Assembly (NCBI GenBank): GCA_023974075.1 | Contig: JAMFTG010000264.1 | Span: 110,001 to 174,000, forward strand | DNA: 64,000 nt | Direction: 5' to 3' | From: Chaenocephalus aceratus | Lineage: Eukaryota > Chordata > Actinopteri > Perciformes > Channichthyidae | Part shown: in pieces, positions 1-64,000 of the stretch | Numbering within the stretch: position 1 is the first letter of the stretch | How the letters are laid out: the number at the start of each line of letters is the position of its first letter | Program-made: the position numbers and the translations under genes | Notes under the pieces: model-generated | The model's database searches: none | Seen by the model: only the letters and a program-made list of their open reading frames with translations | What the model was told of the DNA's origin: nothing

Positions 1-15
1 TCGTGTGATAGCAAC

Positions 16-795
16 ATGGAGGATTTTAACATTAATTTGAATATATTTGGAGAGCACAGTAATTTGGAGGAATGGTTAGTGGCTGATGAGTCCCCAGTGA
101 AGAAAAGAAAAAGACAAGAGCGAGAAGAAAAAAGTGGAGAAGTAAGAGAGGCGAAAAGACACCGAGATTTGAATGACAGAGAAATCGACCAAATTGAAGA
201 GGACCGGCATGAATTGAATACAAAACGGAACACATTATGGGCGATGAAATTATTTAAAGACTGGTTGATTGAAAAAAAAGAACCAACAGAGTTTGACAGC
301 TATGCAGCAGAAACCCTCAACACGCAGCTGCGGTCCTTTTACGCAACGGTCCAGACCTCCAATGGCAAAACATATTCAGTTGCCAGTTACTTCAGCATTA
401 GGGCAGGGATATCAAGACACTTTCCACGGTTTGACATCATGAACTGCGCTACGTTTAAAGCAAGCAACGATGTTTTCACATCTGTTGTAAAGAAGCTCCG
501 CAAAAATGGGAAAGACGTCAGCCAGCACCACTCGCCTATCTCAGCTGTGGCTGCTCAGGGCTTCACAGGCGCTGTCTGTGGACACAGCCGGCGGACTGGT
601 CCGGAAAGTGTGGATGGATGTCCAACTGCATCTTGCCAGACGAGGCAGAGAGGGAAATCGACATTTGATGCAAAGCTCTTTTATTTTGAAACTTGATGAT
701 CACGGATGCGAATACATATCTCTTGCCCATAATGCAGATGCCAAAAATCATAAAGATCCAAAAGACACGAATAAGAGAATGACAGAGGTTTTATT
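16..795 (+). pseudogene. Crypton / KIAA1958-like tyrosine recombinase fragment, frameshifted and 3' truncated
   Basis: The first reading frame (16 to about 545) has an acidic and basic low-complexity N-terminus, with a KKRKR-type stretch that could be a nuclear localisation signal. It continues into an N-terminal core-binding region like those of Crypton recombinases and the Crypton-derived vertebrate gene KIAA1958 (motifs [47 protein letters not shown]). The match continues in another frame from about 545 to 790 ([31 protein letters not shown]). One small indel near 541-555 therefore breaks the gene. ARRGREG is where the first catalytic arginine of this family lies. Similarity stops near 790-850, where satellite sequence begins, so the lysine, second arginine, histidine and tyrosine motifs are missing. 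The ATG at 16 is the natural start. It is a dead fragment; whether it was a mobile Crypton or a KIAA1958-like gene copy cannot be decided here. Confidence 0.75.
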
Positions 796-849
796 TTCGC
801 CGAGCCTGACAACCAAAATTGCCCCGTTGCTAGCTTCAAAAAGTATATT

Positions 850-1019
850 TTGGGATACATTTTGCCCATTTTCATGGTTCTCCCAAAGGTGAACTCAGAC
901 TTTTTCTGACTTGGAGCAATGCAAGGAGAGTTGTCAGGGGACTCTACCTGCATTATGATGCACTATTTTGGGATGCAAGGAGAGTTGTCAGGGGACTCTA
1001 CCTGCATTATGATGCACTA
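850..1019 (+). repeat. 54-bp satellite subrepeats at the left edge of the satellite block
   Basis: From about 850 the sequence becomes the satellite motif (ATTTTGGGATACATTTTGCCC, then GAACTCAGACTTTTTCTGAC), followed by two copies of the 54-bp subrepeat beginning GATGCAAGGAGAGTTGTCAG. The Crypton fragment runs directly into it without intervening unique DNA. Confidence 0.85.
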
Positions 1020-1684
1020 TTTTTTTCCCATAAAAATGATTTGTATTCACTATCATGGGGCTATATAAATCAAATTCCGGGTAATTAGGAGCACAATTGT
1101 ACCTTTTACTATTTAAATGTATTTGTATTATATATTTTTGGTCTATTAAAATGACATTTCTGGGTGACTTTGTCAGTTTATGGAGCTTAGCCCACAATTC
1201 CCGGAGGTTCCAGGCCGAATTTGGGAGCTCATAGACTGCCTGCTATGCGCCCCCACCCGTGGAAAGCAAAACAAAGTAAAGAAAACGGTCAATTATATCT
1301 TAAAATAATAAAAAATGAAGTTTTAAAAAAATTCTCGAAAAAACAGCTAAGTGCCAACAGAGGAGGGGCTCACAAAAGCGCAAGTCTTCGGCGCTTCCGG
1401 CGGAAGCCCCGGACACTTTTCCACTCCTCCGTTGCAATTTACAACGGAGAGGGGAATCGAGACCTCCCTTCCTCCGTCGGAAAAATTCATTCATCTTTTC
1501 CAAGCTACCATCTGCACAAATCGGAAACCTGGTTTTTGAGAGCACAAAAAACCAGCTATTTCACATCATGGAGAAATCATGGAGGAATGCGTCCGCTACA
1601 TGAGCACTTTGGATCGGATACAATTGTTGTCATGGTTCTTACAAAACTTTAAGTTTTTGAACTGGTCTCTGGAGGAATGTAAGG
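1020..1684 (+). repeat. Satellite higher-order unit core, copy 1
   Basis: This is a conserved ~670-bp block found many times in the window. It opens with ATGATTTGTATTCACTATCA, passes through GCTTAGCCCACAATTCCCGG and ends TCTCTGGAGGAATGTAAGG. It holds two strong inverted repeats: GCTTCC-GGC-GGAAGC at 1,393-1,407, and TCCGTTG paired with CAACGGA just downstream. The last eight bases, ATGTAAGG (1,677-1,684), form an unoccupied copy of the site used by the 22.5-kb insertion. An open frame of about 140 codons crosses the block but has no recognisable domain. Confidence 0.85.
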
Positions 1685-2235
1685 GGAGTTTGAGGAGACT
1701 CTACCCGCATATGAGGCACTATTTTCGGATACATTTTTTCCATTTTCACCCATTTTCTATGGTTCTTCCAAAAGTTAACTTTGACTTTTTCTGACTCTGG
1801 AGGAATGTGAGGGGAGTTTGGGGAGACTCTACACACATATGAGGCACTATTTTCGGACACATATTTTCCATTTTCACCCCTTTTCTATGGTTCTTCCAAA
1901 AGTTAACTTTGACTTTTTCTGACTCTGGAGTAATGCAAGGAGAGTTGTCAGGGGACTCTACCTGCATTATGATGAACTATTTTGGGATGCAAGGAGAGTT
2001 GTCAGGGGACTCTACCTGCATTATGATGCACTATTTTGGGATACATTTTGCCCGTTTTCATGGTTCTCCCAAAGGTGTACTCAGACTTTTTCTGACTCTG
2101 GAGCAATGCAAGGAGAGTTGTCAGGGGACTCTACCTGCATTATGATGCACTATTTTGGGATGCAAGGAGAGTTGTCAGGGCTCTACCTGCATTATGATGC
2201 ACTATTTTTGGATACATTACAAAAATATATATCAG
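1685..2235 (+). repeat. ~128-bp and 54-bp satellite subrepeats after core copy 1
   Basis: Two ~122-128-bp units (GGAGGAATGTGAGGGGAGTT ... CTATGGTTCTTCCAAAAGTT) are followed by several 54-bp units (GATGCAAGGAGAGTTGTCAG ... GCACTATTTTGG) separated by a spacer with TTTTCATGGTTCTCCCAAAG. Every subrepeat carries a degenerate version of the ATGTAAGG motif (ATGTGAGG or ATGCAAGG). Confidence 0.85.
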
Positions 2236-2914
2236 GCATTTTAACACTTTTTCCCATGAAAAGATTTGTATTCACTATCATGGGGCTATATAAATCAAAT
2301 TCCGGGTAATTAGGAGCACAATTGTACCTTTTACTATTTAAATGTATTTGTATTATATATTTTTGGGCTATTAAAATGACATTTCTGGGTGACTTTGTCC
2401 GTTTATGGAGCTTAGCCCACAATTCCCGGAGGTTCCAGGCCAAATTTTGGAGCTCATAGGCTGCCTGCCATGCGCCTCCACCCGTGGAAAGCAAAAAAAA
2501 GTAAAGAAAACGGTCAATTATATCTTAAAATAATCAAAAATGAAGTTTTAAAAAAATTCTCGAAAAAACAGCTAAGTGCCAACGGAGGAGGGGCTCACAA
2601 AAGCGCAAGTCTTCGGCGCTTCCGGCGGAAGCCCCGGACACTTTTCCACTCCTCCGTTGCATTTTACAACGGAGAGGGGAATCGAGACCTCCCTTCCTCG
2701 GTCGGAAAAATTCATTCATCGTTTCCAAGCTACGATCTGCACAAATCGGAAACCCGGTTTTTGAGAGTACATACAAAAAAAAACATTTATTTTACATCAT
2801 GGAGAAATCATGGAGGAATGCGTCCGCTGCATGAGCACTTTGGATCGGATACATTGTTGTCATGGTCTTACCAAACTTTAAGTTTTTTGAACTGGTCTCT
2901 GGAGGAATGTAAGG
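2236..2914 (+). repeat. Satellite higher-order unit core, copy 2
   Basis: Near-identical to copy 1, with the same hairpins and the same terminal ATGTAAGG (2,907-2,914), again unoccupied. A frame of 178 codons starting at 2,470 runs through the core into the subrepeats. Similar frames occur in other copies, but no domain is recognised. Confidence 0.85.
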
Positions 2915-3680
2915 GGAGTTTGGGGAGACTCTACCCATATAAGGCACTATTTTCGGATACATTTTTTCCATTTTCACCCATTTTCTATGGTTCTTCCAAA
3001 AGTTAAATTTGACTTTTTCTGACTCTAGAGGAATGTGAGGGGAGTTTGGGGAGACTCTACACGCATATGAGGGCACTATTTTTGGATACATTTTTTCCAT
3101 TTTCACCCCTTTCTATGGTTATTCCAAAAGTGAACTTTGACTTTTTCTGAGTCTGGAGGAATGGGAGGGGAGTTTGGGGAGACTCTACCCGCATATGAGG
3201 CACTATTTTGGGATACATTTTGTCCTTTTTCATGGTTCTCCCAAAGGTGAACTCAGACTTGTTCTGACTCTGGAGCAATGCAAGGAGAGTTGTCAGGGGA
3301 CTCTACCTGCATTATGATGCACTATTTTGGGATGCAAGGAGAGTTGTCAGGGGACTCTACCTGCATTATGATGCACTATTTTGGGATGCAAGGAGAGTTG
3401 TCAGGGGACTCTACCTGCATTATGATGCACTATTTTGGGATGCAAGGAGAGTTGTCAGGGGACTCTACCTGCATTATGATGCACTATTTTGGGATACATT
3501 TTTTCCCGTTTTCATGGTTCTCCCAAAGGTGAACTCAGACTTTTTCTGACTCTAGAGCAATGCAAGGAGAGTTGTCAGGGGACTCTACCCGCCATAAGAG
3601 ACACTATTTTGGGATAACATTTCTCCATTTTCACCCCTTTTCTCTGGTTCTTCCAAAAGTTAACTTAGACTTTTTCTGAC
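2915..3680 (+). repeat. ~128-bp satellite subrepeats and a clean 54-bp array
   Basis: Three ~125-bp units are followed by a regular 54-bp array. Units begin GATGCAAGGAGAG at 3,331, 3,385 and 3,439, with a first copy near 3,277. Since 54 is 18 codons, the array stays open as a repeating 18-residue peptide; I treat that as a by-product of the period. Confidence 0.9.
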
Positions 3681-4349
3681 CCATGTGCATCACCCTGGAT
3701 CTCTGCCTGTGAGTGTGGTACCCTGCTTATTAGCAGTGACTCTGCTGTACATTTCATGAGTCAAATGTGGATGAAATGGACAGATTCCTGTACATTTCTT
3801 GAGTCAAATGTGGATGAAATGGACAGGTTTCAAGCTTCTTTCCTGGGTTTACATAGTGCTGTGAAGCAGCCTGTCCTCTGGGTGGGAGAGCGAGATGCTG
3901 GAAGGAGCTCTCTGGGTCACAGCCTGCTGCTGCTCTCTCCCTGTATTCATATAACTTTTACCCAGCTTGCACACACTTATTCCGGGGTAAGACAGCCTTG
4001 TGCATCACCCTGGATCTCTCCCAGTGAGTGTGGGACCCTGCTTACAGCAGTGACTCTGCTGTAGAGTCAAATGTGGAATAGATGGACAGGTTTCAAGCTT
4101 ATTTCCTGGGTTACATAGTGCTGTGAAGCAGCCTGTCCTCTGGGTGGGAGAGCGAGGGTACTGGAAGGAGCTCTCTGGGTCACAGCCTGCTGCTGCTCTC
4201 TCCCTGTATTCACATCACTTTTACCCAGCTTTCACACACTTATTCCGGGGTAAGAAAGCCATGTGCATAACCCTGGATCTCTGCATGTGAGTGTGGGACC
4301 CTGCTTACAGCAGGTGACTGCTGCCAGCATTACAAACATATTAATCAGG
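3681..4349 (+). repeat. ~270-310-bp mosaic repeat, first block
   Basis: Two to three imperfect copies begin at CATGTGCATCACCCTGGATC (3,683, about 3,993, about 4,260). Each mixes modules also found in the arrays of the 22.5-kb element: a segment with AATGTGGATGAAATGGACAG and the 33-bp dyad TTACCC-N21-GGGTAA (3,958-3,990 and 4,221-4,253). It also contains CTGGGTGGGAGAGCGAG and CAGCCTGCTGCTGCTCTCTC. No gene is seen. Confidence 0.8.
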
Positions 4350-5048
4350 CATTTTAACACTTTTTCCCATGAAAATGATTTTTATTCACTATCATGGGGC
4401 TATATAAATCAAATGCGGGTAATTAGGAGCACAATTGTACCTTTTACTATTTAAATGTATTTGTATTATATATTTTTGGGCTATTAAAATGACATTTCTG
4501 GTGACTTTGTCAGTTTATGGAGCTTAGCCCACAATTCCCGAGGTTCCACGCCGAATTTGGGAGCTCATAGGCTGCCTGCCATGCGCCCCCACCCGTGTGT
4601 AAGGCAAAAAATAAGTAAAGAAACGGTGAATAATATCTTAAAAATAATCAAAATGAAGTTTTAAAAAAAATTCTCGAAAAAACGGCTAAGTGCCAACGGA
4701 GGAGGGGCTCACAAAAGCGCAAGTCTTCGGCGCTTCCGGCGGAAGCCCCGGACACTTTTCCACTCCCCCGTTGCATTTTACAACGGAGAGGGGAAACGAG
4801 ACCTCCCTTCCTCGGTCGGAAAAATGGCATTCATCTTTCCAAGCTACCATCTGCACAAATCGGAAACCCCGTTTTTGAGAGCAACTTACAAAAAAAAAAC
4901 AGCTATTTCACATCATGGAGAAATCATGGAGGAATGCGTCCACTACATGAGCACTTTGGATTGGATACAATTGTTGCCTGGAGGACCCCCAATCATGGTT
5001 CTTACCAAAACTTTAAGTTTTTGAACTGGTCTCTGGAGGAATGTAAGG
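4350..5048 (+). repeat. Satellite higher-order unit core, copy 3
   Basis: Same block as copies 1 and 2 with small indels. It ends in the unoccupied site ATGTAAGG at 5,041-5,048. Confidence 0.85.
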
Positions 5049-6020
5049 GGAGTTTGGGGAGACTCTACCCGCATATGAGGCACTATTTTCGGATACATTT
5101 TTTCCATTTTCAACCCATTTTCTATGGTTCTTCCAAAGTTAACTTTGACTTTTTCTGACTCTGGAGGAATGTGAGGGGAGTTGGGGAGACTCTACCCGCA
5201 TATGAGGCACTATTTTCGGATACATTTTTTCCATTTTCACCCATTTTCTATGGTTCTTCCAAAAGTTAACTTTGACTTTTTCTGACTCTGGAGGAATGTG
5301 AGGGGAGTTTGGGGAGACTCTACCCGCATATGAGGCACTATTTTCGGATACATATTTTCCATTTTCACCCATTTTCTATGGTTCTTCCAAAAGTTAACTT
5401 TGACTTTTTCTGACTCTGGAAGAATGTGAGGGGAGTTTGGGGAGACTCTACCCGCATATTAGGCACTATTTTGGGATACATTTTGTCCTTTTTCATGGTT
5501 CTCCCAAAGGTGAACTCAGACTTGTTCTGACTCTGGAGCAATGCAAGGAGAGTTGTCAGGGGGACTCTACCTGCATTATGATGCACTATTTTGGGATGCA
5601 AGGAGAGTTTTCAGGGGACTCTACCTGCATTGTGATGTACTATTTTGGGATGCAAGGAGAGTTGTCAGGGGACTCTACCTGCATTATGATGCACTATTTT
5701 GGGATACATTTGGCCCGTTTTCATGGTTCTCCCAAAGGTGAACTCAGACTTTTTCTGACTCTGGAGCAATGCAAGGAGAGTTGTCAGGGGACTCTACCCG
5801 CCATAAGAGACACTATTTTGGGATAAACATTTCTCCATTTTCACCCCTTTTCTCTGGTTCTTCCAAAAGTTAACTTAGACTTTTTCTGACTCTGGAGGAA
5901 TGTAAGGAGAGTTTTCAGGGGACTCTACCCTTCTTAAGAGACACTATTTTGGGATACAATTCCTCCATTTTCACCCCTTTTCTCTGGTTCTTCCAAAAGT
6001 TAACTTAAACTTTTTCTGAC
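5049..6020 (+). repeat. ~128-bp and 54-bp satellite subrepeats after core copy 3
   Basis: CTGGAGGAAT or its variant starts units at 5,161, 5,288 and 5,416, a 127-128-bp period. 54-bp units follow near 5,540-5,695, and two further ~125-bp units carry GGAATGTAAGGAGAGTTTTC and related motifs up to about 6,015. Confidence 0.85.
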
Positions 6021-6645
6021 CCATGTGCATCACCCTGGATCTCTGCCTGTGAGTGTGGGACCTTGCTTATAGCAGTGACTCTGCTGTACATTTCATGAGT
6101 CAAATGTGGATGAAATGGACAGGTTTCAAGCTTCTTTCCTGGGTTACATAGTGCTGTGAAGCAGCCTGTCCTCTGGGTGGGAGAGCGAGATGCTGGAAGG
6201 AGCTCTCTGTGTCCACAGCCTGCTGCTGCTCTCTCCCTGTTTTCATATAACTTTTACCCAGCTTTCACACACTTATTCCGGGGTAAGACAGCCATGTGCA
6301 TCACCCTGGATCTCTCCCAGTGAGTGTGGGACCCTGCTTACAGCAGTGACTCTGCTGTGTAGAGTCAAATGTGGAATAAATGGACAGGTTTCAAGCTTCT
6401 TTCCTGGGTTACATAGTGCTGTGAAGCAGCCTGTCCTCTGGGTGGGAGAGCGAGGTACTGGAAGGAGCTCTCTGGGTCACAGCCTGCTGCTGCTCTCTCC
6501 CTGTATTCACATCACTTTTACCCAGCTTTCACACACTTATTCCGGGGTAAGAAAGCCATGTGCATCACCCTGGATCTCTGCCTATGAGTGTGGGACCCTG
6601 CTTACAGCAGTGACTGCTGCCAGCATTACAAACATATTAATCAGG
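6021..6645 (+). repeat. ~270-310-bp mosaic repeat, second block
   Basis: Same mosaic repeat as at 3,681-4,349, with dyads TTACCC-N21-GGGTAA at 6,254-6,286 and 6,518-6,550. Its recurrence after another core and subrepeat block supports a higher-order unit of roughly 2.1 kb in this part of the array. Confidence 0.8.
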
Positions 6646-6962
6646 CATTTTAACACTTTTTCCCATGAAAATGATTTTTATTCACTATCATGGGGCTATA
6701 TAAATCAAATTCCGGGTAATTAGGAGCACAATTGTACCTTTTACTATTTAAATGTATTTGTATTATATATTTTTGGGCTATTAAAATGACATTTCTGGGT
6801 GATTTTATCAGTTTATGGAGCTTAGCACACAAATCCTGGAGGTTTCAGGCTGAATTTGGGTGCTCATAGGCGACCTGCCAGGCACACCCACGCATGGAAA
6901 GAAGAGAAAAGTGAAGAAAACGGTTAATTATATCTTCTAACAGAGAAGGGGCCCGAAATCAA
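6646..6962 (+). repeat. Satellite core copy 4, diverged and truncated by L2
   Basis: The opening is typical, then it diverges (GCACACAAATCCTGGAGGTT in place of the usual GCCCACAATTCCCGGAGGTT) and stops near 6,960, where the ATCA-repeat tail of a minus-strand LINE begins. This is the left edge of the non-satellite island. Confidence 0.75.
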
Positions 6963-7501
6963 TCAATCAATTAATCAATGTTTATTTATATCGCCCAATA
7001 TCACAAATGTTATTTGTCTCAGTGGACTTCACAGTTTGTACAGAATATCAGTATGACAATACGACACCCTCTGTCCTTAGACCCTCACATCGTACAAGGT
7101 AAAACCTCCGGAGAAAACCCACAGTTTAAAGGGAAAAATGGGAGAAACCTCAGGGAGAGCAACAGAGGAGGGATCCCTCTCCCAGGACGGACAGACGTGC
7201 AATAGATGCCGTGTGTAAATTGAAAAGATAATACATTTGCAACATAGGTAGTCCAAATGTTTGGAAATGCATGTGTGTATAATAAGAAGATGAATCCACG
7301 AGGATATCCATCCAGGACTTATGATCCAGGACCACAGCCACGACTCAAGATCCAGGGCTCGCGATCCAGGACACAGGACCGCAGGATCATCCATGACTCT
7401 GGATCCCGGTGTATATAGACACCAAAAAGAAAGACATTTGGGGAAGCTGGGTTAATCGGAACATGAGAGTACACAGGTATAGACAGAGAGAAGGAAGAAG
7501 T

Positions 7502-7564
<63 letters not shown>

Positions 7565-9247
7565 GTTTATTTATATAAACCCTGCATTCTTGGAACGCAA
7601 TGCCCTAGTAGGACAGTAGGGTATAATGAGTTCTTTAAGGTAAGATGGCGCCTGCTCATTAAGGGCTTTGTAGGCGAGAAGAAGAATTTTAAATTATATC
7701 CTGTGTTCTATAGGGAGCCAGTGTAAGGCAGCCAGAACAGGAGTAATGTGGTCCCTTTTCCTAACTCTGGTTAGTACACGAGCTGCAGCATTTTGAATCA
7801 GCTGAAGCGACTTGACTGACTTCTTGGTACTCCCTGATAATAAAGAGTTACAATAATCCAGCCTTGAAGTAACAAATGCATGGACTAGTTTCTCTGCATC
7901 GTTTTGAGGCAAGATATTCCTGAGTTTTGCAATGTTACGTAGATGGAAGTAGGCGGTCCTTGAGATTGATTTGATGTGGCCGTTAAAGGATAAATCCTGA
8001 TCAAATATAACACCAAGATTCCTTACAGTCTCATTGGAGGCCAAATTAATGCCATCCATAGTTAGTATATCTTTAGATGATTTGTTTCGTAGATTCTTCG
8101 GGCCGAGTACAATAACTTCAGTTTTGGTCGTGTTTAACATCAAAAAGTTTAAGGTCATCCACGTTTTTAAGTCCTTGAGGCAGTCTTGAATTTTATTTAG
8201 ATGACTAATTTCATCAGGCTTGATTGATAAATATAGTTGAGTATCATCCGCATAACAATGAAAGTTTACAGAATGATTCCTTATAATATTGCCTAACGGA
8301 AGCATATATAATGTGAACAAAATAAGTCCGAGCACTGAGCCCTGTGGCACTCCATGGCTAACTTTGGTTTGCATGGAAGATTCATCGTTGACACGTACAA
8401 ACTGAGAGCGTTCAGATAGATAGGACCTAAACCAGCCTAAAGCAGTTCCCTTTATGCCAACTAAGTGCTCTCGTCTTTGCAATAAGATGTCATGGTCGAT
8501 AGTATCAAATGCAGCTTTGTAGTCTAGTAACAGTACTTCAAAAGTTACTAAGAAATGGTCGGATAAAGCAGGATGATGCGGTTCGACTAATAGTTAATCA
8601 ATTTCAATACCATAAGTCAGAACAAGGTCGAGATTGTGATTATAGCAGTGGTTTGGTTTATTTACACTCTGACAGAAACCAATATAATATAATATCTGTT
8701 TTAAGTACCAAAGTTGATAAAAACTCAGAGAATTCTGATAAGAATTCTGAATAAGGACCTGGTGCACGATACACTGTAACAAATAAGATTGGCTGCAAAG
8801 TTTTCCAGGTCGGATGCGTAAGACTAAAAACGAGCCTTTCAAAGGAGGTATAATTTCATTTTGGTTTAGTATTGATAAGTAAACTTGAGTCAAAGATTGC
8901 TGCAACTCCACCTCCTCGGCCTGTGCCTCGGGCAATATGAGTGTTGATATGGCTGGGTGGAGTGGCCTAATTTATGCTGACATATTCTTCATGTCTCAAC
9001 CAAGTTTCAGTGAGACAGCATATATCAATATTATAATCTGATATGAAATAATTTACCAATATTGCTTTAGATGCTAGAGATCTTATGTTTAAGAGACCAC
9101 ATGTAATCTTCCTGTTTTGTTGCACTGTAGTAGTTGTTACATTTACTTTCATTAGGTTATTATGTATGACATCACCTCTATATTTAAATTGTCCTTGGGC
9201 AGACACACACACCGTTAATATTGGGTATTTTATTGGGAATATGGGAG
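6963..9247 (-). mobile_element. L2-clade LINE copy 1, internally deleted, with a nested second 3' tail
   Basis: On the minus strand the element runs from near 9,247 to an ATTG-repeat tail at 6,963. The endonuclease start lies at 9,212-8,590 (ITCGLLNIRSLASKAILVNY, LTETWLRHEE). Reverse transcriptase lies at 8,515-7,694 (GVPQGSVLGLILFTLYM, CYADDTQLYLS, SRLDYCNSLL, LAALHWLPIEHRI). Compared with the copy at 28.9-33.7 kb, about 1.1 kb of central ORF2 is missing; the joint near 8,515 fuses the end of the endonuclease to the AAFDTIDHD block across a short GC homology. At 7,502-7,585 a second ATTG tail replaces part of the 3' region, so 6,963-7,500 appears to be an older L2 3' end invaded by, or fused to, a second L2. 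ORF2 cannot produce an intact protein. Confidence 0.85.
7502..7564 (+). repeat. (ATCA)n simple repeat, internal LINE tail
   Basis: About 15 copies of ATCA, followed by ATGTTTATTTATATAAACCC. This is the complement of the ATTG-repeat tail that ends these L2 elements, but it lies inside the LINE and marks a nested or chimeric insertion. Confidence 0.9.
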
Positions 9248-9249
9248 TG

Positions 9250-10715
9250 CACTTTAGCCCGTTGACAGGCCATGCATGAGTCGACCTAGGATCATGTCCT
9301 TTTTAAGCCCTTGCCACACAAACTTCTGCGACACCAACTTCATGGACGGTTTCCTGCCGGGGTGGGAAAGGTTATGAATCGCCTCAAAAACGGGTCCGTA
9401 CCACTTCGCAGATACCAGCGGTCGAGCCTGGCCCGTGGATATGTCACACCACAGCTTCGCACCCGAGTCACTGACCGTCACCTCCTCCAGGTGTAATCCT
9501 GTGTCCGAGGCCTTAAGGGTCTGGACCCCGTGGTCAAAGGCCTGGTCCGTGCCTATGCGGAGGTAATCGAGGCCCAGCTGTACAGCTCCGATGACCGCTC
9601 TGGAGAGGCAGTGCGTGATCACGTTAGCCTTACCAGCGATGTGTCGGATGTCCGTGGTGTACTCGGATATGTACGAGAGCCGGCATTGCTGGCGGGCGGA
9701 CCACGGCTCAGCCACTTTGGACATGCAGAATGTGAGTGGCTTGGGATCCACGAATGCCGTAAACTCACGGCCTTCCAGCAGGAAACGGAAGTGGCGAACC
9801 GCCAACCAGAGGCCAACGAGTTCCCTGTCGAAAGCACTGTACTTGTGCTCCCTGGGGATCAACTGGCGACTGAAAAAGGCGAGCGGTTGCCAGGCACCGT
9901 CGACCCATTGTTCATGCACCGTCTGACTACAGCGTAGTCAGACGTGTCGGTGGTGATAGCGATGGGGGCCTTGTGTGAAGGTTGAGCCAACATGGCGGCT
10001 TCGCTCAGGGCGGTTTTGGTTGCATCGAAGGCGGTCTCCCTTTCGGTCGTCCAGTCTATGGCCCAGCTGGGGGACTTGTCTTTGAGGGCCTCGTACAGCG
10101 GCAGGCGCATGGTGTGGGCAGCCTGGCGGATGAACCGATGATAAAACGTCACCATCCCGAGGAACTCTCGGAGCGCCCGAGCTGTGGGCGGTCGGGGAAA
10201 GGCGGACACGGCCTCCACTTTCGACGGGAGGGGGGCGGCTCCATCTTTGCTGATGAGATGTCCGAGGAAGTGGATGGAGGACAACCCGAACTTACACTTC
10301 GCCGGGGTTGATAATCAGGCCTTGTTGGTTAAGTCTCGCAAAAAGGTCTCGGAGATGTGCCTGGTGCTCTTCTTCAGAGGAGCTGGCAACGAGGATGTCG
10401 TCTAAATAGACGAAGATGAATGGCATGTCTCTGAGCGCCGAATCCATCAGCCGCTGAAAGGACTGAGCTGCATTCTTAAGTCCAAACGGCATATGCAGAA
10501 ACTCGAACAACCCGAACGGCGTAATCACCGCAGTTTTGGGGACGTCTGAGGGGTGCACCAGAAGCTGGTGGTAGCCCCGCACCAGATCCACTTTGGAGAA
10601 GACCAGCTTTCCCACCAGGTGTATAGAGAATTCCTAGATGTGAGGGACCGGGTAGCGGTCTGGCGTAGTGGCGTCGTTAAGGCGGCGGTAGTCACCAGCC
10701 GTCGCCTGGTTTAGG
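9250..10715 (-). pseudogene. Ty3/Gypsy retrotransposon pol fragment (RT, RNase H, integrase start)
   Basis: On the minus strand, from 10,715 down, are DATTPDRYPVPHI, VFSKVDLVRGYHQL, FGLFEFLHMPFGLKNAAQSF and the active-site block FVYLDDILVASSSEEEH. The connection region follows (FLGHLISKDG, REFLGMVTFYHRFI), then RNase H (AITTDTSDYAVV, FSRQLIPREHKYSAFDREL, FRFLLEGREFTAFVDPKPLT, RHIAGKANVITHCLSRA) and the start of the integrase region (AIHNLSHPGRKPSMKLVSQK, FVWQGLKKD). A stop follows PVPHI, and frame changes near 10,290 and 9,920 break it. No LTRs flank it and both ends are truncated, so it is a dead internal fragment. It directly abuts the 5' end of the L2 copy. Confidence 0.85.
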
Positions 10716-10870
10716 GACCATGTGGATTACAGATGTATGTCTTGCCCAGGGACACAAAGACATGCTGCTGCAGTGGGGTTTGAACCTGTGACCCCCTGAT
10801 CTGAACACCAATGCACACGCCTCCCGTGGAGCTGTGAGGCCCAAGGGCTGTCTGAGCGGCGGATGATGCA
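10716..10870 (-). mobile_element. tRNA-derived SINE, truncated
   Basis: Read on the minus strand it contains TTGGTGTTCAGATCAGGGGG and GGTTCAAACCCC (a B-box-like promoter element), then CACTGCAGCAGCATGTC. It matches the SINE inserted in the olfactory receptor pseudogene at 28.36-28.51 kb. It lacks a clean head and tail. Confidence 0.6.
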
Positions 10871-11160
10871 TAGACGCTCCATGCAGAGTCCTGCACGGGT
10901 CAGATTTTCAAGACCCGCCCCGCGACGTGCAATACCGAACCCGCCCCGCTACCCGCACATATTGCCAATTATTTCCGCAACCCGACCCGTCGGCACAAGA
11001 TCCGCAACCCGACCCGAACCCACATATATATGAGCAGTGAAAACGTGCAATTATTAACACACGCATATTTGACCATGGCCCCCACCAGCGGCGTCTTCCA
11101 CCGTAGCTTGAAATAACAATCTTCATTTTAGGTGCCTCTTCTTCTTTTAAATTCAACTTT
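10871..11160. repeat. Possible DNA-transposon remnant rich in ACCCG motifs
   Basis: GCACGGGTCAGATTTTCAAG and repeated AACCCGACCCG blocks resemble ends of some fish hAT-type elements as I recall them. No transposase or clear termini are visible, so the class is only a suggestion. Confidence 0.3.
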
Positions 11161-11332
11161 CAGATGTGAGATATTAAAAACAGAATATTATTGTTTATTT
11201 TAAAAAAAATGAGCCACTCCTTACAGTTAACTTCATATTTCTTATTGTCTAAACTAAAGCATTTACTACATACATGTTCCCCTCTCATATTCACAGTGTG
11301 GATCAATTGAGACAGTGTGGTGCCCACGAGGC

Positions 11333-11716
<384 letters not shown>

Positions 11717-11717
11717 T

Positions 11718-11799
<82 letters not shown>
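11717..11799 (+). repeat. (GT)n microsatellite
   Basis: About 40 GT dinucleotides with one GTGG interruption near the start. Confidence 0.97.
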
Positions 11800-11800
<1 letters not shown>

Positions 11801-13110
11801 TCATCACAGGATAATAGTCCCTGGGTCACCTCCTTAGAGATTAAGAATTTGCTTTAACCCCGCTGATAAAAATAGATTATTATAAAAACATCTAAATTGA
11901 AATAATTGATAGATACTAAAAATATATATATATTTTTGAAAACATACTTTTTTCAAAAAATGAAGCTAGATATTGCTACCGTTGTAGGAAAGTAATCCTA
12001 CACACCATTACTTGTGCATTATTTACATGAGATTTGTTTTAAAAATCACATAAAATACTTTAACTATGTGATTTAGAGTCAAACATTTAGACTCTAAATG
12101 CAGCTAGCTGATCGACCACTTGTATTTATGTAACCAGCATCATTTACTTTATTTTTTAACTAAATAAGTGGGTTTTATTTTTTTATTTTTTTAAAGAAAA
12201 ATATTATTTTATTAATCGATCTTTGACAAAACAGCTCCCAACTCATCTATGCTTTCTCTCTGTGCCATTTTATAACCATACAAATGTGTAATGTGCCAAA
12301 CAAGCGAGCACATCACACAAGGAATATTATTTTTTAAATAATTAACAAATCCTGCGGCACCTTGCACCCTCACCTGTAATACTTCATATACATGCCCAGT
12401 TAAATACTGTAAAAACTAAAAAACTAGAGACATTCTCTCAGAATTGTCTTTATTTTTACATTTGTGTGCAAGACTTTCTTCTGTTTTACACTTCTGTCTT
12501 TTGTCCACCAGGTGGCGTCCTTAGACCTGGGAATGACTGACTGCTGATTGTGCAAAGGTGTCTGAAACAACAAAACTCCAAACTGCTCGGCAAGGCAGGT
12601 TTATTTATACAGCAGCTTTCAACACATGGCACAGTGCTTTTAAACACATTCAAAAACAGTCATTACAAAGCAAGATGAATACAATAAGCATATGAATAAC
12701 ACAGGTATAATATTCATGAATACATTGCAGTGAGAGATATGAACAGGTAAACATTGTTTACTTGTTTTCATCCAATAAATAATTATAAATCACATTTCCG
12801 CAAAGGCTTATAGGCACGAATCTGATGATTTAGCAGAATCTTTTCCTCTGAACAAAACTGAAGTGAGGAGGAAGAGATGATGTTTGAGTTATCAGACAAA
12901 TGATTGTGTCCATACAATACGAGCATGATATACAAACAGTCGTCATGCTGTGTGAACCATACAATTGCAACCTGTTGAAAACAACCTTTACTTTCAATTT
13001 AAAGAAAGAAAGAGAGAAAATCGTACATAATTAGGTACATTTGAAGATATAACGTTGCCTAAGAGCCTTAAGGCTTACACATCATCCAGTTATCATGAAT
13101 AAAAACAACC
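11800..13110. other. AT-rich intergenic DNA, no gene seen
   Basis: I see no coding region. Around 12,590-12,700 a phrase GCAGGTTTATTTATACAGCA resembles the 3' part of a fish retroposon. The rest is unremarkable 3' flank of the receptor pseudogene. Confidence 0.5.
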
Positions 13111-16100
13111 CTACGTGTTTGGATTTAAAGAGTCCGAACAGAACATCCTCTTCAGGTGTTTAGAGATGTCTTTCATTTTGAGTCCGTATATGATAGGATT
13201 AAAGAGAGGATGATACAACAGCATTTGTAAAGCCATTATTAAACGTCCAGTTTTTGGAAAGTCATCTTCCAGTTTATCCGTGACGACATCATAAATAATC
13301 AAACAGAAGAAGTTGATCACAACCAGCAGGTGGGGGAAACAGGTCTGAGCTGCTTTCCTCCTGACCTCTCCACAGCTTCGGTAGGCTATTATAAATATCT
13401 GAGTTTACATATAGAGTATGAAAAGCACCGGGAGAAAGGACATGTTAATCTGAACAACCACACCGAACACAGTGCAGTTTGTTAATCAGGTTGTTGCAAA
13501 ATACTTCTTTGGATGGAGAACCACAGAGAGCGGTGTTAGCACTGAATGCTACCGGCACTGCTAAATGACAAGCAGGAAGAGCCCAGGATAAAACCAGACA
13601 GACAGTAACAGTTCTTTTTCTCATGATATTTGAATATTGCAGAGGTTTGCATATAGACACATATCTGTCCAACCCGGTATCAAGGGCAAGGCGTGAACTT
13701 GTGACGATTTACCATGCTGGGAGGCGTGAAGATGTCACGATTTCGTCCCTTCAAATGTGACAGTTACACGGTATTGTTAACCCATGTTAACCAGTGGAGA
13801 AATAACTGGAAATGCCAAGCAAATGCTACCCCGACGGTCGGTTGTTATTGTCAATATTAATATAATAATGATTTATTTTTTAAAACACTCGATTATGCTG
13901 ATTTTCTTGTTGCCCCAACTGGTCGACACATATTTTAGCAGAAACAAAGGCTACATTAATGTATTAAATCGATGTTAATCCATGCGTGTGGATGTGGAAT
14001 TATCGGACGTGACGTTGTGCGATTGCGTTGCCAGGCAACAGCTTCGGTTCATGTTATTTTACAAACTCTTCAACTACAACCGTAGTTATATTTAAAAACA
14101 TGTTAGAAGGCCTCACGAAATCCTTGAATGCAAATTAATTGTGAAGGAATGTGTGTATAACAAAATACATCGGTGATAAACGAAACCGGAAACTGACGTT
14201 GGCAGTAGGCAGCTCAATGATTGGATAGTTTAGCCACAATGCATGCTGGGATTTGGTGTTATGTGATATGAAATTTGAAAAAGTTTTTTAAAAATAAAAT
14301 AATACTTTATTCCGAGTGTGCTTGCTCTTCTCTTTGAAAGTCATCACATAACGGGATTGTAATACACGGTTCGTCTGCATTAAATATTACATATCTGCCG
14401 TAGTTCTCTATGTATAGAGCCCTGCTGAGAAGACAGGACAGGAAGAACTGCCGCCAAAACTGAAAACGTGATGTGGATAATAAATATATAAGCAATTAAA
14501 CAACATCTTCCATTTATTTTCACACAATACGTCTCCTTGCAGTATCAACACTAATTCGGCTGACTTTTATATTTGATCCAATTGGTATATTGGTATATTT
14601 ACACCATAACGGTGCAGAGCTGATAGAAAGGAACACCTGGTGGTTAAAGCACGTTATTGAATTGTATTATTTTATTATTAGATAATAGGAGGAAGTGCAA
14701 AACAGACAAACTAATAAGGCTTCATTTAAACATTAAAGAGTACTTTAGGTTAAGGTCTTCTTTTGAATAAGAAAAAAGCTTTGGGGGTATAGAAGAAGAA
14801 TATGGAGGGATGAAACCCTCTTTAATGGTCACACATGCAGAGCACACAGCATACACAGTGACATTTGTATCTACAGATAAATATTAAGCCTGACAAAGTA
14901 CTTAACGTCTAATATATTGCTTTCCTGCAATATTAACTATGTTTAAGGACTTATTTGTTTATTATTTGTTTATTATTACACTGATAATATACATATGTAT
15001 TATATACTCTTATAAGATATGTAGATAGTATAAGAAATGTGCAGAATGACAGTTTAATGCTGGAGGTATACACACATATTGATAGATGTCCTGTAATGCA
15101 CTGTTGAGGAACCTGCGACCCACATTTTTCATTCATTGCATAACTACACCGTAGTTGTGTATAATATGATATGTCAATAAACCTTAGCTTAGAAAATCTT
15201 GAAATCTTGAAAGGGGTGTGCAAACTATTCAATATATACAGTCTTTAATTAACTATTAGTAGAGAATAACGAGTAATGAATATACTTTATAGGGATCCTA
15301 TTAATATCTAATAATACAATAATAAAATGCAATAACGTTCTTCAACCACCAGGTGTCCCTTTCTATCAGCTCTGCACCTTTATGGTGTAAATACAGCCTA
15401 TCAACCAATTGGATCAAATATAAAAGTCAGCCGAATTAGTGTAGATACTGCAAGGAGACGTATTGTGTGAAAAGAAATGTAAGATGTTGTTTAATTGCTG
15501 ATATATTTATGATCCACGTCACGTTTTCAGTTTTGGCGGCAGTTCTCCTGTTTGTCTAGAAGTCTTCTCAGCAGGGCTCTATAAATAGAGAACTACGGCA
15601 GATATGTAATATTTAATGCAGCCGAACCGTGTATTACAATGCCGTTATGTGATGACTTTCAAAGAGAAAAGCAAGCACACTCGGAATAAAGTATTATTTT
15701 ATTTTTAAAAAACGTTTTCAGATTTCACATCACATAAACACCAAATCCCAGCATGCATTGCGGCTAAACCATCCAATCATCGAGCTGAGGATCTTGCCTA
15801 CATCTGTTTCCGGTTTCGTTTATCACCGATGTATTTTGTTATACACACATTCCTTCACAATTACATTTTAATTTGCATTAAAGTATTTCGTGAGGCCTTC
15901 TAACATGTTTTTAAATATAACTACGGTTGTAGATAAAGAGTTTGTAAATTAACATGAACCGAAGCTGTTGCCTAGCAACGCAATCGCACAACGTCACGTC
16001 CGTTAATTCCACATCCACACTTATGATCCACACGCATGGATTAATATCGATTTAATACATTAATGTAGCCTTTGTTTCTGCTAAAAGAGGTGTCGACCAG

Positions 16101-16545
16101 CTGGGGCAACAAGTCAATCGGCATAATCGAGTGTGACTATTAAAAAATAAATCATTGCGTCGGGGTAGCATTTGCTTGGCATTTCCGGTTATCTCTCCAC
16201 TGGTTAACATGGGTTAACAATACCGTGTAACTGTCACATTTGAAGGGACGAAATTGTGACATCTTCACGCCTCCCAGCATGGTAAATCGTCACATGTTCA
16301 CGTCTTGCCGTGATACCGGGTTGTATCTGTCATAGGACATGGCTGCCAAGAGTAAAAACTCTGAGCTAGATAAAGAGTAATACAAACAAATCTGAACGTG
16401 ACAGGCTGAATGAGATATGATCTGTTTCTCTGAGAAAAAGTCAATCAGAAGCTTTGGGTAGACGTTAGTGCTGAAAAGAACAGAGTTAATCAACAAAGCT
16501 GCAATGAACATGTACATAGGCTCATGGAGGTTTCTGTGTAAAACA
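13111..16545 (-). pseudogene. Olfactory receptor pseudogene split by a foldback transposon
   Basis: On the minus strand the 5' part (16,545-16,324) encodes the end of loop 1, TM2 and TM3: LHEPMYMFIAALLINSVLF, PKLLIDFFSEKQIIS, AAMSYDRY. The reading resumes at 13,669 with YVSICKPLQYSNIMRKRTV. It continues through TM4-TM5 with a frame break near 13,440 and ends in IIYDVVTDKLEDDF and FNPIIYGLKMKDISKHLKRM at 13,111. The MxYDRYVSICKPLQY and NPIIYGLK signatures identify a fish olfactory receptor, a seven-helix odorant G-protein-coupled receptor. TM1 and the start are absent: the 5' end is cut at about 16,545, where an inverted-repeat MITE and Gypsy DNA begin. The gene is dead by truncation, insertion and frameshift. 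It is closest in style to the intact receptor at 20.5-21.4 kb. Confidence 0.88.
13670..16323. mobile_element. 2.65-kb foldback DNA transposon with ~1-kb inverted arms and 8-bp target duplication
   Basis: The left end reads CAACCCGGTATCA and the right end is its complement, TGATACCGGGTTG. TATCTGTC flanks both sides (13,662-13,669 and 16,324-16,331), an 8-bp target duplication inside the receptor gene. The arms (13,670 to about 14,695, and about 15,297 to 16,323) are extended imperfect inverted copies, for example TGTTAACCCATGTTAACCAG facing its complement, with small indels. The ~600-bp centre has no recognisable transposase. Removing the element and one duplication rejoins the DRY motif of the receptor. 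An 8-bp duplication fits hAT-type transposition, but the superfamily is inferred. Confidence 0.88.
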
Positions 16546-16783
16546 ACAACACACTCTCACTCCCTAAGCGTCCAGGGGCGACGCTTGGTCAGGGTCCCGT
16601 GGCGTCCAGTTGTGACGCGCCGAGGCTCCTTCACCTTCATAAACGGACGCAAATCAGTTGCAATCAGTTGAAAGCTCTTTGCGTCTGTTTATGAAGCTGA
16701 ATGAGCCTCGGCGCGTCACAACTGGACGCCACGGGACCCTGACCAAGCATCGCTCCTGGACGCTTAGGGAGTGAGAGTGTGTT
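16546..16783. mobile_element. Palindromic MITE, ~235 bp
   Basis: ACACTCTCACTCCCTAAGCG at the left is mirrored by CGCTTAGGGAGTGAGAGTGT at the right. The long arms include GGACGCCACGGGACCCTGAC, with a short centre near 16,660. No coding capacity and no clear target duplication; the right side is already Gypsy DNA. Confidence 0.8.
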
Positions 16784-17935
16784 GCGCTAGCTTAGCAAAC
16801 CCTGGCCAATTAGTCCCCAAGATCAGTAAGGCGATTACTAACTCCAGCCCTGACTCTATGTTTTTGCCCCTAAAAGAAATTTCCAGCGCCACCTCCGGGT
16901 ACTGGAAATGCACACACCTCACCTTCACCCAAGATGCTTCTACCAATGCCCCAGGCCAAACCAAGCGCTGATGGATCATCATCTGATTACAGCCTGTGTC
17001 CATCAGAGCCTGGTGTGTACCCCCCTGCATACATACTGGTATACGATACGTCCCCTCGGGATCGGGCTGTCCGCACTGCCAGCAACCCTGCCCGTCTGAG
17101 GAGCCCCCTGTGGTGCCGGATGACCAGACGCATAGACTGGACCCTGAGAAGAGACAGAAAGAAGGGGAGAGTTAGTCGGGGGCTGCCGCTGTGGTGTGTG
17201 TGCATGACGAGGAGTGGGTGTGTGAGATGGGGTAGGAGTAGCAGGTGCTGCAGGGAATCTCCTCCTCTGGGCTGGGGTAGGTCGGCCCGCTGGAACGGCA
17301 GGTGGTCGGGACTCTTCCTTCACACTCTGCCGGGGAAGCGAGAGGTGATCCTCCGCGAGGACGATGGCTGCCTCCAAGCTGGCCGGGCGGTGGCACTGGA
17401 CCCGATACGCCGTTGACGATGGCAGGCCGGCGCCAAACTGCTCCATCACCACCTGCTCCACGACGTCCTCAGCGGAGAGCATCCCCGGCTGAAGCCAGCA
17501 TCTAGCCGCATCCAGGAGCTGCTGCGCGTAGGAGAAGGGGCGGCCAGCGTCCTCGAAGGGGAAGGCTCTGAACCGGCGGCGATGTCCTTCTGGTGTACTG
17601 CCCAGCCGGTCAAGGATGGCCCCCCTCAGCTGACGGTATTATGCCGAGAAGACGCTGGCAGGCTGTGTGCGGCTAACTGTGCTCCCCCGGATAGCAGGGG
17701 CAGCAGCCGCACTGCCCACTCCTCCTCCGGCCACCCGCGCGCCACCGCTGAGTCCCCAAAAATGTCCTGATACGCCTCTGGATCGTCCTCGGCTGTCATC
17801 TTTTGTAGGGCAATCAGCGGCGGCCGGAACGGGCTGGTCACTGGATCGACCTCCGGGTTGGCATGACGCTGCAGCATTTCCCGCAGGAGAGCACCTTCCT
17901 CGCGCTGGACCGAGGCGAAAGTACTCATTACTCAA
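16784..17935 (-). pseudogene. Ty3/Gypsy gag (SCAN-like) and protease fragment
   Basis: On the minus strand an ATG near 17,928 opens MSTFASVQREEGALLREMLQ and continues into KMTAEDDPEAYQDIFGD and WAVRLLPLLSGGAQLAAHSL, the capsid/SCAN-like fold of fish Gypsy gag proteins. A frame break near 17,640 precedes the rest of the region (LSAEDVVEQVVMEQFGAGLP, HRPASLEAAIVLAEDHLSL). A proline-rich linker leads to an aspartic-protease-like motif, ALMDTGCNQMMIHQ, at about 16,960-17,010 (the canonical form is D-S/T-G). The element stops at the MITE near 16,784, so RT and integrase are absent. It is a dead fragment and probably a different Gypsy family from the pol fragment at 9.3-10.7 kb, though it could be a rearranged partner. 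Confidence 0.75.
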
Positions 17936-17939
17936 AGTG

Positions 17940-18236
17940 GACATTTTTGGAAAAATATATATTATATCACTTGAGTATAATTAATGATGCATTCATTTTT
18001 ATTTTGCAGCTGTTAAACGGTGAGAAACATGAATAACTTTTAATACTAGCAGAAAACTCCCTCAATAATAGTTTATTAATAATATGTACCTCCAAAATAA
18101 ATTAGTAACTAATGTTTTCAAATAAATGTAGTGAGTAAAAAGTACAATATGTGTTGCCAAAATGTAGAGGTATTAAGGAGCATACAATGAAAATACTCAA
18201 GTATAGTAAATGTACTTAGTTACTTTACACCACTGG
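17940..18236. mobile_element. Non-coding DNA-transposon/MITE remnant
   Basis: The end reads TACTCAAGTATAGTAAATGT then ACTTAGTTACTTTACACCAC, and internally AATGTAGTGAGTAAAAAGTA. This wording recurs in a widespread fish non-autonomous repeat as I recall it; no transposase is present. Confidence 0.45.
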
Positions 18237-18344
18237 TGAGAGCTGGTAGCTCGCATGAACTTTGTTAAATTGTTGTTTTTGTTTTTTTCTCCGTTGTGTA
18301 TGGCATGTATCGCAGAGATACACTCGTAACAATGGACGCATGAA

Positions 18345-19225
18345 TACTGAATTATGGACAGGGAACATTTGACTGAACTGCTTTTCCTTCCGGGAAAAGA
18401 TTGTCCCACTCTTGACCTGACTATCAACATCGGCACCTCTGTTGTTTCCCCGACTCAGACGGCAAGGAATCTGGGTGTGACCCTAGATAACAACCTGTCC
18501 TTCACTGCAAACATCGCTGCTACAACCCGTTGCTGCAGATACACGCTTTACAGCATCAGGAGGATGCGTCCCCAGCTGACCCAGAAAGCCACGCAGCTTA
18601 TGGTCCAGGCTCTCGTCACCTCACGCCTAGACTTCTGTAGCTCCCTCCTGGCTGGTCTACCTGCATGTGCCATCCGACCTCTGCAGCTCATCCAGAATGC
18701 AGCGGCTCGTCTGGTCTTCAACCTTCCTAAATTTTCCCACACCACTCCGCTCCTCCGCTGCCTTCACTGGCTTCCGGTAACTGCTAGAATCCACTTCAAG
18801 ACACTGGTACTTGCGTACCATGCTGCGAATGGATCTGGCCCCTCCTAAATCCAGGACATGGTTAAACTGTACACCCCAGCGCGTGCACTACGCTCTGCAT
18901 CAGCCAAACGACTCGAGGAATGAGCTCCCCATTGACATCAGGACAGCAGAAAGCTTACACACCTTCCGGCGCAGACTGAAAACTCATCTCTTTCGACTCC
19001 ACCTCGAGCGATATAATTACTAACAAAGAACTGCTAACAGAGCACTTATATACTAATAAAGGACTGGCTTATCTATAGCCAGTTGAGTAGCACTTGAAAC
19101 GCTTGGCTCTATGAAACCTGATGTACTTATATGATTCTGTTTTCTTCAAGGTTGTGTCTTCCTGGTACTTATTGTAAGTCACTTTGGATAAAAGCGTCAG
19201 CTAAATGCAATGTAATGTAATTGAG
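18345..19225 (+). mobile_element. LINE ORF2 C-terminal fragment with 3' tail
   Basis: The plus strand encodes the end of a non-LTR reverse transcriptase: TARNLGVTLDNNLSFTANIA, VQALVTSRLDFCSSLLAGLP, LQLIQNAAARLVFNL, LRCLHWLPVTARI. A frameshift near 18,840 is followed by ESLHTFRRRLKTHLFRL. The 3' tail ends CTTTGGATAAAAGCGTCAGC then TAAATGCAATGTAATG, a common fish LINE/SINE tail. The 5' end is truncated near 18,345. The CR1/L2/Rex group is likely; the exact clade is uncertain. Confidence 0.8.
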
Positions 19226-20493
19226 ACGTTCTCCGGCCACATTATCTTACAACCATACACCGGACCAGCTGTACCAAAGGCAACTGAGGGTTGTAAAGCA
19301 AAGCTAACCCAGCTAGAACTCAAAACTATTCCACCAACCAGCATGCTCTTGTCCACTCATGGAAAATAACACAATTGGAAGTAAGACTCAGGCTAACCCA
19401 TAACATGTAGTTTGGAGATTGTTGTGCCCACATCTTCACAGAGACATGACTCCATTGTGTTCAACTGATCAAATTCTGCACATGGCGTGTAAAACGCTGA
19501 ATAATCCCTGAGCTCATTTGGGAAGAGAACTTCAATTTGTTGTGCAACCCTGTGTTGAAGAATGACCCTTAAACCCTTGAATCAAGTAGCTGAATGATTC
19601 TTGGTATTACCCTTGATCCTACCCTCGAGTTACACAACTTTCAGGATTTATAAACAATTGCCTCTTTTGCCTCAACACATGTCTATAATCTGGTATTTTC
19701 AGTCCTTATCAAATGCAGATATCCTTTATTACAAGTGTATTTCAACAAGACTATTGTTGTTATGTTTAGTTTAAAATGTCTCTTCAATTCTCATTACACG
19801 GTGTGTATTCTTGTGAGTAAAAAACTGGGCTTTATCCACCCATTGGAAACTAATAATTTTCACTTGAGCAGCAACAGAAGAGGATGAACGTTAAACGACA
19901 TTTTAAGATATCTTTATTTTCTGGCTCCTCGTTTTTATATTATCTATGCACTGACAGCTTTGAGTTTTCCCTGTAGGAGCCCCGTGTCTCTTTTCCTTTC
20001 CACCACAGATCATTGTGTATCACGTTTAGTGGCCTGACTGTATTCAGGTTTCATTAATGCTTCCTTTAGGTATCTTCTTTGTTGGACACTATTTGGAAGA
20101 ACACCATTAAACTTCCATCAGGAGCCTGAAATGATGAAACATATGATATGATAATTCAGTTTGTTCTTGCTACCCCACTCATCAGTTCATTCGGTATGCT
20201 TTTGTACTCGGGGCTTATTCCTCACTAGACTCTTTTTCATGGACAAGACCATCTGTGGGTTTGATAAACCAAAGAACACTTCAGATCACATCATTTAAAA
20301 AACATGATTTTTATTAATTGAAGCATATTAAGTATTCATAGCATTGTTCAAACTGAGCCTACTGTGTACAGGACATGTAGTAAAGAGGTTATACATGAAA
20401 TACCTTCCACAGATCAGAACATCACATATGTGCATATTATTACAGAAGAAATGCACATTAGCATCACTTACATCACAAGTACTGCAACATATG
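19226..20493. other. Intergenic DNA downstream of the intact olfactory receptor
   Basis: I see no gene, repeat array or recognisable element here. Confidence 0.5.
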
Positions 20494-21429
20494 TCAGTTC
20501 AACTTTGCTCGACAGAACAACTTCTTCAGGTGCTTAAAGATTTCTTTCACTTTCAGTCCATATATAACTGGATTAAAGAGGGGGTAATACAAGAATGCCT
20601 GTAAAGTCATTATGGAATGTAAATCAGATCCAAGTTGGCCTATTACAACATCATATGAACACAAACAGGAGAAGCAGAATAAAACTACGAGGTGGGGTAA
20701 ACAGGTCTGTGCAGCTTTTCTCCGGACATTTCTACCGCTTCGAAAGGAGATGATCAGTATTCTGGTGTATGTGAAAAGTATGAAGAGCAAAGGCAAAAGG
20801 GCCATGCTGAACAGAACATACAGATCGTATAAAGTTATTACTTTTGAACTAATGCAAAAGAGATTGTAAATTGAATGGTTGCATATAAATGATTTTAAAG
20901 TAAAATGACAGAATTTAGTATTAACAATCAGAATAATTGAAACTGCAATCTCACACGCAGGCACAAGCCAAGCCAAACAGAGAATGACACTCACTGTAGT
21001 TGTTGTCATTATATTATGATATTGCAGAGGCTTACATATAGACACATATCTGTCATAGGCCATGGCTGACAACAGGAAGAAATCTGAAGCACACAAGAAG
21101 TAATACAAGAAAAATTGAATGAGACAGGCTGAATATGATATGACCGGTTTCTCAGACACAAAGTTACCTAACAACTTTGGGTACATAGCAGTGTTGTAAA
21201 CAATGGAGTTCAGAAGCAACGCTGCGATAAAAAAGTACATAGGCTCATGGAGGTTCTTGTGCTTCCATATAAGGCACATAATGGATGAACTAAAGAACAT
21301 TGTTAGGATATATACAGCAAACATAATAGAAAAATACAAAAACCTGAATGTGCCCATTTCAACATACCCACTAAGAGCAATGTATGTTACATTTAAGTCA
21401 TCATCCATGAAGAATCCAAAGGTAAACAT
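20494..21429 (-). CDS. Olfactory receptor, intact (311 aa)
   Basis: A single-exon seven-transmembrane odorant receptor that should act in olfactory neuron cilia through a G protein. Visible signatures: an N-glycosylation site NVT at residues 13-15, LHEPMYFF at 60-67 (loop 1/TM2), MAYDRYVSICKPLQY from 123 (end of TM3), KAAQTCLPHL at 238-247 (start of TM6), and NPVIYG at 286-291 (TM7) followed by a short basic tail. Length and motif order are normal for the family, with no stop or frameshift. The first ATG (21,429) gives MFTFGFFMDDDLNVT; the second, at 21,408, gives the more usual start MDDDLNVT, and I cannot choose between them. It lies between two receptor pseudogenes on the same strand, so this is the remnant of a receptor cluster. 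Subfamily and ligand are unknown. Confidence 0.93.
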   Translation of the reverse strand: MFTFGFFMDDDLNVTYIALSGYVEMGTFRFLYFSIMFAVYILTMFFSSSIMCLIWKHKNLHEPMYFFIAALLLNSIVYNTAMYPKLLGNFVSEKPVISYSACLIQFFLYYFLCASDFFLLSAMAYDRYVSICKPLQYHNIMTTTTVSVILCLAWLVPACEIAVSIILIVNTKFCHFTLKSFICNHSIYNLFCISSKVITLYDLYVLFSMALLPLLFILFTYTRILIISFRSGRNVRRKAAQTCLPHLVVLFCFSCLCSYDVVIGQLGSDLHSIMTLQAFLYYPLFNPVIYGLKVKEIFKHLKKLFCRAKLN

Positions 21430-23096
21430 TCATACATGAGACAGGCAGGTTTTATAACAGGCACACATTATTAAAATAGAAAGAGAAGTCTTACCATGAA
21501 GTCTGAATAACATATTGCATGTTTGATTCATTCACAGATACCAGACCTTAAACTGCACCTCATGTGTGTTCATGCAGAGATGAGAACTGTTTCCCTCAGA
21601 CTAAGTATTTTATCACATTTCCTCACCCTCCATGGATCTCATTAACTCTTCAAAGTTAGCATGTGAACAACTTCATCAAACTCTGGAGGCCTGCACCCAA
21701 AGGTGCCACACTTTGTTTACATGGGTGTGAGTTCACTTCTTTGCATTGGGAACTATTGCAGGGTTGGTGCGGGGCCCTAATCATTGACCTCATGTGCACT
21801 TACTAAATAATACACTCTATGTCAAGTTTTTCTTCGGGTTAAACTTTACAATTTCATTAAAATGCAGTTTGGAGTCCTAAAGGCAACGATAAACAACACA
21901 ATGTTTTGTTGTTGATGATACAGCGAACTCTGGAGGCCTGAACCCAAAGATTATGTTCCCTTTACTTACAAAAATACAATATTTAATGTATCCTCAGTCA
22001 TTCCAAGAGTCTAGTTACAGTGGTTCAATAAATGCTCAGCTCGGGGTTTTCCAGGGGTGTAGTGGCATTTTTACAAGTACCGGAGCGCACCTATGACGCA
22101 TGCATGCATGCGCACGGTTGTCGTATGATCACCAAAACAGAAAGATATGGACTTAAGTTACTCAAAAGTATGCAAACGTCTTTTCTATCCTATCCATGTG
22201 GAAATGTTTTAGGGGGGGAGGACTTCATTTATTCTAGGGGGGTCCATGGGGGGGCGGAGTTTATATATTGAAGTTAAATGGTTCAATCTGGTGCCCTTCG
22301 AGTGCTAAATTAAGACACTAGATCTATTGGTACGTCTCTCTACACACATATGAAACAGAACTGTAAAGAGATTTTCTTTTTCATAATGGATATTTTACAA
22401 ATCACTACCTTTTTAAACTGTATTCTTGGTTTACTGTCCTATAGTATTTCATACCTGTTTTTCATTTATTCTCTTATTTTTGTATAACTATAATGATCAT
22501 ATAAAGGTGTGCCTCGGAAATACTTGTTTACGTAAGTGATAACCAAACCGTTTGAGACTGAGATAACTTAGACTAAAGTTAACTATCTAAACAGTCCTTT
22601 ACCTCACTGAGCTGATGTTATCTGACAGGAGAGCGCTCTCCACCTTGTTCTAGAAATAGCTCATTATATCCGTTAGCATAGCTAGCTAACCAGATGCTAA
22701 CAGCAACAATCCCCAGTACCGGTGCGCTCTCTCTCTCTCGCTCGCTCGTGCACACACACAGAGCTTGAATGAAACGAAGAGACCCATAAGCAGGGGTTAA
22801 ATTGGGATTTGATATGTGGGGGGGCTCTTTGTGGAGGTGCGACATTATCCGTATCAAATGCACACATTGATGCCACCAAATGACACAATACAAAAGAAAG
22901 TACTACAAATAAACTGGAATTAATTTACATCTCAAATTATTAATATATACACAATATATCATCACTAAATTCTGTGTTATTATGACCGATCATAACTCAG
23001 TTTTATGCAGACACATACATTTTGCATGGTTTAAGAAACGGCTCCGTGTTACAAGGTGGGTCGGGGGGTTTGGCGGCACCGCTGCAGACTCTCTGC
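21430..23096. other. Upstream flank of the receptor, no gene seen
   Basis: No coding region. G-rich patches occur at 22,211-22,256, and CT/CG-rich low complexity at 22,728-22,760. Short repeats such as GAACTCTGGAGGCCTG recur at 21,676 and 21,926 (approximate), without clear element ends. Confidence 0.5.
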
Positions 23097-23097
23097 A

Positions 23098-23139
<42 letters not shown>
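23097..23139 (+). repeat. (AC)n microsatellite
   Basis: About 20 AC dinucleotides, flanked on both sides by a repeated phrase (CGCTGCAGACTCTCTGCAC on the left, CGCCGCAGAGTCTCTGCAC on the right). The tract may have expanded inside a short duplication. Confidence 0.95.
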
Positions 23140-23159
23140 GCCGCAGAGTCTCTGCACGG

Positions 23160-23290
23160 AGCAGCTGCAACTCCTGATCGGAGCTCGTTCCGGAATACCC
23201 TCCCAACTGAGATACGGGATTGTCCCACTCTCAATAGTTTTAAAGGTCAACTCAAAGAATGGTTGAGAAACAAACAGGCGTGCAAAAAAC
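23160..23290 (+). mobile_element. LINE ORF2 C-terminal remnant
   Basis: The frame reads FRNTLPTEIRDCPTLNSFKG then QLKEWLRNKQ, the usual end of a CR1/L2/Rex-type reverse transcriptase. It is truncated on both sides. Confidence 0.6.
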
Positions 23291-23489
23291 AGAAGCAAAA
23301 CACGGCAAGAATGGAAGTGGGTAGGTCTGGGCACCAACGAACAAGCGGCCGCCAGCTAGAAGCCTCTGCCCCTTTATAGGGTGCCCCCTGGCGGTGATAG
23401 GCTTAGAAGAATATGCCTTACAACAGCATTTACTACTCATCCTGCTATACTGAGAAAAATCTGACAAAGTTATGTTCAGCTTATAACAC

Positions 23490-23730
23490 ATTTTTTCCAG
23501 CTAGTGCAGTAACACGAGCCCAGGCCTATAAAGTGCAAGGGCCAAAAGGCAATTCGGAGAATGTTGTTTTTTCGCTGCCTGTTGTTCCATTGTCTGTCTC
23601 TCTTAGTGAGTTGGTGAAGCAGCAGCAGGAAGGTCTACAGCCTTTCCAACTAGACATCGGACGTCTCAAAGGTTCCAAAAATGTGATGGCTGATGCTTTT
23701 TCGAGAGCAGTACCGTAAGGTGGTTATATC
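23490..23730 (+). pseudogene. Gypsy-like pol remnant around the RNase H end
   Basis: VTRAQAYKV, LVKQQQEGLQPFQ and RLKGSKNVMADAFSRAVP resemble the end of RNase H and the spacer before integrase in fish Gypsy elements. The order of the pieces appears rearranged (ADAFSR normally precedes VTRAQ). It is interrupted at 23,731 by a MITE. Confidence 0.5.
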
Positions 23731-24134
23731 CAACCCAGTCTCACATCTAAACGTGTAATAACTACGTTGGTCCACAACGTGGGACGTAGTATTTCTACAA
23801 AAACGCCTCTGAAATGGTAAGATCCCTACGTTTTTTTTCACCATTCATTTCCAATGGCTATGTCACGTGATCTTCAAATTTCTCCCCGCAGAAAAATAAA
23901 AACATGGCCGACCTTCGATTTATTCTCGGTGGAAAATGCCTATTTTAAGGTTAGTTTGGCCATTAAAATGCGAAGAGTACTTCAGGAAATTGTGTCCATA
24001 CAACGTGTTCATTGTTACCAAGGTGGTTGCTAGGGACGCTGCTAAACAAAAACGTAGAGATCTTACAATTTCAGAGACGTTTTTGTAGAAATACTACGTC
24101 CTACGTTGTGGACCAACACGTTTTTTTGTGAGAC
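23731..24134. mobile_element. ~400-bp MITE with CAACCCAGTCTCAC termini
   Basis: It begins CAACCCAGTCTCAC and ends with the complement GTGAGACTGGGTTG. TTATATC flanks both sides (7 bp, 8 if the end G is shared). The arms contain TACGTTGGTCCACAACGT and its partner. No ORF. The ends resemble those of the foldback element at 13,670-16,323 (11 of 13 positions), so the two are probably related families. Confidence 0.82.
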
Positions 24135-25475
24135 TGGGTTGTTATATCTCTCACAGGCCTCCCATGAGCAGAACTTTCCTTCACGGGGAGTTTTGCGGCG
24201 GGACGGGTCGCCAGAGAGTACCACAGCTTTATTGCTGGGGCCCCACAGCTGATTGCACATCCCCTAACACAGTGTTATGGGAATGGAAACGCAGCTGCGT
24301 GTTAACGGAGTGGATGGACAGGACGCTGAGACTGAGTTATTCACTCCAGTTTTGGCATAAGAGAGGGGGGGGGGCTTATTCCCTGTACTTCCTGGTGCTC
24401 AAAAAGACAGGCGAATTCAGGCCCAGTCTGAATCTCCACATTGCATGCAGAAAATTCAGATGTTAACTATAAAACAGTTACTGGGACTGGTGCAGCCAGG
24501 TGATTGGTTTACAACCATCGACCTGAGGGACGCTAACTTTCATGTCGAGATTGCTCCGAAGCTTTAGTGGCGGCAGGTCAGTTTTTGCTCAGCCGCTAAT
24601 GTTGCGGTTTTTGCAGGGGGTCAGGAGGCTGCGCCCAGTAGTGCACGCCTCCGCCCCGCAGTGGGACCTGCCGCTGGTGCTCGAGGCTCTGGTCACAGAA
24701 CCATTTGAGCCTCTGGAGCTCTCCTCCCTGAAAGCACTGTCGTGAAAGACAGCGTTGCTACTTGCCTTAACGTCAGCCAAAAGAGTGTCCGAGTTAACCG
24801 CTTTATCGGTGCACCCGAGTTGTTTAATAATCCGGGGTGACCGGAGCGGGGCGACACTCAGACCGAACCCCTCCTTTGTGCCCAAGAGCCTAAGGAGTGC
24901 GTTCAGGTCGAGGGCTATTCAGTTGGGGGGTTTTAGTCTCCCCATAGTGGGGCGAGGGAGGCTAAATTACACCTCCTCTGCCCGGTGAGTAAGCTGGCGT
25001 GTTATGTGGAGCGCACGGCTGCCCTTAGACACAAAGAACAGCTGTTTGTGTGTTTCGGGGTGGGGTAACTGGAAAAGCTCTGTCCAAGAAACGCCTGGCA
25101 GGGTGTCTGCGAGTACATTGCACATGCCTACGGACAGGCGGGGAGAGCCTTCCCCACGGGGGTCCGTCCACACTCTACACGAGCCATGGCTGTGTCAACA
25201 GCCTTATTTAACGGTGTGAGTGTGGAGGACATATGCATGGCGGCATCTTGGTCAACGCCAGGCCCCTTCATTACGTTTTATCTCTTGGACATGTCTGGCT
25301 CCTTTTCATCGTCTGTGCTTGCTGGGGCTGTGGGTCAGTGGACATCTGTACTGGTCAGGAGCGACAACAGCATCACAGTGGCATACATCATCAGTTCACT
25401 TTTTTTTATCTTCAGACAATCCTCTTATTTTGCACATTTGTACACAGAGCTACCAGACTTCTGATGTGGAATGAC
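24135..25475 (+). pseudogene. DIRS-type retrotransposon fragment: RT remnant and tyrosine recombinase
   Basis: Near 24,380-24,530 is a decayed reverse transcriptase start (FLVLKKTGEFRPSLNLH, then IDLRDANFHVEIAPK in another frame). Most of the RT is deleted. From about 24,580 a DIRS tyrosine recombinase follows: LQGVRRLRPVVHASAPQWDL, LVTEPFEPLE, then an in-frame TGA at 24,743-24,745, then ALTSAKRVSELTALSV (first catalytic Arg) and GDRSGATLRPNPSFVPKS. After further frame breaks comes GVRPHSTRAMAVSTALFNG at about 25,160-25,210 (the HxxR box), then AASWSTPGPFITFYLLDM (final Trp and Tyr region). It uses YR rather than DDE chemistry for integration but is clearly inactive. DIRS terminal repeats are not recognisable. 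It is a different YR lineage from the Crypton fragment at 16-795 and the zinc-finger YR gene at 38.6-41.0 kb. Confidence 0.82.
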
Positions 25476-25690
25476 TGCCGTAGGGTTGTCGGTTCAAGTC
25501 CCCGTACAGATCTAAAAACGGAGTGTGGACTGCTACTTCTGGGAGAGGGCCCTCAATAGCTATACTAGGATGGGTTACAAGCAGAGACAACATTTCACTG
25601 TGTGCTTTTTAAATGTGTTTGTAACCAATAAAGAGGTTTTTATCCTCCAATTAAAAATATACAATACTTTGTGCAATATACCCTCCTACT
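25476..25690 (+). mobile_element. Possible SINE 3' portion
   Basis: GTTGTCGGTTCAAGTCCCC is a tRNA B-box-like phrase, followed by a non-coding body and AACCAATAAAGAGGTTTTTA. The head is missing and the family is unknown. Confidence 0.4.
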
Positions 25691-25868
25691 GCTACTTTTA
25701 CTAACATGGCGTACATGTCTGTTATATTGTTTTTGACCTATTGTGTTATTAATGACGTGTGCATACTTAGCCATTCTTTTATTTGTCTCTTGACCTTACC
25801 TGCACGATCTGCTGTTCATGAACATTTCCACAATGCGGGACGAATAAAGGACTTCTGGTTCTGATGCT

Positions 25869-26556
<688 letters not shown>

Positions 26557-26687
26557 AGATAATCACCTCAGCAGCTCAGGTGAGTGTGTGTTGTGTTCGT
26601 GACGACAGAGCCCCCCCCCCCCCGAGACTCACTGGGACCACTGGGTCATAATTAGCTCTTTGTACACTGGCTGTAGTCGGAGAGGGG

Positions 26688-26773
26688 GGGAGGGGCTCTA
26701 ATGACCCTCATTACATCAGCTTCTGTGAACACGGCTGTGATCTGAACACATTGCATCATATTACTGAGAGGCC

Positions 26774-26850
<77 letters not shown>

Positions 26851-27037
26851 ATAGACACACATACACACTTTCCAGTCTTACCTAGAGACGCAACTAAAAC
26901 TAGACTTTTTTGTACGTTTCTGTGTAAGACGGAAAATATTTAGCTGATTCATGATTTCGGGGGGGGCCTAAAGACCCTCATTACATCAGCTTCTGTGGAC
27001 ACTGCTGTCATCTGAATACATTGCATCATGTTACTGA
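26688..27037 (+). repeat. Short tandem duplication around CA tracts
   Basis: GACCCTCATTACATCAGCTTCTGTG and ACATTGCATCAT-TTACTGAGA occur at about 26,703-26,770 and again at about 26,975-27,037, each followed by a CA microsatellite. This is a local tandem duplication. Confidence 0.8.
26775..26848 (+). repeat. (CA)n microsatellite
   Basis: About 37 CA dinucleotides. Confidence 0.97.

Positions 27038-27104
<67 letters not shown>
27038..27104 (+). repeat. (CA)n microsatellite
   Basis: About 33 CA dinucleotides. Confidence 0.97.
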
Positions 27105-27107
<3 letters not shown>

Positions 27108-27605
27108 TTAGGCTTTTGCTTGTGTTGTGTACTTTATGATGGTGAGTAAATATTATCTGTGATTCTTCTTTGTAATTGTTAGTATCCGTCTCCGAGGGGG
27201 CGGCTGTTAAAGCTGCAGCTTCCTGATCTCTTCTGTCATATTTCTTCATTGTTCATCATCTGCACTTGATGCAGTCTTTTGTGTGCGCAAAAAAAACGAA
27301 TGAAGTTTCCAAACACCAAACAACACCAACGAAGAGTCAACAGCAACACAAAGCTGTTTGGCTTTGGCAGAGAAGCTCTGGCACATTGTTCGTGGCGTGA
27401 CCCACACACTCAGCTCTGCTTCTCATCCCACAAACGCTTGTTCCTCACAAATGTGGCTCCATTTAAAAGAGAAATAAACAGGCTTTCCAACGGTATGAAA
27501 TGTAATGCCAAGAAGCCTTGTTACAAAAAAGTAGTCGTCTACCAAACACACATGTCCTGACTTGCTCTGCTGTGTTTAGTAACTCTTCACCCAACCCAGG
27601 TGACG
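27105..27605. other. Intergenic DNA, no gene supported
   Basis: An open frame of 93 codons (27,279-27,560) has no recognisable motif and sits beside receptor and repeat debris, so I do not call it a gene. Confidence 0.4.
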
Positions 27606-28690
27606 TTAGTGTGATTTGATCCCGCACGACAACAATTTAAGGTGTTCAGAGATTTCTTTCACGTTCAGTCCGTATATGATTGGGTTGAAGACGGAGCGAT
27701 AGGAAACTATTTGCAAAGTCAATATCAAACGTGTCATTTTGGGAATATTTAATCCTAGACGAATTATAACAACATCTAAATCAAATAAACAGGGACAGCT
27801 GATTAAAACCAACAGGTGGGGTCAACAGGTCTGTGCAGCTTTTCTCCTGTATTCTCCACCATGTTGATATGATAGTATCAGTCTCCTGGTGTATGTAAAG
27901 AGTATGAAGATAAGAGGCAGAAGGGACAGATTTACCAACGTGAACACTCCACATACAGAGAGAGCGCTCGAGCTCACACGCTGAAGATCGTAAATCGAAT
28001 TGTTACAAAAATCCCCCTAATAGTAAACATGTAGAGTTTGCTATTAGAATAAAGAATACATCCCACTGCAGTCTCACAAGTCGGCAGAAGCCAAGACAAA
28101 ACCAGACAGACATCGACAGTTCTTTTCCTCACGATGGTTGATAATGCAGAGGTTTACACAGAGACACGTATCTGTCGCAGGCCCTGGCTGCCAGCAGGGA
28201 AGACTCTGAAAAGGTCCAAGTCATATTCATCACATTTTGAAACAGACGGGCTCGAGAAGATATGATCTGTTTCTCTAATAACAAGTCAATCAGAAGCCTG
28301 GGGTAAATATTGGTGCTATAAAGAACAGAGTCAATCAACAAAGCTGCAATGAACATGTACGTGTGGCGCAGTGGGTTGAGCGTTGGTGTTCGGATCAGGG
28401 GGTCACAGGTTCAAACCCCACTGCAGTCAGCATGTCGTTGTGTCCCTGAGACCCTTCACCCCAAAGTGCTCCTGTGGGGATTGTAAAAAGTGACATATGA
28501 TGTGATGTACAATTTGTACATAGGCTTATGGAGGCTTTTGTGAATAACAGGGTTCATACAATAGTGGAATTACTGCAGATGATCAGAACATAAACTGTAA
28601 ACATGATCACAAAATACAGATATCTATATCTCTGCACTTCCACATGCCCATCAAAAGTGATGTCACATTGAATTGAGCATCCATCAGCAA
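27606..28690 (-). pseudogene. Olfactory receptor pseudogene with SINE insertion
   Basis: On the minus strand the 5' part (28,690 to about 28,513) covers the N-terminus and TM1. It is followed by a SINE inserted at the loop-1 MYMF codons. From 28,356 the gene resumes: MFIAALLIDSVLYSTNIYP, LLEKQIISSRARLFQ, AARACDRYVSLCKPLHY (the DRY motif, with Cys for the usual Tyr before it). Several frame changes follow, then a C-terminus at 27,812-27,606 (FNPIIYGLNVKEISEHLKL). The LPTC-type TM6 motif is degraded. It belongs to the same receptor family and strand as the copies at 13.1 and 20.5 kb, and is inactive through insertion plus frameshifts. Confidence 0.88.
28360..28512 (+). mobile_element. tRNA-derived SINE inserted in the olfactory receptor pseudogene
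   Basis: The head TGGCGCAGTGGGTTGAGCG (A-box-like) and GGTTCAAACCCC (B-box-like) mark an RNA polymerase III promoter derived from a tRNA. The body follows (GTCAGCATGTCGTTGTGTCC, CACCCCAAAGTGCTCCTGTG). It lies between AACATGTAC and AATTTGTAC, an imperfect 9-bp target duplication interrupting the receptor sequence. A truncated relative lies at 10,716-10,870. Confidence 0.85.
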
Positions 28691-31600
28691 TGCAGGCAGA
28701 TCATATGTTCACTCTCATGAACAATACCTGAACAGTCTCTCTTGCAGTAACATGCAAGATGTGATGCAGAGTGCTAATGCTTCACACAAAGAGTGACAGA
28801 CAGTGTCTGAGTCTGTGGGAGGTTTTTCATCTGACTGCTAACTCCTCTATGGATCTCATTAAACTCCATCAACACGTGAAGAGCTTCAGCAAACTGAATT
28901 GCATAGGAATCCCGAACCCAATAAAATACCCAATATTAGCGGTGTGTGTGTCTGCCCAAGGAAAATGTAAGGTACAACCTAATAGAGGTGTCATACATAA
29001 TAACATAATAAAAGTAAATGTAACAACTACTACAGTGCAACAAAACAGGATGATTACATGTGGTCTCTTAAACATAAGATCTCTAGCATCTAAAGCAATA
29101 TTGGTAAATTATTTAATATCAGATTATAATATTGATATAGCTGTCTCACTGAAACTTGGTTGAGACATGAAGAATATGTCAGCATAAATGAGGCCACTCC
29201 ACCCAGCCATATCAACACTCATATTGCTCGAGGCACGGGCCGAGGAGGTGGAGTTGCAGCCATCTTTGACTCAAGTTTACTTATCAATACTAAACCAAAA
29301 TTAAATTATACCTCCTTTGAAAGCCTCGTTTTTAGTCTTACGCATCCGACCTGTAAAACTTTGCAGCCAATCTTATTTGTTACAGTGTATCGTGCACCAG
29401 GTCCTTATTCAGAATTCTTATCAGAATTCTCTGAGTTTTTATCAACTTTGGTTCTTAAAACAGATAAAGTAATTATCGTAGGTGACTTTAATATTCATGA
29501 CGATGATAAAAATAGCCTTACTGTTGCATTTAACTCTATATTAGATTATGTTGGTTTCTGTCAGAGTGTAAATAAACCAACCCACTGCTATAATCACACT
29601 CTCGACCTTGTTCTGACTTATGGTATTGAAATTGAGCAACTATTAGTCGAACCGCATCATCCTGCTTTATCCGAACATTTCTTAGTAACTTTTTTAGTAC
29701 TATTACGAGACTACAAAGCATTAGTCAAAAGCTCTTGCAGCAGAAACCTATCTGTTAGTGCTATAGCCACATTTAAAGAAGAGATTCCACCAATACTTAA
29801 CTCGATAGCATGTCTGCATGTAGGGGAGGAAACTTATACAAAATGTACACCACCCCAAATTGATCATGTTGTTGATAGTGCTATAGATGCGCTGCGAATA
29901 AAATTAGACTCTGTTGCTCCTTTGAAAAAGAAGAAAATAAAACAACATAGATTAGCTCCATGGCATAATGCCGAAACCCGCAAAATAAAGCAAAAGTCTA
30001 GACAACTTGAAAGGATATGGCGTTCCACTAAACTTGAAGAATCTCGTTTAATTTGGCATATTACTCTCAATGAATATAAGAAAGCACTGCGTAAAGCGAG
30101 AGCAGCCTACTACTCTTCATTAATAGATGAGAATAAGAATAATGCAAGATTTCTTTTCAGCACTGTAGCCAGGCTAACAGAGAGCCACAGCTCGATTGAG
30201 CCTTCTATTCCCATAGCACTCAGTAGTAATGATTTTATGTGCTTTTTTAACGATAAAATTGTTACTTTTAGAAACAAAATTAATGACCTCTTGCCTTTGA
30301 CCAGTATAGTGTTATCAACAGCTCCCGGAAACGTAAGTTCTAATATTACACTAGATAGTAAACTAGAATGCTTTTCAGCCATAAACCTTGAACAATTACA
30401 TTCAATGATTCTCTCTTCTAAACCATCAACGTGCATGTTAGACCCAATTCCAACTAAGCTGTTGAAGGAAGTTTTTCCATTAATTAGCACTTCTTTATTA
30501 AATATTATGAATATGTCTTTATTATCAGGCTATGTTCCACAATCATTCAAAGTAGCAGTGATAAAACCGCTTCTTAAAAAGCACAACCTCGATCCAGAGG
30601 TTTTAGCCAACTATAGACCTATTTCTAATCTTCCGTTCCTCTCAAAGATTCTTGAGAAAGCGGTTGCAAAACAGTTGTGTGATTACTTAAAAAACAATGA
30701 TTTATTTGAAGATTTTCAGTCTGGCTTTAGAACACATCATAGCACAGAGACAGCTCTGGTTTAAGTCACAAATGACATTCTAATAGCCTCAGACAAGGGA
30801 CTTGTCTCTATTCTTGTTTTGCTCGATCTCAGTGCTGCATTTGATACTATCGACCATGATATCCTATTGCAAAGACTAGAGCACTTAGTTGGCATACAGG
30901 GAACTGCTTTAGGCTGGTTTAGGTCCTATCTATCTGAACGCTCTCAGTTTGTACGTGTTAACGATGAATCTTCCACGCAAACCAAAGTTAGCCTTGGAGT
31001 GCCACAGGGCTCAGTGCTCGGACCTATTTTGTTCACATTATATATGCTTCCGTTAGGCAATATTATAAGGAATTATTCTGTAAACTTTCATTGTTATGCG
31101 GATGATACTCAACTATATTTATCAATCAAGCCTGATGAAATTAATAATCTAAATAAAATTCAAGACTGCCTTAAGGACTTAAAAACGTGGATGACCTTAA
31201 ACTTTTTGATGTTAAACACGACCAAAACTGAAGTTATTGTACTTGGCCCGAAGAATCCATGAAACAAATTATCTAAAGATATACTAACTATGGATGGCAT
31301 TAATTTGGCCTCCAGTGAGACTGTAAGGAATCTTGGTGTTATATTTGATCAGGATTTATCCTTTAACGCCCACATAAAATCAATTTCAAGGACCGCCTAC
31401 TTCCATCTACGTAACATTGCAAACATCAGGCATATCTTGCCTCAAAACGATGCAGAGAAACTAGTCCATGCATTTGTTAATCCTAGGCTGGATTATTGTA
31501 ATTCTTTATTATCAGGGAGTACCAAGAAGTCAGTCAAGTCGCTTCAGCTGATTCAAAATGCTGCGGCTCGTGTACTAACCAGAGTTAGGAAAAGGGACCA

Positions 31601-32285
31601 CGTTACTCCTGTTCTGGCTGCCTTACACTGGCTCCCTATAGAACACAGGATAGAATTTAAAATTCTTCTTCTCGCCTACAAAGCCCTTAATGGGCAGGCG
31701 CCATCTTACCTTAAATAACTCATTATACCCTACTGGCCTACTAGGGCATTGCGTTCCAAGAATGCAGGGTTGTTGGTTGTTCCTAGAATCTCTAAAAGTA
31801 CAATGGCAGCCAGAGCCTTTTCTTATCAAGCTCCACATTTGTGGAATCAGCTTCCAGTTTGTGTTCGAGCGGCAGACACCCTATCCGTTTTTAAGAGTGC
31901 GCTTAAGACCTTCCTTTTTGATAAAGCTTATAGTTAGGGCTGATTAGATTCAGCCCCTAGTTTTGCTGATATAGGCTTAGTTTGTCGGGGGACATCTTAC
32001 TTCTTCCTTCTCTCTGTCTATACCTGTGTACTCTCATGTTCCGATTAACCCAGCTTCCCCAAATGTCTTTCTTTTTGGTGTCTATATACGCTGGGATCCG
32101 GAGTCATGGATGATCCTGCGGTCCTGTGTCCTGGATCGCGAGCGCTGGATTTTGAGTCATGGCTGTGGTCCTGGATCATCGGTCCTGGATGGATATCCTC
32201 GTGGATTCATTTTCCTATTATACACACATGCATTTCCAAACATTTGGACTACCTATGTTGCAAATGTATTATCTTTTTAATTTAC

Positions 32286-33406
32286 CCACCAACAGGCTCC
32301 CACCACGGAGGAATCTGGGAAAGACAAATCCGAACCGTTAGACGCATTCTCAGTGCCCTCACGCAAGAACAGAAGCTTGACGAGGAAGGACTTGCCACAC
32401 TTTTCTGCGAAGTGGAGGCGATCATAAATGATCGACCCATAACGACTGTTTCCAACGACCCTGGAGATTTAGAGCCCCTCACTCCAAATCACCTTTTGCT
32501 GCTCAAATCAAAACCATTTCTTCCGCCTGGTGTCTGCAATCCGAGCGATTGCCACGGGAAGAGAAGATCGCGCCAAATTCAGTACATGGCCAACTTATTT
32601 TGGAAGCGATGGACCAAGGAATACCTACCGGAACTCCAAATAAGGCAAAAGTGGAACAGGAAAAGGAGGAATTTCGCAACCGGGGACATTGTCCTTATTG
32701 TCGACGAAAATGCTCCAAGAAATTCCTGGCTCATGGGACGAATATCGCAAGTCTTGCCAGACTCGAGAGGTTTTGTACGACAAGTGGAAGTACAGACAAA
32801 AACCAGCACACTGCGTCGACCCATCACAAAGCTGGTACTGCTGGTCGAGTCCCAAAATGAGCTCTAGCCCCCTTCCCCTCTTGCACCACACAAGCACATT
32901 TACACACACGGACTCATGTGTTAATACACATTCGCCCTACAAAGGGTCAGAAGCCCTGAACAAATGTTTTGTATTGGCTCTCCATTTTTTGTTTATTAGT
33001 AATTGTCATGTGTGATTCCATAACAATTAGGGGCCGGAGTGTAGGAGCCAAAACGTTGATTTATTATTTGTATTATTTAATCATTTAATGTATGTAACGG
33101 AGTATAATTGATTGGTGTCAAGTGATCATGATCCGCAGCCACGGCTGGGTGGAGCGGCTGATTAACGGCTGATTAACGGCTGATTAACGGCTGATTAACC
33201 TCAGCTGGTTAAAAGAGTCCTGCTGATGATACTCTGTGTGCTAGTTTGGTTGTGAAGCCACACGGTTTTTTGACCGCTGCATTGCACTGCAGAGAAGGAT
33301 AACTTGGAAATAAATATACCAAAAGAAACGTGACTCTGAGTCGGCCAGGCGCTAAAACCGAAGCACAAAAGGAGCTTAAGAAAGGTGGAAAGAAGGCTCT
33401 TTTACA
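32286..33406 (+). mobile_element. BEL/Pao retrotransposon 3' fragment (integrase C-terminus plus LTR) inside the L2 3' UTR
   Basis: The frame starts at PTGSHHGGIWERQIRTVRRI and continues with FCEVEAIINDRPITTVSNDP, LTPNHLLLLK, RWTKEYLPELQIRQKWN and GDIVLIVDENAPRNSWLMGR, ending LRRPITKLVLLV near 32,860. This is the end of a BEL/Pao integrase with its C-terminal DUF5641-type domain. A purine-rich tract (GGGGCCGGAG, 33,030-33,039) precedes the LTR. Everything upstream (5' LTR, gag, protease, RT) is missing, so the left joint to L2 is a deletion or recombination breakpoint rather than an intact insertion. Confidence 0.85.
33040..33406 (+). repeat. BEL/Pao 3' LTR
   Basis: It begins TGTAGGAGCC directly after the polypurine tract and ends near TCTTTTACA, giving about 367 bp with TGT...ACA termini. 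It includes four tandem copies of a short GCTGATTAACG motif (about 33,158-33,200) and an AATAAA near 33,310. L2 sequence (GCATCTATTGCACGTCTGTC) resumes right after it. Confidence 0.75.
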
Positions 33407-33656
33407 CAGCATCTATTGCACGTCTGTCCGTCCTGGGAGAGGGATCCCTCCTCTGTTGTTCTCCCTGAGGTTTCTCCTATTTTCCCCTTTAAACTGGGTT
33501 TTCTTCGGAGGTTTTTCCTTGTACGATGTGAGGGTCTGAGGACAGAGGGTGTCGTATTGTCATACTGATATTCTGTACACACTGTGAAGACCACTGAGAC
33601 AAATGTAACATTTGTGATATTGGGCTATATAAATAAACATTGATTGATTGATTGAC

Positions 33657-34378
33657 TATTTTGGGATACATTACAAAAATATATATCAGGCATTTTAACA
33701 CTTTTTCCCATGAAAATGATTTGTATTCACTATCATGGGGCTATATAAATCAAATTCCGGGTAATTAGGAGCACAATTGTACCTTTTACTATTTAAATGT
33801 ATTTGTATTATATATTTTTGGGCTATTAAAATGACATTTCTGGGTGACTTTGTCAGTTTATGGAGCTTATCCCACAATTCCCGGAGGTTCCAGGCCGAAT
33901 TTTGGAGCTCATAGGCTGCCTGCCATGCGCCTCCACCCGTGGAAAGCAAAAAAAAGTAAAGAAAACGGTCAATTATATCTTAAAATAATCAAAAATGAGG
34001 TTTTAAAAAAATTCTCGAAAAACCGGCGAAGTGCCAACGGAGGAGGGGCTCACAAAAGTGCAAGTCTTCGGCGCTTCCGGTGGAAGCCCCGGACACTTTT
34101 CCACTCCCCCGTTGCATTTTACAACGGAGAGGGGAATCGAGACCTCACTTCCTCCGTCGAAATAATTCATTCATCTTTTCCAAGCTACCATCTGCACAAA
34201 ATCGGAAACCCGGTTTTTGAGAGCACTTACAAAAAAAACAGCTATTTCACATCATGGAGAAATCATGGAGGAATGCGTCCGCTACATGAGCACTTTGGAT
34301 CGGATACAATTGTTACCTGGAGGACCCCCAATCATGGTTCTTACCAAACTTTAAGTTTTTGAACTGGTCTCTGGAGGA
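33657..34378 (+). repeat. Satellite core copy 5, left half of the disrupted unit
   Basis: Satellite resumes directly after the L2 tail (ACTATTTTGGGATACATTAC) and runs through a standard core with both hairpins to AACTGGTCTCTGGAGGA. The matching right half of this unit continues at 56,890. Deleting 34,387-56,889 restores an ordinary satellite unit without gap or extra base. Confidence 0.9.
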
Positions 34379-34386
34379 ATGTAAGG
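34379..34386 (+). other. Left junction core ATGTAAGG (attL-like)
   Basis: The satellite flank GGAGGA is on the left and the element left end CAAATGTCAGCC on the right of the shared 8-mer. Confidence 0.8.
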
Positions 34387-34848
34387 CAAATGTCAGCCTT
34401 AGAGACGGAGGTACCGTGGAACTTGCCCTTCAGATGTACGCATGTCCGCTCAATGGAAATGCGATGTCAACCTCCGATGTCAAGTACCTGTCAGCGACTG
34501 GACCGACTATGGGTGCCGATGGGCGGACGATAAAGCACCGCAAAATACACCCCCTTCAAGTGTTGCCAGGGGCACGAGAATACCCTCCATGGAGGGTGGG
34601 TGCTGCTGCTGTGAAAGAGGCCGACTATGGGTGCCGATGAGCGGACGATAAAGAACCACAAAATACACCTCTTTTCTGACTCACCAGGGGCATTAAGTTC
34701 TGGAGGGTGTGAACATCTGGGTTTAGTCCGTTGGGGAGTGCTTAATTCCGGGGTTCGGGGGTCTCATGTTATGGAAGTATGGATGATTCTCGAAAAACGG
34801 CTAAGTGCCAACGGGGGAGGGTGAAAGTCCTGTATACCCTGAGTAATC
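34387..34848 (+). repeat. Left-end domain of unit A
   Basis: This ~460-bp segment recurs at the start of unit B (44,368). It contains about two founder-like copies of the 119-bp repeat (GACTATGGGTGCCGATGGGC), a single copy of the phrase leading to the 231-bp array, and the hybrid motif GGATGATTCTCGAAAAACGG shared with the satellite core. Confidence 0.75.
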
Positions 34849-36590
34849 TTCCCCGGCTTTCAGACACTTATTCCTGGGTAACAAAGTCACCCTGCTCGGG
34901 TCGTCAAATGTGAATGAAATGGACGGATTCCTGTACATTTCAATCACTTTTGATGGGAGTCGTGAGGTGTGTTTGAAAGGGCCATATCTTCCTTAAATTC
35001 ACATCAATCATACCCAGCTTTCACACACTAATTGCTGGGTAATAAAGCCATGTGTACCCTGCATTTAAAGTAATCTTACCCAGCTTTCAGACACTAATTC
35101 CTGGGTAACAAAGTCACCCTGGACCGGTCATCAAATGTGATTGAAATGGACAGATTCCTGTACATTTCATGCATTTTTAATGGGAGTCATCAGGTGTGGA
35201 TGAAATGGCCATATCTTGCTTAAATTCACATCAAACTTACCCAGCTGTCACACACTAATTACTGGGTAATAGAGCCATGTGTACCCTGCATTTAAAGTAA
35301 TCTTACCCAGCTTTCAGACACTAATTCCTGGGTAACAAAGTCACCCTGGACCGGTCATCAAATGTGATTGAAATGGACAGATTCCTGTACATTTCATGCA
35401 TTTTTAATGGGAGTCATCAGGTGTGGATGAAATGGCCATATCTTGCTTAAATTCACATCAAACTTACCCAGCTTTCACACACTAATTGCTGGGTAATAGA
35501 GCCATGTGTACCCTGCATTTAAAGTAATCTTACCCAGCTTTCAGACACTAATTCCTGGGTAACAAAGTCACCCTGGACCGGTCATCAAATGTGATTGAAA
35601 TGGACAGATTCCTGTACATTTCATGCATTTTTAATGGGAGTCATCATGTGTGGATGAAATGGCCATATCTTGCTTAAATTCACATCAAACTTACCCAGCT
35701 TTCACACACTAATTGCTGGGTAATAGAGCCATGTGTACCCTGCATTTAAAGTAATCTTACCCAGCTTTCAGACACTAATTCCTGGGTAACAAAGTCACCC
35801 TGGACCGGTCATCAAATGTGATTGAAATGGACAGATTCCTGTACATTTCATGCATTTTTAATGGGAGTCATCAGGTGTGGATGAAATGGCCATATCTTGC
35901 TTAAATTCACATCAAACTTACCCAGCTGTCACACACTAATTGCTGGGTAATAGAGCCATGTGTACCCTGCATTTAAAGTAATCTTACCCAGCTTTCAGAC
36001 ACTAATTCCTGGGTAACAAAGTCACCCTGGACCGGTCATCAAATGTGATTGAAATGGACAGATTCCTGTACATTTCATGCATTTTTAATGGGGTCGTCGA
36101 ATGTGGATGAAATGGCCAGATTCCTGTACATTTCATGCATTTTTAATGGGAGTCATCAGGTGTGGATGAAATGGCCATATCTTGCTTAAATTCACATCAA
36201 ACTTACCCAGCTTTCACACACTAATTGCTGGGTAATAGAGCCATGTGTACCCTGCATTTAAAGTAATCTTACCCAGCTTTCAGACACTAATTCCTGGGTA
36301 ACAAAGTCACCCTGGACCGGTCATCAAATGTGATTGAAATGGACAGATTCCTGTACATTTCATGCATTTTTAATGGGGTCGTCGAATGTGGATGAAATGG
36401 ACATATTCCTGTACATTTCATGCATTTTTAATGGACATATTCCTGTACATTTCATGCATTTTTAATGTGGTCGTCGAATGTGATTGAAATGGACAGATTC
36501 CTGTACATTTCATGCATTTTTAATGGGGTCATCGAATGTGATTGAAATGGACAGATTCCTGTACATTTCATGCATTTTTAATGGGAGTCG
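34849..36590 (+). repeat. 227-bp tandem array with two 33-bp dyads per unit
   Basis: TTACCCAGCTTTCAG recurs at 35,076, 35,303, 35,530, 35,757 and 35,984, a 227-bp period. Each unit has two dyads, TTACCC-N21-GGGTAA, plus AAATGGACAGATTCCTGTAC and CATTTCATGCATTTTTAATG. The array degenerates into short repeats of the latter phrases at 36,360-36,590. Confidence 0.9.
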
Positions 36591-37114
36591 TCAGTATATG
36601 GAGCTTAACCCATAATTCCCGGAGGTTCCAGGCCGAATTTGGAAGCTCATAGGCGGCCTGCCATGCGTCCCCACCCGTGGAAAGCAAAAAAAAGTAAAGA
36701 AAACGGTCAATTATATCTTAAAATAATCAAAAATGAGGTTTTAAAAAATTCTCGAAAAACCGGCGAAGTGCCAACGGGGGAGGGGGTCAAGTCTTCGGCG
36801 CTTCGGGACGAAGCCCCGGAGACTTTTCCACTCCCCCGTTGCAATTTACAACGGAGAGGGGAAACCAGAGCTCCCCTCCTCCGTCCAAAAAATTCATTCA
36901 TCTTTTCCAAGCTACCATCTGCACGAAATCGGAAACCCGGTTTTTGAGAGCACTTAGAAAAAAACGAGCTATTTTCACATGATGGGGAAATCATGGAGGA
37001 ATGTATCCGCCTCAGGAGCACTTTGGATCGGATGAAATTGTTGCCAAGAGGACCCCCAATCCTGGTTCTCACAAAACTTTAAGTTTTCAAACTGGTGTCT
37101 GGAGGAATGCAAGG
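36591..37114 (+). repeat. Element-borne copy of the satellite core (unit A)
   Basis: Homologous to the satellite core but clearly diverged: ATGCAAGG (37,107-37,114) replaces ATGTAAGG, and the first hairpin is GCTTCG-GGA-CGAAGC (36,800-36,814) in place of GCTTCC-GGC-GGAAGC, a paired change. The upstream third of the satellite core is absent. Confidence 0.85.
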
Positions 37115-37619
37115 GGAGTTGTCAGGGGACTCTACCCGCCTCAAGGGGCACTATTTTGGGATACATTTTATCCATTTTCACCCTTTTTTATGGTTCTTCC
37201 AAAAAGTTAACTTATACTTTTTCTGACTCTGGAGGAAGGTAGGGGAGTTGTCAGGGGACTCTACCCGCCTTATGGAACACTATTTTGGGATACATTTTAT
37301 CCATTTTCACCCTTTTCTATGGTTCTTCCAAAAAGTTAACTTATACTTTTTCTGACTCTGGAGGAAGGTAGGGGAGTTGTCAGGGGACTCTACCCGCCTT
37401 ATGGAACCCTATTTTCGGATACAATTTATCCATTTTCACCCTTTTCTATGGTTCTTCCAAAAAGTTAACTTATACTTTTTCTGACTCTGGAGGAAGGTAG
37501 GGGAGTTGTCAGGGGACTCTACCCGCCTTATGGAACACTATTTTCGGATACAATTTATCCATTTTCACCCTTTTCTATGGTTCTTCCAAAAAGTTAACTT
37601 ATACTTTTTCTGACTCTGG
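37115..37619 (+). repeat. 129-bp tandem array (unit A)
   Basis: CTCTGGAGGAAGGTAGGGGA starts at 37,227, 37,356 and 37,485, with the next CTCTGG at 37,614: exact 129-bp spacing. It is a diverged relative of the ~128-bp satellite subrepeat. Confidence 0.9.
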
Positions 37620-38333
37620 CCAGCAGATGAAAACACCCGCCTCTCCACCCCTTCCGAGGGACGAGGGAACCGTGCGGGGGTCTGCTGGAGGCTACTGCCG
37701 GGTGCTCCGTCCTGCGCCTCACCGGGACCCTGACTCCAGCGCGGTTGTGGCGGCCTCGCCCTGGCCGTCCACCCTCTGGGTACCTGACTCCCCTGCCTCC
37801 TCCGGGAGCAGGTGAGAGGGGTTCAATGCCTCCCCGGAGGATGCTGTTACCCCGGCAACCCGCCAGCAGATGGAAACACCCGCCTCTCCACCTCTTCCGA
37901 GGGAACCGCGCGGGGGTCTGCTGGAGGCTACTGCCGGGTGGTCCGTCCTGCGCCTCACCGGGACCCTGACTCCAGCGCGGTGTGGCGGCCTCGCCCTGGC
38001 CGTCCACCGTGCGCCCTCTGGGTACCTGACTCCCCTGACTCCCCTGCCTCCTCCGGGAGCAGGTGAGAGGGGTTCAATGCCTCCCCGGAGGATGCTGTTA
38101 CCCCGGCAACCCGCCAGCAGATGGAAACACCCGCCTCTCCACCTCTTCCGAGGGAACCGCGCGGGGGTCTGCTGGAGGCTACTGCCGGGTGCTCCGTCCT
38201 GCGCCTCACCGGGACCCTGACTCCAGCGCGGTGTGGCGGCCTCGCCCTGGCCGTCCACCGTGCGCCCTCTGGGTACCTGACTCCCCTGACTCCCCTGCCT
38301 CCTCCGGGAGCAGGTGAGAGGGGTTCAATGCCT
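37620..38333 (+). repeat. GC-rich ~243-251-bp tandem array, 3 copies (unit A)
   Basis: CCAGCAGATG starts near 37,620, 37,863 and 38,114. The sequence is GC- and CpG-rich, unlike its surroundings, and each unit holds GGGAGCAGGTGAGAG, which looks like a 5' splice site. The array lies directly upstream of the recombinase gene, where a promoter would be expected. Long open frames on both strands arise because 243 is a multiple of 3. Confidence 0.9.
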
Positions 38334-38613
38334 CCGTCCCCCTGGGGGACGGATCGCCCGGAGGGTACTGTTATCCCCACGTTGTCGTACCCGAAACTGT
38401 CGGGTATCCTTTGGGAGAACCAGACTCTGGAGGAACGTGAGGGGAGATTACAGGGATCTCTGACCGCTTAACGAGTGCCTAAATGGGACACCGGACCATG
38501 ATGCAAATGAAAACAAACACCGGTTTGAAAATAAGCTGAGTGCATCTTTCGTGAGTCTTTTCACGCTTCCTTCTTTTTTACCCACGATTCTGGTGACATT
38601 TCCCGGTACCGAA
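38334..38613 (+). promoter_or_regulatory. Upstream region of the recombinase gene with two hairpins
   Basis: A perfect inverted repeat CCGTCCCC-CTG-GGGGACGG lies near 38,334-38,353, and TACCCGA-AACTG-TCGGGTA at 38,388-38,406. The second is preserved in unit B; the first is damaged there. A satellite-like CTCTGGAGGAACGTGAGGGG follows near 38,424. The promoter role is inferred from position only. Confidence 0.4.
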
Positions 38614-40988
38614 ATGCTCAAGAATACAGGTCGGATGGCGGTCCGTTGTCCGATCTGTAATAGTTCCTACCGTGCCCTGAGCAAGCACCTGCAGAGGCGC
38701 CATGGTGTGCGTAACTTGGTTGAAAGAAAAATTCTGCTGTTGTTGGCCAACGGACGGACCAACATTAGGCTCCATCCCTGTACCATTCTGGGATGCGAGT
38801 ACCGGGGCACAAGGCTGGATCGCCACTTGGCCAGAGACCATGTTGAGCTGGCCCGGGAGGAACTACATGTGGTTTGAAATAAACTGAAAATGACAGTGGC
38901 CAAGAAGGAGCTTTATGAACTCCGAATGACAAACCCCACCATAGAAATGATTACCGCTTGGGCTGTTGACACGGTGGCAGACGACGATATACTGTCACAA
39001 CCTCCACCCTTGTCCCCGGTGAATGAATGTGACAACCCGGACTGCAAAGAATGGAGGCTGGAGGCAAACGCAGTGAGGGCTCAGCGGGACATATATGCTG
39101 CTGAGGTGAAATCCCTGCGCTGCAAGTTGCAGCAGAGGATAAAGCACAAGCGACAGAGGATGGATCAGCGGGCCGGGGACATGCCCGCGTTCGATGGGGA
39201 GGAACGAGAGCGGGTCATTCTGAAGAAACGACCCCGAACAGAGTCGACACCAACGAGGCTGTCCAAGTCGAAAGGTCCCTCCTGCAGCAAGTCTCCCATT
39301 CCCGCCTGCAGCGAGTCCCCCACTGGCTCTCACACACATTCATCCAGCTCCTCAGAGCCTGCATCCATGCATACCGAGGCCTCGTCAACCTCCCCTCCCA
39401 TCCATTCCCCCTGGTTCCGGGGCAGGGGCCGGGGAAATATAATGCGGGACATCACATTCCCACGGGTCATGGGTAAGTGTGTTGGCTATGTGACACATGC
39501 AGTTTCTGTAACACACGATGTGTTGTCATTAACGTACTGTTTATATTTCACAGAGGAGTATCTTCAAGGATACCGGGAGCATTATGCAGGTATCGACCCA
39601 CCAGTGAGGCTCCAGGAAAACACAGTTTCCAAACTGAGCAGAGTGAAGTCGTTCCTAAGTTTCATGGCTCACGGGTTCAATCGCCTGTCTGACTGGCTCT
39701 TTTTGAGGGATCTCAAGAGGATACGCGGGTGGTCCAGGAGCCTGATGAAGTCAAGCCTTCAGGTCACGACCTCCGACTTCTACATCAAGAATATATCACA
39801 CTTTCTCAAGTACATGGCCGACACACCGTGCAAGGGGAGCAGGCTCAGCCAAACCGACATGATTTTAATCAAACGGGAAGTAGTTGCAATATTGAAGTCC
39901 CTGAAGAGACAAGTACTTGTTCACCAGATGCAAGTGAAGCGTGACAAGATGGAAGGTCTGCCGAGCCACAACGACCTAATGACATGCTTGACTTCGACCA
40001 CCACTCGCATCCCTCAGCTCCTGGATGTGATGGCCAGCAATCCGACTACCGCAACCCGGACCCTGCTCTATGGCTATATGACTCTTCATTGGAGCTGCAT
40101 TTACGGCCATCGTCCGGGGGTCTACTCCAACATGACCAACGACAAGGTCCGAAAGGCGGATACAACTGGCACTGCCTTCGGCTACCTGGTTCATGTGAGT
40201 GCTATTAATCAATGCATTTATTCTGGCAGTTATATGCATGATTGACATTGTATTGACACTCTCTAACTCTGTCATAACAGGTAAGCAACCACAAGACGGC
40301 CAACGCGTTCGGGGAAGCGCAGCTGTACCTCACCGTAGAAGAATTTGGATGGATGAAGAGGTGGCTGGAAATCAAGGGTACGCTGACCTGCACCCAGAGC
40401 CGTTACTTTCTATACACAGAGGGGAAGAACCCGTTCAGGAAGCTTGCATACTCCCTGAGGTTGGCCTGGGCTGATGTGGGGCTCCACGGTCCCATTAACT
40501 TCACCGACCTCCGCACAGTCCACGCCGATAATGCGAAGAGGTTTCAAGACAAAGGCAACCGCCAAAGAGTTAGTGATTTCATGTGTCACAACACTGCAAC
40601 TGCGGACAAATTTTACGCGAATAATCCTTCTTTGAAGGAGGCTGCGGACATTCGGTTACTCTTCACAGAGTCACTGCAAGCAGCGGCGGCGGCATCGACA
40701 GCAGTAGCAGCGGGAAATGAAGACACTTTTGCGGGTATTGACATCGACAGTGACATCTCTGGAGAGGAGCACAGCCCGGCTCCCTACCAAGACTCCCTAC
40801 CAAGACATGTCAACGCTTGGCGAGCGACGAGGGACCAGTCACTGGCCGAACACAGCCCCTCAGACATGGGTGAAGAGAGGGTGCCATACTCTGCCCCAAC
40901 TTCACCCACTTTTGCCAGTGATCAACTTGTAAATATGCAGTGTGTTGTTGTAATCAGTCCCCTTGTAAATACTTTATATCCTGTGTGA
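38614..40988 (+). CDS. Two-zinc-finger tyrosine recombinase, three exons, one in-frame TGA (unit A)
   Basis: Exons are 38,614-39,472, 39,554-40,194 and 40,281-40,988, 735 codons in all. Residues 12-30 form a C2H2 finger (C-x2-C-x9-H-x4-H) and residues 56-76 a second one (C-x4-C-x9-H-x4-H). Codon 88 is TGA; the unit B copy has CAA (Gln) there. A basic, coiled-coil-like linker and a Ser/Pro-rich stretch lead to a helical region typical of recombinase core-binding domains (VMEEYLQGYREHYAG, KSFLSFMAHGFNRLSDWLFL). The catalytic domain has IYGHRPGVYSNMT (Arg473), HKTANAFGEAQLYLT (Lys505), FTDLRTVHADNAKR (Arg578, Thr in the usual His position) and MCHNTATADKFYA (His603, Tyr612). That is a complete R-K-R-H-Y set with normal H-to-Y spacing. 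The tail is acidic with an Ala run. It probably cuts and rejoins DNA at the ATGTAAGG sites. It resembles Crypton-type YR proteins in plan; the exact family is not established. The frame upstream extends to an ATG at 38,551, but 38,614 is the start closest to the finger. Confidence 0.8.
39473..39553 (+). other. Intron 1 of the recombinase gene (81 bp)
   Basis: Donor G|GTAAGTGTG and acceptor TTATATTTCACAG|AGG. The intron has a length divisible by three and no stop, so the unspliced frame also stays open; splicing gives the more family-like RVMEEYLQGY. Both sites are kept in unit B. Confidence 0.75.
40195..40280 (+). other. Intron 2 of the recombinase gene (86 bp)
   Basis: Donor CAT|GTGAGTGC and acceptor CTGTCATAACAG|GTAAGC. 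Removal is required to join GYLVH to VSNHKTANAFG, which carries the catalytic lysine. The same sites are kept in unit B. Confidence 0.85.
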
Positions 40989-41017
40989 ATGTATTTATTA
41001 CTGTCAATATTACTGTA

Positions 41018-41023
41018 AATAAA
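41018..41023 (+). promoter_or_regulatory. Polyadenylation signal AATAAA of the recombinase gene
   Basis: AATAAA lies 30 bp after the stop codon and is followed by a T/G-containing stretch. It is identical in unit B at 50,954-50,959. Confidence 0.75.
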
Positions 41024-41220
41024 GTTTGTTAAAATTACTAAGTCTTCTGTTTTTAAAGCCCACTATGGGTTTTTTTCCTTTAAGATCTCCAGGGGCACGA
41101 TATCCTGGTTCTGGTGGTAGCATGGAGGTGTTTAGTCCAAGTGAGGAGTGCTCAAGTGTGGATGATTTGTAAGGTAGAAGAGGATAAAAAAAGTTAAAGT
41201 GTGAACCTCCAGCAGGGCAG
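41024..41220 (+). other. Spacer between recombinase gene and 119-bp array
   Basis: Non-coding; it contains AGATCTCCAGGGGCACGATA, a phrase related to the 119-bp repeat (CCAGGGGCACGAGA). It recurs in unit B at 50,960-51,160. Confidence 0.6.
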
Positions 41221-42366
41221 GTGGTGCTGTCAAGAAGGCCGACTATGGGTGCCGATGGGCGGACGGTAAAGCACCGCAAAGTAGACCCCCTTTAAGTGTT
41301 GCCAGGGGCACGAGAAAAATCCTCCACTGAAGGGTGGGTGTGCTGCTGTCAAGAAGGCCGACTATGGGTGCCGATGGGCGGACGGTAAAGCACCGCAAAG
41401 TAGACCCCCTTTAAGTGTTGCCAGGGGCACGAGAAAAATCCTCCACTGAAGGGTGGGTGGTGCTGCTGTCAAGAAGGCCGACTATGGGTGCCGATGGGCG
41501 GACGGTATAAAGCACCGCAAAGTAGACCCCCTTTAAGTGTTGCAGGGGCACGAGAAAAATCCTCCATGGAGGTTGGGTGCTGCTGCTGTCCAGAAGGCCG
41601 ACTATGGGTGCCGATGGGCGGACGGTAAAGCACCGCAAAGTTGACCTCCTTAAGTGTTGCCAGGGGCACGAGAAAAATCCTCCATGGAGGTTGGGTGCTG
41701 CTGCTGTCAAGAAGGCCGACTATGGGTGCCGATGGGCGGACGGTAAAGCACGCAAAGTTGACCTCCTTTAAGTGTTGCCAGGGGCACGAGAAAAATCCTC
41801 CATGGAGGTGGGGTGCTGCTGCTGTCAAGAAGGCCGACTATGGGTGCCGATGGGCGGACGGTAAAGCACCGCAAAGTAGACCTCCTTTAAGTGTTGCCAG
41901 GGGCACGAGAAAAATCCTCCATGGAGGTTGGGTGCTGCTGCTGTCAAGAAGGCCGACTATGGGTGCCGATGGGCGGACGGTAAAGCACCGCAAAGTAGAC
42001 CCCCTTTAAGTGTTGCCAGGGGCACGAGAAAAATCCTCCAAGGAGGTTGGGTGCTGCTGCTGTCAAGAAGGCCGACTATGGGTGCCGATGGGCGGACGGT
42101 AAAGCACCGCAAAGTAGACCCCCTTTAAGTGTTGCCAGGGGCACGAGAAAAATCCTCCATGGAGGTTGGGTGCTGCTGCTGTCAAGAAGGCCGACTATGG
42201 GTGCCGATGGGCGGACGGTAAAGCACCGCAAAGTAGACCCCCTTTAAGTGTTGCCAGGGGCACGAGAAAAATCCTCCATGGAGGTTGGGTGCTGCTGCTG
42301 TCAAGAAGGCCGACTATGGGTGCCGATGGGCGGACGGTAAAGCACCGCAAAGTAGACCCCCCTTTA
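41221..42366 (+). repeat. 119-bp tandem array, about 9.6 copies (unit A)
   Basis: AAGAAGGCCGACTATGGGTG recurs every 119-120 bp. Each unit holds GGGCGGACGGTAAAGCACCG and AAGTGTTGCCAGGGGCACGA. Most units carry the 12-bp palindrome CCTCCATGGAGG; the first units have CCTCCACTGAAGGG variants. No plausible protein. Confidence 0.92.
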
Positions 42367-42575
42367 AGATTCCCAGGGGCACGAGATTCTTGAGGGTGTG
42401 ATCATCTTGGTTTAGTCCGTGGGGGAGTGCTTAAGTTTGGGGGCCCGGGGACCCAAGGTGTGCGAGGTTCTGGAAGTACGCATGTCAGGGAGAGATCCTG
42501 GAGCTCCTTAGTCCGTGTTTTGGGGGTCTTGGAGCGGCCACAGAGAGGTGCTTTTCCCCGGGGTATTTCATGGAA
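42367..42575 (+). repeat. Single copy of the 231-bp-type repeat (unit A)
   Basis: TGTCAGGGAGAGATCCTGGA and GTCTTGGAGCGGCCACAGAG occur once here. In unit B the same segment is expanded into about 4.4 copies. Confidence 0.8.
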
Positions 42576-43394
42576 GTCAAATGTGGATGAAATGGACAGA
42601 GTCCTGTACATTTCATGCATTTCTAATGGGGTGTCGTCGAATGTGATTGAAATGGACAGATTCCTGTACATTTCAATCACTTTTAATGGGAGTCATCAGG
42701 TGTGGATGAAATGGCCATATCTTCCTTAAATTCACATCAAACTTACCCAGCTTTCACACACTAATTCATGGGTAATGAAGCCATGTGTACCCAGTATTTA
42801 AAGTAATCTTACCCAGCTTTCAGACACTTATTCCTGGGTAACAAAGTCACCCTGCTCGGGTCGTCAAATGTGAATGAAATGTACAGATTCCTGTACATTT
42901 CAATCACTTTTGATGGGAGTCGTGAGGTGTGTTTGAAAGGGCCATATCTCCCTTAAATTCACAGAAAACTTACCCATCTTTCACACACTAATTGCTAGGT
43001 AATACAGCCATGTGTACCTGTGTTTAAAGTAATCTTCCCCGACTTTCAGACACTTATTCCTGGGTAACAAAGTCACCCTGCTCGGGTCGTCAAATGTGAA
43101 TGAAATGTACAGATTCCTGTACATTTCAATCACTTTTGATGGGAGTCGTGAGGTGTGTTTGAAAGGGCCATATGTCCCTTAAATTCACAGCAAACTTACC
43201 CATCTTTCACACACTAATTGCTGGGTAATACAGCCATGTGTACCCTGTGTTTAAAGTAATCTTCCCCGACTTTCAGACACTTATTCCTGGGTAACAAAGT
43301 CACCCTGCTCGGGTCGTCAAATGTGAATGAAATGGACAGATTCCTGTACATTTCAATCACTTTTAATGGGAGTCGTGAGGTGTGGATGAAATGG
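42576..43394 (+). repeat. Dyad-bearing tandem array near the right end (unit A)
   Basis: Repeats of ~215-230 bp alternate TTACCC-N21-GGGTAA (CCCAG/CTGGG stem) with TTCCCCGACTTTCAG...CTGGGTAA forms, interspersed with AAATGTACAGATTCCTGTAC. It is related to the 34.85-36.59 kb array. Confidence 0.85.
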
Positions 43395-43577
43395 CCTGTT
43401 TAATCCGATTTAGAGCACTCTTTTCCCCGCATAAACTAGTCACCGTTAAACACTTATTTTGTTGATGTCTATATAACCGACTTCCCGCTATGCATTGCGG
43501 TCGGGTATATGGACCCTGACACTAGGCAGACCGCGGCCGGTAGTAAATGTCCAACCATTGTACCCTCTGGTCCCTAG
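43395..43577 (+). repeat. Right-end sequence, internal degenerate copy
   Basis: It contains CATAAACTAGTCACCGTTAA, the hairpin ATAACCGAC...GTCGG (one arm base changed here, GTCGGGTAT) and ACCGCGGCCGGTAGTAAATG, ending GGTCCCTAGGGTAT. Instead of ATGTAAGG it is fused to GGATGATTCTCG, an internal left-end sequence. Confidence 0.8.
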
Positions 43578-44171
43578 GGTATATGGATGATTCTCGAAAA
43601 ACGGCTAAGTGCCAACGGGGGAGGGTGAAAGTCCTGTATACCCTGAGTAATCTTCCCCGACTTTCAGACACTTATTCCTGGGTAACAAAGTCACCCTGCT
43701 CGGGTCGTCAAACTGTGGATGAAATGTACAGATTCCTGTACATTTCAATCACTTTTGATGGGAGTCGTGAGGTGTGGATGAAATGGCCATATCTTCCTTA
43801 AATTCACATCAAACTTACCCAGCTTTCACACACTAATTCATGGGTAATACAGCCATGTGCACCCTGTATTTAAAGTAAACTTACCCAGCTTTCAGACACT
43901 AAATCCGGGGTAATAAAGCCGTGTACATCTCCCTGTTTGAAAGGGCCATATGTCCCTTAAATTCACAGCAAACTTACCCATCTTTCACACACTAATTGCT
44001 GGGTAATGCAGCCATGTGTACCCTGTGTTTAAAGTAATCTTCCCCGACTTTCAGACACTTATTCCTGGGTAACAAAGTCACCCTGCTCGGGTCGTCAAAT
44101 GTGGATGAAATGTACAGATTCCTGTACATTTCATCACTTTTGATGGGAGTCGTGAGGTGTGGATGAAATGG
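43578..44171 (+). repeat. Internally deleted partial unit between two right ends
   Basis: It starts with GGATGATTCTCGAAAAACGG (equivalent to 34,777 in the left end), continues with dyad repeats, and leads to a full right end. The recombinase gene and most arrays are missing. Confidence 0.75.
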
Positions 44172-44359
44172 CCTGTTTAATAATCCGATTTAGAGCACTC
44201 TTTTCCCCGCATAAACTAGTCACCGTTAAACACTATTTTATTGATGTCTATATAACCGACTTCCCGCTATGCATTGCGGTCGGTTATATGGACCCTGGCA
44301 CTAGGCAGACCGCGGCCGGTAGTAAATGTCCAACCATTGTACCCTCTGGTCCCTAGAGT
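44172..44359 (+). repeat. Right-end domain of unit A
   Basis: It carries the hairpin ATATAACCGAC...GTCGGTTATAT (about 44,251-44,288), then GACCGCGGCCGGTAGTAAAT, and ends GGTCCCTAGAGT before ATGTAAGG. The same ending occurs at 56,881. Confidence 0.8.
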
Positions 44360-44367
44360 ATGTAAGG
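44360..44367 (+). other. Unit-unit junction core ATGTAAGG (attP-like)
   Basis: The right end CCTAGAGT is on the left and the left end AAAATGTCAGCC on the right. This is the arrangement a circularised element would have, here lying between two tandem units. Confidence 0.8.
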
Positions 44368-44831
44368 AAAATGTCAGCCTTAGAGACGGAGGTACCGTGG
44401 AACTTGCCCTTCAGATGTTACGCATGTCCGCTCAATGGAAATGCGATGTCAACCTCCGATGTCAAGTACCTGTCATCGACTGGACCGACTATGGGGGTGC
44501 CGATGGGCGGACGATAAAGCACCGCAAAATACACCCCCTTCAAGTGTTGCCAGGGGCACGAGAATACCCTCCATGGAGGGTGGGTGCTGCTGCTGTGAAA
44601 GAGGCCGACTATGGGTGCCGATGAGCGGACGATAAAGAACCGCAAAATACACCTCTTTTCTGACTCCCCAGGGGCATTAAGTTCTGGAGGGTGTGAACAT
44701 CTGGGTTTAGTCCGTTGGGGAGTGCTTAATTCCGGGGTTCGGGGGTCTCATGTTATGGAAGTATGGATGATTCTCGAAAAACGGCTAAGTGCCAACGGGG
44801 GAGGGTGAAAGTCCTGTATACCCTGAGTAAT
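44368..44831 (+). repeat. Left-end domain of unit B
   Basis: Nearly identical to 34,387-34,848 (AAATGTCAGCCTTAGAGACG onward), differing by a few single-base changes and indels. Confidence 0.8.
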
Positions 44832-45231
44832 CTTCCCCGGCTTTCAGACACTAATTCCTGGGTAACAAAGTCACACTGGACCGGTCATCAAATGTGATTG
44901 AAATGGACAGATTCCTGTACATTTCATGCATTTTTAATGGGGTCGTCGAATGTGGATGAAATGTACAGATTCCTGTACATTTCATGCATTTTTAATGGGA
45001 GTCATCAGGTGTGGATGAAATGGCCATATCTTGCTTAAATTCACATCAAACTTACCCAGCTTTCACACACTAATTGCTGGGTAATAGAGCCATGTGTACC
45101 CTGCATTTAAAGTAATCTTCCCCAGCTTTCAGACACTAATTCCTGGGTAACAAAGTCACCCTGGACCGGTCATCAAATGTGATTGAAATGGACAGATTCC
45201 TGTACATTTCATGCATTTTTAATGGGAGTCG
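44832..45231 (+). repeat. Short dyad array (unit B)
   Basis: Only about 1.5 units of the 227-bp repeat are present, against about seven in unit A. Three dyads are visible. Confidence 0.85.
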
Positions 45232-45754
45232 TCAGTATATGGAGCTTAACCCATAATTCCCGGAGGTTCCAGGCCGAATTTGGAAGCTCATAGGCGGCCT
45301 GCCATGCGTCCCCACCCGTGGAAAGCAAAAGAAAGTAAATAAAACGGTCAATTATATGTTAAAATAATCAAAAATGAAGTTTTTGAAAATTCTGGAAAAA
45401 CGGCTAAGTGCCAACGGGGGAGGGGGTCAAGTCTTCGGCGCTTCGGGACGAAGCCCCGGAGACTTTTCCACTCCCCCGTTGCAATTTACAACGGAGAGGG
45501 GAAACCAGAGCTCCCCTCCTCCGTCCAAAAAATTCATTCATCTTTTCCAAGCTACCATCTGCACGAAATCGGAAACCCGGTTTTTGAGAGCACTTAGAAA
45601 AAAACGAGCTATTTTCACATGATGGGGAAATCATGGAGGAATGTATCCGCCTCAGGAGCACTTTGGATCGGATGAAATTGTTGCCAAGAGGACCCCCAAT
45701 CCTGGTTCTCACAAAACTTTAAGTTTTCAAACTGGTGTCTGGAGGAATGCAAGG
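45232..45754 (+). repeat. Element-borne satellite core (unit B)
   Basis: Almost identical to 36,591-37,114, including ATGCAAGG at 45,747-45,754 and the GCTTCG-GGA-CGAAGC hairpin. Confidence 0.85.
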
Positions 45755-46122
45755 GGAGTTGTCAGGGGACTCTACCCGCCTCAAGGGGCACTATTCTGGG
45801 ATACATTTTATCCATTTTCACCCCTTTTTATGGTTCTTCCAAAAAGTTAACTTAGACTTTTTCTGACTCTGGAGGAAGGTAGGGGAGTTGTCAGGGGACT
45901 CTACCCGCCTTATGGAACACTATTTCGGATACATTTTATCCATTTTCACCCTTTTCTATGGTTCTTCCAAAAAGTTAACTTGTACTTTTTCTGACTCTGG
46001 AGGAAGGTAGGGGAGTTGTCAGGGACTCTACCCGCCTTATGGAACACTATTTTGGGATACATTTTATCCATTTTCACCCTTTTCTATGGTTCTTCCAAAA
46101 AGTTAACTGACTCTGACTCTGG
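45755..46122 (+). repeat. 129-bp tandem array (unit B)
   Basis: Roughly three copies of the CTCTGGAGGAAGGTAGGGGA repeat, with small deletions relative to unit A. Confidence 0.88.
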
Positions 46123-48250
46123 CCAGCAGATGAAAACACCCGCCTCTCCACCCCTTCCGAGGACGAGGGAACCGTGCGGGGTCTGCTGGAGGCCACTGCC
46201 GGGTGCTCCGTCCTGCGCCTCACCGGGACCCTGACTCCAGCGCGGTGTGGCGGCCCTGGCCGTCCCCCGTGCGCCCTCGGTACCTGACTCCCTGCCTCCT
46301 CCGGGGGCAGGTGAGAGTGGTTCGATGCCTCCCGGAGGATACTGTTCCCCCGGCAACCCGCCAGCAGATGAAAACACCCGCCTCTCCACCCCTTCCGAGG
46401 GACGAGGGAACCGTGCGGGGGTCTGCTGGAGGCCACTGCCGGGTGCTCCGTCCTGCGCCTCACCGGGACCCTGACTCCAGCGCGGTGTGGCGGCCCTGGC
46501 CGTCCCCCGTGCGCCCTCTGGGTACCTGACTCCCCTGCCTCCTCCGGGGGCAGGTGAGAGTGGTTCGATGCCTCCCCGGAGGATACTGTTCCCCGGCAAC
46601 CCGCCAGCAGATGATGAAAACACCCGCCTCTCCACCCCTTCCGAGGGACGAGGGAACCGTGCGGGGGTCTGCTGGAGGCCACTGCCGGGTGCTCCGTCCT
46701 GCGCCTCACCGGGACCCTGACCCCGCGGTGTGGCGGCCCTGGCCGTCCCCCGTGCGCCCTCTGGGTACCTGACTCCCCTGCCTCCTCCGGGGGCAGGTGA
46801 GAGTGGTTCGATGCCTCCCCGGAGGATACTGTTCCCCCGGCAACCCGCCAGCAGATGAAAACACCCGCCTCTCCACCCCTTCCGAGGGACGAGGGAACCG
46901 TGCGGGGGTCTGCTGGAGGCCACTGCCGGGTGCTCCGTCCTGCGCCTCACCGGGACCCTGACTCCAGCGCGGTGTGGCGGCCCTGGCCGTCCCCCGTGCG
47001 CCCTCTGGGTACCTGACTCCCCTGCCTCCTCCGGGGCAGGTGAGAGTGGTTCGATGCCTCCCCGGAGGATACTGTTCCCCCGGCAACCCGCCAGCAGATG
47101 AAAACACCCGCCTCTCCACCCCTTCCGAGGGACGAGGGAACCGTGCGGGGGTCTGCTGGAGGCCACTGCCGGGTGCTCCGTCCTGCGCCTCCCGGGACCC
47201 TGACTCCAGCGCGGTGTGGCGGCCCTGGCCGTCCCCCGTGCGCCCTCTGGGTACCTGACTCCCCTGCCTCCTCCGGGGGCAGGTGAGAGTGGTTCGATGC
47301 CTCCCCGGAGGATACTGTTCCCCGGCAACCCGCCAGCAGATGAAAACACCCGCCTCTCCACCCCTTCCGAGGGACGAGGGAACCGTGCGGGGGGTCTGTG
47401 GAGGCCACTGCCGGGTGCTCCGTCCTGCGCCTCACCGGGACCCTGACTCCAGCGCGGTGTGGCGGCCCTGGCCGTCCCTCGTGCGCCCTCTGGGTACCTG
47501 ACTCCCCTGCCTCCTCCGGGGGCAGGTGAGAGTGGTTCGATGCCTCCCCGGAGGATACTGTTCCCCCGGCAACCCGCCAGCAGATGAAAACACCCGCCTC
47601 TCCACCCCTTCCGAGGGACGAGGGAACCGTGCGGGGGTCTGCTGGAGGCCACTGCCGGGTGCTCCGTCCTGCGCCTCACCGGGACCCTGACTCCAGCGCG
47701 GTGTGGCGGCCCTGGCCGTCCCCCGTGCGCCCTCTGGGTACCTGACTCCCCTGCCTCCTCCGGGGGCAGGTGAGAGTGGTTCGATGCCTCCCCGGAGGAT
47801 ACTGTTCCCCCGGCAACCCGCCAGCAGATGAAAACACCCGCCTCTCCACCCCTTCCGAGGGACGAGGGAAACCGTGCGGGGGTCTGCTGGAGGCCACTGC
47901 CGGGTGCTCCGTCCTGCGCCTCACCGGGACCCTGACTCCAGCGCGGTGTGGCGCCCTGGCCGTCCCCCTTGCGCCCTCTGGGTACCTGACTCCCCTGCCT
48001 CCTCCGGGGGCAGGTGAGAGTGGTTCGATGCCTCCCCGGAGGATACTGTTCCCCCGGCAACCCGCCAGCAGATGAAAACACCGCCTCTCCACCCCTTCCG
48101 AGGGACGAGGGAACCGTGCGGGGGTCTGCTGGAGGCCACTGCCGGGTGCTCCGTCCTGCGCCTCACCGGGACCCTGACTCCAGCTATGTGTGGCGGCCTC
48201 GCCCTGGCCGTCCACCCTCTGGGTACCTGACTCCCCCGGGGGCAGATGAG
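46123..48250 (+). repeat. GC-rich ~243-bp tandem array, 9 copies (unit B)
   Basis: CCAGCAGATG starts at 46,123, 46,361, 46,604, 46,848, 47,091, 47,333, 47,577, 47,821 and 48,065. Single-base length differences between units break and restore frames. A minus-strand open frame of 665 codons across it is a repeat artefact. The position upstream of the gene matches unit A. Confidence 0.93.
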
Positions 48251-48541
48251 AGGGGTTCAATGCCTCCCCTGGGGGACGGAACGCCCGGAGGGTACTGCTA
48301 TCCCCACGTTGTCGTACCCGAAACTGTCGGGTATCCTTTGGGAGAACCAGACTCTGGAGGAACGTGAGGGGAGATTACAGGGATCTCTGCCCGCCTAACG
48401 AGTGCCTAAATGGGACACCGCACAATGATGCAAATGAAAACAAACACCGATTTGAAAATAAGCTGAGTGCATCTTTCGTGAGTCTTTTCACGCTTCCTTC
48501 TTTTTTTACCCACGATTCTGGTGACATTTCCCGGTACCGAA
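48251..48541 (+). promoter_or_regulatory. Upstream region of the unit B recombinase gene
   Basis: It keeps the TACCCGA...TCGGGTA hairpin; the CCGTCCCC hairpin is damaged. Regulatory role inferred from position only. Confidence 0.35.
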
Positions 48542-50924
48542 ATGCTCAAGAATACAGGTCGGATGGCGGTCCATTGTCCGATCTGTAATAGTTCCTACCC
48601 TCGCCCTGAGCAAGCACCTGCAGAGGCGCCATGGTGTGCGTAACTTGGTTGAAAGAAAAATTCTGCTGTTTGTTGGCCAACGGACGGACCAACATTAGGC
48701 TCCATCCCTGTACCATTCTGGGATGCGAGTACCGGGGCACAAGGCTGGATCGCCACTTGGCCAGAGACCATGTTGAGCTGGCCCAGGAGGAACTACATGT
48801 GGTTCAAAATAAACTGAAAATGACAGTGGCCAAGAAGGAGCTTTATGAACTCCGAATGACAAACCCCACCATAGAAATGATTACCCGCTTGGGCTGTTGA
48901 CATGGTGGCAGACGACGATATACTGTCACAACCTCCACCCTTGTCCCCGGTGAATGAATGTGACAACCCGGACTGCAAAGAATGGAGGCTGGAGGCAAAC
49001 GCAGTGAGGGCTCAGCGGGACATATATGCTGCTGAGGTGAAATCCCTGCGCTGCAAGTTGCAGCAGAGGATAAAGCACAAGCGACAGAGGATGGATCAGC
49101 GGGCCGGGGACATGCCCACGTTCGATGGGGAGGAACGAGAGCGGGTCATTCTGAAGAAGAAACGACCCCGAACAGAGTCGACACCAATGAGGCTGTCCCA
49201 AGTCGAAAGGTCCCTCCTGCAGCAAGTCTCCCATTCCCGCCTGCAGCGAGTCCCCCACTGGCTCTCACACACATTCATCCAGCTCCTCAGAGCCTTCATC
49301 CATGCATACCGAGGCCTCGTCAACCTCCCTCCCATCCATTCCCCCTGGTTTCCGGGGCAGGGGGCCGGGGAAATATAATGCGGGACATCACATTCCCACG
49401 GGTCATGGGTAAGTGTGTTGGCTATGTGACACATGCAGTTTCTGTAACACACGATGTGTTGTCATTAACGTACTGTTTATATTCACAGAGGAGTATCTTC
49501 AAGGATACCGGAGCATTATGCAGGTATCGACCACCAGTGAGGCTCCAGGAAAACACAGTTTTCCAAACTGAGCAGAGTGAAGTCGTTCCTAAGTTTCATG
49601 GCTCACGGGTTCAATCGCCTGTCTGACTGGCTCTTTTTGAGGATCTCAAGAGGATACGTGCATGGTCCCGGAGCCTGATGAAGTCAGCCTTCAGGTCACG
49701 ACCTCCGACTTCTACATCAAGAATATATCACACTTTCTCAAGAATACATGGCCGACCACACCGTGCAAGGGGAGCAGGCTGAGCCAAACCGACATGATTT
49801 TAATCAAACGGGAAGTAGTTGCCATATTGAAGTCTCTGAAGAGAGAAGTAGTTCTCCACCAGATGCAAGTGAAGCGTGACAAGATGGAAGGTCTGCCGAG
49901 CCACAACGACCTAATGACATGCTTGACTTCGACCACCACTCGCATCCCTCAGCTCCTGATGTGATGGCCAGCAATCCGACTACCGCAACCCGGACCCTGC
50001 TCTATGGGTATATGACTCTTCATTGGAGCTGCATTTACGGCCATCGTCCGGGTCTACTCCAACATGACCAACGCCGAGGTCCGAAAGGCGGATACAACTG
50101 GCACTGCCTTCGGCTACCTGGTTCATGTGAGTGCTATTAATCAATGCATTTATTCTGGCAGTTATATGCATGATTGACATTGTATTGACACTCTCTAAAT
50201 CTGTCATAACAGGTAAGCAACCACAAGACGGCCAACGCGTTCGGGGAAGCGCAGCTGTACCTCACCGCAGAAGAATTTGGATGGATGAAGAGGTGGCTGG
50301 AAATCAAGGGGTACGCTGACCTGCACCCAGAGCCGTTACTTTCTATACACAGAGGGGAAGAACCCGTCCAGGAACCTTGCCTACTCCCTGAGGTTGGCAT
50401 GGGCTGATGTGGGGCTCCACGGTCCCATTAACTTCACCGACCCTCCGCACAGTCCACGCCGATAATGCGAAGAGGTTCAAGACAAAGGCAACCGCCAACG
50501 AGTGAGTGATTTCATGTGTCACAACACTGCAACTGCGGACAAATTTTACGCGAATAATCCTTCTGTGAAGGAGGCTGCGGACATTCGGTTGCTCTTCACA
50601 GAGTCATTGCAAAGCAGCGGCGGCGGCGGCATCGACAGCAGTAGCAGCGGGAAATGAAGACACTTTTGCGGGTATTGACATCGACAGTGACATCTCTGGA
50701 GAGGAGCACAGCCCGGCTCCCTACCAAGACTCCCTACCAAGACATGTCAACGCTTGGCGAGCGACGAGGACCAGTCACTGGCCGAACACAGCCCCTCAGA
50801 CATGGGTGAAGAGAGGGTGCCATACTCTGCCCCAACTTCACCCACTTTTGCCAGTGATCAACTTGTAAATATGCAGTGTGTTGTTGTAATCAGTCCCCTT
50901 CTAAATACTCTAAATCCTGTGTGA
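48542..50924 (+). pseudogene. Zinc-finger tyrosine recombinase, frameshifted copy (unit B)
   Basis: Same exon plan as the unit A gene, with both introns retained (donor GTAAGTGTG near 49,408; donor GTGAGTGC near 50,127) and the same AATAAA. Codon 88 is CAA rather than TGA, so the finger region and the linker are one frame here. Many single-base indels break the frame, including extra bases in TACCCTCGCCC near 48,598, CTGTTTGTTGG near 48,670, ATTACCCGC near 48,885 and CAAGGGGTAC near 50,307. The catalytic regions remain readable in pieces (the HRPG Arg region, HKTANAFGEAQ, MCHNTATADKFYA). Most changes are one-base indels in short homopolymers, so consensus error cannot be excluded as the cause. 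Confidence 0.8.
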
Positions 50925-51164
50925 ATGTATTTATTACTGTCAATATTACTGTAAATAAAGTTTGTTAAAATTACTAAGTCTTCTGTTTTTAAAGCCCACT
51001 ATGGGTTTATTTCCTTCAAGATCTCCAGGGGCACGATATTCTGGTTCTGGTGGTAGCATGGAGGTGTTTAGTCCGAGTGAGGAGTGCTCAAGTGTGGGAT
51101 GATTTGTAAGGTAGAAGAGGGTAAAAAAAGTTAAAGTGTGAACCTCCAGCAGGGCAGGTGGTGC
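50925..51164 (+). other. 3' flank of unit B recombinase gene
   Basis: It contains AATAAA (50,954-50,959) and the spacer also present in unit A. Confidence 0.6.
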
Positions 51165-52905
51165 TGTGAAGAAGGCCGACTATGGGTGCCGATGGGCGGA
51201 CGGTAAAGCACCGCAAAGTAGACCCCCTTTAAGTGTTGCCAGGGGCACAAGAAAAATCCTCCACTGGAGGGTGGGTGGTGCTGCTGTCAAGAAGGCCGAC
51301 TATGTGTGCCGATGGGCGGACGGCAAAGCACCGCAAAGTAGACCCCCTTTAAGTGTTGCCAGGGGCACAAGAAAAATCCTCCACTGGAGGGTGGGTGGTG
51401 CTGCTGTCAAGAAGGCCGACTATGTGTGCCGATGGGCGGACGGCAAAGCACCGCAAAGTAGACCCCCTTTAAGTGTTGCCAGGGGCACAAGAAAAATCCT
51501 CCACTGGAGGGTGGGTGGTGCTGCTGTCAAGAAGGCCGACTATGTGTGCCGATGGGCGGACGGCAAAGCACCGCAAAGTAGACCCCCTTAAGTGTTGCCA
51601 GGGGCACAAGAAAAATCCTCCACTGGAGGGTGGGTGGTGCTGCTGTCAAGAAGGCCGACTATGTGTGCCGATGGGCGGACGGCAAAGCACCGCAAAGTAG
51701 ACCCCCTTTAAGTGTTGCCAGGGGCACAAGAAAAATCCTCCACTGGAGGGTGGGTGGTGCTGCTGTCAAGAAGGCCGACTATGTGTGCGATGGGCGGACG
51801 GCAAAGCACCGCAAAGTAGACCCCCTTTAAGTGTTGCCAGGGGCACGAGAAAAATCCTCCACTGGAGGGTGGGTGGTGCTGCTGTCAAGAAGGCCGACTA
51901 TGGGTGCCGATGGGCGGACGGCAAAGCACCGCAAAGTAGACCCCCTTTAAGTGTTGCCAGGGGCACAAGAAAAATCCTCCACTGGAGGGTGGGTGTGCTG
52001 CTGTCAAGAAGGCCGACTATGTGTGCCGATGGGCGGACGGCAAAGCACCGCAAAGTAGACCCCCTTTAAGTGTTTGCCAGGGGCACGAGAAAATCCTCCA
52101 TGGAGGTTGGGTGCTGCTGCTGTCAAGAAGGCCGACTATGTGTGCCGATGGGTGGACGGCAAAGCACCGCAAAGTAGACCCCCTTTAAGTGTGCCAGGGG
52201 CACGAGAAAAATCCTCCACTGAAGGGTGGGTGGTGCTGCTGTCAAGAAGGCCGACTATGTGTGCCGATGGCCGGACGGCAAAGCACCGCAAAGTAGACCC
52301 CCTTTAAGTGTTGCCAGGGGCACGAGAAAAATCCTCCATGGAGGTTGGGTGCTGCTGCTGTCAAGAAGGCCGACTATGTGTGCCGATGGGTGGACGGCAA
52401 GCACCGCAAAGTAGACCCCCTTTAAGTGTTGCCAGGGGCACGAGAAAAATCCTCCATGGAGGTGGGTGGCTGCTGCTGTCAAGAAGGCCGACTATGTGTG
52501 CCGATGGGTGGACGGCAAAGCACCGCAAAGTAGACCCCCTTTAAGTGTTGCCAGGGGCACGAGAAAAATCCTCCATGGAGGTTGGGTGCTGCTGCTGTCA
52601 AGAAGGCCGACTATGTGTGCCGATGGGTGGACGGTAAAGCACCGCAAAGTAGACCCCCTTTAAGTGTTGCCAGGGGCACGAGAAAAATCCTCCATGGAGG
52701 TTGGGTGCTGCTGCTGTCAGAAGGCCGACTATGTGTGCCGATGGGTGGACGGTAATAAGCACCGCAAAGTAGACCCCCTTTAAGTGTTGCCAGGGGCACG
52801 AGAAAAAATCCTCCATGGAGGTTGGGTGCTGCTGCTGTCAAGAAGGCCGACTATGGGTGCCGATGGGCGGACGGTAAAGCACCGCAAAGTAGACCCCCTT
52901 TAAGA
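51165..52905 (+). repeat. 119/120-bp tandem array, about 14-15 copies (unit B)
   Basis: The first half has exact 120-bp units (CCTCCACTGGAGGGTGGGTG type); the second half has 119-bp units with CCTCCATGGAGG. Subtypes are thus arranged in blocks, as expected from local unequal exchange. Confidence 0.93.
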
Positions 52906-54060
52906 TTCCCAGGGGCACGAGATTCTTGAGGGTGTGATCATCTTGGTTTAGTCCGTGGGGGAGTGCTTAAGTTCGGGGGCCCGGGGACCCAAGATGTGCG
53001 AGGTTCTGGAAGTACGCATGTCAGGGAGAGATCCTGGAGCTCCTTAGTCCGTGTTTTGGGGGTCTTGGAGCGGCCACAGAGAGGTCCTTTTCCCCGGGTA
53101 TTTCATGGAAGTCTGAAATAACCTGTTTGCTCATGTCAGGGAGAGATGCTGGGGCTGCTGCGTCCGTGTTTTGGGGGTCTTGGAGCGGCCCCGAAGAGGT
53201 GGCTTTGTCGGTGTATGTAATGGAAGTGTGAACTAGCCTGTTTGCTCAAGGCAGGGAGGGATCCTGGAGCTCATTAGTCCGTGTTTTGGGGGTCTTGGAG
53301 CGGCCACAGAGAGGTTCCTTTTCCCCGGGGTATTTCATGGAAGTCTGAAATAACCTGTTTGCTCATGTCAGGGAGAGATGCTGGGGCTGCTGCGTCCGTG
53401 TTTTGGGGTCTTGGAGCGGCCCCGAAGAGGTGGCTTTGTCGGTGTATGTAATGGAAGTGTGAACTAGCCTGTTTGCTCAAGGCAGGGAGGGATCCTGGAG
53501 CTCCTTAGTCCGTGTTTTGGGGGTCTTGGAGCGGCCACAGAGAGGTCCTTTTCCCCGGGGTATTTCATGGAAGTCTGAATAACCTGTTTGCCTCATGTCA
53601 GGGAGAGATGCTGGGGCTGCTGCGTCCGTGTTTTGGGGGTCTTGGAGCGGCCCCGAAGAGGTGGCTTTGTCGGTGTATGTAATGGAAGTGTGAACTAGCC
53701 TGTTTGCTCAAGGCAGGGAGGGATCCTGGAGCTCCTTAGTCCGTGTTTTGGGGGTCTTGGAGCGGCCACAGAGAGGTCCTTTTCCCCGGGGTATTTCATG
53801 GAAGTCTGAAATAACCTGTTTGCTCATGTCAGGGAGAGATGCTGGGGCTGCTGCGTCCGTGTTTTGGGGGTCTTGGAGCGGCCCCGAAGAGGTGGCTTTG
53901 TCGGTGTATGTAATGGAAGTGTGAACTAGCCTGTTTGCTCAAGGCAGGGAGGGATCCTGGAGCTCCTTATTCCGTGTTTTGGGGTCTTGGAGCGGCCACA
54001 GAGAGGTGCTTTTCAAGCTCGGTCTCCTTGCAGTGTGAAATAAACAGAGTGCTCGTGTCC
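52906..54060 (+). repeat. 231-bp tandem array, about 4.4 copies (unit B)
   Basis: ATCCTGGAGC starts at 53,031, 53,261, 53,492, 53,723 and 53,954. Each 231-bp unit is itself a dimer of two ~115-bp halves, both holding GTTTTGGGGGTCTTGGAGCG. Confidence 0.92.
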
Positions 54061-54645
54061 GATCGTGCTACTAATTGATAACTTTTAATAGGAATGTCTG
54101 TTTGACATGTGTTCAGAAAGTGCTATTTATTCAGAAATAGCAGTTTCTGACAATCAGGCACTTAGGGGCTGCAGTAACACTTTACCCGCCTTTTAAACAC
54201 CTTTTGCTGGGTAAATAATCAATGTATTTCCGCCTGCTTCCATCAGCACCCGCCAGTCATTTCAAACGGTTTCAATCGTTTTTTTCACTTTTAAAAACAG
54301 CTTTCTGCCCTGTAAATGATTTCTAATCATTATTACCGTCATGGAGGAGCTGCAGGGACACTTTACCCGCCTTTTAAACACCTTTTCATGGGTAAACAAT
54401 CAATGTATTTCCGCCTGCTTTCCATCAGCACCCGCCAGTCATTTCAAACGGTTTCAAATCGTTTTTTTCACTTTTAAAACAGCTTTCCTGCCCTGTAAAT
54501 GATTTCTAATCATTATTACCGTCATGGAGGAGCTGCAGGGACACTTTACCCGCCTTTTAAACACCTTTTCATGGGTAAACAATCAATGGTATTTCCGCCT
54601 GCTTTCCATCAGCACCCGCCAGTCATTTCAAACGGTTTCAAATCG
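54061..54645 (+). repeat. ~182-bp tandem array with TTTACCC...GGGTAAA dyads
   Basis: TTACCCGCCTTTTAAACACC starts at 54,182, 54,363 and 54,545. Each unit keeps the dyad with 21-base spacing (54,182-54,214 for the first) although the spacer sequence differs from the other arrays. Confidence 0.9.
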
Positions 54646-56735
54646 TTCTTGAAAGGGCCATATCTCCCTTAAATTCCCATCAAAGTTACCCAGCTTTCAC
54701 ACACTAATTAATGGGTAATACAGCCATGTGTACCCTGTGTTTAAAGTAATCTTCCCCGACTTTCAGACACTAAATCCGGGGTAATAAAGCCGTGTACATC
54801 TCCCTGTTTGAAAGGGCCATATCTCCCTTAAATTCACAGCAAACGTACCCATCTTTCACACACTAATTGCTGGGTAATACAGCCATGTGTACCCTGTGTT
54901 TAAAGTAATCTCCCCGACTTTCAGACACTAAATCCGTGGTAATAAAGCCGTGTACATCTCCCTGTTTGAAATGGCATATCTCCCTTAAATTCCCATCAAA
55001 GTTACCCAGCTTTCACACACTAATGCTGGGTAATACAGCCATGTGTACCCTGTGTTTAAAGTAATCTTCCCGACTTTCAGACACTAAATCCGTGGTAATA
55101 AAGCCGTGTACATCTCCCTGTTTGAAATGGCCATATCTCCCTTAAATTCCCATCAAAGTTTACCCAGCTTTCACACACTAATTGCTGGGTATACAGCCAT
55201 GTGTACCCTGTGTTTAAAGTAATCTTCCCCGACTTTCAGACACTAAATCCGTGGTAATAAAGCCGTGTACATCTCCCTGTTTGAAATGGCCATATCTCCC
55301 TTAAATTCCCATCAAAAGTTACCCAGCTTTCACACACTAATTAATGGGTAATACAGCCATGTGTACCCTGTGTTTAAAGTAATCTTCCCCGACTTTCAGA
55401 CACTAAATCCGGGGTAATAAAGCCGTGTACATCTCCCTGTTTGAAATGGCCATATCTCCCTTAAATTCACAGCAAACGTACCCAGCTTTCACACACTAAT
55501 TAATGGGTAATACAGCCATGTGTACCCTGTGTTTAAAGTAATCTTCCCCGACTTTCAGACACTAAATCCGTGGTAATAAAGCCGTGTACATCTCCCTGTT
55601 TGAAATGGCCATATCTCCCTTAAATTCCCATCAAAGTTACCCAGCTTTCACACACTAATTGCTGGTAATACAGCCATGTGTACCCTGTGTTTAAAGTAAT
55701 CTTCCCCGACTTTCAGACACTAAATCCGTGGTAATACAGCCGTGTACATCTCCCTGTTTGAAATGGCCATATCTCCCTAAATTCCCATCAAAGTTACCCA
55801 GCTTTCACACACTAATTAATGGGTAATACAGCCATGTGTACCCTGTGTTTAAAGTAATCTTCCCCGACTTTCAGACACTAAATCCGGGGTAATAAAGCCG
55901 TGTACATCTCCCTGTTTGAAATGGCCATATCTCCCTTAAATTCACAGCAAACGTACCCAGCTTTCACACACTAATTAATGGGTAATACAGCCATGTGTAC
56001 CCTGTGTTAAAGTAATCTTCCCCGACTTTCAGACACTAAATCCGGGGTAATAAAGCCGTGGTACATCTCCCTGTTTGAAATGGCCATATCTCCCTTAAAT
56101 TCACAGCAAACGTACCCAGCTTTCACACACTAATTAATGGGTAATACAGCCATGTGTACCCTGTGTTTTAAAGTAATCTTCCCCGACTTTCAGACACTAA
56201 ATCCGGGGTAATAAAGCCGTGTACATCTCCCTGTTTGAAATGGCCATATCTCCCTTAAATTCACAGCAAACGTACCCAGCTTTCACACACTAATTGCTGG
56301 GTAATACAGCCATGTGTACCCTGTGTTTAAAGTAATCTTCCCCGACTTTCAGACACTAAATCCGGGGTAATAAAGCCGTGTACATCTCCCTGTTTGAAAT
56401 GGCCATATCTCCCTTAAATTCACAGCAAACGTACCCAGCTTTCACACACTAATTGCTGGGTAATACAGCCATGTGTACCCTGTGTTTAAAGTAATCTTCC
56501 CCGACTTTCAGACACTTATTCCTGGGTAACAAAGTCACCCTGCTCGGGTCGTCAAATGTGGATGAAATGTACAGATTCCTGTACATTTCAATCACTTTGA
56601 TGGGAGTCGTGAGGTGTGGATGAAATGGCCATATCTCCCTTAAATTCCCATCAAAGTTACCCAGCTTTCACACACTAATTAATGGGTAATACAGCCATGT
56701 GTACCCTGTGTTTTAAGTAATCTTCCCCGACTTTC
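54646..56735 (+). repeat. ~157-bp tandem array, about 13 copies, two dyads each
   Basis: TATCTCCCTTAAATTCCCAT recurs every ~157 bp. Each unit has one dyad of the TTACCCA...TGGGTAA type and one of the TTCCCCG...CGGGGTAA type. Confidence 0.92.
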
Positions 56736-56881
56736 AGACACTAAATAAACACTTATTTTGTTGATGTCTATATAACCGACTTCCCGCTATGCATTGCGGT
56801 CGGTTATTTGGACCCTGGCACTAGGCAAGACCGCGGCCGGTAAGTAAATGTCCAACCATTGTACCCTCTTGTCCCTAGAGT
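56736..56881 (+). repeat. Right-end domain of unit B
   Basis: It matches 44,220-44,359: TGATGTCTATATAACCGAC, the GTCGGTTAT hairpin arm and ACCGCGGCCGGTAAGTAAAT, ending GTCCCTAGAGT. Confidence 0.85.
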
Positions 56882-56889
56882 ATGTAAGG
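56882..56889 (+). other. Right junction core ATGTAAGG (attR-like)
   Basis: The element right end CCTAGAGT is on the left and the satellite flank GGAGTTTGGGGAGACTC on the right. Confidence 0.8.
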
Positions 56890-57683
56890 GGAGTTTGGGG
56901 AGACTCTACCCGCATATGAGGCACTATTTCGGATACTTTTTTTCCATTTTCACCCCTTTTCTATGGTTCTTCCAAAAGTGAACTTTGACTTTTTCTGAGT
57001 CTGGAGGAATGTGAGGGGAGTTTGGGGAGACTCTACCCGCATATGAGGCACTATTTTCGGATACATTTTTTCCATTTTCACCCATTTTCTATGGTTCTTC
57101 CAAAAGTTTACTTTGACTTTTCTGAGTCTGGAGGAATGTGAGGGGACTTTGGGGAGACTCTACCCGCATATGAGGCACTATTTTCGGATACATTTTTTCC
57201 ATTTTCACCCCTTTCTATGGTTCTTCCAAAAGTTAACGTTGACTTTTTCTGACTCTGGAGGAATGTGAGGGGAGTTTGGGGAGACTCTACCCGCATATGA
57301 GGCACTATTTTGGGATACATTTTGTCCTTTTTCATGGTTCTCCCAAAGGTGAACTCAGACTTGTTCTGACTCTGGAGCAATGCAAGGAGAGTTGTCAGGG
57401 GACTCTACCTGCATTATGATGCACTATTTTGGGATGCAAGGAGAGTTGTCAGGGGACTATACCTGCATTATTATGCCCTATTTTGGGATACATTTTGCCC
57501 ATTTTCATGGTTCTCCCAAAGGTGAACTCAGACTTTTTCTGACTCTGGAGCAATACAAGGAGAGTTGTCAGGGGACTCTACCTGCATTATGATGCACTAT
57601 TTTGGGTTGCAAGGAGAGTTGTCAGGGGACTCTACCTGCATTATGATGCACTATTTTGGGATCCATTACAAAAATATATATCA
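56890..57683 (+). repeat. Satellite subrepeats, right half of the disrupted unit
   Basis: Four ~125-bp units are followed by 54-bp units, in register with the core ending at 34,386. Confidence 0.9.
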
Positions 57684-58365
57684 GGCCTTTTAACACTTTT
57701 TCCCATGAAAATGATTTGTATTCACTATCATGGGGCTATATAAATCAAATTCCGGGTAATTAGGAGCACAATTGTACCTTTTACTATTTAAATGTATTTG
57801 TATTATATATTTTTGGGCTATTAAAATGACATTTCTGGGTGACTTTGTCAGTTTATGGAGCTTAGTCCACAATTCCTGGAGGTTCCAGGCCGAATTTGGG
57901 AGCTCATAGGCTGCCTGCTATGCGCCCTCCACCCGTGGAAAGCAAAACAAAGTAAAGAAAACGGTCAATTATATCTTAAGATAATCAAAAATGAAGTTTT
58001 AAAAAAATTCTCGAAAAAACAGCTAAGTACCAATGGAGGAGGGGCTCACAAAAGCGCAAGTCTTCGGCGCTTCCGGCGGAAGCCCCGGACACTTTTCCAC
58101 TCCCCCGTTGCATTTTACAACGGAGAGGGGAATCGAGACCTCCCTTCCTCCGTCGGAAAAATTCATTCATCTTTTTCAAGCTACCATCTGCACAAATCGG
58201 AAACCCGGTTTTTGAGAGCACTTACAAAAAAACCAGCTATTTCACATCATGGAGAAATCATGGAGGAATGTGTCCGCTACATGAGCACTTTGGATCGGAT
58301 ACAATTGTTGTCATGGTTCTTACCAAACTTTAAGTTTTTGAACTGGTCTCTGGAGGAATGTAAGG
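57684..58365 (+). repeat. Satellite higher-order unit core, copy 6
   Basis: Standard core with both hairpins, ending in an unoccupied ATGTAAGG at 58,358-58,365. A 201-codon frame (57,855-58,460) parallels frames in other copies; no domain recognised. Confidence 0.88.
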
Positions 58366-59093
58366 GGAGTTTGGGGAGACTCTACCCGCATATGAGGCAC
58401 TATTTTCGGATACATTTTTTCCATTTTCACCCATTTTTCTATGGTTCTTCCAAAAGTTAACTTTGACTTTTTCTGACTCTGGAGGAATGTGAGGGGAGTT
58501 TGGGGAGACTCTACACGCATATGAGGCACTATTTTCGGACACATCTTTTCCATTTTCACCCCTTTTCTATGGTTCTTCCAAAAGTTAACTTTGACTTTTT
58601 CTGACTCTGGAGCAATGCAAGGAGAGTTGTCAGGGGACTCTACCTGCATTATGATGAACTATTTTGGGATGCAAAGAGAGTTGTCAGGGGACTCTACTTG
58701 CATTATGATGCACTATTTTGGGATACATTTTCCCCTTTTTTATGGTTCTCCCAAAGGTGAACTCAGACTTTTTCTGACTCTGGAGCAATGCAAGGAGAGT
58801 TGTCAGGTGACTCTACCTGCATTATGATGCACTATTTTGGGATGCAAGGAGAGTTGTCAGGGGACTCTACCTGCATTATGATGCACTATTTTGGGATACA
58901 TTTTGCCCGTTTTCATGGTTCTCCCAAAGGTGTACTCAGACTTTTTCTGACTCTGGAGCAATGCAAGGAGAGTTGTCAGGGGACTCTACCTGCATTATGA
59001 TGCACTATTTTGGGATGCAAGGAGAGTTGTCAGGGGACTCTACCTGCATTATGATGCACTATTTTGGGATCCATTACAAAAATATATATCAGG
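58366..59093 (+). repeat. ~128-bp and 54-bp satellite subrepeats after copy 6
   Basis: Two ~122-bp units, then alternating 54-bp units and spacer up to 59,075. Confidence 0.88.
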
Positions 59094-59772
59094 CATTTTA
59101 ATACTTTCTCCCATGAAAATGATTTGTATCCACTATCATGGGGCTATATAAATCAAATTCCGGGTAATTAGGAGCACAATTGTACCTTTTACTATTTAAA
59201 TGTATTTGTATTATATATTTTTGGGCTATTAAAATGACATTTCTGGGTGACTTTGTCAGTTTATGGAGCTTAGCCCACAATTCCCGGAGGTTCCAGGCCG
59301 AATTTTGGAGCTCATAGGCTGCCTGCCATTCGCCTCCACCCGTGGAAAGCAAAAAAAAGTAAAAAAAACGGTCAATTATATCTTAAAATAATCAAAAATG
59401 AAGTTTTAAAAAAATTCTCGAAAAAACAGCTAAGTGCCAACGGAGGAGGGGCTTACAAAAGCGCAAGTCTTCGGCGCTTCCGTCGGAAGCCCCGGACACT
59501 TTTCCACTCCTTCGTTGCATTTTACAACGGAGAGGGGAATCGAGACCTCCCTTCCTCTGTCGGAAAAATTCATTCATCTTTTCCAAGCTACCATCTGCAC
59601 AAATCGGAAACCCGGTTTTTGAGAGCACTTACAAAAAAAACGTTTATTTCACATCATGGAGAAATCATGGAGGAATGCGTCCGCTACATGAGCACTTTGG
59701 ATCGGATACAATTGTTGTCATGGTTCTTACCAAACTTTAAGTTTTTGAACTGGTCTCTGGAGGAATGTAAGG
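59094..59772 (+). repeat. Satellite higher-order unit core, copy 7
   Basis: Standard core ending in an unoccupied ATGTAAGG at 59,765-59,772. Confidence 0.88.
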
Positions 59773-60499
59773 GGAGTTTGGGGAGACTCTACCCGCATAT
59801 GAGGCACTATTTTCGGATACATTTTTTCCATTTTCACCCATTTTCTATGGTTCTTCCAAAAGTTAACTTTGACTTTTTCTGACTCTGGAGGAATGTGAGG
59901 GGAGTTTGGGGAGACTCTACACGCATATGAGGCACTATTTTTGGACAAATGTTTTCCATTTTCAACCCTTTTCTATGGTTCTTCCAAAAGTTAACTTTGA
60001 CTTTTTATGACTCTGGAGCAATGCAAGGAGAGTTGTCAGGGGACTCTACCTGCATTATGATGCACTATTTTGGGATGCAAGGAGAGTTGTCAGGGGACTC
60101 TACCTGCATTATGATGCACTATTTTGGGATACATTTAGCCCGTTTTCATGGTTCTCCCAAAGGTGAACTCAGACTTTTTCTGACTCTGGAGCAATGCAAG
60201 GAGAGTTGTCAGGGGACTCTACCTGCATTATGATGCACTATGTTGGGATGCAAGGAGAGTTGTCAGGGGACTCTACCTGCATTATGATGCACTATTTTGG
60301 GATACATTTAGCCCGTTTTCATGGTTCTCCCAAAGGTGAACTCAGACTTTTTCTGACTCTGGAGCAATGCAAGGAGAGTTGTCAGGGGACTCTACCTGCA
60401 TTATGATGCACTATTTTGTGATGCAAGGAGAGTTGTCAGGGGACTCTACCTGCATTATGATGCACTATTTTGGGATACATTACAAAAATATATATCAGG
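59773..60499 (+). repeat. ~128-bp and 54-bp satellite subrepeats after copy 7
   Basis: Two ~120-bp units, then pairs of 54-bp units with the TTTTCATGGTTCTCCCAAAG spacer repeated three times. Confidence 0.88.
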
Positions 60500-60836
60500 C
60501 ATTTTAACACTTTTTCAGTTTATGGAGCTTAGCCCACAATTCCCGGAGGTTCCAGGCTGAATTTGGGAGCTCATAGGCTGCCTGCTATGCGCCCCCACCC
60601 GTGGAAAGCAAAACAAAGTAAAGAAAACGGTCAATTATATCTTAAGATAATCAAAAATGAAGTTTTAAAAAAATTCTTCGCGCTTCCGGCGGAATCCCCG
60701 GACACTTTTCCACTCCTCCGTTGCATTTTACAACGGAGAGGGGAATTGAGACCTCCCTTCCTCCGTCGGAAAAATTCATTCATCTTTTCCAAGCTACCAT
60801 CTGCACAAATCGGAAAGCCGGTTTTTGAGAGTACTT
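60500..60836 (+). repeat. Satellite core copy 8, twice deleted, right edge of the satellite
   Basis: About 230 bp are missing between ACTTTTT and CAGTTTATGGAG, and about 50 bp between AAAAATTCT and TCGCGCTTCC. The core stops at GAGAGTACTTA, where a different minisatellite starts. Confidence 0.85.
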
Positions 60837-60837
60837 A

Positions 60838-61312
60838 GTGGGTCTGCGTTATGTTTAACGCTGTGAGTGCAGGTTGCGGCCAGTGGGTCTGCGTTATGTT
60901 TAACGCTGTGAGTGCAGGTTGCGGCCAGTGGGTCTGCGTTATGTTTAACCCTGCGTGTGCAGGTTGCGGCCAGTGGGTCTGCGTTATGTTTAACCCTGCG
61001 AGTGCAGGTTGCGGCCAGTGGGTCTGCGTCATATTTAACCCTGCGAGTGCAGGTTGCGGCCAGTGGGTCGCGTTATGTTTTACCCTGCGAGTGCAGGTTG
61101 CGGCCAGTGGGTCTGCGTCATGTTTAACCCTGCAAGTGCAGGCTGCGGCCAGTGGGTCTGCGTTATGTTTAACCATGCAAGTGCAGGTTGCGGCCAGTGA
61201 GTCGAGTTATATTTAACCCTGCAAGTGCAGGTTGCGGCCAGTGGGTCTGCGTCATGTTTAACCCTGCGAGTGCAGGTTGCGGCCAGTGGGTCTGCGTTAG
61301 GTTTAACCCTGC
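60838..61312 (+). repeat. 45-bp minisatellite, about 10.5 copies
   Basis: GTGGGTCTGCGTTATGTTTA ... GCAGGTTGCGGCCA repeats every 45 bp (for example GGTCT at 60,841 and 60,886). Several frames stay open because 45 is a multiple of 3; no gene is inferred. Confidence 0.93.
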
Positions 61313-61788
61313 AACGCCCGGCACTGATTCGGCAGTCGACCGCAGGGTCTGCATCCCACGATGAATTAGTACTTAAGCCTGGCAGTGACTCCGGCATTCT
61401 CATCATGTCCCCATGTTAATCTCGAATTTCCTCCATAGATCTCCACAGTCAGCCGTAAGGTAAGAAATGCTTCACATCTCAGTACTTCATACTTCACTTC
61501 TTTTGGGGGTTCATCGGAGCGGTTTTCCCCTCCTGAATGATCATCCTGAAAACCGGGGTCTAATCGCCAAACATCATTCCATCCACTTGTTGTAATCCGT
61601 CAATCACTATTCCTTCATATTATGTGTCCCTGTAATAAACATGTATTTCATACATCATGTCTCTCCTGATTGAACTTTATGAAGGCTGTTATGGGGCATT
61701 CAGAACGTTCCCTATTGCATCGGTAGAGTGTTTGCCATCAGCATCATGAGGATGTGATTATATGTTAAGCTTTTAAGTGATAGGCAGT
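61313..61788. other. Unique-looking non-coding DNA
   Basis: Nothing recognised between the minisatellite and the duplicated segment. Confidence 0.5.
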
Positions 61789-62088
61789 CTGTGTGTGTAA
61801 GAAGCCTCACAATGTGCAGAGGAAGGATGCACAGTAAGGGACACTGAAGTGGAGACTTCTGAGGAGGAGAGGTGGATTGTAAAACGCAGACATGTGGTAC
61901 ACACTACAGGAGAATAGGGTAAACAATAAACTAACATATATCACCATGAACCCCCCACCCCCTCATTACGGACATTAACACAGTTATCTTTTACATTACA
62001 CGTGTTCTGACATGTCATGTTTGAATATGTTCATGAAGAGTTATGTAATGCTAACATTTGAGAAGTTTGTTTACCTAAAGTGATGCAC

Positions 62089-62136
<48 letters not shown>

Positions 62137-62470
62137 TGTGTGTGTGTGTGTCAGACAAAGACAGTAAAACGTAATCCTTAATCTGGATTTTGGATGTTTG
62201 AGTGGATTACAGAAAACATCATTAAGTCCCACTTATTATTATTGATGTTATTTATTATAACGGGTTACATCATATTATGTTGTATTACTCTGTATATTAT
62301 ATAACCATGTATTAAATGATCTTATCAAGTTGTTGTTAATGTGTTTGCTAACAGGCCAAAGTTTCTCTCCTCAGAGGACTAAGGAGAAACCTTTTTTGTT
62401 GACCGCCTCGGAGCAATTACTCTGTGGACACGGCTGTCATCTGAATACATTGCATCATATTACTGAGAGG

Positions 62471-62472
<2 letters not shown>
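61789..62472 (+). repeat. Duplicated segment, copy 2 (partner at 25,869-26,775)
   Basis: Near-identical to copy 1 up to 62,421, lacking ~175 bp, then matching again through ATTACTGAGAGGCCA. The TG tract (62,093-62,151) is shorter than in copy 1. Confidence 0.9.
62093..62151 (+). repeat. (TG)n microsatellite
   Basis: About 29 TG dinucleotides with one GG interruption. Confidence 0.97.
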
Positions 62473-62534
<62 letters not shown>

Positions 62535-62560
62535 CACACACACACACACACACACACAGG
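62471..62560 (+). repeat. (CA)n microsatellite
   Basis: About 44 CA dinucleotides with one AA interruption. Confidence 0.97.
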
Positions 62561-62689
62561 TGTTTGCCTCTCAGTCACATGATGCAACGTCTGCATCCTA
62601 GCAGCAGACAAACCTATAGTGTCCAGCCTCTTCAGAGTGGATCATTACAGGGGAGGGGGCTTCCTCTCATCATGTCAAGCTCTCACTAA

Positions 62690-64000
62690 CAAGCTGAGTA
62701 ACATACACTGTTTTATTGTTAGTTCCCACATTGAATCTTAAAACGTAATTGTTGATGGTTGTTTCAGTTGTCTAACTATTGTCTTTAATAGTTGTCCTCA
62801 TTATATTGAATGCTTTCAAGGTTATCGTGCTGATCTGAACACAAGTATAACAAATGTAAATGTTCCTACACTTTCAGGCATGGAACCAGTAAGTCAATAA
62901 TTATTCTGTATGAGTGTATTTATATGTACTGATGCACTGAGAGTGTTGAATTCATTGAATATGTTATTCTTATGCAATCATTGATTAACATGGTGTGTAT
63001 GCTATGGATTGTTCTCACTTTCATTATCCTTCATGGTGATGATGCTATATGCTGGCTGGGGAACGTGCAGCCTTTTTTTCAGGTCTTCCTCTCCTTCCTT
63101 TACCGGTTGCTCTTTGAATGCACCTCTCTTTTTGCTTTAGGTGCACAAACATTTGAAATCTGAGTGAAATACTGTTTAAATAAGTGAGAGATGCCAGGAT
63201 TGTGGTGCATGTAGTTTATGAGAAGGTCTTAGTTTGTGTACATCACTTATTCGGTTACTTGGAATGTATATTTCCTATTGTCAGGTCCAACTGTGAACGT
63301 TTGCCGTTCACATGCATGCAGGTTATTGTGGATTTTAGTATTGTATGTGTTGAATTAGGACATGTTGCAGTTATATTCCCTCCTTTTATCCAGAGACAGA
63401 AAGCCTGAGTAAGTCTGTGAACTCCTGTTTGAATAACTGAGACAGGCCAGACCTTTGCTGCATGTAGTGTATGTGGAGGTGAGATATTCCCAGCACAATA
63501 TTGTCACGTACAACCCTAGGAGATGTTACAATTCATATGCATGCATGCAGGCTGATTTTGTATTCATATTAATATATGAATATTGAGTAACATACGTTGT
63601 TTTATTGTTAGTACCTGGACACTGGTAGATAATCATACTGTTTACATGTGTATACTGCTTCTGCATGCAATTATTTGTGCACATATATGTATTTAACATA
63701 AGGAAAGAATATATTCTCACTTATATTTGATTTACTTCAAATGAGATTATATTGATTAGTGTCTGCTTGTGACCTTTCCTTAAGTCTTGCATCTCCTTTC
63801 TTTAACTCTTGTTCTTTCTATGAATGTGTTCTCTGTTCAGGCCGACTTGCAAACATGAAGGAGGCAATGTGTACGAGTGTGAAATAATGTTTAAATCAAT
63901 GCGAATTACCATGTTGGTGGTTCATGTAGTTTATGAGGCTTTTTTCCTGCCCTTCATTTGTGTGCTTCTCTTCTGCAGCTACCTGAAGCTAAATTCAATA
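62690..64000 (+). repeat. Anciently repeated non-coding region
   Basis: Phrases recur in diverged form: GAGTAACATAC-TTGTTTTATTGTTAG at about 62,696 and 63,585; TGCATGTAGTTTATGAG or similar at about 63,207, 63,460 and 63,923; TTTGAATGCACCTCTCTT with a mate near 63,820. I infer an old tandem duplication of several hundred bases. No coding region is recognised. Confidence 0.5.

Follow-up and report, generated by a model that had tools for sequence, protein, structure and literature searches.

A 22.5-kb tandem in the genome of the Antarctic icefish Chaenocephalus aceratus very probably consists of two tyrosine recombinase (YR) DNA transposons that inserted separately and belong to a young, multicopy family, for which a circle and attachment-site mechanism is proposed and in which elements stack head to tail. 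The first-pass annotation of the tandem is mostly right. Within the window, the whole stretch of 64,000 nucleotides analysed, the two elements and their junctions are located as follows:

34382..44362, forward strand: copy 1, YR transposon, TAAGGC...AGTATG, 9,981 bp, cut at G|T; ends taken from 38 paired insertions elsewhere and from the single-element contig C263
44363..56884, forward strand: copy 2, YR transposon of another subfamily, TAAGGA...AGTATG, 12,522 bp, cut at G|T
34379..34386, forward strand: attL, the left junction, target ATG followed by element TAAGG
44360..44367, forward strand: middle junction, at which copy 1 abuts with its right end on the left end of copy 2
56882..56889, forward strand: attR, the right junction, element ATG followed by target TAAGG

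One large YR element, or two of them at a single site, had been proposed in the first-pass annotation; a YR element and two stacked members are supported. The three ATGTAAGG junctions are present at 34379, 44360 and 56882, the sequence occurring 10 times in the window as compared to 2.48 times expected (at least 10 in 0 of 100 shuffles), and the proposed attL, attP-like and attR geometry with precise insertion holds. Equally, the claimed restoration of the empty site was reproduced by a scripted join of the outer flanks, which yields an intact satellite unit with 35 bp exactly equal to the unit near 2894. The octamer ATGTAAGG regarded as the shared core is too long, as only the G is common to both junctions throughout the 38 paired insertions, whereby the G at position 0 is imposed by the script and an independent view of it is limited to satellite and LINE targets. 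The annotation had named copies with other 8-mers in unrelated surroundings as evidence against its core, and such copies are found among these insertions. The identity over 8 bp at the present locus arises because the target here is by chance the same as the joined ends of the element.

Throughout the assembly, CTAGAGT-ATGTAAGG occurs at 74 exact sites (reversed-pattern control, 0), and the ends of the family have been identified at least 228 times on the left and at least 399 times on the right, with 0 in the control. The ends entered for pairing (left, 100; right, 78) gave 57 left-right pairs, 44 of which span 8-13 kb. Left junctions read target-G-TAAGG and right junctions CCCTAGAGTAT-G-target in the 38 paired insertions, with left GTAAGG and right ATG in 38/38; GTAAGG is seen at 99 of the 100 listed left ends (140 counted), and either AGTATG or GGTATG is kept in 81 of the 83 non-nested right ends listed. 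The target pattern CTAAnnnnTG-TWAGGG, derived from 35 unique sites and seen again on 45 unique right flanks, displays inverted arms flanking a 6-bp spacer. At the left junction, the five bases before the G differ from those of the element at two or more positions in 29 of the 35 sites, while one spacer is identical to that of the element and five are one base off; the family spacer travels with the right end. As TTAGGG resembles the target arm, telomeric targets were sought, and 0 of the 38 paired flanks was a telomeric array. Two unoccupied target sites and a nested end-like sequence are present in the window:

31574..31601, forward strand: intact, unoccupied target of the family in a window LINE, occupied LINE copies being found elsewhere
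7748..7775, reverse strand: second intact, unoccupied target of the family in a window LINE
43555..43583, forward strand: second, nested right-end-like sequence within copy 1, a nested form also present in 17 of 100 listed right ends

The annotation had furthermore placed a YR gene in each unit. YR gene sequence is indeed present in both, with the motifs of copy 2 split over different frames. In copy 1 the gene can be followed over several segments:

38464..38877, forward strand: open stretch of the recombinase gene that includes its C2H2-like zinc finger and ends at an in-frame stop
38878..40245, forward strand: middle part of the YR gene, containing the Arg I motif with its codon at 40111
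40278..40988, forward strand: C-terminal part of the YR gene, codons for Lys at 40293, Arg II at 40512, His III at 40587 and Tyr at 40614
41018..41023, forward strand: AATAAA polyadenylation signal 3' of the YR gene, as read in the sequence

An icefish database protein (P0019) continues through the position of the in-frame stop that ends the first segment, whose C2H2 zinc-finger profile matches are below the cut-off. The middle part contains two putative introns (39473-39553 and 40195-40280), both of which are absent from the spliced database protein P0011. With P0011 as query, the YR catalytic fold was matched in a fold search, the matches including Tn1549 integrase and the integron integrase 2a3v; sequence searches against solved structures gave no relevant match. 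The putative catalytic residues R197, K229, R302, H327 and Y336 of P0011, assigned by motif, are all five found in copy 1 as well, and the first histidine of the tetrad is replaced by T (FTDLR). Relatives of the recombinase are fish proteins, and the gene copies scored (n=40) show 99-100% identity to copy 1. A DIRS/Ngaro retrotransposon was rejected, with neither reverse transcriptase nor RNase H detected in the ten element stretches scanned. The captain gene of Starship elements is a DUF3435 gene; a Starship was rejected as well, with no DUF3435 Pfam match and with fish proteins as relatives, while the Starship host is fungal.

The satellite had been considered as DNA separate from the element, which does not hold, as it mostly matches the element's own interior (4,405 of 6,700 bases in the left and 3,561 of 4,436 in the right flank; control, 0 of 24,602 window bases). 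The stretches concerned are:

855..6572, forward strand: satellite block on the left, for the most part homologous to the interior of the element
36590..37619, forward strand: copy 1 interior homologous to the flanking satellite, about 83-86% in long matches
45231..46108, forward strand: satellite-like stretch in copy 2, as in copy 1, with homology to the flanking satellite
56886..60838, forward strand: flanking satellite on the right, for the most part homologous to the interior of the element

A sequence of events can be proposed from these observations. The element would exit as a circle, the joined ends of which, CCCTAG-AGTATG-TAAGG, may make up the attachment site, with the CCCTAGAGTATGTAAGG site as putative substrate of the recombinase. 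The C2H2-YR protein would pair the site of the circle with chromosomal sites resembling CTAAnnnnTG-TWAGG, and strands would be exchanged at G|T. Each insertion would thereby re-create half an attachment site at each end, and a whole one if the target reads TAAGG; resident ends would therefore be good targets, leading to head-to-tail stacking. Copy 1 would have inserted first, into satellite ATGTAAGG, and copy 2 later, into the right junction of copy 1.

How the strands are exchanged can be seen in a different light. Instead of a two-step exchange over a 6-bp overlap, the family might exchange a single strand at G|T in the manner of integrons, with resolution by replication, an alternative that is possible, with the balance of probability lying against it. 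The core site of integrons is G|TTRRRY, which the G|TWAGG cut point resembles, and the switch from target to element occurs at the identical edge in both junctions, AGTATG or GGTATG being kept on the right while the left spacer varies. However, biased mismatch repair, or circles that always carry the right-end spacer, would look alike, and the one identical left spacer together with the five that differ by one base argues against an exchange at one edge. It is equally tentative to propose, in extension, a vertebrate YR transposon that works integron-like, with one-edge G|T exchange, its own 6-bp right-end spacer kept in every move and resident ends serving as attachment sites, giving rise to head-to-tail stacks of different members and seeding satellite arrays for later copies.

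Other origins of the pair, namely a local tandem duplication, unequal crossing-over within the satellite or a dimer circle, are improbable. The satellite surroundings favour unequal exchange and, among five neighbouring pairs compared, C3:29821k/29831k are identical over the left 560 bp, while C6:2404k/2416k and C3:38881k/38883k rank 3 of 32 each. However, the left 560 bp of copy 2 show 100% identity with the copies at C6:22061k, C3:29821k and C3:29831k as compared to 97.67% with copy 1 (rank 25 of 32). Both termini differ between copy 1 and copy 2, and end variants are mixed in stacks, as stacked junctions, 7 of which were seen among the first 30 left ends read, join several variants of the right end to both variants of the left end. 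Furthermore contig C263, near-identical to the window contig and probably the other haplotype, carries one element at the corresponding site with matching flanks; this element is 100% identical to copy 1 over the left 560 bp and agrees with it at both ends. The dimer circle, an option in the annotation, is disfavoured by the difference of both ends between the copies and by this single element on the sister contig. A second insertion into the right junction of copy 1 is thus the most likely origin of the present tandem, because the left end of copy 2 matches other contigs better than its neighbour.

An artefact of assembly as the source of the 22.5-kb tandem is more improbable still: the contig contains repeats, yet stacked junctions of like form are numerous on other contigs and the sister contig displays one element. 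A DDE transposase creating an 8-bp target-site duplication, with the YR gene as passenger, can practically be dismissed, and the annotation was right to consider such a duplication insufficient: although the outer 8-mers agree, junctions elsewhere share one base and no random 8-mer (38/38 paired insertions), TAAGG at left and AGTATG or GGTATG at right junctions recur in nearly every case, and no DDE domain was found in the ten element stretches scanned.

Among known systems, the conjugative transposons Tn916/Tn1549 and CTnDOT integrate as circles with little homology between sites and carry off coupling sequences from former targets; the catalytic fold is the same, whereas the spacer of the icefish family is fixed. 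Integron cassettes, in common with the icefish elements, combine a G|T cut point beside an inverted arm with stacking at the attachment site. Cryptons (CryptonF, S, A, I) are also YR-encoding DNA elements without terminal inverted repeats, and the icefish elements agree with the definition of a DNA transposon with YR and without reverse transcriptase, the latter being absent in the ten element stretches scanned. Circle excision of Cryptons is a proposed model, and fungal and stramenopile Cryptons possess 4-6 bp terminal direct repeats while animal Cryptons are reported to show none (PMC3212892). In contrast, icefish elements show no such repeats, sharing one base, G, within an arm-spacer-arm site in 38/38 pairs, are mostly 8-13 kb long and contain long internal tandem repeats; the DUF3504 domain of the CryptonA type gave no Pfam match at E up to 1 in icefish element sequences. 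The cnidarian YR transposon CryptonV (Kapitonov and Jurka 2012, as cited in PMC8869645) is, according to the excerpt available and compared by description only, likewise target-specific, with some families in microsatellites (PMC8869645). Telomere-specific YRs of endogenous nimaviruses, large viral genomes in crustaceans, equally combine a C2H2 zinc finger with a YR in the excerpted account, and their TAACC/GGTTA repeat targets resemble the icefish target arms (PMC10871703); unlike in nimavirus, no viral genes were found in the ten icefish element stretches scanned. In the Crypton and notothenioid literature, the passages available concern DIRS1, and no title or abstract start among those listed from an open-licence library describes the icefish element.

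The absence of terminal repeats from the animal Cryptons reported (PMC3212892) has made it difficult to study how animal YR transposons recognise and cut their sites. In the icefish family, hundreds of ends, many of them belonging to near-identical copies, allow the attachment site to be read, empty sites are at hand and a polymorphism of one versus two elements is probable at the present locus, which makes integration amenable to tests in vitro. Stacking is a route by which site-specific transposons can form tandem arrays without unequal crossing-over. The icefish recombinase appears to be phage-like, inserting elements at short matching sites which include the ends of resident copies.

The satellite locus holds two tyrosine recombinase (YR) transposons lying head to tail, copy 1 (34382-44362, 9,981 bp) and copy 2 (44363-56884, 12,522 bp), which are very probably separately inserted members of a young family, stacked by insertion. 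The three ATGTAAGG junctions described in the first-pass annotation (left 34379, middle 44360, right 56882) were found on the sequence at those positions, and its claim that removal of the insertion restores a satellite unit held as well, the joined outer flanks matching an intact unit over 35 bp. The assembly search it had proposed for the CTAGAGT-ATGTAAGG right-end junction recovered 74 occurrences (reversed-pattern control 0), and with two mismatches allowed the genome search found 228 left and 399 right ends (controls 0). The window elements are members of a family, not a single insertion. Pairing the 100 listed left ends with 78 of 100 listed right ends yielded 57 left-right pairs, spanning 2.4-15.7 kb, with 44 of the 57 at 8-13 kb. 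When the terminal exon of the gene was used as query, the best 40 of 313 candidates were scored for identity, and each matched copy 1 at 99-100%. In the left 560 bp, near-identical relatives exist for most of the 30 copies listed, and two old ones reach 87% and 71% to their nearest relative, indicating a young family with older members. At G000:C39:820738-828651, on another contig, six right ends follow each other about 1.2-2.3 kb apart, which looks like short right-end modules arrayed in tandem.

An 8-bp core shared by the junctions, as proposed initially, is not a property of the family. Both junctions were paired for 38 insertions, chosen for close match to the end patterns, and in all 38 the left junction reads target-G-TAAGG and the right junction CCCTAGAGTAT-G-target, with only the G common to both; the 8 bp shared in the window are peculiar to that site, whose target has the same sequence as the joined ends of the element. 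As the first right-end pattern included AGT, a second search was run without it (243 right ends counted, control 1; 100 listed). Seventeen of the 100 listed are a nested internal form, and AGTATG or GGTATG is present in 81 of the 83 non-nested ones. Copy 1 has this nested arrangement, an extra right end followed by sequence from the element's own left part. On the left side, a search that counted 140 ends (control 0) shows GTAAGG in 99 of the 100 listed.

Insertions into a LINE target account for 4 of the first 30 left ends and 8 of 64 terminal right flanks, and the empty target occurs twice in the window:

7748-7775, minus strand, LINE copy with unoccupied family target
31574-31601, plus strand, LINE copy with unoccupied family target

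The G is seen to come from the target at LINE and satellite sites, and we infer the same for the remaining sites. Among 35 unique sites the left half favours T-8 (23), A-7 (19), A-6 (22) and T-1 (26), and the right half T+1 (31), A/T+2 (34), A+3 (32), G+4 (30), G+5 (19) and G+6 (21); the right-half preferences agree with those of 45 unique right flanks from the AGT-free search. C(C)TAA and TTAGG form inverted arms with six bases between, the layout expected for YR sites, which passages of PMC3212892 describe as inverted repeats 6-8 bp apart. The joined ends of the element, CCTAG-AGTATG-TAAGG, have the same arm-spacer-arm frame.

The spacer is one-sided, the family spacer being kept at the right end and that of the target at the left junction, where the five bases before the G are those of the element at 1 of 35 sites, one base away from them at 5 and two or more away at 29. 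Random sorting of heteroduplex spacers would be expected to leave both kinds at each end. Exchange at a single edge is one explanation and biased repair another, and the spacer data fit both alike. Tn916-type elements pick up coupling sequence from the flank, whereas the icefish family has a fixed spacer at its right end.

The recombinase gene of copy 1 comprises a C2H2-like zinc-finger stretch, a core with introns, which are absent from the spliced database protein P0011, and AATAAA; the Arg, Lys, Arg, His and Tyr motifs are all present. The finger is separated from the core by one in-frame stop, at a place where P0019, an icefish database protein, reads through, and the copy 2 gene is frame-shifted, so that a working enzyme from either window copy is putative. 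The nearest database proteins belong to Antarctic notothenioids (Pseudochaenichthys georgianus 94%, Gymnodraco 77%), with relatives at 37-54% identity in Brachyistius, Melanotaenia, Misgurnus, Lates and one further record. Pfam gave at best below-cut-off phage-integrase matches, in three of six database proteins scanned, and in a fold search the AlphaFold model of P0011 (mean pLDDT 63.7, higher over the catalytic part) gave moderate scores against XerA, XerH, Cre, Tn1549 and integron integrases. The element works like a site-specific YR transposon. The family is Crypton-like by its features and lacks the 4-6 bp terminal direct repeats of fungal and stramenopile Cryptons.

Matches to the element interior make up 66% of the left and 80% of the right satellite block, and 0 of 24,602 control window bases. 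Uptake of satellite DNA by the element is the less likely of two readings; more likely, the satellite grew from older element relatives, whose repeats contain the target motif as well. Further features of the window are:

17003-17638, minus strand, open frame with SCAN domain (Pfam scan), probably retrotransposon-related
20494-21429, minus strand, intact olfactory-receptor-like ORF (Pfam 7tm_4)
32049-32867, plus strand, open frame with a Pfam match to DUF5641, a domain characteristic of the integrase tails of BEL/Pao elements
46122-48236, GC-rich 243-bp tandem repeat upstream of the recombinase gene

Long minus-strand open frames over the 243-bp repeat gave no match in a Pfam scan and are probably spurious.

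The window lies at G000:C264:110001-174000 of a 1.06-Gb genome. A near-identical second contig, C263, agrees with it on either side of the insertion (2-kb flanks 98.8% and 99.8%; longer blocks 98.6-99.7%, with one 1-kb window stretch missing from C263) and carries one element of 10,906 bp between the matching flanks. This element is copy 1-like at its two ends and across the gene, with 100% identity over the left 560 bp; its tiles at 2.8, 4.0, 4.4 and 5.2 kb are nearer copy 2, and the copies have therefore exchanged some sequence. Over its left 560 bp, copy 2 shows 100% identity to the elements at C6:22061k, C3:29821k and C3:29831k and 97.67% to copy 1. In the simplest history, copy 1 came first and copy 2 inserted later into its right junction on one haplotype; C263 may instead be a separate duplicated locus.

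Seven of the first 30 left ends sit immediately after the right end of another element, as do 42 of the 100 listed in the left-end search that counted 140, a share that overstates stacking since the pattern used there left out flanks with T at one position. At stacked junctions, at least three right-end variants occur together with both left-end variants, a mixture that local duplication alone would not yield. Duplication as the origin of the window pair is rated very improbable. A comparison of five adjacent pairs (left 560 bp, rank among 32) is mixed: the window pair (rank 25) and C3:28736k/28748k (rank 21) are clearly unlike, another two pairs stand at rank 3, and the fifth is identical, which slightly lowers confidence in the insertion account and gives duplication slightly more weight. 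Stacking by insertion is retained as the preferred reading. By rough arithmetic, a genome this large should hold about a million GTWAGG motifs, so that the ends of resident elements look strongly preferred as targets.
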